Source of the DNA: a virus
Reading direction: 5' to 3' (one strand)
DNA length: 44,970 nt
Virus record (IMG/VR): IMGVR_UViG_3300009001_000017
Coordinates: 1 to 44,970 of that record
Program-made: the position numbers and the translations under genes
Shown: one piece after another, positions 1-44,970 of the stretch
Layout of the letters: the number at the start of each line of letters is the position of its first letter
Position numbering within the stretch: position 1 is the first letter of the stretch
Notes under the pieces: model-generated
Database searches by the model: none
What the model was told of the DNA's origin: nothing
The model's input: only the letters and a program-made list of their open reading frames with translations

Positions 1-1911
1 AACTTTACCATTGATGGCCTTGTAATGAATTTTACCATATGCCATTTCGCCATCATCACCTGGCAGTTCGTAGTCCATTGAACCGTCATAATCTGTATCT
101 ACATCTGAGGCAGTTGTTTTTTCTTTTTGTACTTCACCATATCTTAATTTGTTAAAGTTTTTAGCAAGATATTTTAATGCTTCTTTTTCGTCATGTGTTT
201 TGAAAACAGATTTTTCATCTTTGCCAAGTACATCATAAACCATTTTACCTTCGCCTTTTGGGTCTGGATCTTTGTACCTTGAAACATACGGTTTAATATC
301 TTCGAACGTTGTGCCTTCTGGAAAGCCTTCTTCTTTGTTTATACCAGGATCTGATTGCATGTCACCTGTATCAATTTTAGAAATCATTTGAGGATTTTTG
401 GCTTTGATGTAATCCATGATCATTGGTCTCAAACAAGCATCAGCATCTTCTTTTGAAGCCATTTTAATTTGTGCATTCAAGTCTTCGTCATCGATAATGC
501 CTTGTAAACTTTCAATGCCATTAACTCCATTAGGACCTGCAGGGAAATGTTTTGCCATCAGTTTGTTCAGTTTCACTATTGCTTGTTCACTTTCAGTTTT
601 ATCTGATGCAAACAAACCATTTTCTTCTTCTCCCACAATCAAGTTTATTTCTTTTTCAAAGTCTTCAAATGTGTTAAGAGTTTCTATCATTGAACCCAAT
701 GCATCTTTCACTACTTCTGGATTTGCGTCAGTATGAATTACAACTCCATTGTGTCTATTTTCATCTGGCTGAACATCTGCAACAATGCCTGCTTTGGCAA
801 GTTCTTGTGTAACTTCTTCTGCTTCTTTGTCTGAAACTGGACTTTCAGGATCAAAGTCTCCCGACATGTCAACTCTTATTGTTCGCGATTCTGCACCACC
901 TTGGTAGCCATGTGCTTCTGTTTCAAAATCTTGTGGACGTAATTCTTTAATTGCTGTTCTCTCAGAAACCAATTTGTATATGTAAGGAAATACATCTTGT
1001 AATTCTTCATTGAATGTTTTGATTGTTAATTCATCTATCCAATTTTTTTGCACATTGGCAGGAACCTCTTCTAACACGCTTTCTTGATGTGTTTCTTTTA
1101 TTGATTTATATCCTGATTCTTTTTGTAATTTTTGAGCTGTGTGTTTGATATCTTCTATTCGTTCATCAATCACAGACAAGTACTCTTTTAATCCTTCAGC
1201 CATCACATTGGATCTGTTCATGTATGTTTTAAATTTTTTTAATTTGTTAAGTTCTTCAGATAAACCTAAAATGTATTTTCCAAATTGATCATATGGATTG
1301 CCACCTTCAGCAACGTGTCTTGTCATTGCTCTGGCACCATTAAGATGTTTTAAAGGAAATTTAAATCTTTCTCCTGCTGGACTTTCGATAAAAATTGATT
1401 CGATTTTTTGTGATCTTGCTCCAGGAATTTCTGGGTCAACAATTGTGGAATGTTTTACAACCATTTTTGCATCACCAATCTGTTGAAAACTGGTTTTGTT
1501 TGTGCCAAACATGTTTGATTCGCTTACTGCTTCCATATTATTCTCTTTCTTTAAAAATTCGTAATCTCTTTTTTCAAGGTTACTTTTTGTGATATCTCTT
1601 GTGTCGAAACCCATTAACCTTGCTTTGGCAAACTCTCTCATTTCTTTTAAAAAGTTGTACCAAGACTCTTTGGTTGCCGGATCTGCTTCACTGATCACAT
1701 CAGTGCTGTGTAATACCACTAAACCTTGATCTTCACTTATACTTATGCTGATTTTCCCAAAACTTTTGCCTTCTTTGACAAAATCAAAATCGAAAAATCT
1801 TGCCTGTTTTGGGTTATTTGTAACATTACCGTCAGAATCACCTACAGTAATTGTGGGAAATTGACCACGCAGTTTATTAAACAGTGCAGTTGATGTATTT
1901 TGTAAGTCCAT
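1..1911 (-). CDS. Large conserved phage protein of unknown function, 3' end cut by window edge
   Basis: I read an uninterrupted minus-strand frame from an ATG at 1911 to the left edge, at least 637 codons, beginning MDLQNTSTALFNKLRGQF. It is acidic and hydrophilic with no signal peptide or membrane segment. I do not recognise a catalytic motif. From memory, similar very long unannotated proteins occur beside the terminase in marine T4-like phages, so a virion or packaging-associated role is possible but unproven. The start is supported by a late-promoter octamer AATAAATA that ends six bases before the ATG and overlaps nothing but the terminase stop region. It follows gp17 (stop at 1926) by 14 bases, in the same direction. 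The frame contains no stop, so the gene appears intact as far as it is visible. Confidence 0.85.
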   Translation of the reverse strand, partial: MDLQNTSTALFNKLRGQFPTITVGDSDGNVTNNPKQARFFDFDFVKEGKSFGKISISISEDQGLVVLHSTDVISEADPATKESWYNFLKEMREFAKARLMGFDTRDITKSNLEKRDYEFLKKENNMEAVSESNMFGTNKTSFQQIGDAKMVVKHSTIVDPEIPGARSQKIESIFIESPAGERFKFPLKHLNGARAMTRHVAEGGNPYDQFGKYILGLSEELNKLKKFKTYMNRSNVMAEGLKEYLSVIDERIEDIKHTAQKLQKESGYKSIKETHQESVLEEVPANVQKNWIDELTIKTFNEELQDVFPYIYKLVSERTAIKELRPQDFETEAHGYQGGAESRTIRVDMSGDFDPESPVSDKEAEEVTQELAKAGIVADVQPDENRHNGVVIHTDANPEVVKDALGSMIETLNTFEDFEKEINLIVGEEENGLFASDKTESEQAIVKLNKLMAKHFPAGPNGVNGIESLQGIIDDEDLNAQIKMASKEDADACLRPMIMDYIKAKNPQMISKIDTGDMQSDPGINKEEGFPEGTTFEDIKPYVSRYKDPDPKGEGKMVYDVLGKDEKSVFKTHDEKEALKYLAKNFNKLRYGEVQKEKTTASDVDTDYDGSMDYELPGDDGEMAYGKIHYKAINGKV

Positions 1912-1917
1912 ACAGTG

Positions 1918-1925
1918 TATTTATT
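1918..1925 (-). promoter_or_regulatory. Late promoter octamer AATAAATA
   Basis: Minus-strand AATAAATA lies 6 bases before the ATG at 1911, with no Shine-Dalgarno between. It matches the T4 late consensus TATAAATA at 7 of 8 positions. The transcript would be expected to begin at or next to the start codon. Confidence 0.6.
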
Positions 1926-3515
1926 TTAATGTGAGACAAACAAAGGCAAAGGCATCACCTTTTCAGACATCTCATCATCGTCAATTTGAGTAAAAGAATT
2001 GTATATTTTTGGATCCCAATCACGCAACACGCCCATTAAACGTATGCACAACAATGTTGCAGAAACAAGGTCATCTGAATCGCCCGATTTGGCTTTATAG
2101 GAGTTTCCTGATGCAATAAATGATTTAAGTTCCTTAATTAAGTTTTTAGAATTTATTTTAATTTTGTTTCGCTCCACCATAACTTTTAATCTTGAACAGG
2201 CACTAATTTTTGATCTGTGTGTGGTGTTGAATCCTTTTCTAAATTTTCTTATGTGTCCTTTCCTGATTGGTTCTGAGACAAACATGCCTGGAATATTTTC
2301 TTCACCAAATTCTTGTATAACAATTAATGCAGATTCTCCAATGGTGTTATTTTCCACACTCCAATAAATGTTAGATCCTGTTCTATTTCCACACTCATCC
2401 TTAATGTAATTACATATTTCTTTTAAAATTCTAATTTGATGAGGAATAGCGGTCATATTGTGTTTCCATTCTGCCACTTGTTCAAAACTAGGCAGTTCAA
2501 AAACCTGAATAGCCGCTGAATCTCCACCTGTACCCATTGCTGGATCAAGAGCAATGACGTAAGTTGAATGACCATTTAATTTTTTATACCAACGTGTTTG
2601 TCCCATATTTAAAATAGGTTCTTTTCCTTCTAGAGTAGACAACATAATACTATCCACAAGAGTTTCGTCAAATACTAAAAACTCACAACCATATTCACGT
2701 CTAAATCTTTCTTCACCTATACGTCCTAGTTCTTGTGCCTTCCAATCTTCATCTCTGTCCGGATGTTCGTCCCAACTTGCTCTAAAACCATGGAATCCAT
2801 TTGAGCCCAGTTTTTGTTCATTGCCATGTTCATCAAATTTGTTTTGACTTTCTCTCCATATTGTGGCAAACACATCTTCATCTGAGTTAGGTGTTGATGT
2901 GATAATTGCTCTACCACCTGTTGCCAGTGTAGGTGATATAGATGTCCAAAACTCTTGTGCTATGCCCGGATTAACAAATGCAAACTCATCGCAGTATAGT
3001 AAAGATATTGACATACCTCTACCTGTGTTGCCTGTTGTGGTTGCGGATACAATTCTTGATCCGTTTTCAAATTCCATTGATCCTTTGTTGTAGTTGGTCA
3101 CACCTGCTCTGACGTAATCAGGACACAATTCATATCCATATCTAATACGTTGCATGATCTCTTGAGCACCTGTGTATTTGTGTGCCGCAATCAGAATTGT
3201 TTGATCCGGATGAAACATCGCATACCATAATAGATAACAAGCGGCTGTGGTGGTCTTTCCGCTCTGTCTAGGTAGCATGTTGATATTGAATCTGTAATCA
3301 TGGTAACTGGACAACAATCTTGTTTGATATTCGAAAGGTTCAAATATACATTTACCTCTGACAGGATGTTGAATAAAGAAAAACTTTTTGGCAAATGAGA
3401 GAAAACCTTCTTTTGGATCTGAACATTCAATCAAATCTTGTATCTGATCTTCTGTAAATTTTTCTTTTATGTGTGCTTTTTTGGTAAGGACACCGTCTAA
3501 ACTTTTGTTACTCAT
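1926..3515 (-). CDS. gp17: Terminase large subunit, DNA-packaging ATPase/nuclease (gp17)
   Basis: This is the packaging motor that pumps and cuts DNA at the portal. The 529-residue product shows Walker A RQSGKTT at residues 83-89, a Walker B strand SLLYCDEF at about 171-178 (D176, E177), a coupling motif TSTPN at about 207-211, and an RNase H-fold nuclease start IALDPAMG with D324, plus a late acidic cluster DSDD near the C-terminus. T4 gp17 is 610 residues, so this is a shorter family member, as is usual in marine relatives. I prefer the ATG at 3515 over an in-frame TTG at 3521. The variant octamer CATAAGTA ends six bases before this ATG. Its neighbours are head and packaging genes. Confidence 0.95.
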   Translation of the reverse strand: MSNKSLDGVLTKKAHIKEKFTEDQIQDLIECSDPKEGFLSFAKKFFFIQHPVRGKCIFEPFEYQTRLLSSYHDYRFNINMLPRQSGKTTTAACYLLWYAMFHPDQTILIAAHKYTGAQEIMQRIRYGYELCPDYVRAGVTNYNKGSMEFENGSRIVSATTTGNTGRGMSISLLYCDEFAFVNPGIAQEFWTSISPTLATGGRAIITSTPNSDEDVFATIWRESQNKFDEHGNEQKLGSNGFHGFRASWDEHPDRDEDWKAQELGRIGEERFRREYGCEFLVFDETLVDSIMLSTLEGKEPILNMGQTRWYKKLNGHSTYVIALDPAMGTGGDSAAIQVFELPSFEQVAEWKHNMTAIPHQIRILKEICNYIKDECGNRTGSNIYWSVENNTIGESALIVIQEFGEENIPGMFVSEPIRKGHIRKFRKGFNTTHRSKISACSRLKVMVERNKIKINSKNLIKELKSFIASGNSYKAKSGDSDDLVSATLLCIRLMGVLRDWDPKIYNSFTQIDDDEMSEKVMPLPLFVSH

Positions 3516-3521
3516 ATACAA

Positions 3522-3529
3522 TACTTATG
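3522..3529 (-). promoter_or_regulatory. Variant late promoter octamer CATAAGTA
   Basis: CATAAGTA on the minus strand ends 6 bases before the gp17 ATG. It differs by one base from the CATAAATA found at the same spacing before the gene at 7325. Assignment rests on this positional match. Confidence 0.35.
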
Positions 3530-3558
3530 CTTTAAATTGGTGGTGTTATGCGATTTGA

Positions 3559-3717
3559 TTATGCGTTTTTCTTCGCCATTTTTGTGGCAATAGCATACAT
3601 CACTGATTTTGCATCATCACCGTAACGTTTTTTAAAATCGCCTTTGTCTTTTTTCATACCTTTGACGTATTTTTCTTTGGCTTTTTCTTCTGGTTTTGTG
3701 AGGCTACGTTCTAGTCT
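3559..3717 (-). other. -1 frame extension of the 147-residue gene across an A9 run
   Basis: Just before the stop of the gene starting at 4154, the coding strand has nine consecutive A (3717-3725). Sliding back one base there opens a 52-codon extension that ends at the TAA at 3559-3561. The extension is lysine-rich and ends SVMYAIATKMAKKNA, a C-terminus that looks like real marine-phage protein. The frame has no upstream ATG of its own: its only ATG would give a 32-residue peptide. It could be a programmed -1 frameshift, a recent indel or a homopolymer sequencing error. Confidence 0.5.
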
Positions 3718-4154
3718 TTTTTTTTGAAGTCTTGGTAGGCTTGTTTTAATGTTTCTTTAATTGAAGATTGTAATTCTTCTTCAGTTTTTTCAACTGCCAT
3801 TGCGTTATCGCCGTCTTGTGCTTTAGCAAAACTTTTCTTTTGTTTGTTGATACCACCCGATATATCTTTCGTCATGTATTGAGTGTCTTGATATCTAGGT
3901 TCAGGAGTTGTTGATGCTTTGCCTGGAATTTCTTCTTCTACAGATTCTTCTGGAGCAGGTCCTTGCACAATTGCTGGTGGAGGAGTAACTCCTGCATTTT
4001 TAAAAATTTGTGCAATTGCCGCCATGTCTTCAGGAGTATCTCCGTACAACATAACTTGCGATGCTTCTTTAACATGTATTCTTTTCACATCTTCTTTCAA
4101 TTGCTCTTTGCTTTGAATACTGTCTACTTTTTTTAAAAAATCTCTAATGTCCAT
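3711..4154 (-). CDS. Small conserved phage protein of unknown function, possibly extended by frameshift
   Basis: The predicted product is 147 residues, starting MDIRDFLKKVDSIQSKEQL. It is hydrophilic, with a charged helical N-terminus, a Pro/Glu-rich middle and a Lys-rich C-terminus ending DFKKKD. A longer in-frame start exists upstream, but it would overlap the preceding gene, and the ATG at 4154 follows octamer GGTAAATA by 5 bases. I recognise no domain. It lies between the gp16-like and gp17 genes, which hints at head or packaging work. Its last codons sit on an A9 run; a -1 slip there would add 52 residues and give about 198 (see the extension entry). Confidence 0.7.
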   Translation of the reverse strand: MDIRDFLKKVDSIQSKEQLKEDVKRIHVKEASQVMLYGDTPEDMAAIAQIFKNAGVTPPPAIVQGPAPEESVEEEIPGKASTTPEPRYQDTQYMTKDISGGINKQKKSFAKAQDGDNAMAVEKTEEELQSSIKETLKQAYQDFKKKD

Positions 4155-4158
4155 AAAA

Positions 4159-4743
4159 TTATTTACCTTTCTGCTTGCCTGAAATAGGTGACATTTCGTT
4201 TTTGCTGTCGCCTTCATTAGGAAGCACATTACCACCTGGTTTAATTCCAGATGCGGCATCTGGTGCTGATCTGTCTTTTCTGTCTTTTTCTAATTCTTTT
4301 AACAATTCCATTACTCTGTTATCACCAGCAGTTTTTTGTTCATCTTTACTGGCTTCATAATCAGTGTCTAACATCGCTTCATATGGTTTATTGTCTTTAG
4401 GTTCTTGTTCTTGCTCTTGTGGAGCATTTGGATCTCTCACTATCACGTGTGCAGGATCCATGCCTAAAGTGTTTTGCAAATACTGTTCTAATATTTGTGG
4501 AGTTGTTGGATATTCTGTTTCAAGATCAAAATAAGTTGCTCTTGTGTTTTGTAAATTTGGAAAATCTAGTGGTCTCTCTTGAATAGGAGTTTTCTTACCT
4601 TTGCTCATGCTGGCTAATTTAAATTTTTGCATCACAGTTTCAAGTTTATCAACTGCGTTTTCGGGCAAATCGCCTGCCAAACCCACTTTGTATGAGTATA
4701 ATTTTTTGCTTTCTACTAGATAGTGTTTAAAACTTTGTTTCAT
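4159..4743 (-). CDS. Conserved phage protein of unknown function
   Basis: The product is 194 residues, starting MKQSFKHYLVESKKLYSYKVG. The first 110 residues look folded; the rest is a Glu/Gln/Lys-rich, low-complexity and probably disordered tail. It has no signal peptide or membrane segment, and I do not recognise the family. It is a minus-strand gene between the probable small terminase (stop at 4748) and the 147-residue gene, with only 4-5 bases between genes. Its start follows octamer GATAAATA by 5 bases, and that octamer is formed by the last codons of the upstream gene (GAT AAA TAA). A head or DNA-packaging accessory role is inferred only from position. Confidence 0.75.
   Translation of the reverse strand: MKQSFKHYLVESKKLYSYKVGLAGDLPENAVDKLETVMQKFKLASMSKGKKTPIQERPLDFPNLQNTRATYFDLETEYPTTPQILEQYLQNTLGMDPAHVIVRDPNAPQEQEQEPKDNKPYEAMLDTDYEASKDEQKTAGDNRVMELLKELEKDRKDRSAPDAASGIKPGGNVLPNEGDSKNEMSPISGKQKGK
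4160..4167 (-). promoter_or_regulatory. Late promoter octamer GGTAAATA
   Basis: GGTAAATA overlaps the last codons of the upstream 194-residue gene (GGT AAA TAA) and ends 5 bases before the ATG at 4154. There is no Shine-Dalgarno. Confidence 0.5.
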
Positions 4744-4747
4744 AGTG

Positions 4748-5251
4748 TTATTTATCCATTTTTTTAAGTTTTTCCAACAAACTGTTACGGTCTGATATTA
4801 TGTATCCGTCTCCTTGCACTAAATTCGTACCTTCTGGAGAGTCTTTGGTGTCTTGTTTCTGCTTCTTAAGTTGCAAATCCACCATTTTAAGTTTTTTGTC
4901 CAATTTGGCTGTTTTTGCATCGAGGCTGGTCTTCAACATTTGACCTGCTACTTCAAATATACGAGAAGCATATCTGCTTTCCACGTTCATCCCTAAATCC
5001 ATCAGATCTTCGTAGGCTGTGATTGCTCTTTGTCCCACATCGTCCAGTTCTGTGTCTGCCATTTCTCCCAGTCCGTCTACTTTGGGAAGTGCCGAAGCAA
5101 TTTTGTCAAACTCTGCAATATCTCTCATGGCTGTTTCGTTTTCTTTCTGTTGTTTTTTACTAATTTTTTTGTCCTGCTTTGCTTTGTTGTCTTCTTTAAC
5201 AATATCTTGAGATTCAGGCAAATTTAATAGTTCTTCTAATTTTTTGGTCAT
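4748..5251 (-). CDS. gp16: Probable terminase small subunit (gp16-like)
   Basis: The product is 167 residues, close to the 164 of T4 gp16. The central part (about residues 45-125) is predicted to be strongly helical, including AMRDIAEFDKIASALPKV and a segment of the type YASRIFEVAGQMLKTSLDAK followed by KLDKKLKMVDLQLKKQKQD. This fits the coiled-coil oligomerisation core of gp16, which forms a ring that regulates gp17 and recognises DNA. The Lys-rich N-terminus and C-terminus are probably flexible. It lies upstream of gp17 in the same direction, but two extra genes separate the pair, unlike T4. The assignment rests on length, helical layout and synteny; no catalytic motif is expected. Confidence 0.65.
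   Translation of the reverse strand: MTKKLEELLNLPESQDIVKEDNKAKQDKKISKKQQKENETAMRDIAEFDKIASALPKVDGLGEMADTELDDVGQRAITAYEDLMDLGMNVESRYASRIFEVAGQMLKTSLDAKTAKLDKKLKMVDLQLKKQKQDTKDSPEGTNLVQGDGYIISDRNSLLEKLKKMDK
4749..4756 (-). promoter_or_regulatory. Late promoter octamer GATAAATA
   Basis: GATAAATA ends 5 bases before the ATG at 4743 and is embedded in the final codons of the upstream gp16-like gene. There is no Shine-Dalgarno. Confidence 0.55.
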
Positions 5252-5259
5252 TGCAGTTT

Positions 5260-5267
5260 TATTTACT
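5260..5267 (-). promoter_or_regulatory. Possible late promoter octamer AGTAAATA
   Basis: AGTAAATA lies 8 bases before the gp16-like ATG at 5251, in the 48-base gap after gp4. It is a weaker match to the consensus. Confidence 0.4.
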
Positions 5268-5299
5268 GGAATTTGTATCCTAAATTCTTAAAATCGGCA

Positions 5300-5737
5300 T
5301 TATCTCTTTTTTCCTGTGTGGAATATATCAGATTCATTTATTATTTTAAAAGCAAATCCTCTGTTTCTACACCACAAGCCAGCAGACTTCCATTTAGCAT
5401 GATTGATTATCAATTGAGATTGATTGTATTTGTTTTTTCCAACACTTTCTAATTTAGTTTGATTTTCTGGTTTTATTTCTATAACATCAGCATGTTGCTT
5501 GCCGTTTTTGTCTGCATAAGCAATAAAAAAATCAGGTACATAAACAGAAAATTTTCCAGTTAATGGATGCTTGTATGGAATCTTGATTGATTCACTAGCC
5601 CATTTTGCGATGCTGGGACTTTCGTCACAAAATCTCATAAAAGCAAATTCCCAACTGCTTCTGTACAATGGAGTTTTTCCGCCAATATATTTTTCAGGAT
5701 ACTTCATAGAGAATCTACCCTGTGCAAATTTAGACAT
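5300..5737 (-). CDS. gp4: Head completion nuclease-like protein (gp4)
   Basis: The product is 145 residues against about 150 in T4 gp4. The family closes and stabilises filled heads before tail joining and has a restriction-endonuclease-like fold. Visible hallmarks are KYPEKYIGG near the N-terminus, YRSSWEFAFMRFCDESP at about residues 24-41, WASESIKIPY, then the acidic core VPDFFIAY and VIEIKP, which matches a PD-(D/E)xK-type site, and a basic end after INHAKWKSAGLWC. It overlaps nothing and follows the 119-residue gene by one base. A weak TCAAATA precedes the ATG by only two bases, and there is no clear Shine-Dalgarno, so it may depend on upstream translation. Confidence 0.85.
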   Translation of the reverse strand: MSKFAQGRFSMKYPEKYIGGKTPLYRSSWEFAFMRFCDESPSIAKWASESIKIPYKHPLTGKFSVYVPDFFIAYADKNGKQHADVIEIKPENQTKLESVGKNKYNQSQLIINHAKWKSAGLWCRNRGFAFKIINESDIFHTGKKR

Positions 5738-5738
5738 G

Positions 5739-6098
5739 TTATTTGATTATGTTTCTTTTTTCTGTCCGATTGGTTGGGGTTGTATCTTTGTAACCCAATG
5801 ATGATATCTTTGATCTGTTGGCATTTAAAATTTCTGTTACGATGCCACTTAATTTTACATCATCTATTCCTTTAAGAGTATCTATTAACTCAAAAGCATT
5901 TACACCATCTATTTTTGCTTGAGTAAGTAAAACTGTGGCAGTTGAAATACTGCTTTGTTTAGAAAAACCTCTTGATTGAAAATATCCAATCATTGCATCC
6001 ACATCATTTGTAGGAAATGTTAAGACAGGTTTGTTTGAATTTTCAAAAAACTTTTTTGTGTCTTTTTCTACTGTATTTGTTTTTGGTAAATTGCTCAT
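5739..6098 (-). CDS. Small conserved phage protein of unknown function
   Basis: The product is 119 residues, starting MSNLPKTNTVEKDTKKFFENS, with a compact helical body (residues 28-105) that includes DVDAMIGYFQSRGFSKQSS and a Lys/Arg-rich C-terminus. It has no membrane segment or known motif. From memory, similar small proteins sit next to gp54 or gp4 genes in marine T4-like phages, so a virion assembly role is likely but not shown. It is packed between the baseplate/tube gene (3 bases upstream) and gp4 (1 base downstream), consistent with translational coupling. Confidence 0.7.
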   Translation of the reverse strand: MSNLPKTNTVEKDTKKFFENSNKPVLTFPTNDVDAMIGYFQSRGFSKQSSISTATVLLTQAKIDGVNAFELIDTLKGIDDVKLSGIVTEILNANRSKISSLGYKDTTPTNRTEKRNIIK

Positions 6099-6101
6099 GT
6101 A

Positions 6102-7325
6102 TTATTTCTTTCTGATAAATGCTTTAACTGTGTTTCCAAATTTACTAGCACTTCTGCCAATTACTGTGGATCCTAATCCTCCACTGCGTGTGTAACTTGA
6201 ATCTGCAGTTCCGCCAATTCTTCCCACGGCACCTTTTAGAATGTTGAAACCTTCTTGTGCCAAACCTGCTTTAGATAAGTTCTTTGCATTTTTAATGGCG
6301 TTTGCTCCTCTTAATATTGTTCCAAGATTAAATCCGCTTCTGCCAGTTTCTCCACCAGATATATCTGTGTTAGGTCCTCCTTGTCCTCCAAAGAAACTGC
6401 CGATAAAACTGCCCACACCGCCTGTTCCCAGCAAACTGGTTGTTCCTCCACCTGCTAATGAATTAGGAGATGGTGTTTGATCATAGTGTTGTTCCGCAAA
6501 TCCTTTAGGTGTGCCTTCCGACACAGCACCTCTGCCATAAAAAACAGATTCATATTCTATCACCATGTTGTTGGCCACAGGCTCACTGCTTTCATTGTTC
6601 AGAGTATCGTGTTGCCATTGCGTGATGATTGGATTAACCAAATGAAACATGGTGTATCGTTTTCTGCTCATTTGAAAGATTTGAATGCTATCGAAAAATG
6701 CTTCGTGTGTATCATTGTCCAAACCAAATCTAAATTTTCTAAAATCAAAAGGACTGTTATAGGCTAATGATCTACTGAATGGTGATGCTTGTGAGTCGAC
6801 ACTGCCTGAAGTATTTAAAAATGCTTCTGGTGATCTTTTGGCCGATTCATCTTGTCCATACCATCCATCTCTAAAATAATATCTATAATACATTTCCCAT
6901 AGTGCTGTAGACACACCGTAGTTGTCATCATGGAACACCATAGTTATTGGATCATATGAAATTTTTGTGTGTAATTTTCTTTTTTTGTTGTATTGTTGGG
7001 CAACCACTGTTTCTATTGAGTATTTAGGTAAGTCAACATTTTTAACCAACATGTTTAATTCATTTTGATGTTTGTTTTTAAAATTACTCAAAGTTTTAAA
7101 AATACTAGACCCATTAGGGTGTGATGGAGAGTTTGCTATCATTCTGTCCAGTACGTTTTGATTGATATTGAATACACAATGATATAAAAATTTTGATTTA
7201 GGTGCTAATCTAAAACTATCATCCACATACAATCTAGCCGCATGAGCAAAGTCTCCTAGATTTCCTTTTGGTTCTAGAACTCCGCTTTTTAGGTTATCTA
7301 AAAATGGTGTAAGAATATTTGCCAT
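6102..7325 (-). CDS. Baseplate / tail-tube initiator protein (gp54-like, possibly gp48-like)
   Basis: The product is 407 residues against about 320 in T4 gp54. The N-terminal 240 residues resemble tube-type baseplate proteins of marine T4-like phages: a strand FLYHCVFNIN, then LVKNVDLPKYSIET, a basic stretch, and KISYDPITMVFHDDNYG, the last being typical of tail-tube folds. The C-terminal 150 residues are Gly/Ser-rich and low complexity. T4 gp48 caps and gp54 initiates the tail tube; both share this fold, so I cannot separate them without a search. It sits downstream of gp19 and upstream of gp4. Its ATG follows octamer CATAAATA by 6 bases without a Shine-Dalgarno. Confidence 0.6.
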   Translation of the reverse strand: MANILTPFLDNLKSGVLEPKGNLGDFAHAARLYVDDSFRLAPKSKFLYHCVFNINQNVLDRMIANSPSHPNGSSIFKTLSNFKNKHQNELNMLVKNVDLPKYSIETVVAQQYNKKRKLHTKISYDPITMVFHDDNYGVSTALWEMYYRYYFRDGWYGQDESAKRSPEAFLNTSGSVDSQASPFSRSLAYNSPFDFRKFRFGLDNDTHEAFFDSIQIFQMSRKRYTMFHLVNPIITQWQHDTLNNESSEPVANNMVIEYESVFYGRGAVSEGTPKGFAEQHYDQTPSPNSLAGGGTTSLLGTGGVGSFIGSFFGGQGGPNTDISGGETGRSGFNLGTILRGANAIKNAKNLSKAGLAQEGFNILKGAVGRIGGTADSSYTRSGGLGSTVIGRSASKFGNTVKAFIRKK

Positions 7326-7331
7326 ATACTG

Positions 7332-7339
7332 TATTTATG
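7332..7339 (-). promoter_or_regulatory. Late promoter octamer CATAAATA
   Basis: CATAAATA ends 6 bases before the ATG at 7325, with no Shine-Dalgarno. It lies just downstream of a terminator hairpin, so it could restart transcription for the packaging block. Confidence 0.65.
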
Positions 7340-7361
7340 TAGGGAAAAAAGTGGTAGTATT

Positions 7362-7393
7362 AAAAACACAGGGCGACTTAGAGCCGCCGTGTG
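7362..7393 (-). terminator. Probable rho-independent terminator after the small membrane-protein gene
   Basis: Minus-strand stem CACACGGCG pairs with CGCCCTGTG (4 bp, one C:C mismatch, 4 bp; 9-base loop) and is followed by TTTTTAATA. It begins 17 bases after the stop of the gene at 7410-7529. Confidence 0.65.
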
Positions 7394-7409
7394 TACTGTT
7401 TAACCTGAA

Positions 7410-7529
7410 TTAGCCTTGTGTAGTAGCATCAACTGGTGTTGAATCACCAGTTAACATTGCTACACCAAACACGATTACAACAATCGCGATACCGATCCAA
7501 AGTTTTTTGTTTTTTAACATTTTCTTCAT
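7410..7529 (-). CDS. 39-residue single-pass membrane protein
   Basis: This reading frame encodes MKKMLKNKKLWIGIAIVVIV and continues to a short Thr/Asp-rich tail ending DATTQG. A basic N-terminus, a hydrophobic helix at about residues 10-27 and a short polar C-terminus predict one membrane segment with the N-terminus inside. An excellent Shine-Dalgarno (AAGGAG, eight bases before the ATG) makes it a convincing gene despite its size. It lies downstream of the strong gp19 terminator and ends at a second hairpin, so it is probably read at a reduced level by readthrough from gp19. The function is unknown; small phage membrane peptides include holin-like or superinfection proteins, but nothing here decides. 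Confidence 0.75.
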   Translation of the reverse strand: MKKMLKNKKLWIGIAIVVIVFGVAMLTGDSTPVDATTQG

Positions 7530-7556
7530 GGATTTTCTCCTTTTTGGTTATAACAA

Positions 7557-7578
7557 AAAAGGGGCCTGAGCCCCTTTT
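7557..7578 (-). terminator. Strong rho-independent terminator after gp19
   Basis: A perfect 9-bp hairpin (AAAAGGGGC / GCCCCTTTT, 4-base loop) starts 29 bases after the gp19 stop. On the minus strand a run of six T follows the GC stem. The AT arms make it usable on both strands, but only the minus strand is transcribed here. Confidence 0.85.
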
Positions 7579-7606
7579 AAGAATTTATAATTGCAAATAA
7601 AAGTTA

Positions 7607-8233
7607 TTACGCACCGCCACCAGTAATTAGCGTGTTCACTGTTCTTCCAACAGCAGTACCAACTCCTGTGCCTTGTGGTGTTTGAATTGCATTATCATAT
7701 CTCAATGATAATGTGACTGTTACAGGCTCACTTGAATTGTAAGCCAATGTGTTGTAGTTTGCTGATTCAACATAGCAACCGTACAATTCAAATGTTTCCA
7801 AAATTCCCACTGTGTTGGCACCATTAGCACCATCAGTGATTTCAATTCTAGTAACAAATTTGTAGTCAGCACCTGAAGCCGCCGCTGATTGTTCAAAGAA
7901 ATCAAATTGTTTTTGTAACTGTTCACCAACAAGTTTTTGTACGTTGTTGTTTACGTCTTCTCTTAATGTAAGTGTGATTGGTTCCCATGTGTGTTTACCC
8001 GCTAGGTAAACTTTACTGTTGTAAACGTCAATTGTTGTGTTTTCAAATGATAGATTAGGTCTTGTTACATCTTGCACTTGTTTTGTTAACTCAGTTGTTG
8101 GAGTAGAAACTCCAAAGTTTTCTAATGACACTCTAAAACGGTATTGTAATTTAGGCATCAACAGACCTTGATTAGATGCAGATTGATTGCTATCTAAAGG
8201 TACTGTGATTTTTGATAGTGTAGAAATACTCAT
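7607..8233 (-). CDS. gp19: Tail tube protein (gp19)
   Basis: The product is 208 residues against 163 in T4 gp19. It stacks as hexamers to form the inner tube of the contractile tail. The body contains the family pattern: LQYRFRVSLENFG, a region on ligand-like strands FENTTIDVYNSKVYLAGK, then HTWEPITLTLREDVNN, and late strands VGILETFELYGCYVESANYN followed by PVTVTLSLRYDNAI. The N- and C-termini are longer than in T4. It follows gp18 by 27 bases. It has octamer GATAAATA and an AGGAGA Shine-Dalgarno at a proper distance, so it has a normal leader, and a strong terminator follows. Both fit very high late expression. Confidence 0.9.
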   Translation of the reverse strand: MSISTLSKITVPLDSNQSASNQGLLMPKLQYRFRVSLENFGVSTPTTELTKQVQDVTRPNLSFENTTIDVYNSKVYLAGKHTWEPITLTLREDVNNNVQKLVGEQLQKQFDFFEQSAAASGADYKFVTRIEITDGANGANTVGILETFELYGCYVESANYNTLAYNSSEPVTVTLSLRYDNAIQTPQGTGVGTAVGRTVNTLITGGGA

Positions 8234-8249
8234 TTTTCGTTCTCCTAAT

Positions 8250-8257
8250 TATTTATC
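8250..8257 (-). promoter_or_regulatory. Late promoter octamer GATAAATA for gp19
   Basis: GATAAATA lies 16 bases before the gp19 ATG, and AGGAGA (8241-8246) lies between them. It gives the tube gene its own promoter behind the sheath gene. Confidence 0.55.
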
Positions 8258-8260
8258 CTA

Positions 8261-11200
8261 TTATAACCCTGATATTTCACCAGTGTTTTTAAGTCTTAAT
8301 GGAACATAAATGAATTCCACTGCTTTGACTGGCTCAATTGCAATATCTAAATACAATTCATTTCTGTCTATTCTAGCAGGTGTGTTGTTTGTTTCGTCAC
8401 ACACAACTAGGAAGTCATAAATTGCTCTGTTACCAACCAATTCTAACATTAAACTTTCTGCTTGAGCTTTAATTTCATCTCTAGTAGTTTTATCATTTGG
8501 TTCAAAAACATAAGGTCTCGCCAATTTATTTAATTGACTTCTTAGGTAAATCACAAGTCTTGCAACATTGATTCTATCTAATGAACTTGCCGCCGCCGCT
8601 CTAGTTTTTTGTCCGTAGTTGACTAAACCAGCACCTGTTATGAACGTGATTGGGTTTACATTACCAGCATAAAGTGTGTCTCTTTGACCTTCGTTTAAAG
8701 ATACTGCCACAAACTCGCCTTCGCTGTTTACGTAACCTGTTGACGTTGCATTTGTGATTCCACCTCTTCTTGTTCCTGCTGGAGCAAACCATGGGAAAGA
8801 AACTTGATCACTTAAAGCAATTGTTCTCAACATCATGTGACTTGGTGGAACAACAACATTGTTTCCAAAGTTGTCACTTGTGAATCCTGATGGATAAAAT
8901 ACACCCAAATATTCGTCACTAGTAACTAAACCTAAGTCATTGTCTTCTAATGCAAGGTTAACATTGTTTACATAATCACCAATTGTTGTTGCATCTGGTG
9001 TTAATCTAAATGGAGTATCACCTACCACAAAAGCACTTAATCCTCTGTCGTAATTTAATGAAACCATTTCACCAATCAGTTCTGCATAACCCGGTGTTGC
9101 CATCACGTTGAATAATCTAGATTCATCATCTCTGATTTCTTGATTAGAATTTAGAGTGGCTTGTAATGCTTGTACCACAACTTTACGTTGAGCTTTTCTT
9201 CCAAACGAACCTGAACCGTCTGCTTGGTTGCCTGATTCAGTTACCCATCTGTGTGGATAGTATAAAGTCATTGCTTCATCGTTTGCTCTCTTGTTGTCAG
9301 CAGTTGTGTCAATGTAGTTTCTAACAAATTTTCTAACATTAAAACCTGAACGTCTCAAGTTCCACAACAACATACCTTGTGGGTATAGTGCTGGATCTGG
9401 AGCGTCTGGGTCTAAGTAACCGCTTGTAAGTAATGCTTCGATGGTTGCTTCTGTGCCACCTGTTGCACCTGAAGTTCCGTATCTTGCGTCTGCAAATAAA
9501 ATACCTTCTTCAGTTGTTTGGTCAGTTGTGTCCACTGCTACCCATCTTGTGTCCACTGGACCTTGAATAGTTGTGTCATACTTGTAAATCTTAGGATAGT
9601 TTTCTAAATCTGCTGTAGAAATCCAAATGTCATTATCAACCAAAGCACTTGTACCATCTTGTTGTGTGTCTGGTGCAGTTGCTGAAACTGTTGGTCCTAA
9701 TGCATCTGTTGATGGATAAGCAGTTTTATAACCCACCCAAGTTGAACCATCATGAGCCATAATGTCCACTTCATCAATTGTTGATGAGTACCACATTTGT
9801 CCATCTGATGCCAATGAAGTCACTGCATTATCGCTGGCTGTGTATGATAAAACTTTCCAGTTCGAAATTGTGTACTGTGATGGATCTGTAGCACCGTCTG
9901 TGCCTGCTTCAAAATAGAAGTTAGCAGTTGAGGTAGTACTGAAACCTGCTAATGGCATAATGCCATTGGTGTCAGTAATGTTGATATCTCCACCTTCTGT
10001 GTGTTCAATTACCACTCTGTTTAAACTATCAACAGTTGCTTTAATTTTTGTTAAAAGCCCTTGGGAATTAATTGCATCAGCAATTGCATCTGCATCAGTA
10101 TTAGCACCTGTTGTTGTGATTGAAACAGTTGCAGTTGTGGTTGTGTTTTTTCCTTTTTCAGTTTGTGTTACTGAAATACTGTAAGTTGAAGCGGCAACAC
10201 CACTTGCCCCAATAATACCACCTGTTGCTTTTGATGAGCCTGAATTTTCTCTTCTGAAAATTTTGTAGTCTGCTTGATCTGTACCATTTGATGCATTTAC
10301 ATACAAATCACCAACAGCAAGATTTATTCCACCGCCTGCTCTGTCTAATCCGTATAATGCCAATGTTGCACCTGATTCAGTGTCTGATTTTGCATAAACT
10401 GGTGCAGAAATTTCTTCCCACAAGTTTGTAGCGCCATTGAATTTTTTAACTCTAATTCTTGCACCCGCATTTGGTTCTGTTGTTTTGATCCAAACTGAAC
10501 CACTGTGTTGTGCTGAAGCATCTGTGCCTTGCACACCTTTCCATTGAGGAACTGATGTGTGTGGGCCGGTTGAAACTTTAGGTATATTGTATTTCACAGT
10601 GCCTAAACCAACTGCCGCCGCAAGTCCACTGCCCTCTTCAATTGTGATTCCATCAGTTGAACTGCCATCATTGTAAAGCACTAAAAAATTGTTTATATTT
10701 TTTGCAGTGACTCCTGCAATGCCTAATCCATTAATTGCAACCACTGTGGCATTAAGATCTAAACCGCCAGTTGCTGTTGTGCCATTAATATCCATTGTTA
10801 AGCCAGATGTTGTTGGATTAGCAACTGTACCAACTGCTGTTGCAACTGATCCTGTCCATGCTGTCGAACCAACCAACTGCCATGTACCATCCGAATCTTT
10901 ATAGAATAATTCGTTTGATGTTGTTGTGGCGTCAATGGCATAATCACCAATTTGGCCAATACTGCCTTTAGGCTTGTTGTTGGAAATATCAGTTGAACTT
11001 GTGATTACTAAAGGTGTTTTCGATGTAAAAATTTGTCCACCGTTTGTTTTGCCTTGTCCGTTCCATTCTAAAACTCCCCAAGAAGTGATTGATGTGTCTA
11101 ACCAGTATGTACCTGCTGGTGGATTAGCACTTGGAACTGTTGATGAGGCTTGTAATTCTCCTAGGTCAACATCTGCTCTAACAACATATGCTCTGTTGGC

Positions 11201-11509
11201 TATACCTAAATATGAGTAAGCCGCTTGTAAACCATATTCGTTTAATTCGTTACCATGCAATGGATTGTTGTTGTTATCTGTGTAAAAAGTAGGATCACCA
11301 AATGTTTCTGCTAATTCTCTTTGTGAAGTCATCAAGTACACTTTGCCTGCGTTAGCGGCTGTTGTACCTTGTGCTGTTCCTGTGCCGGAACTGTTTGTTT
11401 TGTCTTGTGCCGAAGCAACAAATATCATTGGGACTGTGCCCGGTTCTGCTGGCGTGTAGAAACTTTCGTCTATTACGCTAACTTGTACTCCTGGTGAAAC
11501 TAATGCCAT
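8261..11509 (-). CDS. gp18: Tail sheath protein (gp18), enlarged
   Basis: This protein forms the contractile outer tail. The N-terminus MALVSPGVQVSVIDESFYTP and the C-terminal third are typical of sheath proteins: NVRKFVRNYIDTTADNKRAN, GNNVVVPPSHMMLRTIALSD, FPWFAPAGTRRG, and RINVARLVIYLRSQLNKLAR followed by FEPNDKTTRDEI. At 1082 residues it is much longer than T4 gp18 (659). The extra material, about residues 130-690, contains several short beta modules with a D-G-x-x-W signature that also occur in gp14 and gp15 here. A TATAAATA octamer and an AGGAGA Shine-Dalgarno (11517-11522) precede it in a leader of about 25 bases. Confidence 0.95.
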   Translation of the reverse strand: MALVSPGVQVSVIDESFYTPAEPGTVPMIFVASAQDKTNSSGTGTAQGTTAANAGKVYLMTSQRELAETFGDPTFYTDNNNNPLHGNELNEYGLQAAYSYLGIANRAYVVRADVDLGELQASSTVPSANPPAGTYWLDTSITSWGVLEWNGQGKTNGGQIFTSKTPLVITSSTDISNNKPKGSIGQIGDYAIDATTTSNELFYKDSDGTWQLVGSTAWTGSVATAVGTVANPTTSGLTMDINGTTATGGLDLNATVVAINGLGIAGVTAKNINNFLVLYNDGSSTDGITIEEGSGLAAAVGLGTVKYNIPKVSTGPHTSVPQWKGVQGTDASAQHSGSVWIKTTEPNAGARIRVKKFNGATNLWEEISAPVYAKSDTESGATLALYGLDRAGGGINLAVGDLYVNASNGTDQADYKIFRRENSGSSKATGGIIGASGVAASTYSISVTQTEKGKNTTTTATVSITTTGANTDADAIADAINSQGLLTKIKATVDSLNRVVIEHTEGGDINITDTNGIMPLAGFSTTSTANFYFEAGTDGATDPSQYTISNWKVLSYTASDNAVTSLASDGQMWYSSTIDEVDIMAHDGSTWVGYKTAYPSTDALGPTVSATAPDTQQDGTSALVDNDIWISTADLENYPKIYKYDTTIQGPVDTRWVAVDTTDQTTEEGILFADARYGTSGATGGTEATIEALLTSGYLDPDAPDPALYPQGMLLWNLRRSGFNVRKFVRNYIDTTADNKRANDEAMTLYYPHRWVTESGNQADGSGSFGRKAQRKVVVQALQATLNSNQEIRDDESRLFNVMATPGYAELIGEMVSLNYDRGLSAFVVGDTPFRLTPDATTIGDYVNNVNLALEDNDLGLVTSDEYLGVFYPSGFTSDNFGNNVVVPPSHMMLRTIALSDQVSFPWFAPAGTRRGGITNATSTGYVNSEGEFVAVSLNEGQRDTLYAGNVNPITFITGAGLVNYGQKTRAAAASSLDRINVARLVIYLRSQLNKLARPYVFEPNDKTTRDEIKAQAESLMLELVGNRAIYDFLVVCDETNNTPARIDRNELYLDIAIEPVKAVEFIYVPLRLKNTGEISGL

Positions 11510-11539
11510 TTTAAAATCTCCTAATTTCTTTGTCTTGTG

Positions 11540-11547
11540 TATTTATA
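11540..11547 (-). promoter_or_regulatory. Consensus late promoter TATAAATA for gp18
   Basis: A perfect match to the T4 late consensus lies 30 bases before the gp18 ATG. The Shine-Dalgarno AGGAGA is placed in the leader between them. Confidence 0.8.
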
Positions 11548-11602
11548 AAGAAAACCTAAATCACAGGCTCTTTAGTGCTTTTAAAAGGTCTCAAAAAGGC
11601 TA

Positions 11603-11610
11603 GGTAAATA
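11603..11610 (+). promoter_or_regulatory. Late promoter-like octamer GGTAAATA
   Basis: On the plus strand GGTAAATA ends 6 bases before the ATG at 11617, with no Shine-Dalgarno. It repeats the spacing seen on the other strand. Confidence 0.5.
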
Positions 11611-11616
11611 GTGTAT

Positions 11617-11958
11617 ATGAGACCACTTTGTATTGTTTGTAAACAAAAGCCTTGTGCTATTAATTATCATAAAGCAGGAAAAGTTTTCTACAGACAAAAA
11701 TGTGGTGTGTGTACTAAACAAAAAGCAGGTGCTAAAGGGTGGCCAAAATGGTGGTTAGCAGGATACAGAACTAAAAAAAATTGTGATAAATGCGGACACA
11801 CCAGTAAACACATTGAACAATTTAATGTATATCATATTGATGGAAATCTTAATAATTGCTCGTTTAAAAATTTAAAAACAGTGTGTGCTAACTGTCAAAG
11901 GATATTGCATCTTGAAGGGGTAACTTGGAAGCAAGGTGACCTTGTACCTGATTTCTAA
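11617..11958 (+). CDS. Zinc-knuckle HNH endonuclease-like protein
   Basis: The product is 113 residues with four CxxC pairs (C5/C8, C29/C32, C56/C59, C90/C93), suggesting two zinc sites. The core YHIDGNLNN (H73, D75, N79/N80), then KNLKTVCANC, matches the HNH/endonuclease VII layout. The last position, normally His after the final CxxC, is Gln94, so nuclease activity is uncertain. A GTG at 11611 is in frame, but I prefer the ATG at 11617 because of the octamer spacing. It stands alone on the plus strand between gp18 and the dNMP kinase gene and overlaps the kinase 3' end by 71 bases tail to tail. A free-standing homing-type nuclease is one possibility. Confidence 0.75.
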   Translation: MRPLCIVCKQKPCAINYHKAGKVFYRQKCGVCTKQKAGAKGWPKWWLAGYRTKKNCDKCGHTSKHIEQFNVYHIDGNLNNCSFKNLKTVCANCQRILHLEGVTWKQGDLVPDF

Positions 11959-12514
11959 GAGCATCTATTGTGCTGTTATTTTCAAAAACTTTGTTGAAAC
12001 TTACATTGGCCCATGCCCATTCTGATGGATGAATGTCTTTGGGTGTTTGTCCTATGTCTTGATACATTCTAAACCACATAGGTAATTGACCTCTTTTTAC
12101 CCACCATACTTCACCGCCAATTTCTTTAATCATTTTTGCTTCGTTTTCGAACCGCACATCTGGAATAACCCATTTAACGTCAGGATTGTCCAGGATCTTT
12201 TTCTTAGTTAAGCTCACCCAGATACCATCATAAAAACCTTCTCTCATACATTCTGTGCCAAATTTTTGTAGCACAAATCTTGGAGTAATCGATTGGCCCG
12301 TCTCTTTACTCCAGAACTTGTCTTCTTGCTCACGCCAATCCCTTGATTCTTTAGTTTTACCATCCAGTAATTCTCTGTCCCAATCAAACATACTTGCCAC
12401 ACTGTCTTTTAGTTTGTCTGCAAAAGATAATTTCTTAAATGAATAATTTTGTACCAGTTGATCAGCAATTGTGTCTTTGCCTGAACCTATTAATCCGCAA
12501 ATTCCTACTATCAT
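11888..12514 (-). CDS. gp1: Deoxynucleoside monophosphate kinase (gp1-like)
   Basis: This enzyme would phosphorylate dNMPs to dNDPs with ATP for phage DNA synthesis in the cytoplasm. The 208-residue product has a P-loop GLIGSGKDT at residues 7-15, a LID/substrate region with GKTKESRDWRE, then VLQKFGTECMREGFYDGIW (typical of the T4 gp1 family, which is 241 residues), and VIPDVRFENEAKMIKEIGGEVWWV. It overlaps the upstream oxygenase gene by 4 bases (ATGA), so the two are translationally coupled. This pair has a host-type promoter rather than a late octamer, fitting early expression of a nucleotide enzyme. The 3' end overlaps the convergent HNH gene. Confidence 0.9.
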   Translation of the reverse strand: MIVGICGLIGSGKDTIADQLVQNYSFKKLSFADKLKDSVASMFDWDRELLDGKTKESRDWREQEDKFWSKETGQSITPRFVLQKFGTECMREGFYDGIWVSLTKKKILDNPDVKWVIPDVRFENEAKMIKEIGGEVWWVKRGQLPMWFRMYQDIGQTPKDIHPSEWAWANVSFNKVFENNSTIDALRNQVQGHLASKLPLQDAISFDS

Positions 12515-13155
12515 GATATCTTAACCTGCCCTGTTCCTGTTCCTATTTTTCCTTTTGTAAAAGTGTTGAATGCTAAACTGTATCTATGTCTGTCAGATGT
12601 GGTTGTTGGCACTGTGTGTTCTACATGAGAAGGGAACATCAACAAATCTCCTGTCTTTGGTTGTATGGCAAACGTTTCAGTATTATATTGATTATTGTTG
12701 TCTTTGAAAGGAGTTTTAATTGATTCTGCCCAAAGATTGTTATACATGTAATTTTTGTCAAAATAAATTGGTGCTGTGTCGGTGCTTACATCAACATAGA
12801 ATACACCACTTATTAATGAATTTGGATGTCTGTGTTTTTCTATAAATTCACTTCCTCGGTGTCTATTGATCCAACTGCTTGTAATATCAAACTTTATTTC
12901 ATCTATCACACCCAAAACTTCGTTAGCAAAATGATTTATTTTATTTTGTATCTGTATTTTTAAAGTCTTGCACTGTGGCTTGTCCAAAATATGCATTCCT
13001 CTATCGCTTATTGGTAGATGATCATCAGTGTTATCGTGACCAACTCTTGCGTAAGGAAATTCTAAATTGAGTAAAAAAGTTTTTACAATTGGATCCAAAA
13101 TTATTTTAGTTCTGTACAAAGGCACAGAAAACATGGGCGTTAGTTGAAAAGACAT
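12511..13155 (-). CDS. 2-oxoglutarate/Fe(II)-dependent oxygenase, TIGR02466-like
   Basis: The 214-residue product has the layout of the TIGR02466 2OG-Fe(II) oxygenase family: WINRHRGSEFIEKHRHPNS, then SGVFYVDV, a central insert, FAIQPKTGDLLMFPSHVEHTV, and RHRYSLAFN. Likely iron ligands are in H108/H110 and H180, with R191 binding 2-oxoglutarate. Such enzymes are common in marine T4-like phages; substrates are unknown and may be protein, nucleic acid or small molecule. It is the first gene of a two-gene unit with dNMP kinase. The ATG at 13155 lies 6 bases after a TATTAT -10 element, so the mRNA may lack a leader. Confidence 0.8.
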   Translation of the reverse strand: MSFQLTPMFSVPLYRTKIILDPIVKTFLLNLEFPYARVGHDNTDDHLPISDRGMHILDKPQCKTLKIQIQNKINHFANEVLGVIDEIKFDITSSWINRHRGSEFIEKHRHPNSLISGVFYVDVSTDTAPIYFDKNYMYNNLWAESIKTPFKDNNNQYNTETFAIQPKTGDLLMFPSHVEHTVPTTTSDRHRYSLAFNTFTKGKIGTGTGQVKIS

Positions 13156-13161
13156 AACCTA

Positions 13162-13190
13162 ATAATACTAGAAATTTATGAAAGTGTCAA
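13162..13190 (-). promoter_or_regulatory. Sigma70-type promoter TTGACA-17-TATTAT
   Basis: On the minus strand TTGACA (13185-13190), exactly 17 bases and then TATTAT (13162-13167) match the housekeeping bacterial promoter. It sits directly before the oxygenase gene. It implies early, host-polymerase expression inside a late region. Confidence 0.7.
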
Positions 13191-13197
13191 GTATAAA

Positions 13198-13959
13198 TTA
13201 ACCAATTGTGAACGAATAACCAACACCACCTGGAACTTGAAGTGCCAATTCTTGGTCTAGTTTTTCCAATTCAGCAGATGCTTCCTGTTTCAGTGCATCG
13301 CCATTCAAAGATGATCCACCTTGTGGACCTGCTATTGTGTTAAATTTACTTCTGGCTTCTCCCAGCATGTATTTTGAAATTGCCAGCGTGTAACTTTTAA
13401 TCCATTTGTTGGCAAGATAATCTTTAAGCAATTCTGTGTCTGGTCTGTAATTGTAGGCATACAACAATAAATTTTCTTCTGCTCTGGGTCTTTGAAGCAG
13501 TGTTAATTCTTTTGTGGTGTTGTTCCATTTGAATTCGATAAACGAACCAAACATTCTACCTACCAATTCTTGATATTGTGCAAAAGCATTGTAAGTTGCC
13601 AGTCCGCCCATGTTGGTGCTGGCTAAAAGATATGAATTTGTGTAGGCCATGTTGAATGGTTCAAACAGTGTACCACCGTCTCCGCCACCAGTTCTTGACC
13701 CTATTGATCTTCTAAAAATTTTTCTCACTTCCATCACTTCGTTTGGCAATGTGTATGTGTTTTGATCCAACACAGTTGGCATGAAAAGATAAGATTCTTC
13801 CACAGAATGATCAGATCTCTGACGATATCTGTCAAATGCGTCCTTGATGGCTGTTTCGTAGTGCTCTGGATCCAGCTCTACATCAATCATGCCACCGCCC
13901 AGCATACGGTATACGTAGTCGAATATTTCCTGTTTCTGTGTATTAAAATCTGAACTCAT
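13198..13959 (-). CDS. gp13: Neck protein gp13
   Basis: The 253-residue product is a head-completion/neck component that, with gp14, closes the head and receives the tail. Its family pattern is clear: FDYVYRMLGGGMIDVELD near the N-terminus, then HYETAIKDAFDRYRQRSDHS and SYLFMPTV, YTLPNEVMEVRKIFRRSIGS, a Gly-rich turn, GGLATYNAFAQYQELVGRMF and a strand-rich C-terminal half with LTLLQRPRAEENLLLYAYNY. T4 gp13 is 309 residues. It is transcribed away from its partner gp14. A consensus TATAAATA ends 6 bases before the ATG, with no Shine-Dalgarno. Confidence 0.9.
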   Translation of the reverse strand: MSSDFNTQKQEIFDYVYRMLGGGMIDVELDPEHYETAIKDAFDRYRQRSDHSVEESYLFMPTVLDQNTYTLPNEVMEVRKIFRRSIGSRTGGGDGGTLFEPFNMAYTNSYLLASTNMGGLATYNAFAQYQELVGRMFGSFIEFKWNNTTKELTLLQRPRAEENLLLYAYNYRPDTELLKDYLANKWIKSYTLAISKYMLGEARSKFNTIAGPQGGSSLNGDALKQEASAELEKLDQELALQVPGGVGYSFTIG

Positions 13960-13965
13960 TTATTA

Positions 13966-13973
13966 TATTTATA
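13966..13973 (-). promoter_or_regulatory. Consensus late promoter TATAAATA for gp13
   Basis: A perfect TATAAATA on the minus strand ends 6 bases before the gp13 ATG, back to back with the gp14 octamer (14 bases between). Confidence 0.75.
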
Positions 13974-13987
13974 AGCATCTAGGTATT

Positions 13988-13995
13988 AATAAATA
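13988..13995 (+). promoter_or_regulatory. Late promoter octamer AATAAATA for gp14 and the rightward operon
   Basis: AATAAATA on the plus strand ends 6 bases before the gp14 ATG at 14002. It is the only clear promoter ahead of the long rightward gene run up to the motif at 17010. Confidence 0.65.
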
Positions 13996-14001
13996 TGATG
14001 T

Positions 14002-15402
14002 ATGCCACGAATCAGTTTATATAAACCAGAAAAAGGTCCAGATTACACTTTTTTAGACAAGAATATCAACGAAATGTTCACAGTGGGTGGAACAGATGTT
14101 TTTGTACACAAATATCTAGGTCCTAAGAATCCTGATCAATCAGATGCCACAGCAGATCAGCCTAGATATGATGCTGTAAAAGAAACTAACATTCAAGACC
14201 TTTTATTTTTAGAAAACAGAGACAGAAAATATGATGAAAACATCTATCGTCTAAGAGGCATCTACAACGTGCAAGATGTTGACTTTGACATGAGTCAATT
14301 TGGACTATTTTTACAGAACGATACACTGTTTATGACCATACCTATTTCATACAGTGTTAAAACTTTGGGCAGAAAAGTGATGCCAGGTGATGTTTTTGAA
14401 TTACCACATTTGAAAGATGAATATGCATTGAATGATTTTCAAGTTGCATTAAAAAGATTTTATGTTGTTGAAGATGTCAACAGAGCAAGTGAAGGGTTTT
14501 CACAAACTTGGTGGCCACATCTTTACAGAGTTAAGTTGAAACAAATATACGACTCACAAGAATTCAAAGACATTTTGAAATTACCTGCAGAAGAAGGCAG
14601 TAGTAAAACTTTGAAAGATGTTCTTTCAACATATGAACAAGAAATGCAGATCAATAATGCAGTGGTACAACAGGCAGAAGCAGATGCTTCTAAGTCTGGT
14701 TATGATACTAGTCATTTGTACACACTTCAAGTGGATGATGAAGGCAAGCCGGAACTTGTAACCACAGATATAACAGATTTAGATGCAAGTACCCAGAATG
14801 AAATGGCTGACCGAATTAATCAAACGCCAGAAAGAACTGGATATGATGGCTATTTGTTAGGAGATGGATTAGCACCTAACGGAGAAGTTTTTGGACATGG
14901 TATTTCATTTCCAACTGGTTCGGCAAAAGGAGATTATTTTTTAAGAACAGACTTTATGCCAAACAGATTGTTTAGATTTGATGGACAACGTTGGGTAAAA
15001 ATGGAAGATTCTTTAAGAATGACATTAACCAATACCGACACAAGAAACACTATGAAAACTAAATTTATTAACAATAACAATTATGTATATTCAGGAAAAG
15101 TTGCCACAGATATTGTTACACTATCAAAAGATGCAACAACAATTACAACAGAAATAAATTATCCTATAACAGCAAACTATTTGATGCTAAAATTAGATAC
15201 TAGAGAAATAAATTACGTGATTGGTGATCATGAGAACTTGATTACATCATCTAACAACAAAGTTTATATCACATTGCCTGTCATATCTGATGTCCAACAA
15301 AAGATACCGTTTGATGGCAGATGGAGTGTGGAATTTTACACTAATCGACAAGAAGAAAGACAGAGTCTTTCAAAAGCATTACGACCACAGGCGGATAATT
15401 AA
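14002..15402 (+). CDS. gp14: Neck protein gp14
   Basis: The product is 466 residues, much longer than T4 gp14 (256). The N-terminal half shows the family signature: RISLYKPEKGPDYTFLDKNI, GGTDVFVHKYLGP, QDLLFLENRDRKYDENIYRL, FGLFLQNDTLFMTIPI, GRKVMPGDVFELPHLKDEYA, LKRFYVVEDVNRASEGFSQT and WWPHLYRVK. The C-terminal half is an addition, including GDYFLRTDFMPNRLFRFDGQ followed by RW, a D-G-x-x-W beta module like those in gp15 and gp18 here. With gp13 it forms the neck under the portal. Its stop overlaps the next start (TAATG). Confidence 0.92.
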   Translation: MPRISLYKPEKGPDYTFLDKNINEMFTVGGTDVFVHKYLGPKNPDQSDATADQPRYDAVKETNIQDLLFLENRDRKYDENIYRLRGIYNVQDVDFDMSQFGLFLQNDTLFMTIPISYSVKTLGRKVMPGDVFELPHLKDEYALNDFQVALKRFYVVEDVNRASEGFSQTWWPHLYRVKLKQIYDSQEFKDILKLPAEEGSSKTLKDVLSTYEQEMQINNAVVQQAEADASKSGYDTSHLYTLQVDDEGKPELVTTDITDLDASTQNEMADRINQTPERTGYDGYLLGDGLAPNGEVFGHGISFPTGSAKGDYFLRTDFMPNRLFRFDGQRWVKMEDSLRMTLTNTDTRNTMKTKFINNNNYVYSGKVATDIVTLSKDATTITTEINYPITANYLMLKLDTREINYVIGDHENLITSSNNKVYITLPVISDVQQKIPFDGRWSVEFYTNRQEERQSLSKALRPQADN

Positions 15403-15569
15403 TGAAAATAAGAGAATTATTTGGATTTGCAGGAATACCTATGGCACACACTGCCAAGCCACAAGGATTAAAGAAAGTTACGAAATCTTACATGGGAAAA
15501 ACAAGAACATACTACGAACCAATCAGCAAAAAATTTAACGAAAAAGAAAAAACAAAGGATAAAGATTAA
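15402..15569 (+). CDS. 55-residue conserved small protein between gp14 and gp15
   Basis: This reading frame gives MKIRELFGFAGIPMAHTAKP and ends in a Lys-rich tail KEKTKDKD. Both borders are TAATG overlaps: it starts on the gp14 stop and its own stop overlaps the gp15 start. This is strong evidence for a real, translationally coupled gene, better than an 82-codon frame in another phase here. It has no membrane segment. It is basic, so it may bind nucleic acid or an acidic virion surface. The function is unknown; a neck/tail assembly role is inferred only from position. Confidence 0.75.
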   Translation: MKIRELFGFAGIPMAHTAKPQGLKKVTKSYMGKTRTYYEPISKKFNEKEKTKDKD

Positions 15570-17014
15570 TGCAATTTTTCTACGACGGTCAAATTAGAAG
15601 ATATATTACTCAGATAGTAAGATTGATGAGCAATTTTAAGTTCAAAGACGGAGATGGCACTCTACGTACTATTCCTGTTATGTATGGCGACATCACAAGG
15701 CAGGTTGGACACATAATTCGTGATAATTCTGAAAACAAGATTATGAGTGCTCCAAGAATGGGTGTTTATATCACAAATTTAGAATTAGACAGAAACAGGT
15801 TGGCTGATGCAACATACATTTCAAAAGTACACATAAGAGAACGTGCTTATGATGAAAATAACAATGAATATATCAACACACAAGGAAAAAATCACACTGT
15901 GGAAAGATTAATGCCTACGCCTTACACTTTGAGTGTGGCAGTAGATTTATGGTCAACCAACACGGATCAAAAATTACAGATCATGGAACAAGTATTGATG
16001 TTGTTTAATCCTAGTTTAGAAATACAGACCACAGATAATTATGTGGACTGGACCAGTTTGAGTGTGGTTGAAATTGCCAACATTAATTTTAGTAGTAGAA
16101 CAATACCAATGGGAACAGATTCTGAAATTGATGTGGCGACACTTAATTTTACAACACCTATTTACATATCTCCACCTACCAAAGTTAAAAAACTAGGTGT
16201 GGTTACACAAATTATTGCCAGCATATACAATGAAAAAACAGGCAATATTGATCTTGGACAAAGCATGCCTGAATTACAAGCATACTCAGATGATTATTCT
16301 AAAAGTGTTAAGTCAACTGTCACAAAAGACGCCCAAGGTAATATTGACACCAGTGTTACCACAAAACAAGATGCAGATTCTGTGTTGGCTACAACAGCCA
16401 TCCAATATGATATTCTTGTGATGAACAACATAGCACAAATTATAGACAAAGGTATAGCAGGACAAGTTAGTTGGAAAGGTTTGATAGAATCTTTGCCAGG
16501 TAGTTACAATGCTGGTTTGAGTAAATTGCTACTTAATAGACAAGATATAAATCAAAGAGTAGGAGGAACTTTTGCTATCAACGAACTTAATGAAACTCAA
16601 CTTATAATAAATTGGGATGAAGATACCATTCCTACAGACACAGTGTTTGCTGGAGCAACTTCAAGAGGCACAGTGGACTACATAATTGATCCTACAAAAT
16701 TCAATCCATCAACAGTGAAAAATACAGGGACAAGATTTTTATTACTGGCTGACATAATTGATACAAGTTCCAATGATCCTAGTGCTCAAGCATGGGACGG
16801 TTCTACAGCAGGTGAAAATGATATTATTGAATGGAACGGTTCAGAGTGGACTGTGCTGTTTGATGCAAGTGCAAACACGATCAGCAGTGATAACTTTAGT
16901 ACCAAATTTATCACAAATCTAAATACCGGAATTCAATACAAATGGACTGGTGAACAATGGCTATTATCATTTGAAGGCGAATATCGTAAAGGAACCTGGC
17001 AGATTCAACTCTAA
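15569..17014 (+). CDS. gp15: Proximal tail sheath stabiliser (gp15)
   Basis: The product is 481 residues; T4 gp15 is 272. The first 220 residues match the family: MQFFYDGQIRRYITQIVRLM, IPVMYGDITRQVGHIIRDNS, APRMGVYITNLELDRNRLAD, a stretch VERLMPTPYTLSVAVDLWST, QIMEQVLMLFNPSLEIQTTD and NFTTPIYISPPTKVKKLGVV. It caps the tail top and joins it to the neck. The C-terminal half is an addition ending in modules such as DIIEWNGSEWTVLFD and GIQYKWTGEQWLLSF, related to those in gp14 and gp18. It is coupled to the preceding small gene by TAATG. Confidence 0.92.
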   Translation: MQFFYDGQIRRYITQIVRLMSNFKFKDGDGTLRTIPVMYGDITRQVGHIIRDNSENKIMSAPRMGVYITNLELDRNRLADATYISKVHIRERAYDENNNEYINTQGKNHTVERLMPTPYTLSVAVDLWSTNTDQKLQIMEQVLMLFNPSLEIQTTDNYVDWTSLSVVEIANINFSSRTIPMGTDSEIDVATLNFTTPIYISPPTKVKKLGVVTQIIASIYNEKTGNIDLGQSMPELQAYSDDYSKSVKSTVTKDAQGNIDTSVTTKQDADSVLATTAIQYDILVMNNIAQIIDKGIAGQVSWKGLIESLPGSYNAGLSKLLLNRQDINQRVGGTFAINELNETQLIINWDEDTIPTDTVFAGATSRGTVDYIIDPTKFNPSTVKNTGTRFLLLADIIDTSSNDPSAQAWDGSTAGENDIIEWNGSEWTVLFDASANTISSDNFSTKFITNLNTGIQYKWTGEQWLLSFEGEYRKGTWQIQL

Positions 17015-17017
17015 ATA
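17010..17017 (+). promoter_or_regulatory. Possible late promoter octamer TCTAAATA before the metabolic operon
   Basis: TCTAAATA overlaps the gp15 stop and lies 9 bases before the NUDIX ATG at 17027. It is a weaker match with a longer spacer, so its activity is uncertain. Confidence 0.35.
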
Positions 17018-17026
17018 ATTAACTGT

Positions 17027-17461
17027 ATGACCAAGAAGATTATTGGATGCGGTGCATTATTCTACAGCAAAGAAACCAATCGTTTTTTATTGCTACACAG
17101 GACTCAAAGCAAACAGAACAGAGTGTGGGGATTAGTTGGAGGCATGACCACCAATGAACGTCCATGGGAAGGACTTCAACGTGAGATTAAGGAAGAAGTT
17201 GGTGATGTTAAAATATTAAAAACTATTCCAATGGAAACTTTTATTAGTAATGACGAAGCATTTTTATATCACACATATTTGTGTATTGTTGGTCCAGAAT
17301 TTTTACCAAAATTAAACAAAGAACACAATGGATATGCATGGTGTAGTTTTAATCATTGGCCTAAACCTTTACATCAAGGACTCCGAAAAACTTTGCAATC
17401 TAAAACCAATCAAACTAAATTGGAAACTGTGTTCAAAATTATCAAATTTTTAGATGATTAA
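17027..17461 (+). CDS. NUDIX hydrolase
   Basis: The 144-residue product has the full NUDIX box GGMTTNERPWEGLQREIKEE and then VGD at about residues 38-60, fitting G-x5-E-x7-R-E-x-x-E-E-x-G, the metal-binding loop that cleaves nucleoside diphosphates linked to another group. The N-terminal strand CGALFYSKETNRFLLLHRTQ is typical. The substrate cannot be read from sequence. Because its 3' end overlaps hldE by 8 bases, an NDP-sugar or ADP-sugar is plausible, but housecleaning of nucleotides is equally possible. It is the first gene of a six-gene run that continues to 21315. Confidence 0.85.
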   Translation: MTKKIIGCGALFYSKETNRFLLLHRTQSKQNRVWGLVGGMTTNERPWEGLQREIKEEVGDVKILKTIPMETFISNDEAFLYHTYLCIVGPEFLPKLNKEHNGYAWCSFNHWPKPLHQGLRKTLQSKTNQTKLETVFKIIKFLDD

Positions 17462-18722
17462 GATTATAGGAGACATAATGTTGGATGTTTGGGTACAGGG
17501 AGAATGTACTAAAGTATCTCCTGAAGCATCGGCCCTTGTGTTACATGAACACAGTCGAGATTACAACATAGGCGGAGCAGGAAACCTCGCTTTAAACCTA
17601 TCAAATCTCGGCGCAGACACGTATCTTTATGGATCGGTGGGCAACGATGCCCCTGGTCACAAAATCCAAGAGATTTTACTGCACAACAACATCAAAACGT
17701 ATCTGTGCCAGGATGCTGTAACAACCAGTACCAAAACACGTATGATAGGTCCTGACGGACAACATCTATTGAGATTGGATAAAGAACAGCATTATGAAAG
17801 TGAAGAACCTCAGAACAACCTTATCAAAGATTTAACTGAAGACGACGTGGTCATTGTGAGCGATTACAACAAAGGAGTTGTTAAACAAAATCTAATAAGA
17901 CAGATTGAAAACAAAGTAAAAAGAATATATGTAGATCCAAAACAACATCCTAACACATATTATGGTGCTTATCTTGTGAAACCCAACATGAAAGAATATG
18001 AAGCATGGTTTGGCAAGTTTGATCCACACACAGCAGAAATAAAAAGAGTACACAATTATTGGCAATGGTTGATTGTGACTGATGGTGCTAACGGCATTCA
18101 TGTGATTGGAGACAATGTGTATCAACACATAACGGGCAAGTCAGTTGAACTCGCAGATGTGAGTGGCGCTGGCGATACAGTGCTGGCAATCATTGTGTAT
18201 TATCATGAAATGGGTTACTCCATGGTAAATGCCAGTGAATTAGCACTCAAAGGAGCAAGTAGTGTTGTTCAACATCGCGGAGTCACTGTGGTTAAGAAAA
18301 GTGACATAGAAGATAGAGTGGTATGGACTAATGGTGTGTTTGATATACTACATGTTGGACATTTAGAATTATTAAAATTTGCGAAACAACAAGGGGATAA
18401 ATTGATAGTTGGTATTAATTCCGATCACAGCGTGAAAAGATTAAAGGGCGAATCTAGACCTTACAATAATGTTGATGAAAGACAGAATCAACTGAAACAA
18501 CTACCATGGGTAGATGATGTTGTGGTGTTTGACGAGGACACTCCTAAACAAGCAATAAAGAATATATCGCCAGATGTTATTGTAAAAGGCGGAGATTACA
18601 CAGTGGAAACAACTGTGGGAAATGAGATGGCTGAAGTTGTTATATTTCCCACTGTCAAAGGTTTTTCTACTACAAACTTAACGGAAAAGGTTAAACGTAA
18701 TGCAGAAAACAATAAAAAATAA
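17454..18722 (+). CDS. hldE: HldE: heptose-7-phosphate kinase / heptose-1-phosphate adenylyltransferase
   Basis: The 422-residue bifunctional enzyme fits E. coli HldE (477) with a compact N-terminus and linker. The kinase domain (1-280) is ribokinase-like: GDIMLDVWVQG, VSPEASALV, IGGAGNLALNLSNLGA and the phosphoryl-transfer motif DVSGAGDTVLA (GAGD at 238-241). The second domain (from about 288) is a nucleotidyltransferase: WTNGVFDILHVGHLELLKFA with HVGH at 300-303, GINSDHSVKRLKG, RPYNNVDERQ and DVIVKGGDYT. It converts D-glycero-D-manno-heptose 7-phosphate to the 1,7-bisphosphate and, after dephosphorylation, to ADP-heptose. GmhA and GmhB activities are not seen here. It overlaps both neighbours (8 and 23 bases). 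HldD lies three genes downstream. Confidence 0.93.
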   Translation: MIKIIGDIMLDVWVQGECTKVSPEASALVLHEHSRDYNIGGAGNLALNLSNLGADTYLYGSVGNDAPGHKIQEILLHNNIKTYLCQDAVTTSTKTRMIGPDGQHLLRLDKEQHYESEEPQNNLIKDLTEDDVVIVSDYNKGVVKQNLIRQIENKVKRIYVDPKQHPNTYYGAYLVKPNMKEYEAWFGKFDPHTAEIKRVHNYWQWLIVTDGANGIHVIGDNVYQHITGKSVELADVSGAGDTVLAIIVYYHEMGYSMVNASELALKGASSVVQHRGVTVVKKSDIEDRVVWTNGVFDILHVGHLELLKFAKQQGDKLIVGINSDHSVKRLKGESRPYNNVDERQNQLKQLPWVDDVVVFDEDTPKQAIKNISPDVIVKGGDYTVETTVGNEMAEVVIFPTVKGFSTTNLTEKVKRNAENNKK

Positions 18723-19317
18723 TAAAATCATAATAGATAATCTGTGTCCTAAACCAGAAGCAGATGCTATCAATGAAATATATGTTGGAGAGCATTTTCC
18801 ATGGTATTTTAAAAACTATGTTGTGGACGAAACTATGATAAAAGACGGCACAGAAAATTATCAATATCAATTTACACATCATTTGTTAAGAGAAGACGGA
18901 AATATAGTCACTGAACAAAATTATTGGCAAGCACTGTTTCCAATTTTCAACAGAATACACCCTAATACTTTTGTAAGAATAAAAGCCAATCTTGTGCCCA
19001 GAGCAGACAAAGTAGTGGTGCACGGATTCCATGTTGATTGTATGGTTCCTTTTAGCATCACAGGAATTTATTACTGCAACACCAATAATGGCTACACAGC
19101 ATTTGAAGATGGAGACCAAATTGAAAGTGTACAAAACAGATTAGTTTTGTTTCCAAGCAACATGAAACACTCTGGATCCACATGCACAGATGCTAATTCA
19201 CGTGTTGCAATTAATATAAATTTTATTCCCAGATATGTGGAAGACTCTATGTACAAAGATATAATAGATGTTGAAGTGTGGAATCAAATTCAAAAATGGT
19301 GTGATAAAGTAGAATGA
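18700..19317 (+). CDS. 2-oxoglutarate/Fe(II)-dependent oxygenase, prolyl-hydroxylase-like
   Basis: The 205-residue product has the jelly-roll iron triad HVD (H111, D113) and H157 in SNMKHSGST, with R168 in NSRVAININF as the 2-oxoglutarate anchor. Strands FVRIKANLVPR, ITGIYYCNTNNGYTAFEDGD and RLVLFPSN are typical of the prolyl 4-hydroxylase-like group. The substrate is unknown. It is embedded between hldE (23-base overlap) and the SGNH gene (ATGA overlap), so it may act on a sugar or on a protein of the same modification pathway. It is unrelated in detail to the oxygenase at 12511-13155. Confidence 0.8.
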   Translation: MQKTIKNNKIIIDNLCPKPEADAINEIYVGEHFPWYFKNYVVDETMIKDGTENYQYQFTHHLLREDGNIVTEQNYWQALFPIFNRIHPNTFVRIKANLVPRADKVVVHGFHVDCMVPFSITGIYYCNTNNGYTAFEDGDQIESVQNRLVLFPSNMKHSGSTCTDANSRVAININFIPRYVEDSMYKDIIDVEVWNQIQKWCDKVE

Positions 19318-20099
19318 AATTATTAACTTTTGGATGCAGTTATACCAACTACTATTGGCCCACGTGGAGTGATCTTTTAGGACATCAGTTTGACGATTAT
19401 CAAAATTGGGCTATCAGTGGTCTGGGTAACAATGCAATCATGCAAAGACTGAACGAAGCCGTAACATCTAACACACTGAATAAAGATGATGTTGTGGTTG
19501 TGCAGTTTACAGATTTGAATAGAATTGATATGCATAGCATTGGTATATTGCCTTTCGGAAATTGGCGTGCCGGAGGAAACATTTGGATGAAACCCAGTGA
19601 AGAACCTTGGATCAGAGACACATGGAATGAAGACAGTTATGCCTACATGAATCACAACTATATCAGTATGACGATGAATTTTTTAAAAAACCTACCTTGT
19701 AAATGGGCAGTAACCAGCAGTGTGGATTTACCACAAATATTGGCAGATAAGGAATTTGTTCATAATAAAAACATTTATAGTAATTGGATAAAACCAATCC
19801 AACTTCATGCAGATGAATCAAATAGTCCAGTAGTTAATGTGAAATACAAAGACGCAGACTCCATAAGTTTGTTTACAAAAAAACAAAAAATAGATCAAGA
19901 CAGGCATCCATCTATTAATACCTATGCCCGTTGGGTGAAAAAATACTTGGCACCAAAACTTGATTTAGATATCAAAGACAATGAATTTTTAAATCACTAT
20001 TTGACAAATGATGAGATCGATGTTAATATGATAGATAAAACAAACTTGTACTACACAAAATTTAAATGGGCAGGCAAGTATCAATATTTTGGATATTAA
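19314..20099 (+). CDS. SGNH/GDSL-like hydrolase
   Basis: The 261-residue product begins LTFGCSYTNYYWPTWSDLLG, with the block I nucleophile S9 in GCS, an SGLGNNAI block with N40, VVVQFTDLNR (a strand equivalent to block III) and DRHPSINTYARWV with H198 as the probable catalytic base. SGNH enzymes cleave or transfer ester groups, often acetyl, on sugars and lipids. In this operon a sugar O-esterase or transferase role is reasonable but not shown. It overlaps the upstream oxygenase by ATGA and abuts hldD directly (TAAATG). The C-terminal 50 residues are not recognised. Confidence 0.72.
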   Translation: MKLLTFGCSYTNYYWPTWSDLLGHQFDDYQNWAISGLGNNAIMQRLNEAVTSNTLNKDDVVVVQFTDLNRIDMHSIGILPFGNWRAGGNIWMKPSEEPWIRDTWNEDSYAYMNHNYISMTMNFLKNLPCKWAVTSSVDLPQILADKEFVHNKNIYSNWIKPIQLHADESNSPVVNVKYKDADSISLFTKKQKIDQDRHPSINTYARWVKKYLAPKLDLDIKDNEFLNHYLTNDEIDVNMIDKTNLYYTKFKWAGKYQYFGY

Positions 20100-20912
20100 A
20101 TGAAAATTTTAGTTACAGGCAGTGACGGATTTATAGGAAAAAACCTTATTAATCATTTGAGTAAAAATCACACAGTTGAAGGATTTGAATATACTCCCAA
20201 TGTTTATCCAGATGCTTCTAAATACGATTGGATTATCCATTTAGGTGCAATTAGTTCAACCACAGAAACAAATGTTGATAAAATTTTAACACAAAATTAC
20301 GAGTACAGCATGAGATTGTTGCAGATGTGTGAACAGATGGGAACAAACTTTCAATATGCCAGTTCAGCAGGAGTTTATGGAAACACACACGAGTTCAACG
20401 AAGAAAGCGACTGTCATCCTCAATCTCCCTATGCATGGAGCAAATATCTTTTTGATAGATTTGTTAAACTAGCAGGCGAATTCAATGTGTTGGTGCAAGG
20501 TTTTCGATACTTTAATGTGTATGGTCCTCATGAAGAACACAAAGGAAATCAAATGAGTCCGGTGAGTAAATTTGTTCAACAAGCAAAAGACAATAACACA
20601 ATAAAAATTTTTAACAATAGCGAGCATTATCAAAGAGATTTTGTTTCGGTGCATGATGTTTGTGAGGTACACAAACAAATGCTTGATGTAGATAAATCAG
20701 GAATTTACAATGTTGGAACCGGTTCTTGCACCAGTTTTAAACGTGTGGCAGAAATAATTGCCAAAAAACACAATGCTAACATAGAAGAAATACCCATGCC
20801 TGACAGTGTAAAACAGCATTATCAAAGTTACACCAAGGCAGACAATTCTAAAGTAAATAGATTAGTAAAAATAGATTGGAGCACTGTAGAACAATATGTC
20901 AACGCACAATAA
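20100..20912 (+). CDS. hldD: HldD: ADP-glycero-manno-heptose 6-epimerase
   Basis: The 270-residue product (E. coli HldD is 310) is an NAD(P)-dependent extended short-chain dehydrogenase: Rossmann VTGSDGFIGKNL (G7, G10, G13), YASSAGVYG, the catalytic Y111-x3-K115 in YAWSK, and the HldD-specific GFRYFNVYGPHEEHKGNQMS with K148, followed by QRDFVSVHDV and IYNVGTGSCTSFKRVAEIIA. It converts ADP-D-glycero- to ADP-L-glycero-D-manno-heptose, the donor for heptosyltransferases. HldE upstream makes its substrate. The match extends through the C-terminal region (EEIPMPDSVKQHYQSYTKAD), so this is more than a generic epimerase. Confidence 0.9.
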   Translation: MKILVTGSDGFIGKNLINHLSKNHTVEGFEYTPNVYPDASKYDWIIHLGAISSTTETNVDKILTQNYEYSMRLLQMCEQMGTNFQYASSAGVYGNTHEFNEESDCHPQSPYAWSKYLFDRFVKLAGEFNVLVQGFRYFNVYGPHEEHKGNQMSPVSKFVQQAKDNNTIKIFNNSEHYQRDFVSVHDVCEVHKQMLDVDKSGIYNVGTGSCTSFKRVAEIIAKKHNANIEEIPMPDSVKQHYQSYTKADNSKVNRLVKIDWSTVEQYVNAQ

Positions 20913-21315
20913 GAATGGTAAAATAACAAAAGGCTGGGGCTACGAAGTTATATGGGCTTCTAATGAACATTATTGTGGAAAATTCTTAGTCTTTACAAAA
21001 AAAGATGCAAAATTTTCTATGCACTTTCATAAAAACAAAGACGAAACTTGGTTTGTTAACGACGGTGAATTCAAATTAAGGTACATAGATACAAAAACTG
21101 CAACACTTTACGAAAAACCTTTAAAGACCGGTGACACTTGGCATAATCCTCCATTATTGCCACACCAATTAATTTGTACAACTGATACAGGCAGTGTAAC
21201 AGAGGTTAGTACAATGGATGATCCGGATGACAACTACAGAGTTATTCCTGGCGATGGACAAAAGGATCCTGTTAATCCTGCTGATCAGCAGAATATAGCA
21301 AAAAAATTATTGTAA
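20896..21315 (+). CDS. Cupin-domain protein, phosphomannose-isomerase-like
   Basis: The 139-residue single cupin has the metal motif MHFHKNKDETWFVNDGEF (H43, H45, E50, G57; H-x-H-x4-E-x6-G) and a second motif around PPLLPHQLI. The N-terminus KGWGYEVIWASN resembles type II phosphomannose isomerase cupins, which act on sugar phosphates or NDP-sugars. Its exact reaction cannot be told; isomerase or epimerase work on a sugar is likely given hldD directly upstream (17-base overlap). It is the last gene of the rightward operon. Confidence 0.75.
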   Translation: MSTHNKNGKITKGWGYEVIWASNEHYCGKFLVFTKKDAKFSMHFHKNKDETWFVNDGEFKLRYIDTKTATLYEKPLKTGDTWHNPPLLPHQLICTTDTGSVTEVSTMDDPDDNYRVIPGDGQKDPVNPADQQNIAKKLL

Positions 21316-21316
21316 A

Positions 21317-21340
21317 AGATTAAAATTATCTAATTTTTTT
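21317..21340 (+). terminator. Possible weak terminator at the convergence point
   Basis: AGAT-loop-ATCT followed by AATTTTTTT lies just after the cupin stop. The stem is short and AT-rich, so it is weak. It would separate the rightward operon from the convergent fibre operon, whose last stop is at 21326. Confidence 0.3.
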
Positions 21341-21451
21341 ATTGATATAACGCACGGCAACGTATACTGCTAATCCTAACAAAATATACACACTACCATC
21401 GAACCATGATATTTCATTCAATAAGTCTGCTGTAATAAAAGACAAATCCAT
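21326..21451 (-). CDS. 41-residue single-pass membrane protein
   Basis: This reading frame encodes MDLSFITADLLNEISWFDGS, then a hydrophobic helix (residues 20-35, VYILLGLAVYVAVRYI) and a basic end NKKIR. Its ATG overlaps the stop of the 2327-residue gene (TAATG), indicating coupled translation. An acidic N-terminus and basic C-terminus predict the C-terminus inside. The function is unknown. It is the last gene of the leftward fibre operon, and its stop lies only 10 bases from the convergent cupin stop. Confidence 0.65.
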   Translation of the reverse strand: MDLSFITADLLNEISWFDGSVYILLGLAVYVAVRYINKKIR

Positions 21452-24400
21452 TACGCTTGTGCTTCAGACCAACGCAGTGTAACTGTTGCATTAACACCAC
21501 CTGTACCACCAGTTCTGAAAATGTTAATTGCTAACACGTCAGGACCATTAGGGAACGTACCTCTGCCACCCAGTGTGGTGTTGGTCAATTCTTGGATTGT
21601 GTTCAATGCAAGTGTTGATCTTTCTCCAGGCTGTGCAACAAATGAGAAAATACTTTGACCCGGTTGTGCATATGGAGGTTGACCAAATTTAAATGAAACA
21701 GCAGTACCACCTGCTATTGCGCCACTGAATGATTGGTTAAATGTAACACGATAGTAGTTTGTAGAACCAAATGAAGTGACAGGTGCTATTGATACTATCG
21801 ACGAACCTGCTGGAAATTCTGTGCTGGTGTCTACATCAACTTCAGTACCAGTTGTGGCTCCTAATGCTAGCCATGATGCTTCCTGGAAGAATAGGTAGTT
21901 GGAGTTTGCAATAGAACCACCATAACTGAAGTTAACTGCTTCACCTTGGCTGATTCCCGTGTGTCTCTGAGAGAAGTACACCAGATAGTAATTTCCTCTG
22001 TCCTGAATCTGTGTCACTGTGGTTCCTGCTGGGAATTGACTAGATGTCACCTCCATACCAACTACGTGACCTTTGTTTTCCCAATCTGCGTCTAGGAAGT
22101 ATGCATAGTTTCTATTACCTCCCAAGCCAAACCAGTGGTTGGATGTAGAGGTCATAGCATTTGTTGTTAATGCTGTTGCTGTGGTCGAAACTGTACCTGA
22201 GTTCCATACAACTGAACCACCTGGAGCAATTTGAGCAAATGATGGTTGACCACCTTGTGCAACTCCTGTTAAATCTGTCCAACCAATATCACTTGGATCA
22301 ACTGGATAGTTTTGTGGATTTAGAATTCCGTTAATTACAATCTGACCTGCGGCTTGACCCGCTTGTGGATCCTCTGTGGTAATTTCTAATCCATCCAATA
22401 GCAATTGGGCTCTGTTTAACAAGTCTCTATCACCTAAATCACCAGTTAATGCGTTGGACACTGAAGGAGCCAATCTCAATAGGAACACTGTCTGTCTTGT
22501 GGTTGTGATGTCTAACCCTGTTGCAGAGTAACTGAACAAGTATCCTCTGTCTTCATCAAAGTTACCATCTGTAATAAATGCTGATCCCCAGTGTGATATA
22601 ATTGGTGATGACGTATTGGATATCAATACCACTCCGGTGTTTCTAAAGTGTTCTGAAGCAATACCAGCCGTGTAGTTTCTGGTGGCTCCTGAAGCAAAGT
22701 TTGTTAATTGTGCTCCACGAGTACAACCTGTCAATTTATCGTTTTCAACTCCTGTGAATGTGATAATTTCGTTGTCAACGTACACAGTACCACCTGTTGG
22801 TGGAAAGAAAGAAGCATCAATCAAAGGCAGTTCAGTTGCTGTTGCTGTTACATTAGATTCTAGTTTTCCACTAGGTCCTTCGTTGGCTACTTCATAACGC
22901 ACAGGTTGGTTACCTGTTCTCATAAATGCTTCTGTGTTTACGTTTGAATTACGCATCCTGTGGGCAAAAACGAAATTACCATCTGCTCCCCTGGTCATAA
23001 AATCAATGAAACCTGCACCATACCATGAAAACTGTATCCCAATCATCTGCATCTTGCCTGGATCAAAATTGTATCCGCTTGGGCCTGTGCCATCGATTTT
23101 GTCTAAATTGAATTCTGATTGTTTTGCAACTTTGTCTAAAACCAAACATGCTTTTACTCCTTGTGATACGTTGACACCTCTGTAATCCGGAGTAACATAC
23201 ATTTCTGTGTTGGATGTAACTTGGTTGACAACGTGAGTCATACCTCTGATAACAATTCTGTCACCTGCTTTGACTTGTTCTCTAAATCTTGTGCTTTCTC
23301 CTGATACTGTGTTTGAATCTGGAGTCACTGTCACAGTTCCTGTCATCTGTCTTGTTGATGTTCTTTGTACGAATGATAAATTTGTTCCATCATACTGCCA
23401 GAAAATACCGTTTTGATCATCAAATGTTCCTGAACGCACAGTTGCTCCATTCCAATTGGACAATGATACTTGAGGTTGATCACCAAACTCTGCTATTGTA
23501 CTTCCTAAAGATTGAACTGCTAAAACTGTAAATTGTCTTTCACCTATTACACTTGCCACAGTGTAATAATTGTTGTATCCAGAAGTTTGAATACCGATCA
23601 ATCTCACTCTAGCACCTACTTGTAAACCATGGTCTGTGTCATCAGTTGTCACTGTAATTGTTGAACCCACAGCAGTACCATCTGCTGTAACATTTAATAA
23701 GTCATAACTTGGTGCAAACAAGGCACCAGTTGTGTACATGATACCTTTACCTGATTGATATCTAATGTATTTTTTACTTTGACGTATTGCTTGCGATCCG
23801 TGTTGTGGACCTCCAGTACCCAATTGTACACCACCATCAAATGGTCTGTGAACAAAGAATGAATCTGGTCTTACATAAATGAATCCTTGCCATGCGTCAT
23901 CAGTTATTGTTCCTGGTGCTCTCACTTGGTATCTTAATTGAGATTGACTTGGAATTGATGTTGCTAAAAACGGTCCTGATGCTAACAAGTGATTGTTACT
24001 ACCATCATCTGATTGAATTGTAACTAAGAACGAATCTCCAGGCACAAGTCCGTGTGGAGTTTCAAAGTCAACTTGCATAGTTGCCAATGCGGCATATGTC
24101 AATGTTGTAGCACTTGGAATACTGTTGTTGGTTGGTTCAGAAACTGTTATACTTGAGTAAACTGATATTCCTGTTCCCGAAGCCGCTGTACCCGTGTGTG
24201 TATTTGCTAACACGTCACCATTTGTAGCAACAGATTGTACTCTAACTGTGACATCATTTGCCGGAGATGATCCGCCTAAACTTTGTCCTTGTAGAGTTAT
24301 TCTATCTCCAACAGCATAATTTGAACCGCTTGTTGATACTATTACTTCTGTGTAATTGGTTGACGAATCGTCTGTTGTGGATCTTGTTACGCTGAATGTT

Positions 24401-27400
24401 GCTCCAACACCTTGTGGTTGTCTGTTTGAACCTGTAGCACCCAAAGTACTTGCACTACCTGAGTTGGCTGTGCCAGAAATAGATGCTCCTGTTATGCCGC
24501 CTGTTGCATTTATACTTGTTACAGTGATTGTTGCATCGTTGTCTGGTGATATGCCAAATAATTCTGTACCCAGCACAGTAAATGTTTGATCTGATCCGTA
24601 ATCTTGTCCAGCATTGTTCACAGCAATACTGTAAACTCCTGCATTCAAAGTTATATCAAATGATGCATTCTGTCCAGACAGATTGCTTACTGGTGCATTT
24701 GTAAATGTTTGTGTATTGACTGCTGTACCTGTAACTGTGAAAGTTGCTACACCACCACTACCATCTATAGAATCAACATCAATTGTACAATCGTTTGCAG
24801 GAGATAATCCACCTAGTTCTGTTCCTGCAATTACAAACTGATCTGTAACATTGTATCCTGTTCCTGCTGGAGCCACCACTGCACTGTACACTGTGCCTGT
24901 TCTAGTGATTTCAAAATTAGCACCTGCACCCGATCCGCCTGTGTAGGTAGGATTTTCGATTACTACCAGAGCATCTGTGGCAGTGCCTGAGACAGTCACT
25001 GTGTTTATTGAAGAATCTCCGTTTACTGCTGTAACTTTTATTATAGCATCATTGGTTCCTGTTACACCACCCAGGTTAGAACCTTCAGCCTTGATTTGAT
25101 CACCAACTACAAAGCCAGATGTACCGCCTGTAGCCGCTGATCCGCTTTCTGTGAATGTGCTTACACCTCTTGTGCCTGTGATTGCTGTAATTTGAAGTGT
25201 TAAATCATTTGTCGGTGTTGCACCACCCAGTGAAGTTCCTAGAATAACAAGATTTTGACCAATACCATAATTTTGTCCAGCATTGTTTATTGTTATTGTG
25301 TTGTATGTTGCACCTGATAATTCCACATCAAAACTAGCCCCATTACCAAGTAAGTTTGAACCTGTGTTTACAGTAAGAAATGATTTTGTGTTTGCCGCTG
25401 TACCAGTTGGAGTGATTGTTAAAACACCGCCACCACCGTCTACAGAATCTATAGTGATTGTGAGATCGTTGGTGGAATCAACGCCACCTAAAAAACTTCC
25501 AAGCACAGTAATTGTTTCATTCTGTGCAAAATCTGAACCCAATCCAGTAACTGTTGCTGTGTATGTTGTGCCTTCTCTGGTTACTGAGAATGTAGCACCT
25601 GATCCTGCAACCGAATCTGTTGTGTAGTCGTTTACTCCTACAACATAACTTTCTAGTGCATCTGGACCTGTTCCAGAAGTTGTAAAGGTTGTAATTGCAC
25701 CAGCCCCGTCTACACCTGTTACTCTCAAATAAAGATTATTATCTGTGTTACCACCAAAGTTACCACCTGTAAATTCAACAACATCGTTTACTATATATCC
25801 TGTACTTGCATCGTCACCTGAAAGTGTCGCTGAATAAACATTATTTGTTAAAGTCACATCAATTTCTAAACCTGCTCCCGATCCACCAGTCACTGTGCCT
25901 TCTACTGCTGTAAAACTTGGATCAAGCAGAGTAGCACTGTAGGCATTGTTTGTTTTTGTTACATCAAAAGTTCCACCTACTCCTGCTCCGTTGTTGTATG
26001 TTCCAGGAAGATTTGTTTGTGTTCCTGAACCTGTAAATGCTTCACCATCTAATGATGTTGTCAAAACTTCTCCACCTGTATCCACAGATTCAACCGATAT
26101 TGTTAAATCATTGGCAGGTGTTGCTCCGCCTATTAAATCTCCCGTGATCAAAATAGCATCACCAACTTCGTAGTTTTCACCAGAGTTGGTAATTGTAATA
26201 CTGTATATTCCCCCGGCGTTAAACACATCGCACACAAAATTCTGACCAGCAGGATTGACATTGAATCCTCCTACATTTGAATAGGTTGTTCTATCTCCTA
26301 TCAAGGTTTGTGATAATCCTGAGCTCAGTGTTAAAGTGTTTCCTGCAACATTTGTGATTGCAATTCCAAATCCATCACCTCTGTCTATCACACTGTTCTG
26401 TAAAATGCCTGCAGAATCAACCACGTTAATTTCAGTTGTACCCGCAGTGTAATCGCCTTCAACTTCAGGAGTTGCCAATGTGCTTCCTGTTCCTGTGACT
26501 GCTGTGATCTGTGTACCAGTTGCTACACCTGTTCCTGTTAAAGGTGATCCAATCTCTGGTAAATCTGTATCTTGGAATGGAATAATTGTTGTTCCTGATT
26601 GTGCTCCAATTGGAGTTATAAAATCTCCATTTGCACCATTAGATGCAACACTAAATGATGGTCTTCCAATTGTTGCTCCAGAATAAAATCCTGCTTTACG
26701 CAATTGTGTAAAGGTCGTGTGTATTTCTGATCCATTAACTGTTCCTACTTTTGCTTTTGCGTAATATGTAAACTGTCTTGTTGTAGGAATTGTGTTCACA
26801 ACAAATGAACCTTGTGCTCTACCTGTGCCTGGGACTCCATTAGTAAACCCGATAATTGTAAATGCATCACCAGGTTCGAAAGCATGCGGTCCAACTGTGT
26901 TCACGGTGATAAGTGACGAACCAATTCCTTCTGTTCCTGCAGAAGCATCAGTTTCAACTGTGTCTACATCTATATCTGTGCCTGGTATTTCATAAATTGA
27001 TGGATAACCTCTTTGAGTTCCAATTGCTTGCCACTTGGTTGGCTGAAGTCCATATTCAAAGTCAGCGTCAAGCATTGATTGAGCAGGTGCAACTCTCATT
27101 CTTTCAATTGCATCTGTTCCAAAGTCGTAAGGTCTGGTTCTAATCACTTTGTCTTCCACGAACATTTGAATAGAATCTGATTCATCAAACGTACTGGTAT
27201 CAAAGTTTAAGAATACAGTGCTAACTGTGTCGGTGTTTTGTAAAAAAGTTGGATAATCTGGATCTTCTTCTGTTTCGTATGAGATCTCTGCTCCAAGAGT
27301 TGCATCTGCAAAGTTGTACAACACTTTGTTTCTTGTTGTGTTTGTGATCAACAACACATCATCTAAACTTATTTTTCCTGGTGCTTTGATTGAACTGATC

Positions 27401-28434
27401 TCGTTTCTTTCTAAATCTGGAAGATTGTCTAATCCATTTTCAATCACGTCAGTGATAATAAAATTAAGTGCTGTGATACGTGCAGGAACACCTGCCTCGC
27501 CTGCTGTAGTACCTAAGTATTGTGTTGTAACAACTGGTGATTGTTTTGTTGTAACTGCTGTTCTAGTTAAGATGTAATCGTTAATTACACCTTTGATATA
27601 ATTTTTTACTAATACTTCTGGTTGTCTGTCGCCGTCAATTTGTGGAGTAGATCCAATCCAATACTTTGATGCATTGAATCTCGATTCTTGATTACCACCA
27701 TATCTTAAATCATTTAAAAATCCATTAAGATTATAACCCATGTCTCTTTCACATTTTGCTGAATCATATGTGTAACCTGCAAATATATAAGAACTGCTGA
27801 CCAAGGTTGGTAAATTTATAATTCCATTATCTAGAGTAGTAATAAAACCATTTGCTAGTGTAGTAAATGTTGTTACTCCGTTTGCTTCTGCTGATGCTCC
27901 TGAAGTGTCTTGTGATGTAATTCCTTGAAGACTACTGAATGCTGAGCCAGGTAAAATGTAGTTTACAACTAAATTTCTAGCATATTCAAAATAAGCAACT
28001 TCTGGTTCACCATCTCCATTAATTAATAACGTTCCATCTTGGAAATAAGTTTGCACAAATAAATTTGTGTTTTCATTTCCACCATATCTTAAATCTTTAT
28101 TGAGTCCAGTTAACCAAGTATCAATAGTTGTCTCTAATTGTAAAGCGTCATATGTGTAACCTGCAAAAGGTGGAACACTGGTTGCTTTTTGTTGTGCAAC
28201 GTATGCCACTATTTCATCTTTGATGTATTCTATATTGTTTGTAAGTTTGTTTACTGCGTTTGGAAATTCATTTGCCGCTGAATCAGTTGCTACTCTTTCA
28301 GCAACATATCCTACTGACTCATCTTTTAAAAATTCTAAATTGTTTTGAATTAAATCATAAGCATTAGGATAAAGATTTCCTGATTTAGGTATCCCTGGTT
28401 GAAATATATAATTTGTTACTTTACGTTTTGCCAT
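21451..28434 (-). CDS. Giant virion fibre/adhesin protein, 2327 residues
   Basis: This long, strand-rich protein has no signal peptide or membrane segment. The N-terminus has paired modules (LIQNNLEFLKDESVGYVAER / LTNNIEYIKDEIVAYVAQQK) and two copies of a Y-D-x-x-K/Q-C/L module with DLRYGGN, also found in the 1788-residue protein. Roughly 710 residues (nt 24170-26290) are eight degenerate repeats of about 85 residues with the core NxGxxYxxGdxixixGxxLGGxxPxNDxTIxV. The C-terminal third (GIQFSWYGAGFIDFMTRGAD onward) resembles marine T4-like structural proteins. It is a likely tail-fibre or whisker-type receptor-binding virion protein. A TAGGAG Shine-Dalgarno precedes the ATG. Confidence 0.8.
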   Translation of the reverse strand: MAKRKVTNYIFQPGIPKSGNLYPNAYDLIQNNLEFLKDESVGYVAERVATDSAANEFPNAVNKLTNNIEYIKDEIVAYVAQQKATSVPPFAGYTYDALQLETTIDTWLTGLNKDLRYGGNENTNLFVQTYFQDGTLLINGDGEPEVAYFEYARNLVVNYILPGSAFSSLQGITSQDTSGASAEANGVTTFTTLANGFITTLDNGIINLPTLVSSSYIFAGYTYDSAKCERDMGYNLNGFLNDLRYGGNQESRFNASKYWIGSTPQIDGDRQPEVLVKNYIKGVINDYILTRTAVTTKQSPVVTTQYLGTTAGEAGVPARITALNFIITDVIENGLDNLPDLERNEISSIKAPGKISLDDVLLITNTTRNKVLYNFADATLGAEISYETEEDPDYPTFLQNTDTVSTVFLNFDTSTFDESDSIQMFVEDKVIRTRPYDFGTDAIERMRVAPAQSMLDADFEYGLQPTKWQAIGTQRGYPSIYEIPGTDIDVDTVETDASAGTEGIGSSLITVNTVGPHAFEPGDAFTIIGFTNGVPGTGRAQGSFVVNTIPTTRQFTYYAKAKVGTVNGSEIHTTFTQLRKAGFYSGATIGRPSFSVASNGANGDFITPIGAQSGTTIIPFQDTDLPEIGSPLTGTGVATGTQITAVTGTGSTLATPEVEGDYTAGTTEINVVDSAGILQNSVIDRGDGFGIAITNVAGNTLTLSSGLSQTLIGDRTTYSNVGGFNVNPAGQNFVCDVFNAGGIYSITITNSGENYEVGDAILITGDLIGGATPANDLTISVESVDTGGEVLTTSLDGEAFTGSGTQTNLPGTYNNGAGVGGTFDVTKTNNAYSATLLDPSFTAVEGTVTGGSGAGLEIDVTLTNNVYSATLSGDDASTGYIVNDVVEFTGGNFGGNTDNNLYLRVTGVDGAGAITTFTTSGTGPDALESYVVGVNDYTTDSVAGSGATFSVTREGTTYTATVTGLGSDFAQNETITVLGSFLGGVDSTNDLTITIDSVDGGGGVLTITPTGTAANTKSFLTVNTGSNLLGNGASFDVELSGATYNTITINNAGQNYGIGQNLVILGTSLGGATPTNDLTLQITAITGTRGVSTFTESGSAATGGTSGFVVGDQIKAEGSNLGGVTGTNDAIIKVTAVNGDSSINTVTVSGTATDALVVIENPTYTGGSGAGANFEITRTGTVYSAVVAPAGTGYNVTDQFVIAGTELGGLSPANDCTIDVDSIDGSGGVATFTVTGTAVNTQTFTNAPVSNLSGQNASFDITLNAGVYSIAVNNAGQDYGSDQTFTVLGTELFGISPDNDATITVTSINATGGITGASISGTANSGSASTLGATGSNRQPQGVGATFSVTRSTTDDSSTNYTEVIVSTSGSNYAVGDRITLQGQSLGGSSPANDVTVRVQSVATNGDVLANTHTGTAASGTGISVYSSITVSEPTNNSIPSATTLTYAALATMQVDFETPHGLVPGDSFLVTIQSDDGSNNHLLASGPFLATSIPSQSQLRYQVRAPGTITDDAWQGFIYVRPDSFFVHRPFDGGVQLGTGGPQHGSQAIRQSKKYIRYQSGKGIMYTTGALFAPSYDLLNVTADGTAVGSTITVTTDDTDHGLQVGARVRLIGIQTSGYNNYYTVASVIGERQFTVLAVQSLGSTIAEFGDQPQVSLSNWNGATVRSGTFDDQNGIFWQYDGTNLSFVQRTSTRQMTGTVTVTPDSNTVSGESTRFREQVKAGDRIVIRGMTHVVNQVTSNTEMYVTPDYRGVNVSQGVKACLVLDKVAKQSEFNLDKIDGTGPSGYNFDPGKMQMIGIQFSWYGAGFIDFMTRGADGNFVFAHRMRNSNVNTEAFMRTGNQPVRYEVANEGPSGKLESNVTATATELPLIDASFFPPTGGTVYVDNEIITFTGVENDKLTGCTRGAQLTNFASGATRNYTAGIASEHFRNTGVVLISNTSSPIISHWGSAFITDGNFDEDRGYLFSYSATGLDITTTRQTVFLLRLAPSVSNALTGDLGDRDLLNRAQLLLDGLEITTEDPQAGQAAGQIVINGILNPQNYPVDPSDIGWTDLTGVAQGGQPSFAQIAPGGSVVWNSGTVSTTATALTTNAMTSTSNHWFGLGGNRNYAYFLDADWENKGHVVGMEVTSSQFPAGTTVTQIQDRGNYYLVYFSQRHTGISQGEAVNFSYGGSIANSNYLFFQEASWLALGATTGTEVDVDTSTEFPAGSSIVSIAPVTSFGSTNYYRVTFNQSFSGAIAGGTAVSFKFGQPPYAQPGQSIFSFVAQPGERSTLALNTIQELTNTTLGGRGTFPNGPDVLAINIFRTGGTGGVNATVTLRWSEAQA
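24170..26290 (-). repeat. Eight degenerate protein repeats inside the giant fibre gene
   Basis: The conserved core LGGxxPxNDxTIxV (with variants FGISPDNDATI and FGGNTDNNLYL) recurs near nt 24255, 24550, 24805, 25055, 25215, 25470, 25740 and 26115. Each is preceded by a Y-rich strand and followed by a variable Gly/Thr-rich strand ending near SGTA. Divergence between copies is high, so they are old repeats. Confidence 0.7.
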
Positions 28435-28438
28435 TCTT

Positions 28439-30316
28439 TTATACTCCTAATGCAATTGCCAACACTGTTGACGTGTTGTCCACATAAGTTTTTGTTGTAA
28501 CATCGTTTGCTTCCGTAGGCGCACTGGTCACTGTGGCACTAGAAAATGCTCCAGATGCCGGAACAGTTGCTCCTATTGTAGTGTTATTTAACGTTCCTTG
28601 ACTGGTTTCTAATTGTGAAAAGGTACCTTTTCTTGCTGTGGTTTGTCCTATATCTACGTTGTCTACGGTGCCTAAATTAGTAGGTGACACAGTCAGTACA
28701 CCTGATCCTTGAGGAGAAACAACTACGTCGGCATTAACCGGAGTTAAAGTAGTTTGTCCCAGTGTTCTAAAAGATTTTGCATTGATATCTAGGTTTGATA
28801 TAAAACCTCCACCTGCTGGATTGATAACAACCGAACTGTAACTACCTGTTGGTGCAAGTGAAATTTCTGCATCCTGACCATTGTTAATCAAATCGCCTGT
28901 GTTAAGTATGGCACTGAAACTTCCAATTCCAGTAAATGTGGGATCTTCTACACTAATCAATCCTACTGGGTCTGAATCTCCGTCTCCGTAGAACAATGTG
29001 TCTGGAGCATCAACAGGTGTTGTGATTGTGATTGTACCCAATGATTGATTTTGAGCATTTGCTCCTGTCAAAGTTGTTGGTACTGGAACATCTTCAAAAG
29101 TTGTCTGAGTAATTGTGTCGGTGATATAAGTTTGAATGCTAGATTGATAATCTCCAAAATTACTTCCTACTCCTTCATACGCATAAAGTTTTATTGCTCC
29201 ATTTTTATAATTGTAAAGTAATTCTCCTGTTGGCAGTGCTACACCTTCTGACAATTGATCTGCAATTTCATTTTCTGCTCTTGCCCAGGCATAAATTGTG
29301 TTTTCTGCACCTGTTAAATCTAAACCATTTGCTGTTCCTCCAGCGTATGGCCAATTTAAATTGTTTGTTCCATGGAACATTAAAATGTTTCTTCCAACTA
29401 ATGGTACTGTTGGTGTCCATACTATTTCTGTTGAATCATCCTCTACCTGTGGATTCAATTCAATTGAATAAAAAGTGTCTATTCTTTCATTTTGATCAGT
29501 AAAGGTTAATTTGTGTTGATCAAAGTGTAATAGACTTGAAATAAGAACTAAATTTTTAATATTATTATTTTGTGTTTGAATTGCATATTGTTGTGCTAGT
29601 TGGCCACCCACACCATAACCTATCAATGTAATTTCTCTAGTATCTACATTGTCATAAGTTTCTAATTGGGTTAATATGCTGTCTATCAAAGCAACATCAT
29701 CTGATTTACTGATACTGTAACCAACATTCCAAGTATTTTTGTAACCTTGTGGTGCTATAACAACTTTGTCTGTGATAAAATTAACGTTATTAGAAACTTC
29801 AGTCATTGAACCTGATACATCATGTAGTGCAATAACCACAGGCAGTTTTTTTCCTACCAACTGAGTTTCAATTTCTAAATCAGGCGCTGTAATTTTTACT
29901 TTTCTTTCAAAATCGGTTTCTTGTAACCAAGTTTGTGTGAAAGTCCATTCTCCAGTTTCAATAATATTGCCTGTAACAACATTAGCATGTGTTAATCCTT
30001 CATTGAAAAGTGTACCAGGTACATTTGGGTCTGCATCACTAGGGGAAAATATATTAAATCCTAAATTTTCTAAATTTAATCCAATTGTTTTTGTTTCACC
30101 TCTTACCAAAGTGATAGTAGGATTATCGCCAACTAGTCCAGCAATACTGAATACTCCTTCTGATTCAGTTACACTGTAATCTGGAGCGGCAATAACTGGA
30201 GTTGGAATGAAAGTTTCAGTTATAGTTCTTACTACAACATTACCTTGATCATCAACTGTGAATCCCGGACTCTTAAAACCTGATTGTGCTTCAAATTGTT
30301 TGTAATTAATTGGCAT
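28439..30316 (-). CDS. Fibre protein with cupredoxin-like and inactive esterase-like (LpqC-type) domains
   Basis: The product is 625 residues. About 45-95 (NPTITLVRGETKTIGLNLEN) resembles the cupredoxin-like domain of marine secreted proteins. About 155-330 follows the LpqC/PHB-depolymerase alpha/beta hydrolase pattern: LPVVIALHDVSGS, VVIAPQGYKNTWNVGY, DDVALIDSIL, ITLIGYGVGGQLAQQYA and ILMFHGTNNLNWPYAGG. The nucleophile elbow reads G-Y-G-V-G (G235 where Ser is expected), and the usual Asp after HGT is Asn, so the domain is probably a catalytically dead binding module. The C-terminus, SGAFSSATVTSAPTEANDVT and then TKTYVDN, is typical of phage tail fibres. It overlaps no gene; the 2327-residue gene starts 5 bases downstream. 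Confidence 0.75.
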   Translation of the reverse strand: MPINYKQFEAQSGFKSPGFTVDDQGNVVVRTITETFIPTPVIAAPDYSVTESEGVFSIAGLVGDNPTITLVRGETKTIGLNLENLGFNIFSPSDADPNVPGTLFNEGLTHANVVTGNIIETGEWTFTQTWLQETDFERKVKITAPDLEIETQLVGKKLPVVIALHDVSGSMTEVSNNVNFITDKVVIAPQGYKNTWNVGYSISKSDDVALIDSILTQLETYDNVDTREITLIGYGVGGQLAQQYAIQTQNNNIKNLVLISSLLHFDQHKLTFTDQNERIDTFYSIELNPQVEDDSTEIVWTPTVPLVGRNILMFHGTNNLNWPYAGGTANGLDLTGAENTIYAWARAENEIADQLSEGVALPTGELLYNYKNGAIKLYAYEGVGSNFGDYQSSIQTYITDTITQTTFEDVPVPTTLTGANAQNQSLGTITITTPVDAPDTLFYGDGDSDPVGLISVEDPTFTGIGSFSAILNTGDLINNGQDAEISLAPTGSYSSVVINPAGGGFISNLDINAKSFRTLGQTTLTPVNADVVVSPQGSGVLTVSPTNLGTVDNVDIGQTTARKGTFSQLETSQGTLNNTTIGATVPASGAFSSATVTSAPTEANDVTTKTYVDNTSTVLAIALGV

Positions 30317-30318
30317 GA

Positions 30319-30816
30319 TTAGTATCCACTGCCTCCGTTATTATCTTGGTTAACATTTGATCTGTCATAGTCGTTTCCAGAATTGATCAGTTCAGATGCT
30401 CCACCCTGTAAAGCATTTTGAGTTTGAAAATACGTTGCACTAAAAATTACTTTTGCTCCTGCATAAGTTTCTGTGGGTGATTTTATTGCTGGATTTAGCA
30501 CAATTCTCACATATGAATTATTAACAGTACTAGAAACTGTGACTAGTTCGTTGCCCATGTTGCTTCTGCCATAAATTGTAACAGAACTGTTAGATGGTGT
30601 TGCACTTACTAAAATTTTTATTAGTTCTTTGTTGTTTGTGTCATAATCCACAGACACAGTGTACTCGGCTGTACAAAAGGTATTCACGTGGAATTGATCC
30701 ATTGTTGTGTCAGGTCTAACAACTACATAAGGCCCATTGTAGGACAGTTGTAAACCGTTTTTAAGCAGTAAGGTATTTCTAATTCCTTTTCCAAATAGTC
30801 GTGATACGTCAAACAT
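30319..30816 (-). CDS. Small virion structural protein, unrecognised
   Basis: The 165-residue product starts MFDVSRLFGKGIRNTLLLKN and is dominated by short beta strands with Thr/Ser/Asn, ending in a Gly/Asn-rich flexible tail (SNVNQDNNGGSGY). I know of similar small proteins beside fibre genes in marine T4-like phages but not their role. It lies between the GT9-like gene and the esterase-like fibre gene (2-base gap), with octamer GGTAAATA 22 bases upstream and no good Shine-Dalgarno. Confidence 0.65.
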   Translation of the reverse strand: MFDVSRLFGKGIRNTLLLKNGLQLSYNGPYVVVRPDTTMDQFHVNTFCTAEYTVSVDYDTNNKELIKILVSATPSNSSVTIYGRSNMGNELVTVSSTVNNSYVRIVLNPAIKSPTETYAGAKVIFSATYFQTQNALQGGASELINSGNDYDRSNVNQDNNGGSGY

Positions 30817-30838
30817 AGTGTAATATACTTTTTAAGTG

Positions 30839-30846
30839 TATTTACC
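30839..30846 (-). promoter_or_regulatory. Late promoter octamer GGTAAATA
   Basis: GGTAAATA lies 22 bases before the ATG at 30816 and after the sugar cassette, so it would start a new transcript for the downstream fibre genes. Confidence 0.5.
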
Positions 30847-30868
30847 TAACTTTTATGAAATTGAAAAA

Positions 30869-31825
30869 CTACTTTTTTTTATGTTTGTTTTTGAGCATGA
30901 AGTTGATAGAATTTACTACTTTCTGCTCTTGATTGTCGTCCATTTCCATAATACCTTCGTTTAATCGATCAGAATATTCATCACTTGTAATTCTGATTGG
31001 ACTGTATATCCTGCTTTTTTCGCCTAAATCAATAATATCTACTTTATCATCGTTTGGAAAGGACGTGTTGATAGGAAATGTACTTCCAATAAGCACAGTC
31101 ATTGTTTTGTCAAATGCATAAGCAAGGTGTTGACCCACTGAATCACAACCTACAAAATGATCAACCTGCTTAATCATAGCGGCCCATATTCTAATGTGTG
31201 TGTTAAGAGGCAGTGCCACTGGTTTGTTTATACCACCGTGTGTTTTAAATTCTAAACCAAATTCACTCATCACTATAACACCGTAATCTTTGCTTAATTT
31301 TTTGATAATTGACCATAAATTTTTAAGTTCTATACTTCTTCCTGTTAAATCTACCACTTCACTTTCTGATTTCTTTTCAGCACCTCTGCCAAAAGGTTGT
31401 ATCAAAACCAATTTATTTTTTCCTGTTTTTTCTTTAACTTCAGCCAACATTGACCTTGCTGTTAGAAGTTCTTCTTTTGAAATGTATAAGTTAGGTTTAG
31501 GCAATTTACGTAGACCTTTTTTGTTTATAGCAATGTCATATGCTTCTGCTAGACTACATTTTTGATTATAGTACTCCCATACTCTGTAAGGTTCGGGTGA
31601 AACAAGATTTCTATTTTTTAATAAATCTTGAAATAGATTTTTATGCCAATTATCATATGCTCTAAAATGCAATAACGGATGTCCTTTGTATGCATCTGTG
31701 CCACCTTCACAAACTACAATAAAATCATCTTCTGGATTTTCTTTTGCATATAATTCTAGTGCAGGTATAGAACTGATATGTCTTCCTGCTCCTCCGTTCA
31801 TAAAGAACGCACTATGTCTAGTCAT
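30869..31825 (-). CDS. GT9-family (heptosyltransferase-like) glycosyltransferase, copy B
   Basis: The 318-residue product has a GT-B layout. The N-terminus FFMNGGAGRHISSIPALELY is the GT9-type Gly loop, with GCDSVGQHLAYAF at 226-238 followed by MTVLIGSTFP, the acceptor/donor pocket that in ADP-heptose heptosyltransferases reads D-S/T-G-x-x-H-L-A. GT9 enzymes transfer heptose from ADP-heptose; hldE and hldD lie in this window. It has no signal peptide, so it is cytoplasmic. It is a paralogue of the gene at 33625-34584, sharing SPEPYRVWEY, NQKC, LPKP and VIVMSEFG. It overlaps the carbamoyltransferase gene by 8 bases. Donor and acceptor are not proven. Confidence 0.75.
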   Translation of the reverse strand: MTRHSAFFMNGGAGRHISSIPALELYAKENPEDDFIVVCEGGTDAYKGHPLLHFRAYDNWHKNLFQDLLKNRNLVSPEPYRVWEYYNQKCSLAEAYDIAINKKGLRKLPKPNLYISKEELLTARSMLAEVKEKTGKNKLVLIQPFGRGAEKKSESEVVDLTGRSIELKNLWSIIKKLSKDYGVIVMSEFGLEFKTHGGINKPVALPLNTHIRIWAAMIKQVDHFVGCDSVGQHLAYAFDKTMTVLIGSTFPINTSFPNDDKVDIIDLGEKSRIYSPIRITSDEYSDRLNEGIMEMDDNQEQKVVNSINFMLKNKHKKK

Positions 31826-33632
31826 TGGTCACCTTTATTAGTTTTCCATATTCAATCAAATATAGATATTCTATTTCAGAATTTTGCAATGTTCTTACAG
31901 CATCATCCACAGTTTCCACTAATGGTTCCCCTCCTAAATTAAATGAAGTATTGAACACTATAGGACATTTTGTGATTTCATTGAATTTACTGATTAGTCT
32001 ATGATACAGTTTATTATCTTCCGGTTTTACACTTTGTATTCTGCATGTGCCATCAACGTGTATAATACTAGGTATTTTTTCTTCAACACCAGGTTTGCAA
32101 TTTACAGCATACATCATGTGAGGAGTTTCTTCCATTCCTCTCAAATCAAACCAATCATGTGTGTATTCGTGCAATATAGATCCTGCAAATGGTCTAAAGT
32201 ATTCTCTATGTTTTACTCCATTTACGAAGTCTTTTCCATCTTTAAACCTTGGATCAAACAATAAACTTCTGTTTCCCAGTGCTCTTGGACCGTTTTCTGA
32301 TTGACCTTGCCACAATGCCACAATGTTTTTTTCAGTCATCAACTTAACAATGTCTTCATCTTTTGCGTCAACAACTTCTACACCATCTAGGTCATTGTAT
32401 TTTGTAATATCTTCGTTGGTTAGTTTATATGTTGGTCCTAAGTATAAACTTTTTGTTGTTCCTTTTTCAGTGGTTTGTTCTAATGAATAGTAATACAATA
32501 GAGCGGCGCCCATGGCTGTACCTGCATCGTTAGACACTGGTTCTACGTATATTTCTATACCGTCTTTGCGTAAACTATCAAGGTAGTAATAATTTGCCAC
32601 ACAATTAAGACCATAACCGCCTGATATTACAACTTTCTTCTTGCCAGTTTTTTCTACTGCTTTATAGATCAATTTTAAAACTTCTTCTTGGGTCGATGTT
32701 TGACAAGAGTAAGCAAGATCTCTGCGACTTTGTAATTCTGTTAAGTCGTTTTGATTTACTTCAAGTTTTTCTTCTAAACTGTAATAGTTGTCATAGTTCA
32801 CAAGAGCGGCATTTGGGTATGTAGGAATTATTACATTTCTATCACTCAATGTTCCTTTTCCGTTGTGGACAAACAATGGTGGTATTTGATCATTTGGTTT
32901 TCCATATGGAAACAGTCCCATAGTTTTTCCTGCTTCAATGGCTGAAAATCCACAGTACTGTGTAACTGCTTCATACACTTTAACAATACCTGCTCTGTCC
33001 GAGAACACTGCTTCGTGTGTACTGCCTGGCTCTCCCATTGAATCTGAAGGATAATTTGGAATATATGCACACTGACAGTTTTCACTTGTACCATAGTGTT
33101 TGTACATTGTTGTAAAATCATTAGGATATGAACAATCAAAAATTGTTTCTGTTTCAAACACAGTCATTTGATGACCTGCACTATGAGTTGCTGGAATAAA
33201 AGTTCCTGCACCGTCTACAATTAATGCCGCGGCATCGTCCCAGCCTGATCTGTAAAAAGCACATGCGGCGTGTAATTTGTGATGAATATGAGATAAATCA
33301 ATAACTTGTGGATGTTCTGGTCCTTTTTTAGTTCCGTGTTTATCAATCAATCCTAACTTTCTAGCAAGTCCAGTGTAAACATCGTCGCCGTTATAGTCAA
33401 CTCTGCCTGTACTTCTGTCTTTTAATGATTGTGTGTGAGCAATTACAAGATAGTCAATCTTGTCTGTGTATTCTAAAATTTTAACCATTGATGCATATGG
33501 TCCCCCATCGTATTTTACACGACTTAATCTTTCTTCTTCTATAGAAAAAACTATTTTTCCATCTTTAAGCAAACATACGCCAGAATTGTGTCCTCTGGCA
33601 ATAGCCGCGATATAACCTGTCTTATTATTCAT
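31818..33632 (-). CDS. Carbamoyltransferase, NodU/TobZ family
   Basis: The 604-residue product shows a YrdC-less O-carbamoyltransferase layout: N-terminal ARGHNSGVCLLKDGKIVFSI followed by EEERLSRVKYDGG, HIHHKLHAACAFYRSGWDDA with metal-type histidines, LIVDGAG, EAGKTMGLFPYGKP, ISGGYGLNCVANYYYLD, SNDAGTAMGAALL, the signature WQGQSENGPRALGNRSLLFD, and REYFRPFAGSILHEY. Family members use carbamoyl phosphate and ATP to put a carbamoyl group on sugar hydroxyls or amino sugars (nodulation factors, tobramycin). It is sandwiched between two GT9 paralogues with 8-base overlaps on both sides, so all three are likely one translational unit that makes a carbamoylated sugar. Confidence 0.88.
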   Translation of the reverse strand: MNNKTGYIAAIARGHNSGVCLLKDGKIVFSIEEERLSRVKYDGGPYASMVKILEYTDKIDYLVIAHTQSLKDRSTGRVDYNGDDVYTGLARKLGLIDKHGTKKGPEHPQVIDLSHIHHKLHAACAFYRSGWDDAAALIVDGAGTFIPATHSAGHQMTVFETETIFDCSYPNDFTTMYKHYGTSENCQCAYIPNYPSDSMGEPGSTHEAVFSDRAGIVKVYEAVTQYCGFSAIEAGKTMGLFPYGKPNDQIPPLFVHNGKGTLSDRNVIIPTYPNAALVNYDNYYSLEEKLEVNQNDLTELQSRRDLAYSCQTSTQEEVLKLIYKAVEKTGKKKVVISGGYGLNCVANYYYLDSLRKDGIEIYVEPVSNDAGTAMGAALLYYYSLEQTTEKGTTKSLYLGPTYKLTNEDITKYNDLDGVEVVDAKDEDIVKLMTEKNIVALWQGQSENGPRALGNRSLLFDPRFKDGKDFVNGVKHREYFRPFAGSILHEYTHDWFDLRGMEETPHMMYAVNCKPGVEEKIPSIIHVDGTCRIQSVKPEDNKLYHRLISKFNEITKCPIVFNTSFNLGGEPLVETVDDAVRTLQNSEIEYLYLIEYGKLIKVTND

Positions 33633-34584
33633 CTTCTTGCCTTCCCATTATTGTGTCAACAACATAATTTTCTATTTCATCTGTCATCAACATTACGTTT
33701 TCATTAACTCTACTAATTCTTTCGTCGAATGTTATTCTTATTGGATCGTACTGTCTATCGTTCATTCCTAAATCAACAACACTAACTCCTTTTTGATTTG
33801 GGTACGTGGTGTTTTCTGGAAATGTTGCTCCAGTTATTACTGTGCATGGTGTATCAAGTGTGTGTGCAAAGTGTTGTCCCACTGAATCACAACCTAAAAA
33901 ATGATCTACTTGTTGAATTATGGATGCCCAAATTCTTAAATCTATTTTTTCTGGTTGAGCAACTTCCATTTCATAATTTTCATCCTTAAGTTCGATGCCA
34001 AACTCACTCATCACAATCACACCGTAATTTTCTTTTTGTAATTTTCTAATGATATTTTTAAAATTTTTAAAGTCTATGCTTCTGTTACTTTTGTCCACGA
34101 AACTTTGATCAATCTGTTGTATGGCTCTTCCAAAGGGTTGAAACACAATATATTTGTCTGCTTTAATTTTGTCTTTACATTCTTGTAAAACTTTTTCTGC
34201 AGATATCTTTTCTTCTTTTGAAAGAAAAATTCTTGGTTTAGGTAATTCTCTAACACCTTTGTCATTCAAAATAATATCAAATGCCTGCGATAGATTGCAC
34301 TTTTGATTGAAATATTCCCATACTCTGTAAGGTTCGGGTGAAATAATTTCTCTATTTTTTACATGTGTGTGAAATAAATTTTTGTGCATTATATCATATG
34401 TTTTGCCATCTAATGTAGGATGACCATCTAATATATTACACTTACCTTCGATCACAACGATAAAATCTTCATCGCCTGATTCTTCTTGGTATTTCTCGAT
34501 TGCTGGAATGGCACATAGGATTCTTCCTATACCACCATTTAAAAATATTGCTTTGGAACGTTTAGTTTGATTATTTGTATTCAT
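33625..34584 (-). CDS. GT9-family (heptosyltransferase-like) glycosyltransferase, copy A
   Basis: The 319-residue paralogue of copy B begins with a Gly loop FLNGGIGRILCAIPAIEKYQ at residues 14-33 and has GCDSVGQHFAHTL at 231-243 followed by CTVITGATFP. It shares the middle segment SPEPYRVWEYFNQKC and VIVMSEFGIEL with copy B. It is the first gene of the GT-carbamoyltransferase-GT cassette and overlaps the carbamoyltransferase gene by 8 bases. Its ATG lies inside the 3' arm of a 12-bp perfect inverted repeat (34581-34619), and I see no Shine-Dalgarno, so its translation may be held low. ADP-heptose as donor is inferred from the family and from HldE/HldD in this window. Confidence 0.75.
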   Translation of the reverse strand: MNTNNQTKRSKAIFLNGGIGRILCAIPAIEKYQEESGDEDFIVVIEGKCNILDGHPTLDGKTYDIMHKNLFHTHVKNREIISPEPYRVWEYFNQKCNLSQAFDIILNDKGVRELPKPRIFLSKEEKISAEKVLQECKDKIKADKYIVFQPFGRAIQQIDQSFVDKSNRSIDFKNFKNIIRKLQKENYGVIVMSEFGIELKDENYEMEVAQPEKIDLRIWASIIQQVDHFLGCDSVGQHFAHTLDTPCTVITGATFPENTTYPNQKGVSVVDLGMNDRQYDPIRITFDERISRVNENVMLMTDEIENYVVDTIMGRQEDE

Positions 34585-34619
34585 GTAACTGTATGTATCG
34601 ATAACACACAGTTACATGA
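34581..34619 (-). promoter_or_regulatory. Hairpin covering the start codon of GT9 copy A
   Basis: TCATGTAACTGT (34581-34592 on plus) and its perfect inverse ACAGTTACATGA (34608-34619) frame a 15-base loop; three further pairs (one G-U) can extend the stem to 15 bp. On the minus-strand RNA the ATG at 34584-34582 is in the 3' arm, so it would be base-paired. No T-run follows, so it is not a standard terminator. Confidence 0.7.
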
Positions 34620-34633
34620 TTGATTCTTGGATC

Positions 34634-35287
34634 TTAAGTTAGATCTGGATAAGGTTTGAAAGGTATTTTCCAGTGTGCCACATCGGCATATTTTGCTTCT
34701 AAACCCTCTAACCATGTGATGTAATCTTTTAGTTCTTGGATTTTTTCTGCATTATGTTCTGGATTTTCATCAATCTCTTTTTGAATTGATTCTTTCTGAT
34801 TTGGAACTGTTTGGAAAAATGATTCTCTCGTCAATGCATGAGTTCTCATTTTTGGACCCACAAAGTTACCACCTGTGAAAAACAATGTATCACCAAAGTA
34901 TATCTGGTTGATAATTCCGGTGTTATCATTCCAATAATAAGTCCATGTTTCTGGATTGTCATCTTCGTCAGTGGTACCCAAATCTTCTGTGTAGTCGTCC
35001 ACTTCACCGGTCTCATAAAAACCATTGATGTATGATGCTTCTAGTGGACTAGATTGTGCATCTACCACATGAAATGATGTTCCTGCTCTTGCTGGTATTC
35101 CATTTTCCAATTCAGCCTCTGTGTCTCCATCAGCAACAACGGCACACAACAGACCATCTGAATCCTGTTTCTCTACTTTAAGAAATCTAGGACCTTTGTA
35201 GACGCCTGGATGTGTTTTGCCTTCACTGAAATCATCCACATATGGCTCATTTGGCATTGCTATGTCAAAGTTTACTGTAATTGCCAT
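34634..35287 (-). CDS. Virion-associated protein of unknown function
   Basis: The 217-residue product starts MAITVNFDIAMPNEPYVDDF. It is acidic and soluble, with beta-rich segments (RFLKVEKQDSDGLLCAVVAD, QIYFGDTLFFTGGNFVGPKM) and a helical C-terminus (KIQELKDYITWLEGLEAKYA). I recognise no family. It lies directly after the three cysteine-rich genes and before the sugar cassette. It has octamer GCTAAATA and an AGGAGA Shine-Dalgarno, a well-expressed late gene layout. Fibre assembly or virion structure is inferred from neighbours. Confidence 0.65.
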   Translation of the reverse strand: MAITVNFDIAMPNEPYVDDFSEGKTHPGVYKGPRFLKVEKQDSDGLLCAVVADGDTEAELENGIPARAGTSFHVVDAQSSPLEASYINGFYETGEVDDYTEDLGTTDEDDNPETWTYYWNDNTGIINQIYFGDTLFFTGGNFVGPKMRTHALTRESFFQTVPNQKESIQKEIDENPEHNAEKIQELKDYITWLEGLEAKYADVAHWKIPFKPYPDLT

Positions 35288-35318
35288 TGTTATATCTCCT
35301 ATTTTTTAATAACTCTGT

Positions 35319-35326
35319 TATTTAGC
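35319..35326 (-). promoter_or_regulatory. Late promoter octamer GCTAAATA
   Basis: GCTAAATA lies 31 bases before the ATG at 35287, with AGGAGA between. The same octamer with a similar leader precedes the ATG at 44461. Confidence 0.5.
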
Positions 35327-35337
35327 GAAATTAATCA

Positions 35338-36306
35338 TTAGTCTGCTAAAAACTTGATTCTAACACCACCGAATCCACCACGTATACCGTGATCTCTAAC
35401 ATCCGGACAAGCATTAGGTCCAATACCACCAACTCCTACTGGTAGATAGTTGGCACAACCTTGCGATTCATAACAACCACAAGATCTATCTGATCTCCAA
35501 CAATAACTGTTTGGAGTACCCATTCTTGGTGCTCTTGAAGTTGAATTAAGTGCCGCATAAAACTGAAATAATTGGTTACCTGACCATTGTGACATCGGAG
35601 TTCCATCTGATTCTGTTTGGAACGTGATCAATGCACCATCTTCAGCAAACATTCCTGCTGGTGTAGGCACGTGTCTTTGGAATTGACATTTACAGTGAGG
35701 ATAACATCCAAACCAACTCACACAACCAACTGCACCACAGCAGTTTACATCACCGCCGTAACCAAATGCACACCCTGCCCCTGAACAGTGATTACATGTT
35801 AATCCACAACGATCAATGTTACATCTTGATCCGCAGAAACCATTTGCTTGGAAACAACACCACATGGATAAGTTGTTTGGGTTACAGTAAGAAGTACCAC
35901 CTCTACCACCTTCAGCACACATACATAGGTCACCGCTTGATGCTGTTACAATACAAACTCCTGTTGCATTTGAACATCCTGAAAAACATAATGGGTGTGC
36001 ATAACAAGACATACCTGTACATCCTGTAAGTGTGTCACCTTGTTCTACTTGAATACTTTTCTTAACGTAAGCACCTGCATTACCAGGTAATCCGTCTCCA
36101 CAACAACACATTCTTGAGCCAGAACCACCTGCACCCCAAATCTCGATCAGTGCGGCACCTGCCGCCGGCGCAGTCCAACACACTCCGTTACAAAAATTTG
36201 TAAAGTCAGAACCAGGAGTCCATGCATAGATATAACCTTTTTCTAGATTTTCTTCTATCGGAACTGCTGTGTTTCTTTGTGTTAATAATCCTTTAAGTGT
36301 TGCCAT
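35338..36306 (-). CDS. Cysteine-rich, glycine-loop virion protein, copy 3
   Basis: The product is 322 residues with 32 Cys, no signal peptide and no membrane segment. The order shared with its two paralogues is: N-terminal GYIYAWTPGSDFTNFC, IEIWGAGGSGSRMCCCGDGL (Gly-rich tip-type motif), GNAGAYVKKSIQV, MCAEGGRGGTSYC, CCFQANGFCGSRC, YGGDVNCCG, HVPTPAGMF, CWRSDRSCGCYESQGC and DVRDHGIRGGFGGVRIKFL. The Gly-rich domain is like those at the tips of phage tail fibres. The Cys may bind metal or form disulphides after release from the cell. It is the last of three tandem genes. The start has an AAGGAG Shine-Dalgarno. Confidence 0.7.
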   Translation of the reverse strand: MATLKGLLTQRNTAVPIEENLEKGYIYAWTPGSDFTNFCNGVCWTAPAAGAALIEIWGAGGSGSRMCCCGDGLPGNAGAYVKKSIQVEQGDTLTGCTGMSCYAHPLCFSGCSNATGVCIVTASSGDLCMCAEGGRGGTSYCNPNNLSMWCCFQANGFCGSRCNIDRCGLTCNHCSGAGCAFGYGGDVNCCGAVGCVSWFGCYPHCKCQFQRHVPTPAGMFAEDGALITFQTESDGTPMSQWSGNQLFQFYAALNSTSRAPRMGTPNSYCWRSDRSCGCYESQGCANYLPVGVGGIGPNACPDVRDHGIRGGFGGVRIKFLAD

Positions 36307-36321
36307 AATATTATTTACTCC

Positions 36322-37356
36322 TTACGGTAGATATTCTGGATATGTTGGATCTTCAATCACATCCGCTATAAATTTAATTCTGATCATACCATGTCCACCT
36401 CTGTGAGCATGATCTCTTACACCATCACAAGGTGTTGCACCTTGTCCTGGAATTCCTGCTGGCATAAATGCTGTACAGCCGTTCCATTCATAACATCCAC
36501 ATGATGTGTTACCTGTCCAACAAGCCGTATACGCACCACCTTGTGTTGGATTTTTTCCCATCATGTTCAATGGGTGAGTAGCACCATGGTGTCCACCTGC
36601 TCCTGAGTGTCTGTATCTTCTACCGTTTTGGTCAATTGCATAGTGAATTTCTCCACCGCAAGTTGAATACATACCTGCTGGTATTTTTAAAATCATGATC
36701 TTACCACAGTTACAGATTGGTTGACATCTTTCAAATCTTGCACAAGAAAAACCACCATAACAGTTTGTGTCACCACCGTATGCCTGAGCACACCAGTCTG
36801 TATCGTCTGGTCCTCTGAAGTTACAAATTACTCCACAACCATCACTTCCAACTCTTGTTCCACAATATCCGCCTGCAACAAAACAACAGTACAATGACGT
36901 TCCTGTTGAACACCATGAGTAACCGCCTTTACCGCCTTCGGCACACATACAGCCGTCTGTTTGATTGTTACCAAACCAACAAACCTGTGTTGGTTCTGAT
37001 CTTCCTCTGTGACATAAATCGTCTGCATTACCACAACTGAAACCAATAACACCACACACAAATGTTGCGCCACCATCGATATCGTCTTGAGTAATTTCAA
37101 TAGTTTTCTTAGAATATGCTCCTGGATTTCCTGGAGTTCCTCCTCCACAACAGCACATTTCTGCACCTGATCCACCCGCACCCCATATCTCAATCTGTGC
37201 CGTTCCTGCTCTTGGTGGAATCCAACACACGTGACATCTAAAGTTAGTGTAGTGGTTACCTGGATAATAAGAATAAATTTCACCTCTTTCAAGGTTTTGT
37301 TCATTTCCTGAAATAAAAGCGTATTTTTGTTTTAATAATGTTGTTAAACTTGCCAT
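36322..37356 (-). CDS. Cysteine-rich, glycine-loop virion protein, copy 2
   Basis: The product is 344 residues with 29 Cys, a paralogue of the two flanking genes. Shared motifs include GEIYSYYPGNHYTNF, IEIWGAGGSGAEMCCCGGGT, CAEGGKGGYSWCS, YCCFVAGGYCGTR, the turn YGGDTNCYG, GCYEWNGCTAFMPAGIPGQG and VRDHAHRGGHGMIRIKF. It differs by a longer, His-rich middle (YRHSGAGGHHGATH) and an acidic 12-residue C-terminal tail after IKFIAD. Many Cys positions are kept between copies (CCCG, CCF, NCGCY-type pairs), which argues for a conserved Cys framework. It follows copy 1 by 8 bases with an AGGAAT Shine-Dalgarno. Confidence 0.7.
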   Translation of the reverse strand: MASLTTLLKQKYAFISGNEQNLERGEIYSYYPGNHYTNFRCHVCWIPPRAGTAQIEIWGAGGSGAEMCCCGGGTPGNPGAYSKKTIEITQDDIDGGATFVCGVIGFSCGNADDLCHRGRSEPTQVCWFGNNQTDGCMCAEGGKGGYSWCSTGTSLYCCFVAGGYCGTRVGSDGCGVICNFRGPDDTDWCAQAYGGDTNCYGGFSCARFERCQPICNCGKIMILKIPAGMYSTCGGEIHYAIDQNGRRYRHSGAGGHHGATHPLNMMGKNPTQGGAYTACWTGNTSCGCYEWNGCTAFMPAGIPGQGATPCDGVRDHAHRGGHGMIRIKFIADVIEDPTYPEYLP

Positions 37357-37364
37357 ATCTATTC

Positions 37365-38330
37365 CTATTTTATAAATTTAATTCTAACAGTACCGTGTCC
37401 GCCTCTAGTTGCGTGATCTCTTACGCCTGGACATGGGAATGGTCCCATACCACCTGTACCATAAGGCATAACTGGCACACATCCTTCGTTCTCGTAACAG
37501 TTACAAGCACCTGATTTACCCCAACATGTTGTGAATGGAATACCGCCTGTGGGCCATCTTCCTGATCCTAGTGTTGCCACGTGTTGGTGTCTACCTTGAC
37601 CTGACCAATCTGCTGACTGAGTTCTGTTTTCGTTTGCAAAAATTGCCTTGTTACCACATACTGAAAATTGTCCATATGGTGTAGGCACGTGATAGTTGAA
37701 CATACAAATACAAGTAGGATAACATCCAAATGCTGATACACATGAAAGTCTGCTTGGACAGTTGATGTCTCCGTTGAATGATCTTCCTTCAAATGATCCG
37801 TTACATTTATTACAAATAATTCCGCAATTGTCATTATCTGTTCTTGTTGCACAGAATCCATTTGCTCTGAAACAACAATAAAATGATGAGTTAGTAGAAC
37901 AGAAAGAAACTCCTCCTCTTCCACCTTCTGTACATGTACATGTACACTGATTTGCTATACAATATCTTACACAAGTTGCTTCTGAACAACCTCTGAAACA
38001 CAATGATGATGCATTACCACAAGCAATACCAACTCTACCTTCAATATAGTCACCCGCTTCCATTACAACTGTTTTACGAGTGTATGCTCCTGAATTACCT
38101 GCTAGTCCAAAACCACAACAGCACATTTCTGCACCTGATCCGCCTGCACCCCAAATGTCTACGACAGCAATTCCACTTTCTTCTGGATGGAAACAGAAAC
38201 AACACCATAGTCTTGAGTAGTTCGTTCCTGGATTATAGGTATAAATTTTTCCTTTTTCAATATTAGTTTCCGACTCAGGCGTTGCAAACGCATCTGATTT
38301 GGTTGCTAATAACGACTTCAAACTTGCCAT
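37365..38330 (-). CDS. Cysteine-rich, glycine-loop virion protein, copy 1
   Basis: The product is 321 residues with 32 Cys, the first of the tandem set. The layout is GKIYTYNPGTNYSRLWCCFC, VDIWGAGGSGAEMCCCGFGL, AGNSGAYTRKTVV, GGRGGVSFCS, FYCCFRANGFCATR, FNGDINCPS, HVPTPYGQFSVCG, NCYENEGCVPVMPYG and VRDHATRGGHGTVRIKF. It begins MASLKSLLATK, nearly the same lead-in as the other copies, suggesting a common attachment point. These may be alternative or co-assembled fibre tips. Shine-Dalgarno AAGGAAG. Confidence 0.7.
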   Translation of the reverse strand: MASLKSLLATKSDAFATPESETNIEKGKIYTYNPGTNYSRLWCCFCFHPEESGIAVVDIWGAGGSGAEMCCCGFGLAGNSGAYTRKTVVMEAGDYIEGRVGIACGNASSLCFRGCSEATCVRYCIANQCTCTCTEGGRGGVSFCSTNSSFYCCFRANGFCATRTDNDNCGIICNKCNGSFEGRSFNGDINCPSRLSCVSAFGCYPTCICMFNYHVPTPYGQFSVCGNKAIFANENRTQSADWSGQGRHQHVATLGSGRWPTGGIPFTTCWGKSGACNCYENEGCVPVMPYGTGGMGPFPCPGVRDHATRGGHGTVRIKFIK

Positions 38331-38381
38331 CTTACTTCCTTTATTACAATTAGAGTTACTGTATGCTTGAACGCAGTGCTA

Positions 38382-38714
38382 TTAAACAGCACCAACTATC
38401 CAACCATAAGTAGGTCCAACATAGATTAACGTAAGAATACCGCCTGAGATATCAAATGTTAAATCTTCTGCTGTACCTTGGATTAATGCACCATTTCTAC
38501 CTATAGTGATAGAATTGGAACCTGTGCTTTGTGTTGCGTCAATGACTTGTATAGTGTCATTGATTAACAGTGTAGCACTGGCTGGTAAAGTGATTTCGAA
38601 AGATGCAGAAGAACTATCTGCAAGTATTCTATCATTTACAGTTGCATTAAAGTTAGAACTAACTTCTTTAGTTGTAACTCCCGCTGTACCAGTTGTTGAT
38701 ATGTATCTACCCAT
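38382..38714 (-). CDS. Small fibre-type virion protein
   Basis: The 110-residue product starts MGRYISTTGTAGVTTKEVSS and has mostly beta strands with regular turns (INDTIQVIDATQSTGSNSIT, GGILTLIYVGPTYGWIVG), like the C-terminal domains of T4-like fibre or whisker proteins. It has no Cys and no membrane segment. It lies between the 106-residue conserved gene and the Cys-rich set. It has octamer AATAAATA at 24 bases and an AAAGGAA Shine-Dalgarno. Its exact place in the virion is unknown. Confidence 0.65.
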   Translation of the reverse strand: MGRYISTTGTAGVTTKEVSSNFNATVNDRILADSSSASFEITLPASATLLINDTIQVIDATQSTGSNSITIGRNGALIQGTAEDLTFDISGGILTLIYVGPTYGWIVGAV

Positions 38715-38738
38715 TGTTTTGTTTCCTTTTTCAATAGT

Positions 38739-38746
38739 TATTTATT
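38739..38746 (-). promoter_or_regulatory. Late promoter octamer AATAAATA
   Basis: AATAAATA lies 24 bases before the ATG at 38714, in the gap after the 106-residue gene. A Shine-Dalgarno lies between, as in the other fibre genes. Confidence 0.6.
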
Positions 38747-38762
38747 CAATTTGTTTAATTTA

Positions 38763-39083
38763 CTACGCCGTTGATGTTTCTATGCCCATCACAACAGCAC
38801 TCACATTAGCCGCACTAGCGTAAACCACTAATATTTGTCCTGCACTCATAACTATACCAGTTCTTTCCAAAACACCATGAGACAAAACTTCAGTTTCGTA
38901 CTCAATGTATTCGGAAGCATTTGGTGTAGCCGAATCAGCCACAGCCATTCTCACTGTTATAGCCTGGTTACCTCTGTTACAGATAGACACCGTAGCGACG
39001 GTGAATGTATCAGCAGGCACAGTATATGCAGATGTATTAGTAGCCGCTACTAAATTTGCAGTACCTAATCTTCCTGAAGCCAT
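38763..39083 (-). CDS. Small conserved virion protein of marine phages
   Basis: The 106-residue product starts MASGRLGTANLVAATNTSAY and contains VPADTFTVATVSICNRGNQA, ASEYIEYETEVLSHGVLERT and ILVVYASAANVSAVVMGIE. This compact beta-sandwich-like pattern is common near fibre genes in marine tailed phages, where it is usually annotated only as a structural protein. It directly follows the 1788-residue fibre gene (11-base gap) with a strong AAGGAGG Shine-Dalgarno. It is possibly a decoration or fibre-hinge protein; the role is not known. Confidence 0.75.
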   Translation of the reverse strand: MASGRLGTANLVAATNTSAYTVPADTFTVATVSICNRGNQAITVRMAVADSATPNASEYIEYETEVLSHGVLERTGIVMSAGQILVVYASAANVSAVVMGIETSTA

Positions 39084-39094
39084 ATTTTCCTCCT

Positions 39095-42000
39095 TTAACT
39101 ATGTATTAAGTAGTTCATCGCTACAGGCACACCAGAAACACCTTTTGTAAAGTTTACAGTGGAGTTTATATTGATACCTGTATCAGTTGTTGTTGATATC
39201 TCTTGTCCGGTAATAACTACGAAACCTGCGACAATGAGGTTGACGTTTAATGAACTTGCACCACCACCAATTTGTGAAGCGATGTAAGTTCTTATTGCTC
39301 TCTGAGTCGGAACAATTGCGTCTGAATTAGCAGACATTGTTCCGTCAGTTGAGAATTCATTAATTGAAGCACTGGTTCCACCTAGTGCCAGATCACCCAA
39401 CTGTAATTCTTGTAGTCCCGAAATATTAAATGCATCTGCGTTCAATGATGCAATACCAGTTGCTTGTTCTACTGAGAATAAATCTCCTACTCTAAAGTTA
39501 CCATCTTGGTCAGTTGAAGTAAAGAATACTCTTCCGCCATTTGATTCAACAGTTTCATTGTCTGGTTGTGGATCTTGTAAAGGAATTCCAGGGTAATTGG
39601 TATTTGTAAAATTACCTGTTCCTATGTCTAAGAAATCATGTCCAGTCAATCTTACTTGAGAATATCTTATTCTCATTTCTATAGATTCACCATGCTCTGG
39701 TGCTTCACTAACTTTTAAGTCTGGTGAAATTTGTAACAATGCTGAGTAAGGTGCTTGAGTACCTAATTGTTGATTAACAGCAACCAGTTTAAAGAATGTT
39801 CCTGGAAGGTGTCCAAATTCAATATTGGAGCCTGCTCTTGGTAAATCATTTAAGTTTTCAACTTGGATATATTTTCCTGATTGATATTCATCTCTAAATC
39901 CGCCAAATGCTGTAACATTTCCATTACTTATTGAGTACTCTGTAAAGAGTGTTGTATCTAATCCGTTTGTTAAACCAAAGTTTGTGTAGATTTCAAATGT
40001 ATCAGTTGTTAACACTTTTACATAGTAATATACACCAGTGTTAAGTTCTATCATTCCGCCAATTTCAGTAAATGTAACTTTATCACCATCATTGAATCCA
40101 TGTGGAGCATCAGTAGTAACAACACCTGGATCTGCTTGAGTAATATCAGACACTGTTGCCTGTGTACCTGTTTCTGTAATAGTAGCAGAAGCAGTTTCGT
40201 ATTCAAATCCTCTTGATGTATATGTTGGTTGTCCTAACACACCATCACCTACATATGCTTGTACTGGAGCATCTGTTGTGTTGTTTGGATCTACAAGTGT
40301 GATTGTTGGAGCAGAAGTATAACTAGCACCGCAATCTAAAATTCTAATTGATGTAACTTGATCACCTGTAACAATTGCTCTTGCAACTGCATTTCTTGGT
40401 GGAGTTGAACCATCATCTTGTGGAGCAGGAATACTCACTCTTGGTTCAATCACGTAAATTGTTGTAGAATCTAGTCTATCACTCACTGCAGAATCATCTA
40501 ACAAATGATCCCAACCTGGAGAACCATCTGAGAATTTTCTTACAGTTGCAACTTTTGATGCTGAGTTGTAGGTGTCAATGTATCCATACTGTCCTGCACC
40601 TAAGCCTTCAGTAATCCAAACTGCCATTCCAATGTAAGCCCCCGAAGCATTTGTATCAGTTACTGCAATTGTTATTGAAGTTAAATTACCTTCTTGAGCG
40701 GCGTTGGTTGCTGTTAGATAACCTTCACCACCTAAATTAGATTCTGGATCTGTAACAGTTTCAGTTAATCTTATGCTGTATATTCCACCAGTGTTGTAAG
40801 TCGGGGTAACTCCTGATAAACCATAACCTGTGCCAACAATCTGAATGTTTGCGTCTGAATATTCTCTACCTGCATTGCTGTATTCAAGTGCAAGTATTTG
40901 ATCACCATCAGTGAATACGTTGGCTACCAATGCATCTGTTGATCTGTTGTCCACTACACCAGTTACTGGAATTTCTGTTGGGTCAACACCTTCTGCAACT
41001 GACCCATAATCACCATAAGAGTTATTACCGTTGGTTGCACGTATTTTACCACCAGTTTCTGCTAGATAACCTATGTGGTTGTAGTAAGCAAAAACAGATA
41101 CAAGTTCTGATCTACCTAGGTTTGTAACCCATGCACCAATACCATCAGATAATATCTGAGTAAAGTCATTAGCCACAATTGAATCGTTACCACCTGCGTG
41201 TAGGTCACCATCAATTTTTAATCCAACACATCCATCTCCAAATGTAGAAACGTTTTGTACATAAGGCGATTTGTTTGTGATCCAAGCATCTTCATGATTT
41301 GGACCCCAACCTGGATCAAGCGAAGCATAAGCACCTGCTGTAGGACGTTTTGTGCCATAGGCATTTGCTACACCCAAAGAACCAGATAAACCATTTAATG
41401 AACAGTTTCTTAATCCTGAACCATTTCTTAGGTAGAACATGTCTTTTGTAGTTGATCCTGAAACACTTGCAACATACCATTCAGCACCTCTAAGAGATCT
41501 GTAATTGCCCGTGTATTCTAAATCATGTAATATAGCGTCCACATACTCTTTGATGTCTCTTTCACATGCTGTTTGATCGAAAGTGATTGTAGGATTTGCT
41601 CTTTTAACATATTCTGCCGCTTCTTTGGCAATAAAGTTTTTGTTAGCAAGTATTCTTCCACGTGCATCTGTGTAACCCACTGTGGAATCTGCTGTGTTTG
41701 AACCAGTTTTTGTAGGTTCAGTGCCTGCCGCGTTAATTTTGAAATCAATGTAATCGTAAATGTCTTGAGCAATTGCCACTGCCGCTGTGCCTGCCGCTGA
41801 TGAACCTGCTGGAACATTTACGTCTTGTGTAATTATGTTTCCTGAAGTTACTTCATCTGCATCAAAACTGAAATCAGCACCTAATGCCGTGTTTCCTGGT
41901 TGAATCACAGTGTTTGCTGGAATTGTAATTCTGTCACCTGACACATAACCTTGACCTGGAGCGTTTACTGTGATTGATGTTACGTTAAATGATACTACTG

Positions 42001-44461
42001 TGATATCAAAAGTTGCACCAGTTCCTGAACCCGTTGTGGTTGATGCAACACCTGTACCTGTACCATTGTTGAAACTCAAATTTGGTCCTGAATCATTGGT
42101 AATTGAAATCATACCACCTGCTGGTGTAGGTGTTACTGCAATGTTTTGTGACACATCAGAAATGATATCAATCATTCTTTGCACACCTTCTAAACTGTAT
42201 TGAACGTCTGACGCCGCTACGAACCCTGCCGCTGGTCTGATTTGAGTTGATCTCAATTCATCTCCAACCACTGCAACTGATTCATCTATCACCATAGGTA
42301 AAACTTCATCATATCTTCCTGTTTTAACAAATAGAGTTGAGTTAGCAATTAATTCTACTGGTACACTGTCTGTGTTACCGGCGTTGATTGCATCAACACT
42401 GTAATTCATGTAGGTTTCGATCACTGTGCCTGCATCTGATTCTGACACATAATCTAAATCTGAAAATTGTGGTGTTACTACTTGTTCTGCTGTGTATCCT
42501 GTGTTGTTTGCAATCACTTGTTGTGCAATAAAAATTGCTCTAGTAATTGCCGCCGCAGTTTCGTCTTCTTGATCTGTGATGTAAGAAACACCTAGATCTG
42601 TGTAGTATGAAATTGCCGCTTCTCTTGATTTTACATTGCCACCATGTTTCATGTCATATAACGTAGCATCAATCAAAAGACCGATATCTCTTCTACATTT
42701 TGCTGAATCGTATGTGAATGCTCCTGAGAATGGTGGAACGTTTCCTGATATTTGTGCATCGATCCATGCAATAACTTCATCTTGTACAAACTGTTTGTTT
42801 CTTTCCAACAGATATGAGCTGAAAGGATATCTTGGACCTTTTTCAATTTGAAATAATCCGTATCTAACATTTTTAAATGGTCTGTCTAGTGTAACTCCTG
42901 CATCAGGAGCCTCTATGTTTTCACCACTAGGTGCAACATAGTAAACTTGATCAACTTGTCCTACGTAACCCCATTCAGGTAAAGTGCCTGCTGTGTTTAC
43001 AACAAGAGCCTGTCCCGCTCTTCCAACAGGAAGTCTTGCTGGTCCTGATGGGCCATAAATTAAAAGATCACCTTGTGCTGATATCACATCATTTTCTGGA
43101 CCACCTGATAGTAATTGCCAGTATGTTCCTGAATCAACACCTGCACCCGGAGCCGCATCTGGTTGATTGATTGTGGCTGGTGCTACATTGTTAGAAGTGT
43201 GTGATTCAATACAAATGTAAGAAGTGTCTGTGTTGATCGCTCCTCTTACAATATCGCCTTTATCATAATATGTTGCATTAGTCCAACCATCTTTCCAGTA
43301 TAAACCTTCATTAAGTTTATCCCAATAAGCAACATTGGGTGGTCTGTTACCTGTTGTGTCATCAATACACAAATAAGTGAAACCACCAACTCTTACAACA
43401 TCACCTGTTTTGTAGGCAGTTGCGTTGTTGTAGTCACCTTTTAAACTGAAACCTGTAACAAACAAGTCCCAATCTGCTGGATATTGACTTGGTTGTTTGT
43501 TAATGTTGTTTGATTTTGAAACATATGAGTATCCACCATAAGTTGAAAAGTCACCAGGTTGATATTCATTTGCCGAGTCCCACGAATCTTCAAATTCTAA
43601 TCCTGGAACAAAAATTGCCCAGTTTACTTCATCGTTTGCTAAAGATGTAGTTGATGTGTGATGTGTTGTACAGATCCAAATGTTTCCACCATACTTGACA
43701 AGATCATTTACTTTGTATCTTGTAGTAACTGTCCAATCACCTAGGTATTCAATACCTTTGTGTACATATTCCCATTTGGCTTGATCTATTTCTAATCCAT
43801 CTGCTGTTGTTGCCGCTGAAGTGTGACCAGTCAAACAAATATAAACCTGACCACCATATCTTATTGTGTCATTGGGTTTGTATCTTGTTGCAGTCTGCCA
43901 AGCATCATTCCATGCAAAACCTTTTGCAAACAATTCCCAGTTTGCTAAATCAGTTTGGTTACCTAAACCGTCATCGCCTTCTAGCCCTGCTCCAACTGTT
44001 GGTGCAGAAGTGTGTTGAGTTGTACAAAGATAAATTGACTCACCATATTTTACTAAATCGTTAATTCTGTATCTTGTGTTGATACCCCAATCACCTAAAT
44101 AATTAAATCCTTCAGAAAATAAATCCCATTTGGCTTGATCTGCTTCTAATCCGTCTGCTATTTGTTCGGCTGATGTGTGTCCAGTGTTTGCAATGTAGAT
44201 GTAACCACCGTATTTTACAACGTCATTTGGTTTGTATGTAGTGTTTACTTGCCAATCACCTTTCCATTCTTGTCCATCGGACATCAATGCCCAATTTCCG
44301 GCTGTTAAATCCGCTTGAAAATCTGATGAGGCAACGTGCCCTTTAATTCCGATATAGGTTCTACCACCATATCTTACAACATCATCGATGAAATATTCGT
44401 TTTCGGTGAACCAAGCACCTTTCCAAACAAAACGTATTCTACCTAATTTAAACTCAGCCAT
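39095..44461 (-). CDS. Large tail-fibre protein with eight carbohydrate-binding-like repeats, 1788 residues
   Basis: Residues about 13-457 are eight repeats of 50-67 residues with the pattern W-x3-W-x5-Y-x3-D-x-V-x-Y-G-G-x-x-Y-x3-x-HTS, resembling CBM5/12-type chitin-binding domains. Next comes YVAPSGENIEAPDAGVTLDR with PFKNVRYG, a beta-helix lead-in, then the Y-D-S-A-K-C-R-R-D module (DMKHGGN) also present in the 2327-residue protein, and a long beta-helix-like body. The C-terminus (QDGNFRVGDLFSVEQATGIA through SINEFSTDGTMSANSD) is repeated in the adjacent partial gene. It is likely a receptor-binding fibre. It has octamer GCTAAATA and a GGAG Shine-Dalgarno. Confidence 0.8.
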   Translation of the reverse strand: MAEFKLGRIRFVWKGAWFTENEYFIDDVVRYGGRTYIGIKGHVASSDFQADLTAGNWALMSDGQEWKGDWQVNTTYKPNDVVKYGGYIYIANTGHTSAEQIADGLEADQAKWDLFSEGFNYLGDWGINTRYRINDLVKYGESIYLCTTQHTSAPTVGAGLEGDDGLGNQTDLANWELFAKGFAWNDAWQTATRYKPNDTIRYGGQVYICLTGHTSAATTADGLEIDQAKWEYVHKGIEYLGDWTVTTRYKVNDLVKYGGNIWICTTHHTSTTSLANDEVNWAIFVPGLEFEDSWDSANEYQPGDFSTYGGYSYVSKSNNINKQPSQYPADWDLFVTGFSLKGDYNNATAYKTGDVVRVGGFTYLCIDDTTGNRPPNVAYWDKLNEGLYWKDGWTNATYYDKGDIVRGAINTDTSYICIESHTSNNVAPATINQPDAAPGAGVDSGTYWQLLSGGPENDVISAQGDLLIYGPSGPARLPVGRAGQALVVNTAGTLPEWGYVGQVDQVYYVAPSGENIEAPDAGVTLDRPFKNVRYGLFQIEKGPRYPFSSYLLERNKQFVQDEVIAWIDAQISGNVPPFSGAFTYDSAKCRRDIGLLIDATLYDMKHGGNVKSREAAISYYTDLGVSYITDQEDETAAAITRAIFIAQQVIANNTGYTAEQVVTPQFSDLDYVSESDAGTVIETYMNYSVDAINAGNTDSVPVELIANSTLFVKTGRYDEVLPMVIDESVAVVGDELRSTQIRPAAGFVAASDVQYSLEGVQRMIDIISDVSQNIAVTPTPAGGMISITNDSGPNLSFNNGTGTGVASTTTGSGTGATFDITVVSFNVTSITVNAPGQGYVSGDRITIPANTVIQPGNTALGADFSFDADEVTSGNIITQDVNVPAGSSAAGTAAVAIAQDIYDYIDFKINAAGTEPTKTGSNTADSTVGYTDARGRILANKNFIAKEAAEYVKRANPTITFDQTACERDIKEYVDAILHDLEYTGNYRSLRGAEWYVASVSGSTTKDMFYLRNGSGLRNCSLNGLSGSLGVANAYGTKRPTAGAYASLDPGWGPNHEDAWITNKSPYVQNVSTFGDGCVGLKIDGDLHAGGNDSIVANDFTQILSDGIGAWVTNLGRSELVSVFAYYNHIGYLAETGGKIRATNGNNSYGDYGSVAEGVDPTEIPVTGVVDNRSTDALVANVFTDGDQILALEYSNAGREYSDANIQIVGTGYGLSGVTPTYNTGGIYSIRLTETVTDPESNLGGEGYLTATNAAQEGNLTSITIAVTDTNASGAYIGMAVWITEGLGAGQYGYIDTYNSASKVATVRKFSDGSPGWDHLLDDSAVSDRLDSTTIYVIEPRVSIPAPQDDGSTPPRNAVARAIVTGDQVTSIRILDCGASYTSAPTITLVDPNNTTDAPVQAYVGDGVLGQPTYTSRGFEYETASATITETGTQATVSDITQADPGVVTTDAPHGFNDGDKVTFTEIGGMIELNTGVYYYVKVLTTDTFEIYTNFGLTNGLDTTLFTEYSISNGNVTAFGGFRDEYQSGKYIQVENLNDLPRAGSNIEFGHLPGTFFKLVAVNQQLGTQAPYSALLQISPDLKVSEAPEHGESIEMRIRYSQVRLTGHDFLDIGTGNFTNTNYPGIPLQDPQPDNETVESNGGRVFFTSTDQDGNFRVGDLFSVEQATGIASLNADAFNISGLQELQLGDLALGGTSASINEFSTDGTMSANSDAIVPTQRAIRTYIASQIGGGASSLNVNLIVAGFVVITGQEISTTTDTGININSTVNFTKGVSGVPVAMNYLIHS
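43095..44425 (-). repeat. Eight tandem carbohydrate-binding-like repeats
   Basis: The repeats carry conserved Trp/Tyr/Gly-Gly cores, for example WKGDWQVNTTYKPNDVVKYG, YLGDWGINTRYRINDLVKYG and WNDAWQTATRYKPNDTIRYG. The first four and the fifth are close to each other; the sixth to eighth are more diverged and lack some HTS turns. Confidence 0.75.
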
Positions 44462-44485
44462 GTGTTAATTATACTCCGTTGTTGT

Positions 44486-44493
44486 TATTTAGC
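44486..44493 (-). promoter_or_regulatory. Late promoter octamer GCTAAATA
   Basis: GCTAAATA lies 24 bases before the ATG at 44461, with CGGAGT as Shine-Dalgarno in the leader. Confidence 0.5.
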
Positions 44494-44499
44494 ATTTTT

Positions 44500-44970
44500 T
44501 TAATTTCCATATCCGTTTGAATCATCAATAGCACTTACTGGATCACCTTCATTCAATTCAGTGCTCGCAACACCTCCTGTAAAGAAAGAAAGGGCCAATA
44601 AACCTCCATTGAAACCTTTATTCATAAACACAGTCACCGGAAAAGTGATCGTTCCATTGACTGGATCTGCTTCATTGAATATATTGTTAGTTTCAACTCT
44701 GATTTGACCCGCTCTAACCCTTGAAACATTCAAATTAGAACCACCACCTGATACTCTTGAATTGATGTAAGTTACAATTGCTTTTTGTGTTGGGACAGCA
44801 TTGTCCGAATTTGCCGCCATGGTTGGATCTGTAGAAAATTCTCTAATTACAACTTCTGTACCACCCAGTACAACACCACCCAATGCTAATTCAGATAGTC
44901 CTTGTAGGTTGAATAAGTCTGCGTTTAGTGTAACAATACCAGTTGCCTGTTCAACTTCAAATAATTCACC
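44500..44970 (-). CDS. Tail-fibre protein, C-terminal part (5' end outside the window)
   Basis: The minus frame is open to the right edge, and the visible part is 156 residues. It begins GELFEVEQATGIVTLNADLF and continues LGGVVLGGTEVVIREFSTDP, PTQKAIVTYINSR and an Asn/Gly-rich end SNGYGN. It is clearly paralogous to the C-terminus of the 1788-residue fibre (GDLFSVEQATGIASLNADAF, INEFSTDGTMSANSD, PTQRAIRTYI), so two fibre genes with the same ending are in tandem. This domain is widespread in fibre-type proteins of marine T4-like phages and may be a trimerisation or attachment module. An internal ATG at 44883 is not the true start. Confidence 0.8.
   Translation of the reverse strand, partial: GELFEVEQATGIVTLNADLFNLQGLSELALGGVVLGGTEVVIREFSTDPTMAANSDNAVPTQKAIVTYINSRVSGGGSNLNVSRVRAGQIRVETNNIFNEADPVNGTITFPVTVFMNKGFNGGLLALSFFTGGVASTELNEGDPVSAIDDSNGYGN

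Follow-up and report, generated by a model that had tools for sequence, protein, structure and literature searches.

Late promoter octamers in the window

The window analysed here is a 45-kb fragment (44,970 nucleotides) of a marine T4-superfamily phage, and for its terminase the nearest cultured phages are jumbo phages. Octamers resembling TATAAATA precede its late (virion) genes, as expected of late promoters of the T4 type. In T4 itself, the late promoter carries TATAAATA at -13 to -6 and uses gp55, gp33 and gp45. Homologues of gp55 are encoded by the relatives G001 and G002 (phrog_12791, E values of 2.5e-74 and 9.5e-81) as well as by G003, and the search for gp55 gave no match in the window or in the partial records G004-G007.

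The octamers are listed in Table 1 with k, the number of bases separating an octamer from the ATG. Reading the sequence bore out all thirteen coordinates given in an initial annotation of this DNA, eight for proximal and five for leadered octamers, and each of the five leadered genes, whose octamers stand at k=16-31, has a Shine-Dalgarno (SD) sequence of the GGAG or AAGGA type. The same annotation had noted that the proximal genes are devoid of an SD; this is true but partly forced by geometry, because the octamer occupies the SD position. At 4154 and 4743 the octamer extends into the final codons of the upstream gene, and its sequence may be constrained by this. Terminator-like hairpins such as the one upstream of 7325 occur at 14 sites in 16 kb, a modest excess over the 9.0 expected. 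Further octamers, beyond those annotated initially, lie at 5251 (k=8), 17027 (k=9) and 30816 (k=22, without an SD).

Table 1. Octamers and associated features of the window.
Feature	Position	Strand	k	ATG	Gene or remark
AATAAATA	1918..1925	-	6	1911	head structural gene
CATAAGTA	3522..3529	-	6	3515	terminase large subunit; variant octamer, not TAAATA
GGTAAATA	4160..4167	-	5	4154	overlaps last codons and stop of upstream gene
GATAAATA	4749..4756	-	5	4743	virion structural protein
CATAAATA	7332..7339	-	6	7325	tail tube-like
terminator-like hairpin	7372..7388	-			between upstream gene and 7325 promoter
GGTAAATA	11603..11610	+	6	11617	gene divergent from sheath
TATAAATA	13966..13973	-	6	13959	neck/head-tail adaptor
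AATAAATA	13988..13995	+	6	14002	virion structural protein; opposite-facing octamer 14 bp away
GATAAATA, leadered	8250..8257	-	16	8233	tail tube; SD AGGAG
TATAAATA, leadered	11540..11547	-	30	11509	tail sheath; SD AGGAG
GCTAAATA, leadered	35319..35326	-	31	35287	SD AGGAG
AATAAATA, leadered	38739..38746	-	24	38714	SD-like AAAAAGGA
GCTAAATA, leadered	44486..44493	-	24	44461	SD CGGAG
AGTAAATA, ambiguous	36312..36319	-	5	36306	overlapped by GGAG; absent from initial annotation

Placement and conservation of the proximal octamers

At k=5-6, NATAAATA precedes 5 of the 35 ORF starts of the window, with 8 such occurrences across the whole window, while the motifs NNTAAATA and NNTAA[AG]TA are found at this distance from 8/35 and 9/35 starts. 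For the three motifs, the mean count at random ATGs is 0.10, 0.17 and 0.21 (maxima of 2, 3 and 4), and shuffled upstream regions, the comparison initially proposed, yield counts similar to random ATGs and far below those of the real starts. The octamer is not enriched in number, with 75 matches at up to one mismatch in the window against 81.5 expected; it is only its placement that is non-random, not its abundance. In the window and six relatives taken together, ATAAATA occurs 108 times no more than 50 bases from an ORF start, and 25 of these sites fall at k=5-6, compared with an average of 0-0.35 per sequence for 20 permuted motifs. The anticipated genome-wide peak at 5-6 bases is present in the relatives, and also in two cultured pelagiphages, but absent in T4, and the observation of octamers close to the ATG is confirmed.

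In 80 relatives from IMG/VR, with up to 37 unique upstreams per gene, the spacing is kept gene by gene, although many of these upstreams share kinship, so that the counts are of non-independent events. The 1911-type gene has its octamer at k=5-8 in 37/37 unique upstreams, the 11617-type gene at k=4-7 in 17/17, and the 3515-type gene carries a proximal ATAAGTA or TAAATA without an SD in 32/32. Other genes switch class between relatives, often gaining an SD. The 4154-type gene is proximal in 17 of 27 relatives (SD in 0/17) and lacks the octamer in the other 10 (SD in 9/10); the 7325-type gene is proximal in 23/26 (SD in 1/23) and distal in 3/26 (SD in 3/3); the 4743-type gene is proximal in 17/32 and distal in 15/32, with no SD in 9 of these 15. 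Across all ortholog groups, an SD is found in 3/161 proximal as against 46/80 distal upstreams. In genome-wide ORF sets, for which orthology was not required, an SD-like 4-mer, less strictly defined and able to overlap the octamer, lies within 20 bases in 13/53 proximal upstreams of the clade and 3/22 of the pelagiphages. Between the classes, codons 2-6 show no difference in A content (p=0.31 and 0.71).

Two start classes, as proposed initially, do exist, but the leadered class does not always bear an SD: in all 21 relatives where the octamer of the 5251-type gene is distal, the SD is lacking. Tail tube and sheath, assigned to the leadered class as products needed in high amounts, belong there in this clade, the 8233-type tube with k=15-22 and an SD in 18/18 unique upstreams and the 11509-type sheath with an SD in 16/16 (octamer within 45 bases in 9/16). 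The major capsid gene, found in 6 of 9 genomes, has an SD in all 6. In the pelagiphages HTVC008M and Mosig, however, the tube gene is proximal, and a general rule that abundant products are leadered therefore does not hold.

The intergenic region between the divergent genes 13959 and 14002 measures 39-57 bp in 27 unique versions and contains both octamers in 27/27, in back-to-back orientation with 0-14 bp between them, which leaves little space for separate upstream promoter elements such as a -35 box. On the 14002-type side, k is 5-8 in 29/29 unique upstreams and the SD is missing in all of them (0/29); on the 13959-type side, k is 6 in 4 of the 27 regions, the window included, and 17-19 in 23. 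With both promoters packed into 39-57 bp, there is no nearby upstream source of a leader on the same strand.

Initiation signature and predicted leader length

Downstream of leadered octamers, base 6, the +1 site in T4, is a purine in 0.89 of 70 cases and in 0.90 of 72 in a second set, compared with 0.76 of 25 for the octamers of T4. Because leadered promoters show this T4-like signature, the proximal octamers are best read as starting transcription at or close to the ATG, as the initial annotation had suggested when it placed the start at the ATG or one base from it. At k=5, base 5 is a pyrimidine in 73/77 upstreams and base 6 is the A of the ATG, for which a leader of 0 nt should result. At k=6, base 4 is a pyrimidine in 67/72 and base 5 a purine in 71/72 upstreams. 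Base 6 is a purine in only 4/72 (2/14 in a smaller set), and in 0/68 once the genes of the window and the proximal neck genes are left out, so that at k=6 a leader of 0 or 2 nt would mostly fit better than one of 1 nt; the neck gene at 13959, one of these four, fits a 1-nt leader. For k=7-8 a leader of about 2-3 nt should follow. In most proximal genes the start site thus looks as if it were tuned to the AUG. The base following the octamer is G in 14/22 proximal and 14/27 distal cases in the pelagiphages and rarely so in the clade of the window (4/53 and 8/70), and this likeness of the two classes within each lineage suggests that each lineage has a single type of promoter.

Probable fusion of late promoters to start codons

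The phage shares with T4 the octamer, its association with late genes, the gp55 homologue of its relatives and the base-6 purine. It differs in spacing, as all octamers in the scanned genome of T4, the textbook case of late transcription, keep a distance of at least 9 bases from the ORF start (0/27 at k=0-8), with an SD in 26/27 leaders. The late promoter of the cyanophages S-PM2 and Syn9 is reported to be NATAAATA (PMC2984593); these marine T4-like phages resemble ours in the relaxed first base of the octamer. Cyanophages differ in having few octamers at k=5-6 (S-PM2 0/25, Syn9 0/15, P-SSM2 1/29 in 212 of 252 kb, P-SSM4 3/23). T4, S-PM2, Syn9, Vibrio 2.275.O and Atu_ph07 together show 0/146 at k=5-6 and 3 at k=7-8; the alphaproteobacterial phages Cr30 and phiM12, with 1 and 4 octamers, offer too few for judgement. 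The Pelagibacter myophages HTVC008M and Mosig, which belong to a distant group (Kyanoviridae), share the proximal peak (14/44), with tube, end protector, baseplate wedge and other genes in the proximal class and an SD in 5/5 and 16/18 of their distal leaders. They differ from the clade in the G after the octamer and in spacing, with ATAAATA at k=5 (8 and 6 cases), some at k=7-8 and none at k=6. The counts that entered grouped Fisher tests were 14/44 for the pelagiphages, 25/108 for the clade, 4/92 for the cyanophages and 2/150 for the remaining phages (T4, PA5oct, Vibrio 2.275.O, Atu_ph07, Phosso, phiM12 and Cr30), with Melnitz (OM43 host, 3/24) omitted.

We consider it very probable that gp55-type late promoters give rise to mRNAs with leaders of 0-3 nt, alongside a second class that is usually SD-led. 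The phage gp55 sigma factor would read the octamers as T4-type late promoters, which in the proximal class would be fused to the start codon. RNA polymerase would start on the A of the AUG at k=5, there or one to two bases earlier at k=6, and two to three bases ahead of it at k=7-8. The resulting leaderless or near-leaderless mRNAs would be translated without an SD through recognition of the 5'-terminal AUG, and the other class would keep its leader, in most cases together with a strong SD. Leaderless mRNAs are known in bacteria and phages, for example lambda cI and those of mycobacteria. A 5'-terminal AUG, here inferred from the octamer position, and the missing predicted SD would be common to both, while the use of a phage late sigma promoter and the involvement of a whole group of virion genes would set this phage apart. 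In the literature collection searched, we found no earlier report of late promoters fused to start codons.

Among the alternatives, we give most weight to one that is nonetheless unlikely, namely that the proximal octamer does act as a promoter, yet functional mRNA stems mainly from read-through of upstream late promoters, the leaderless transcript being minor. Genes 1911, 3515, 4154 and 4743 do form a co-directional cluster with short gaps, in which translation from read-through RNA is conceivable; yet this scheme applies poorly to the divergent genes, a terminator-like hairpin stands ahead of 7325, and read-through RNA would lack an SD for these genes in 158/161 cases. The same want of an SD could make another initiation aid expectable and favour TAAATA as an element of the translation start or gene junction, in which a TAA stop is combined with an A/T-rich non-SD ribosome site on an mRNA from further upstream, and at 4154 and 4743 the octamer does include the upstream stop codon. 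We regard this as improbable, because the octamer also stands at the divergent starts 14002, 13959 and 11617, which have no adjacent same-strand upstream gene, the lineage-specific extra base (G in pelagiphages) is common to distal promoters, the five phages without a k=5-6 peak argue against it, and the pattern of bases 4-6 fits initiation rather than ribosome binding. Chance or mis-called start codons might be suspected from the simple ORF caller (ATG only, at least 60 aa, longest or one of the first few ATGs), but are hardly credible given the far lower counts for permuted motifs and random ATGs and the conservation of start codon and spacing among orthologs.

A habit of the host, namely leaderless mRNAs in SAR11, was considered as a cause and found no support. 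Had such mRNAs been frequent in SAR11, a peak of TATAAT boxes 5-7 bases ahead of ATGs would be expected. In 16 SAR11 genomes, TATAATN{5,7}ATG and TATAATN{35,37}ATG are about equally frequent (1752 and 1723, counted before any ATG and not gene starts alone), and 381 unique ORF upstreams from 120 SAR11 loci, all near rRNA genes, show no TATAAT peak at leaderless distance. With no excess of the sigma-70 -10 box seen at that distance in these SAR11 sequences, we claim no host cause.

Beyond the favoured reading of gp55 promoters with 0-3 nt leaders, it is conceivable, if doubtful, that two distant marine groups of the T4 superfamily each joined the gp55 late promoter to the start codon independently of the other, creating a phage-encoded leaderless late regulon beside the SD-led one, with start bases tuned in most genes for leaders of 0 or 2, not 1, nt. 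On this view, the translation of two sets of virion proteins could be adjusted separately late in infection, for example via the state of the ribosome or of initiation factors, and the trait would be a marker of phages that infect certain marine hosts, for instance SAR11. Promoter-ATG spacing aids the calling of gene starts in marine phage genomes, and the finding leads to the question by what means leaderless mRNAs would be translated in SAR11 and other marine hosts. If the favoured reading is true, a widespread group of marine phages makes structural proteins from leaderless mRNA.

Genome context of the late genes

The window, which corresponds to the entire 44,970-base virus record, has a G+C content of 37%, and a tRNA search of it found none. 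It encodes T4-type head and tail genes, among them terminase large subunit, tube, sheath and neck adaptor. A megablast search with its first 24 kb against 50,697 phage records returned no match, and the nearest cultured phages of its terminase are jumbo phages, namely PA5oct and relatives (52%), Atu_ph07 (53% over 79%), Sinorhizobium phage Phosso (48%) and the Erwinia/121Q group. For comparison we used the best 80 of at least 598 IMG/VR stretches coding for a relative (74-100% identity). The window and its relatives are referred to below as the clade.

Features of the window (late genes by position of the ATG)
Position	Feature	Octamer class or remark
1911		proximal
3515	terminase large subunit	proximal
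4154		proximal
4743		proximal
7325		proximal
about 7400-7530, minus	small ORF (MKKMLKNKKLWIGIAIVVIVFG..., by eye)	strong Shine-Dalgarno motif; flanked by two terminator-like hairpins; between tube and tube-like genes
8233	tube	leadered
11509	sheath	leadered
11617		proximal
13959	neck adaptor	proximal
13960-14001	outward-facing late octamers	14 bp apart
14002		proximal
17454-21315 and 30869-34584	sugar-metabolism-like genes (by eye only): heptose kinase/adenylyltransferase-like, epimerase-like, NodU carbamoyltransferase-like, heptosyltransferase-like	within structural region
35287		leadered
35338-38330	three tandem paralogues (from translations)	glycine- and cysteine-rich, MA[TS]L at start
38714		leadered
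44461		leadered

Position and conservation of the proximal octamers

The initial annotation proposed that late-promoter octamers ending 5-6 bases before the ATG give leaderless late mRNAs, beside a second, leadered class with a Shine-Dalgarno (SD) motif. Reading of the sequence located every listed case, eight proximal and five leadered; three proximal octamers differ from NATAAATA (CATAAGTA at 3515, GGTAAATA at 4154 and 11617). With k denoting the bases between octamer and ATG, five of the eight NATAAATA in the window precede a start from a hand-made list of 35 ORFs at k=5-6; for random ATGs the mean is 0.097 and the maximum 2 (20,000 draws). The octamer shows no overall excess over expectation in the window; what is unusual is its position, its total number being as expected. 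A terminator-like hairpin separates the tube side from the 7325 promoter, such sites numbering 14 in 16 kb against 9.0 expected.

Across 81 mutually related sequences (the window and the best 80 of at least 598 loci), 145 of 343 NATAAATA stand at k=5-6 before the ATG of an ORF of at least 60 codons; by the same criterion none stands at k=1-4 and two at k=0. The predicted genome-wide peak is likewise present: in the window and six longer relatives (76-186 kb), the 108 ATAAATA located no more than 50 bases from an ORF start fall into two spacing groups. Of these, k=0-4 accounts for 3, k=5-6 for 25 and k=9-13 for 6, the remainder being mostly at k=14-27.

Orthologs were counted as unique upstream sequences from these best 80 of at least 598 loci, leaving out loci whose aligned start has no ATG nearby, those with fewer than 45 bases upstream, and six contained in longer records. 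The octamer is proximal throughout for the head structural gene (k=5-8, 37/37), gene 11617 (k=4-7, 17/17) and gene 14002 (k=5-8, 10/10 in this first set), and in 23/26, 17/27, 17/32 and 8/31 upstreams of the 7325-, 4154-, 4743- and 5251-type genes, respectively. For the terminase, TAAATA occurs in 10/32, rising to 32/32 proximal once the ATAAGTA variant is counted; in nearer relatives (window 3522-3529) [CG]ATAAGTA replaces TAAATA with k=6 kept. The proximal class is absent from the ortholog table for head closure, 6098, dNMP kinase, 2OG oxygenase and tail completion. The proximal arrangement is real and conserved.

The same gene can belong to the other class in related phages. The 7325-type gene is preceded by GATAAATACTAGT-ATG at locus L070 and GATAAATATTAATACAGGAGAGTAACA-ATG at L079, and the neck gene is distal in 23/27 unique regions, the four proximal ones belonging to the window and to three near relatives. 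Over all ortholog groups an SD motif accompanies 3/161 proximal and 46/80 distal upstreams; a looser motif, scored genome-wide in the clade, gives 13/53 and 60/70. Counting against a simple class rule, SD is missing in 9/15 distal cases of the 4743-type and 21/21 of the 5251-type gene (4748-5251 and relatives), the latter forming a third, unexplained class. The tube gene combines distal octamer and SD in 18/18 upstreams, while the sheath gene has SD in 16/16 and an octamer within 45 bases in 9/16. The major capsid gene, located in 6 of 9 genomes, is preceded in all six by SD and lacks a proximal octamer there (first ATG taken). An SD-like motif precedes 54-55% of ORFs in the pelagiphages HTVC008M and Mosig versus 3.7% of 381 ORFs near SAR11 rRNA genes (L275 onward), a narrow sample.

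Start-site signature and the divergent pair

Since T4 late octamers are reported to span -13 to -6 (PMC1524935), base 6 after the octamer corresponds to +1. This base is a purine in 0.89 of 70 leadered clade octamers (0.90 of 72 in a second set) and 0.76 of 25 in T4; these base-preference counts come from related sequences and carry no p-value. At k=5 (n=77) base 6 coincides with the A of ATG, and base 5 is a pyrimidine in 73. At k=6 (n=72) a pyrimidine occupies base 4 in 67 and a purine base 5 in 71. Base 6 is a purine in 4 of these, among them the neck genes of near relatives and of the window; other sets gave 0/68 (narrower) and 2/14. Most k=6 genes would fit a start at base 5 (2-nt leader) or base 7 (0-nt leader), and a 1-nt leader seems mostly avoided. 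Judged from these sequence patterns, the proximal octamers are very probably promoters giving 0-3 nt leaders, so that the proposed start at or next to the ATG is the most likely reading, except that a start one base before it appears mostly disfavoured at k=6.

G directly follows the octamer in 14/22 proximal and 14/27 distal cases in pelagiphages, and in 4/53 and 8/70 in the clade; as both classes show similar usage within each lineage, proximal octamers share each lineage's promoter style. The longer relatives G001 and G002 encode homologues of gp55, the T4-type late sigma factor, that fall in the PHROG named 'sigma factor for late transcription', G003 has a gp55 match, and none was found in the window or the partial records G004-G007. 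The homologues at L086:19042-19899 and L097:10736-11584 measure about 285 aa versus 185 aa in T4 and resemble T4-type gp55 in the C-terminal part only; comparably long open frames occur in Atu_ph07, PA5oct and Phosso.

A second scan around gene 14002 (80 loci plus the window) placed its octamer at k=5-8 in 29/29 unique upstreams (k=8 in 19), with SD in 0/29. The 13959/14002 spacer, compared in the 27 unique regions with both genes located, measures 39-57 bp with a median of 48 and contains a pair of octamers pointing outward, 0-14 bp apart. Barring antisense transcription from far off, the RNA of gene 14002 can hardly start elsewhere than in this spacer. Two polymerases could probably not be seated there simultaneously, and such exclusion may act as an either-or switch that selects the neck gene or the structural gene.

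Distribution among other phages

Number of ATAAATA at k=5-6 / number located no more than 50 bases from an ORF start
Group	Counts
Clade	window 4/7 (ORF caller; 5 by hand list), G001 3/24, G002 4/23, G004 4/16, G005 3/12, G006 4/13, G007 3/13
Pelagiphages	HTVC008M 8/16, Mosig 6/28
	Melnitz 3/24
Cyanophages	P-SSM4 3/23, P-SSM2 1/29, S-PM2 0/25, Syn9 0/15
Rest	T4 0/27, PA5oct 2/33, Vibrio 2.275.O 0/38, Atu_ph07 0/41, Phosso (41 kb) 0/6, phiM12 0/4, Cr30 0/1

T4 differs from the window in having no ATAAATA at this spacing (0/27 against 4/7). With genes across relatives not independent, Fisher tests gave p=9e-9 for clade versus rest and p=3e-5 for pelagiphages versus cyanophages; a few cases occur outside clade and pelagiphages, and the arrangement is therefore not strictly absent elsewhere. 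Proximal genes of HTVC008M include tube, head closure, DNA end protector, baseplate wedge subunit and transcriptional regulator (PHROG names), and tube and end protector are likewise proximal in Mosig. The tube upstreams of HTVC008M and relatives have k=5 in 7 and k=6 in 1 (8 unique, 15 loci), whereas tubes are leadered in Melnitz and in S-PM2 (start uncertain in the latter). The assignment of tube and sheath to the leadered class stands for the clade, where the tube is distal with SD; for the tube it does not extend to HTVC008M and Mosig, where this gene is proximal.

NATAAATA has been reported in cyanophages, the accessible text giving no ATG distance (PMC2984593), and phage transcripts are said in a passing remark to be often leaderless (PMC5312081). 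A search of the partly accessible literature found no recognised account of leaderless late genes in T4-like phages, which is weak evidence because most subscription journals lie outside its scope. The arrangement would represent a new form of late expression of the T4 type.

Follow-up and report, generated by a model that had tools for sequence, protein, structure and literature searches.

The closest described counterparts of the locus considered here are the 'LPS' clusters of cyanophages, for which a comparative analysis noted the co-occurrence of four genes (T4-GC 304, 305, 307 and 308) and left the function open (Sullivan et al., 2010; PMC3037559). In P-SSM2, S-SSM7, S-CAM1, S-CAM3 and Sf-FS3 these sit in a cassette (T4-GC 302-308) whose genes are annotated as hypothetical, as 'LPS' genes, or as 'phosphoheptose isomerase' or 'cysteine dioxygenase'. 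Also relevant are the LPS heptosyltransferases WaaC and WaaF, the BAHT heptosyltransferases (TibC/AAH), which modify autotransporter adhesins, and the O-carbamoyltransferases NodU and TobZ; in TibC, Asp110 is the catalytic base and an iron-finger motif is present (PMC4358343). My literature searches, made over open-licence papers, returned nothing relevant on a phage heptose-fibre system.

The window, that is the whole stretch of DNA analysed, is an entire record of 44,970 nucleotides (45 kb) from a marine giant-type phage. A near-identity DNA search of the region against the phage collection gave no match. The closest matches of its terminase (terL) and neck protein (gp14) are PA5oct/Phosso-type jumbo phages, which rules out the cyanomyophage identity first supposed. 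The named cassette genes are intact open reading frames with boundaries as predicted. The HldE/HldD-like enzymes and a triplet of two GT9-like genes flanking a carbamoyltransferase gene are under purifying selection (cassette-gene dN/dS of 0.05-0.25 in comparisons with enough divergence).

On the plus strand, nudix, HldE-like, 2OG oxygenase-like, SGNH-type, HldD-like and cupin genes overlap or abut from end to end. The fused HldE-like protein (17454-18722), a predicted heptose-7-phosphate kinase and heptose-1-phosphate adenylyltransferase, joins a PfkB kinase domain (PF00294) to a nucleotidyltransferase domain (PF01467) and matches TIGR02198 (1e-65), TIGR02199 (3e-45) and PDB 4e84 (3e-28). Its NxxE, GAGD and TNGxFDxLHxGH motifs are invariant in relatives, with Asn178, Glu181 and Asp241 in the kinase and His300 and His303 in the HxGH of the nucleotidyltransferase. 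The HldD-like protein (20100-20912), a predicted ADP-heptose 6-epimerase, matches TIGR02197 (5e-73) and PDB 1eq2 (7e-47); Tyr111, Lys115 and Lys148 are invariant, forming the SDR Tyr/Lys pair and the HldD-specific second base (Lys178 in E. coli). Against the NCBI curated equivalog cut-offs the first protein scores 222 bits of 345 (TIGR02198) and 153 of 181.5 (TIGR02199), its best family yet below cut-off, and the second 246 bits against 274.6 (TIGR02197), below cut-off though by far its best family, hence the name HldD-like. With these matches and conserved residues, the original prediction of HldE and HldD with their catalytic motifs is borne out, and the sequences support the view that both enzymes would carry out ADP-heptose chemistry.

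The remaining members of the run are less clear. The 2OG-Fe(II) oxygenase-like protein (18700-19317, plus strand; phrog_274) has an HxD..H..R motif and matches PF13640 (4e-4; 5e-9 for its S-SSM7 homologue), so its PHROG name, 'DNA endonuclease V', looks wrong. The putative SGNH/GDSL-type protein (19314-20099, plus strand) carries FGCSYT and DxHPS motifs with S9 and H198 invariant; family-profile and fold searches gave no confirmation, and its homologues in other phages stand between the GT9-like and carbamoyltransferase genes (L104, L109, L116 and L132). The nudix hydrolase (17027-17461, plus strand; PF00293, 8.5e-14), first gene of the run, is probably not part of the sugar pathway: in relatives its gene keeps company with the neck gene gp15 rather than with HldE, and in L053-L056 it lies beside gp15 on the opposite strand.

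GmhA had been predicted to be missing, and no SIS_2 match was found across the 45 kb record, in 23 related contigs or in six complete cyanophage genomes; of the control genomes, 9 of 14 gave a match. The gene called 'phosphoheptose isomerase' in cyanophages does not encode GmhA: its product has an HAD DxDGT motif and no SIS domain, the genomes bearing that annotation gave zero SIS_2 matches, and the homologous protein of L055 fits the EcbF-BcbF phosphatase model. None of the window genes scanned encodes a GmhB-like product. The relatives L271 and L273 have a GmhB-like gene (NF006506, 6e-41 and 2e-39), and L055 has an EcbF-type small HAD resembling that of cyanophages. A candidate sugar-phosphate isomerase is the cupin that closes the run (20896-21315, plus strand; Cupin_2, 6e-8; phrog_7851). 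Its HxH..E..H motif is invariant, its profile weakly matches D-lyxose and L-ribose isomerases among other cupins, and this lyxose-isomerase-like cupin goes with pathway genes throughout; its PHROG name, 'cysteine dioxygenase', is doubtful and I do not accept it.

On the opposite strand, about 10 kb from the HldE/HldD genes, lies the triplet: GT9-like copy a (30869-31825), the carbamoyltransferase (31818-33632) and GT9-like copy b (33625-34584), with neighbouring genes overlapping by 8 bases. The two copies are 50% identical and both fall in phrog_8954 (3e-127 for copy b); Pfam GT9 scores are sub-threshold, and a search of PDB sequences with the GT9 profile brought up no relatives from GT9. The assignment is secured by modelled structure: with the AlphaFold2 model of copy a (pLDDT 93.4) the top Foldseek matches are all GT9, led by 3tov, 1psw, 2gt1 and 4rap (E 1.5e-11 to 1e-8), and GT9 enzymes, among them the ADP-heptose enzymes WaaF, WaaC and TibC, outrank everything else. 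The family of the carbamoyltransferase is, by sequence, unambiguously that of NodU/TobZ (PF16861, 2e-55; PF02543, 6e-29; both over cut-off; PDB matches 7xb6, GdmN and TobZ), with both domains and the conserved active-site segments. The arrangement of two GT9-type enzymes around a carbamoyltransferase thus stands as predicted.

The phage GT9-like enzyme shares the GT-B fold of WaaC and WaaF at about 12% identity. In its C-terminal lobe a GCDSxGQH donor motif, with Asp228 and His233 invariant in 45 sequences, aligns with Asp261/His266 of WaaC/WaaF. However, an invariant Arg15 occupies the place of the catalytic Asp13 of WaaC, and Arg163 that of Lys192, so that acceptor chemistry is probably unlike that of classical heptosyltransferases and I retain the label GT9-like. 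The family is also virus-confined and linked to fibres, unlike WaaC/WaaF. With the BAHT enzymes it shares a GT9-related fold (4rap and 4rb4 are in the Foldseek list), and by analogy I propose that the two may resemble each other in an ADP-heptose donor and a protein adhesin acceptor; what separates the phage family from TibC is the Arg that replaces WaaC Asp13 and the accompanying carbamoyltransferase. The case for ADP-heptose as donor is one of genomic association, which suggests it.

The genes around the triplet, all on the minus strand, belong to a fibre module. At the head of the module is a long tail-fibre protein (39095-44461) homologous to the tail fibres of P-SSM2, S-CAM3, S-SSM7 and Sf-FS3 (HMM E 8e-304 to 1.7e-169 in cyanophage loci). 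It is followed by fibre-tip paralogues 3 (37365-38330) and 2 (36322-37356), both placed in phrog_4205 and by alignment, and by fibre-tip protein 1 (35338-36306), a glycine/cysteine-rich, receptor-binding-like candidate acceptor. The model of the latter (AlphaFold2 pLDDT 81) has a fold resembling phage fibre and tail-tip proteins, with the cyanophage Pam3 fibre 7ypx as best PDB match in Foldseek and S-CAM3 and P-SSM2 as best BFVD matches. A phrog_9740 protein (34634-35287) adjoins GT9 in relatives and is present at 53 of 53 GT9 loci. Beyond the triplet come a small conserved module protein (30319-30816), a probable virion protein with an alpha/beta-hydrolase-like stretch (28439-30316) and a very large virion/tail protein (21451-28434), whose position after GT9/carbamoyltransferase and before the sugar cassette is conserved. 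Counting only loci flanked by 5 kb on each side, GT9 and carbamoyltransferase always occur together (53/53 in either direction), a fibre-tip gene is present at 47 of 53 GT9 loci, and all 28 fibre-tip loci have both enzymes. GT9, carbamoyltransferase and glycine-rich fibre-tip protein are a near-obligate module, a partnership that sets the phage carbamoyltransferase apart from NodU/TobZ; for these two enzymes the predicted tie to fibre genes is upheld. A tblastn search of the phage collection with the fibre-tip and phrog_9740 proteins returned nothing, possibly owing to the low-complexity filter, but HMMs run on the loci compared did recover them.

The claim that no such combination had been described fails, because both gene content and gene order recur in P-SSM2, S-SSM7, S-CAM1, S-CAM3 and Sf-FS3. 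These phages share with the window the tail fibre, fibre tips, HldE activities, cupin and HldD, and the order fibre, small proteins, tips, GT9, carbamoyltransferase is common to both despite the PA5oct/Phosso-like terL and gp14 of the window; GT9-like proteins are 45-53% identical and carbamoyltransferases 48-60%. The cyanophage cassette differs in its phage backbone, its split kinase and nucleotidyltransferase, its additional small HAD phosphatase and its single GT9 copy. Judged by position upstream of the carbamoyltransferase, copy b is the one kept in single-GT9 relatives. In P-SSM2, S-CAM1 and S-CAM3, the genes from GT9 through carbamoyltransferase, nucleotidyltransferase, kinase and HAD to cupin lie in a single run, overlapping or nearly abutting, faced by HldD and with tail-fibre genes on either side.

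The reading I tentatively favour, as a fair possibility somewhat short of probable, is that a phage-made ADP-heptose pathway feeds heptosyl and carbamoyl decoration of the distal tail fibres. Sedoheptulose-7-phosphate would be converted to heptose-7-phosphate by the host, or by the cupin as a substitute for GmhA. HldE would phosphorylate D-glycero-D-manno-heptose-7-phosphate at C1, a phosphatase (GmhB or the small HAD in relatives, the host's in this phage) would remove the 7-phosphate, the second HldE domain would adenylylate the product, and HldD would epimerise C6. The GT9-like enzyme or enzymes may then transfer the heptose and the carbamoyltransferase carbamoylate it, with the glycine/cysteine-rich fibre-tip proteins, whose genes lie just upstream, as the most likely acceptors.

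The cassette enzymes might instead alter the host surface, whether LPS or another glycan, and so block superinfection or change recognition. O-chain modification was favoured for the sugar genes, including rfaE, of the pelagimyophage host-recognition cluster (Zaragoza-Solas et al., 2020; PMC7029224), and LPS is the substrate of WaaC and WaaF. However, two phage lineages link GT9 and carbamoyltransferase to fibre-tip genes, and the module genes showed no flippase, polymerase or membrane-linked acceptor. Furthermore, Sf-FS3, which has the whole operon, was isolated on Synechococcus WH8102, whose LPS contains neither heptose nor KDO (PMC4515613) and thus offers no heptose core for extension. I regard a host-surface role as rather unlikely.

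Is the locus one system, as first predicted? GT9 and carbamoyltransferase could use another donor, with HldE, HldD and cupin a separate sugar pathway that shares the fibre region by chance. Many GT9/carbamoyltransferase contigs lack HldE nearby, the sugar cassette is far from the pair in G006, G016 and G017, P-TIM68 has the heptose pathway but no GT9 of this type, and the catalytic Asp of GT9 is lost. Against this, all five complete cyanophage genomes examined that have the GT9-like gene also have kinase, nucleotidyltransferase and epimerase, cyanophage genes overlap from carbamoyltransferase into nucleotidyltransferase, and the GT9 fold family is the ADP-heptose family. A full HldE is present in 6/6 contigs with two GT9 copies and 6/17 with one, kinship being ignored. 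I consider a chance neighbourhood unlikely; the cyanophage run makes one system plausible, but not a universal one. Since about half of the long GT9/carbamoyltransferase contigs (11 of 23, all possibly incomplete) lack the kinase and nucleotidyltransferase pair, heptose is perhaps not the universal donor.

It is very improbable that the carbamoyltransferase, perhaps with the GT9-like enzymes, modifies phage DNA. A carbamoyltransferase of the same Pfam family from a phage-enriched metagenome does carbamoylate 5-hydroxymethylcytosine, but the DNA-modifying members co-occur with thymidylate synthase or deaminase genes, and those in unmodified contigs have glycosyltransferases as neighbours (PMC8670742). 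Here the neighbours are GT9 and fibres, neither thymidylate synthase nor dCMP hydroxymethylase turned up in the scanned window genes or the relatives' module, no deaminase gene was seen in the module, and the S-RIM44 homologue, which is linked to ThyX, lies outside the group linked to GT9 (support 86/70). The 'stuffer DNA' possibility raised for cyanophage LPS clusters (Sullivan et al., 2010; PMC3037559), by which the sugar genes are non-functional cargo, is scarcely credible and already largely contradicted by intact catalytic residues, the low dN/dS and a gene order conserved in two phage lineages.

A more specific version of fibre decoration supposes a mobile module that cyanomyophages and PA5oct-like jumbo phages have swapped. 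In it, carbamoyl-heptose would be put on fibre tips by a carbamoyltransferase and a GT9 clade that is confined to viruses and altered at its catalytic centre, and a cupin would stand in for GmhA in the phage ADP-heptose route; taken whole, this is doubtful. Reading the 'LPS' clusters as sources of fibre-tip heptose and carbamoyl groups directly predicts that fibre peptides are shifted in mass. If this reading is true, phages would have a counterpart to the heptosylation of adhesins in bacteria, several annotations that mislead would be put right, and there would be consequences for how receptor binding is tuned, or fibres are protected, in marine phages.

The genes named in the original prediction are all intact and lie where it placed them in the 44,970-base window, which spans the whole virus record. 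On the plus strand, an HldE-like kinase-adenylyltransferase fusion (17454-18722) and an HldD-like protein whose best matches are ADP-heptose 6-epimerases (20100-20912) both score under the curated equivalog cut-offs; their catalytic residues are conserved among relatives, and Lys148 of the latter, also retained there, aligns with Lys178 of E. coli HldD, the second base of that enzyme. Neighbours overlap or abut in the plus-strand run nudix-HldE-2OG-SGNH-HldD-cupin, and 8-base overlaps join the minus-strand triplet GT9b (33625-34584), carbamoyltransferase (31818-33632) and GT9a (30869-31825). dN/dS was 0.05-0.25 in comparisons divergent enough for an estimate. The gene set is real and conserved and probably functional. 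Because HldE alone is 79% identical between the window and a compared phage locus (L012, 10001-11254) amid neighbours that are 98-100% identical, replacement of the HldE allele through recombination is suggested. At 11888-13155, a dNMP kinase-like gene and a further 2OG-Fe(II) oxygenase adjoin gp13, with synteny kept in relatives.

The combination, for which the original prediction knew of no description, is already present in sequenced cyanophages, and this is therefore not its first sighting. In P-SSM2, S-SSM7, S-CAM1, S-CAM3 and Sf-FS3 the gene order is fibre, tips, GT9-like enzyme, carbamoyltransferase, nucleotidyltransferase, kinase, HAD, cupin, HldD, interrupted in some by 2OG oxygenases, an additional carbamoyltransferase or a tryptophan halogenase; the GT9-to-cupin stretch of P-SSM2 is nearly without gaps, its genes overlapping. 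The nucleotidyltransferase, kinase, cupin and epimerase are T4-GC 304, 305, 307 and 308, reported to co-occur with three others and termed LPS genes by Sullivan et al., who were undecided between functional genes and stuffer DNA for these clusters (Sullivan et al., 2010; PMC3037559). A search of open-licence papers found no account of the cassette's function. A cyanomyophage identity is not supported either: the terminase is 52% identical to those of PA5oct-type Pseudomonas jumbo phages and the gp14 homologue is nearest to Atu_ph07, Phosso and PA5oct, so by these two markers the window phage is not a cyanomyophage, despite a tail module that it shares with cyanomyophages.

Read with HMMs built in this analysis, the module keeps a single gene order: a long fibre, two ~110-residue proteins, two to three glycine/cysteine-rich proteins (phrog_4205), phrog_9740, GT9 and carbamoyltransferase. 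In many cases another GT9 or one to two SGNH-like proteins come next; after these stand tail proteins, some small and some very large, the sugar cassette (some phages only), nudix, gp15 and gp14. Among loci with 5 kb of sequence to either side, which are related and so not independent events, GT9 was accompanied by carbamoyltransferase in 53/53 and by phrog_9740 in 53/53, carbamoyltransferase by GT9 in 53/53, and fibre tips by both enzymes in 28/28. The GT9 clade of the module is unusual. A GT9 scan of 84,980 cellular species genomes gave seven loci only, all in metagenome-assembled genomes. The fibre module is present at four of them; L266, a short contig, has a fibre-tip gene, and two (L268, L269) hold only distant GT9-carbamoyltransferase pairs. 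L268 and L269 were assigned to the bins of a gammaproteobacterium and a woesearchaeote, respectively; they may come from phages, or the pair may have a cellular source.

The GT9 AlphaFold model (pLDDT 93.4) has GT9 structures as its top matches (Veillonella GT9, E. coli WaaF and WaaC, TibC). In a distant profile alignment, the donor-binding Asp261/His266 of WaaC correspond to invariant Asp228/His233 of the phage enzyme, whereas catalytic Asp13 is replaced by invariant Arg15 (GxGR..IPAL against MGD..LPAL, a fairly clear equivalence) and Lys192, less clearly, by Arg163. This is why the enzyme is classed here as GT9-like rather than as a proven heptosyltransferase. The expected co-occurrence of HldE with GT9 holds in part: kinase, nucleotidyltransferase and epimerase are present in all five of the complete cyanophage genomes named above, but no kinase-nucleotidyltransferase pair was seen in 11/23 long, possibly incomplete contigs with GT9 and carbamoyltransferase. 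Full HldE occurs in 6/6 contigs with two GT9 copies against 6/17 with one, counted without correction for relatedness. The donor may differ between phages. P-TIM68 has the heptose pathway without GT9 of the module type; a TPP/transketolase-like gene ahead of its heptose genes (L139, 3768-4913) is possibly tied to sedoheptulose-7-phosphate supply.

GmhA (SIS_2) was found in 0/23 related contigs (up to 364 kb) and 0/6 complete cyanophage genomes, in a search that matched 9/14 control genomes. The cyanophage 'phosphoheptose isomerase' has ~110 residues and a HAD DxDGT motif, and its homologue in locus L055 matches the EcbF-BcbF phosphatase model; genuine GmhB-like genes lie within the cassettes of L271 and L273 (NF006506, 6e-41 and 2e-39). 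The cupin accompanies kinase, nucleotidyltransferase and epimerase in the cassettes read, apart from those cut off close to it by the end of a contig, and its profile weakly matches D-lyxose and L-ribose isomerases, among other cupins; I hypothesize that it substitutes for GmhA. Three database names look wrong: PHROG 274 'DNA endonuclease V', PHROG 7851 'cysteine dioxygenase' and T4-GC 306 'phosphoheptose isomerase' are, respectively, of the 2OG-Fe(II) oxygenase, sugar-isomerase-like cupin and small HAD phosphatase types.

That the carbamoyltransferase acts instead on phage DNA is unlikely. One member of its Pfam family carbamoylates 5hmC, but DNA-modifying carbamoyltransferases adjoin thymidylate synthases (PMC8670742), which are absent from the module, and the GT9-adjacent enzymes group, with moderate support, apart from the ThyX-linked S-RIM44 enzyme. 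The second carbamoyltransferase of locus L265 falls outside the GT9-adjacent group on a long branch.

The glycine/cysteine-rich proteins (35338-38330, minus strand) are the candidate acceptors for the proposed decoration of the distal tail fibres. Their model (pLDDT 81) has its best PDB matches in the fibre of cyanophage Pam3 and the tail tip of Bxb1, and their topmost viral matches are S-CAM3 and P-SSM2 module proteins, with Gp38 of syn9 also found; since the TM-scores to PDB structures are low (0.31-0.40), the modelling supports a fibre-tip role and leaves the fold unfixed. In L121 (1137-7826) and the S-SSM7 locus L138 (11511-12998), GT9 and carbamoyltransferase are clustered with flavoproteins resembling tryptophan halogenases and with several 2OG-Fe(II) oxygenases, hinting at putative halogenation and hydroxylation of fibres as well. 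Finally, LPS of Synechococcus WH8102 is without heptose and KDO (PMC4515613), and the whole operon is present in Sf-FS3, isolated on that host, which favours an acceptor chosen by the phage over completion of a host core.
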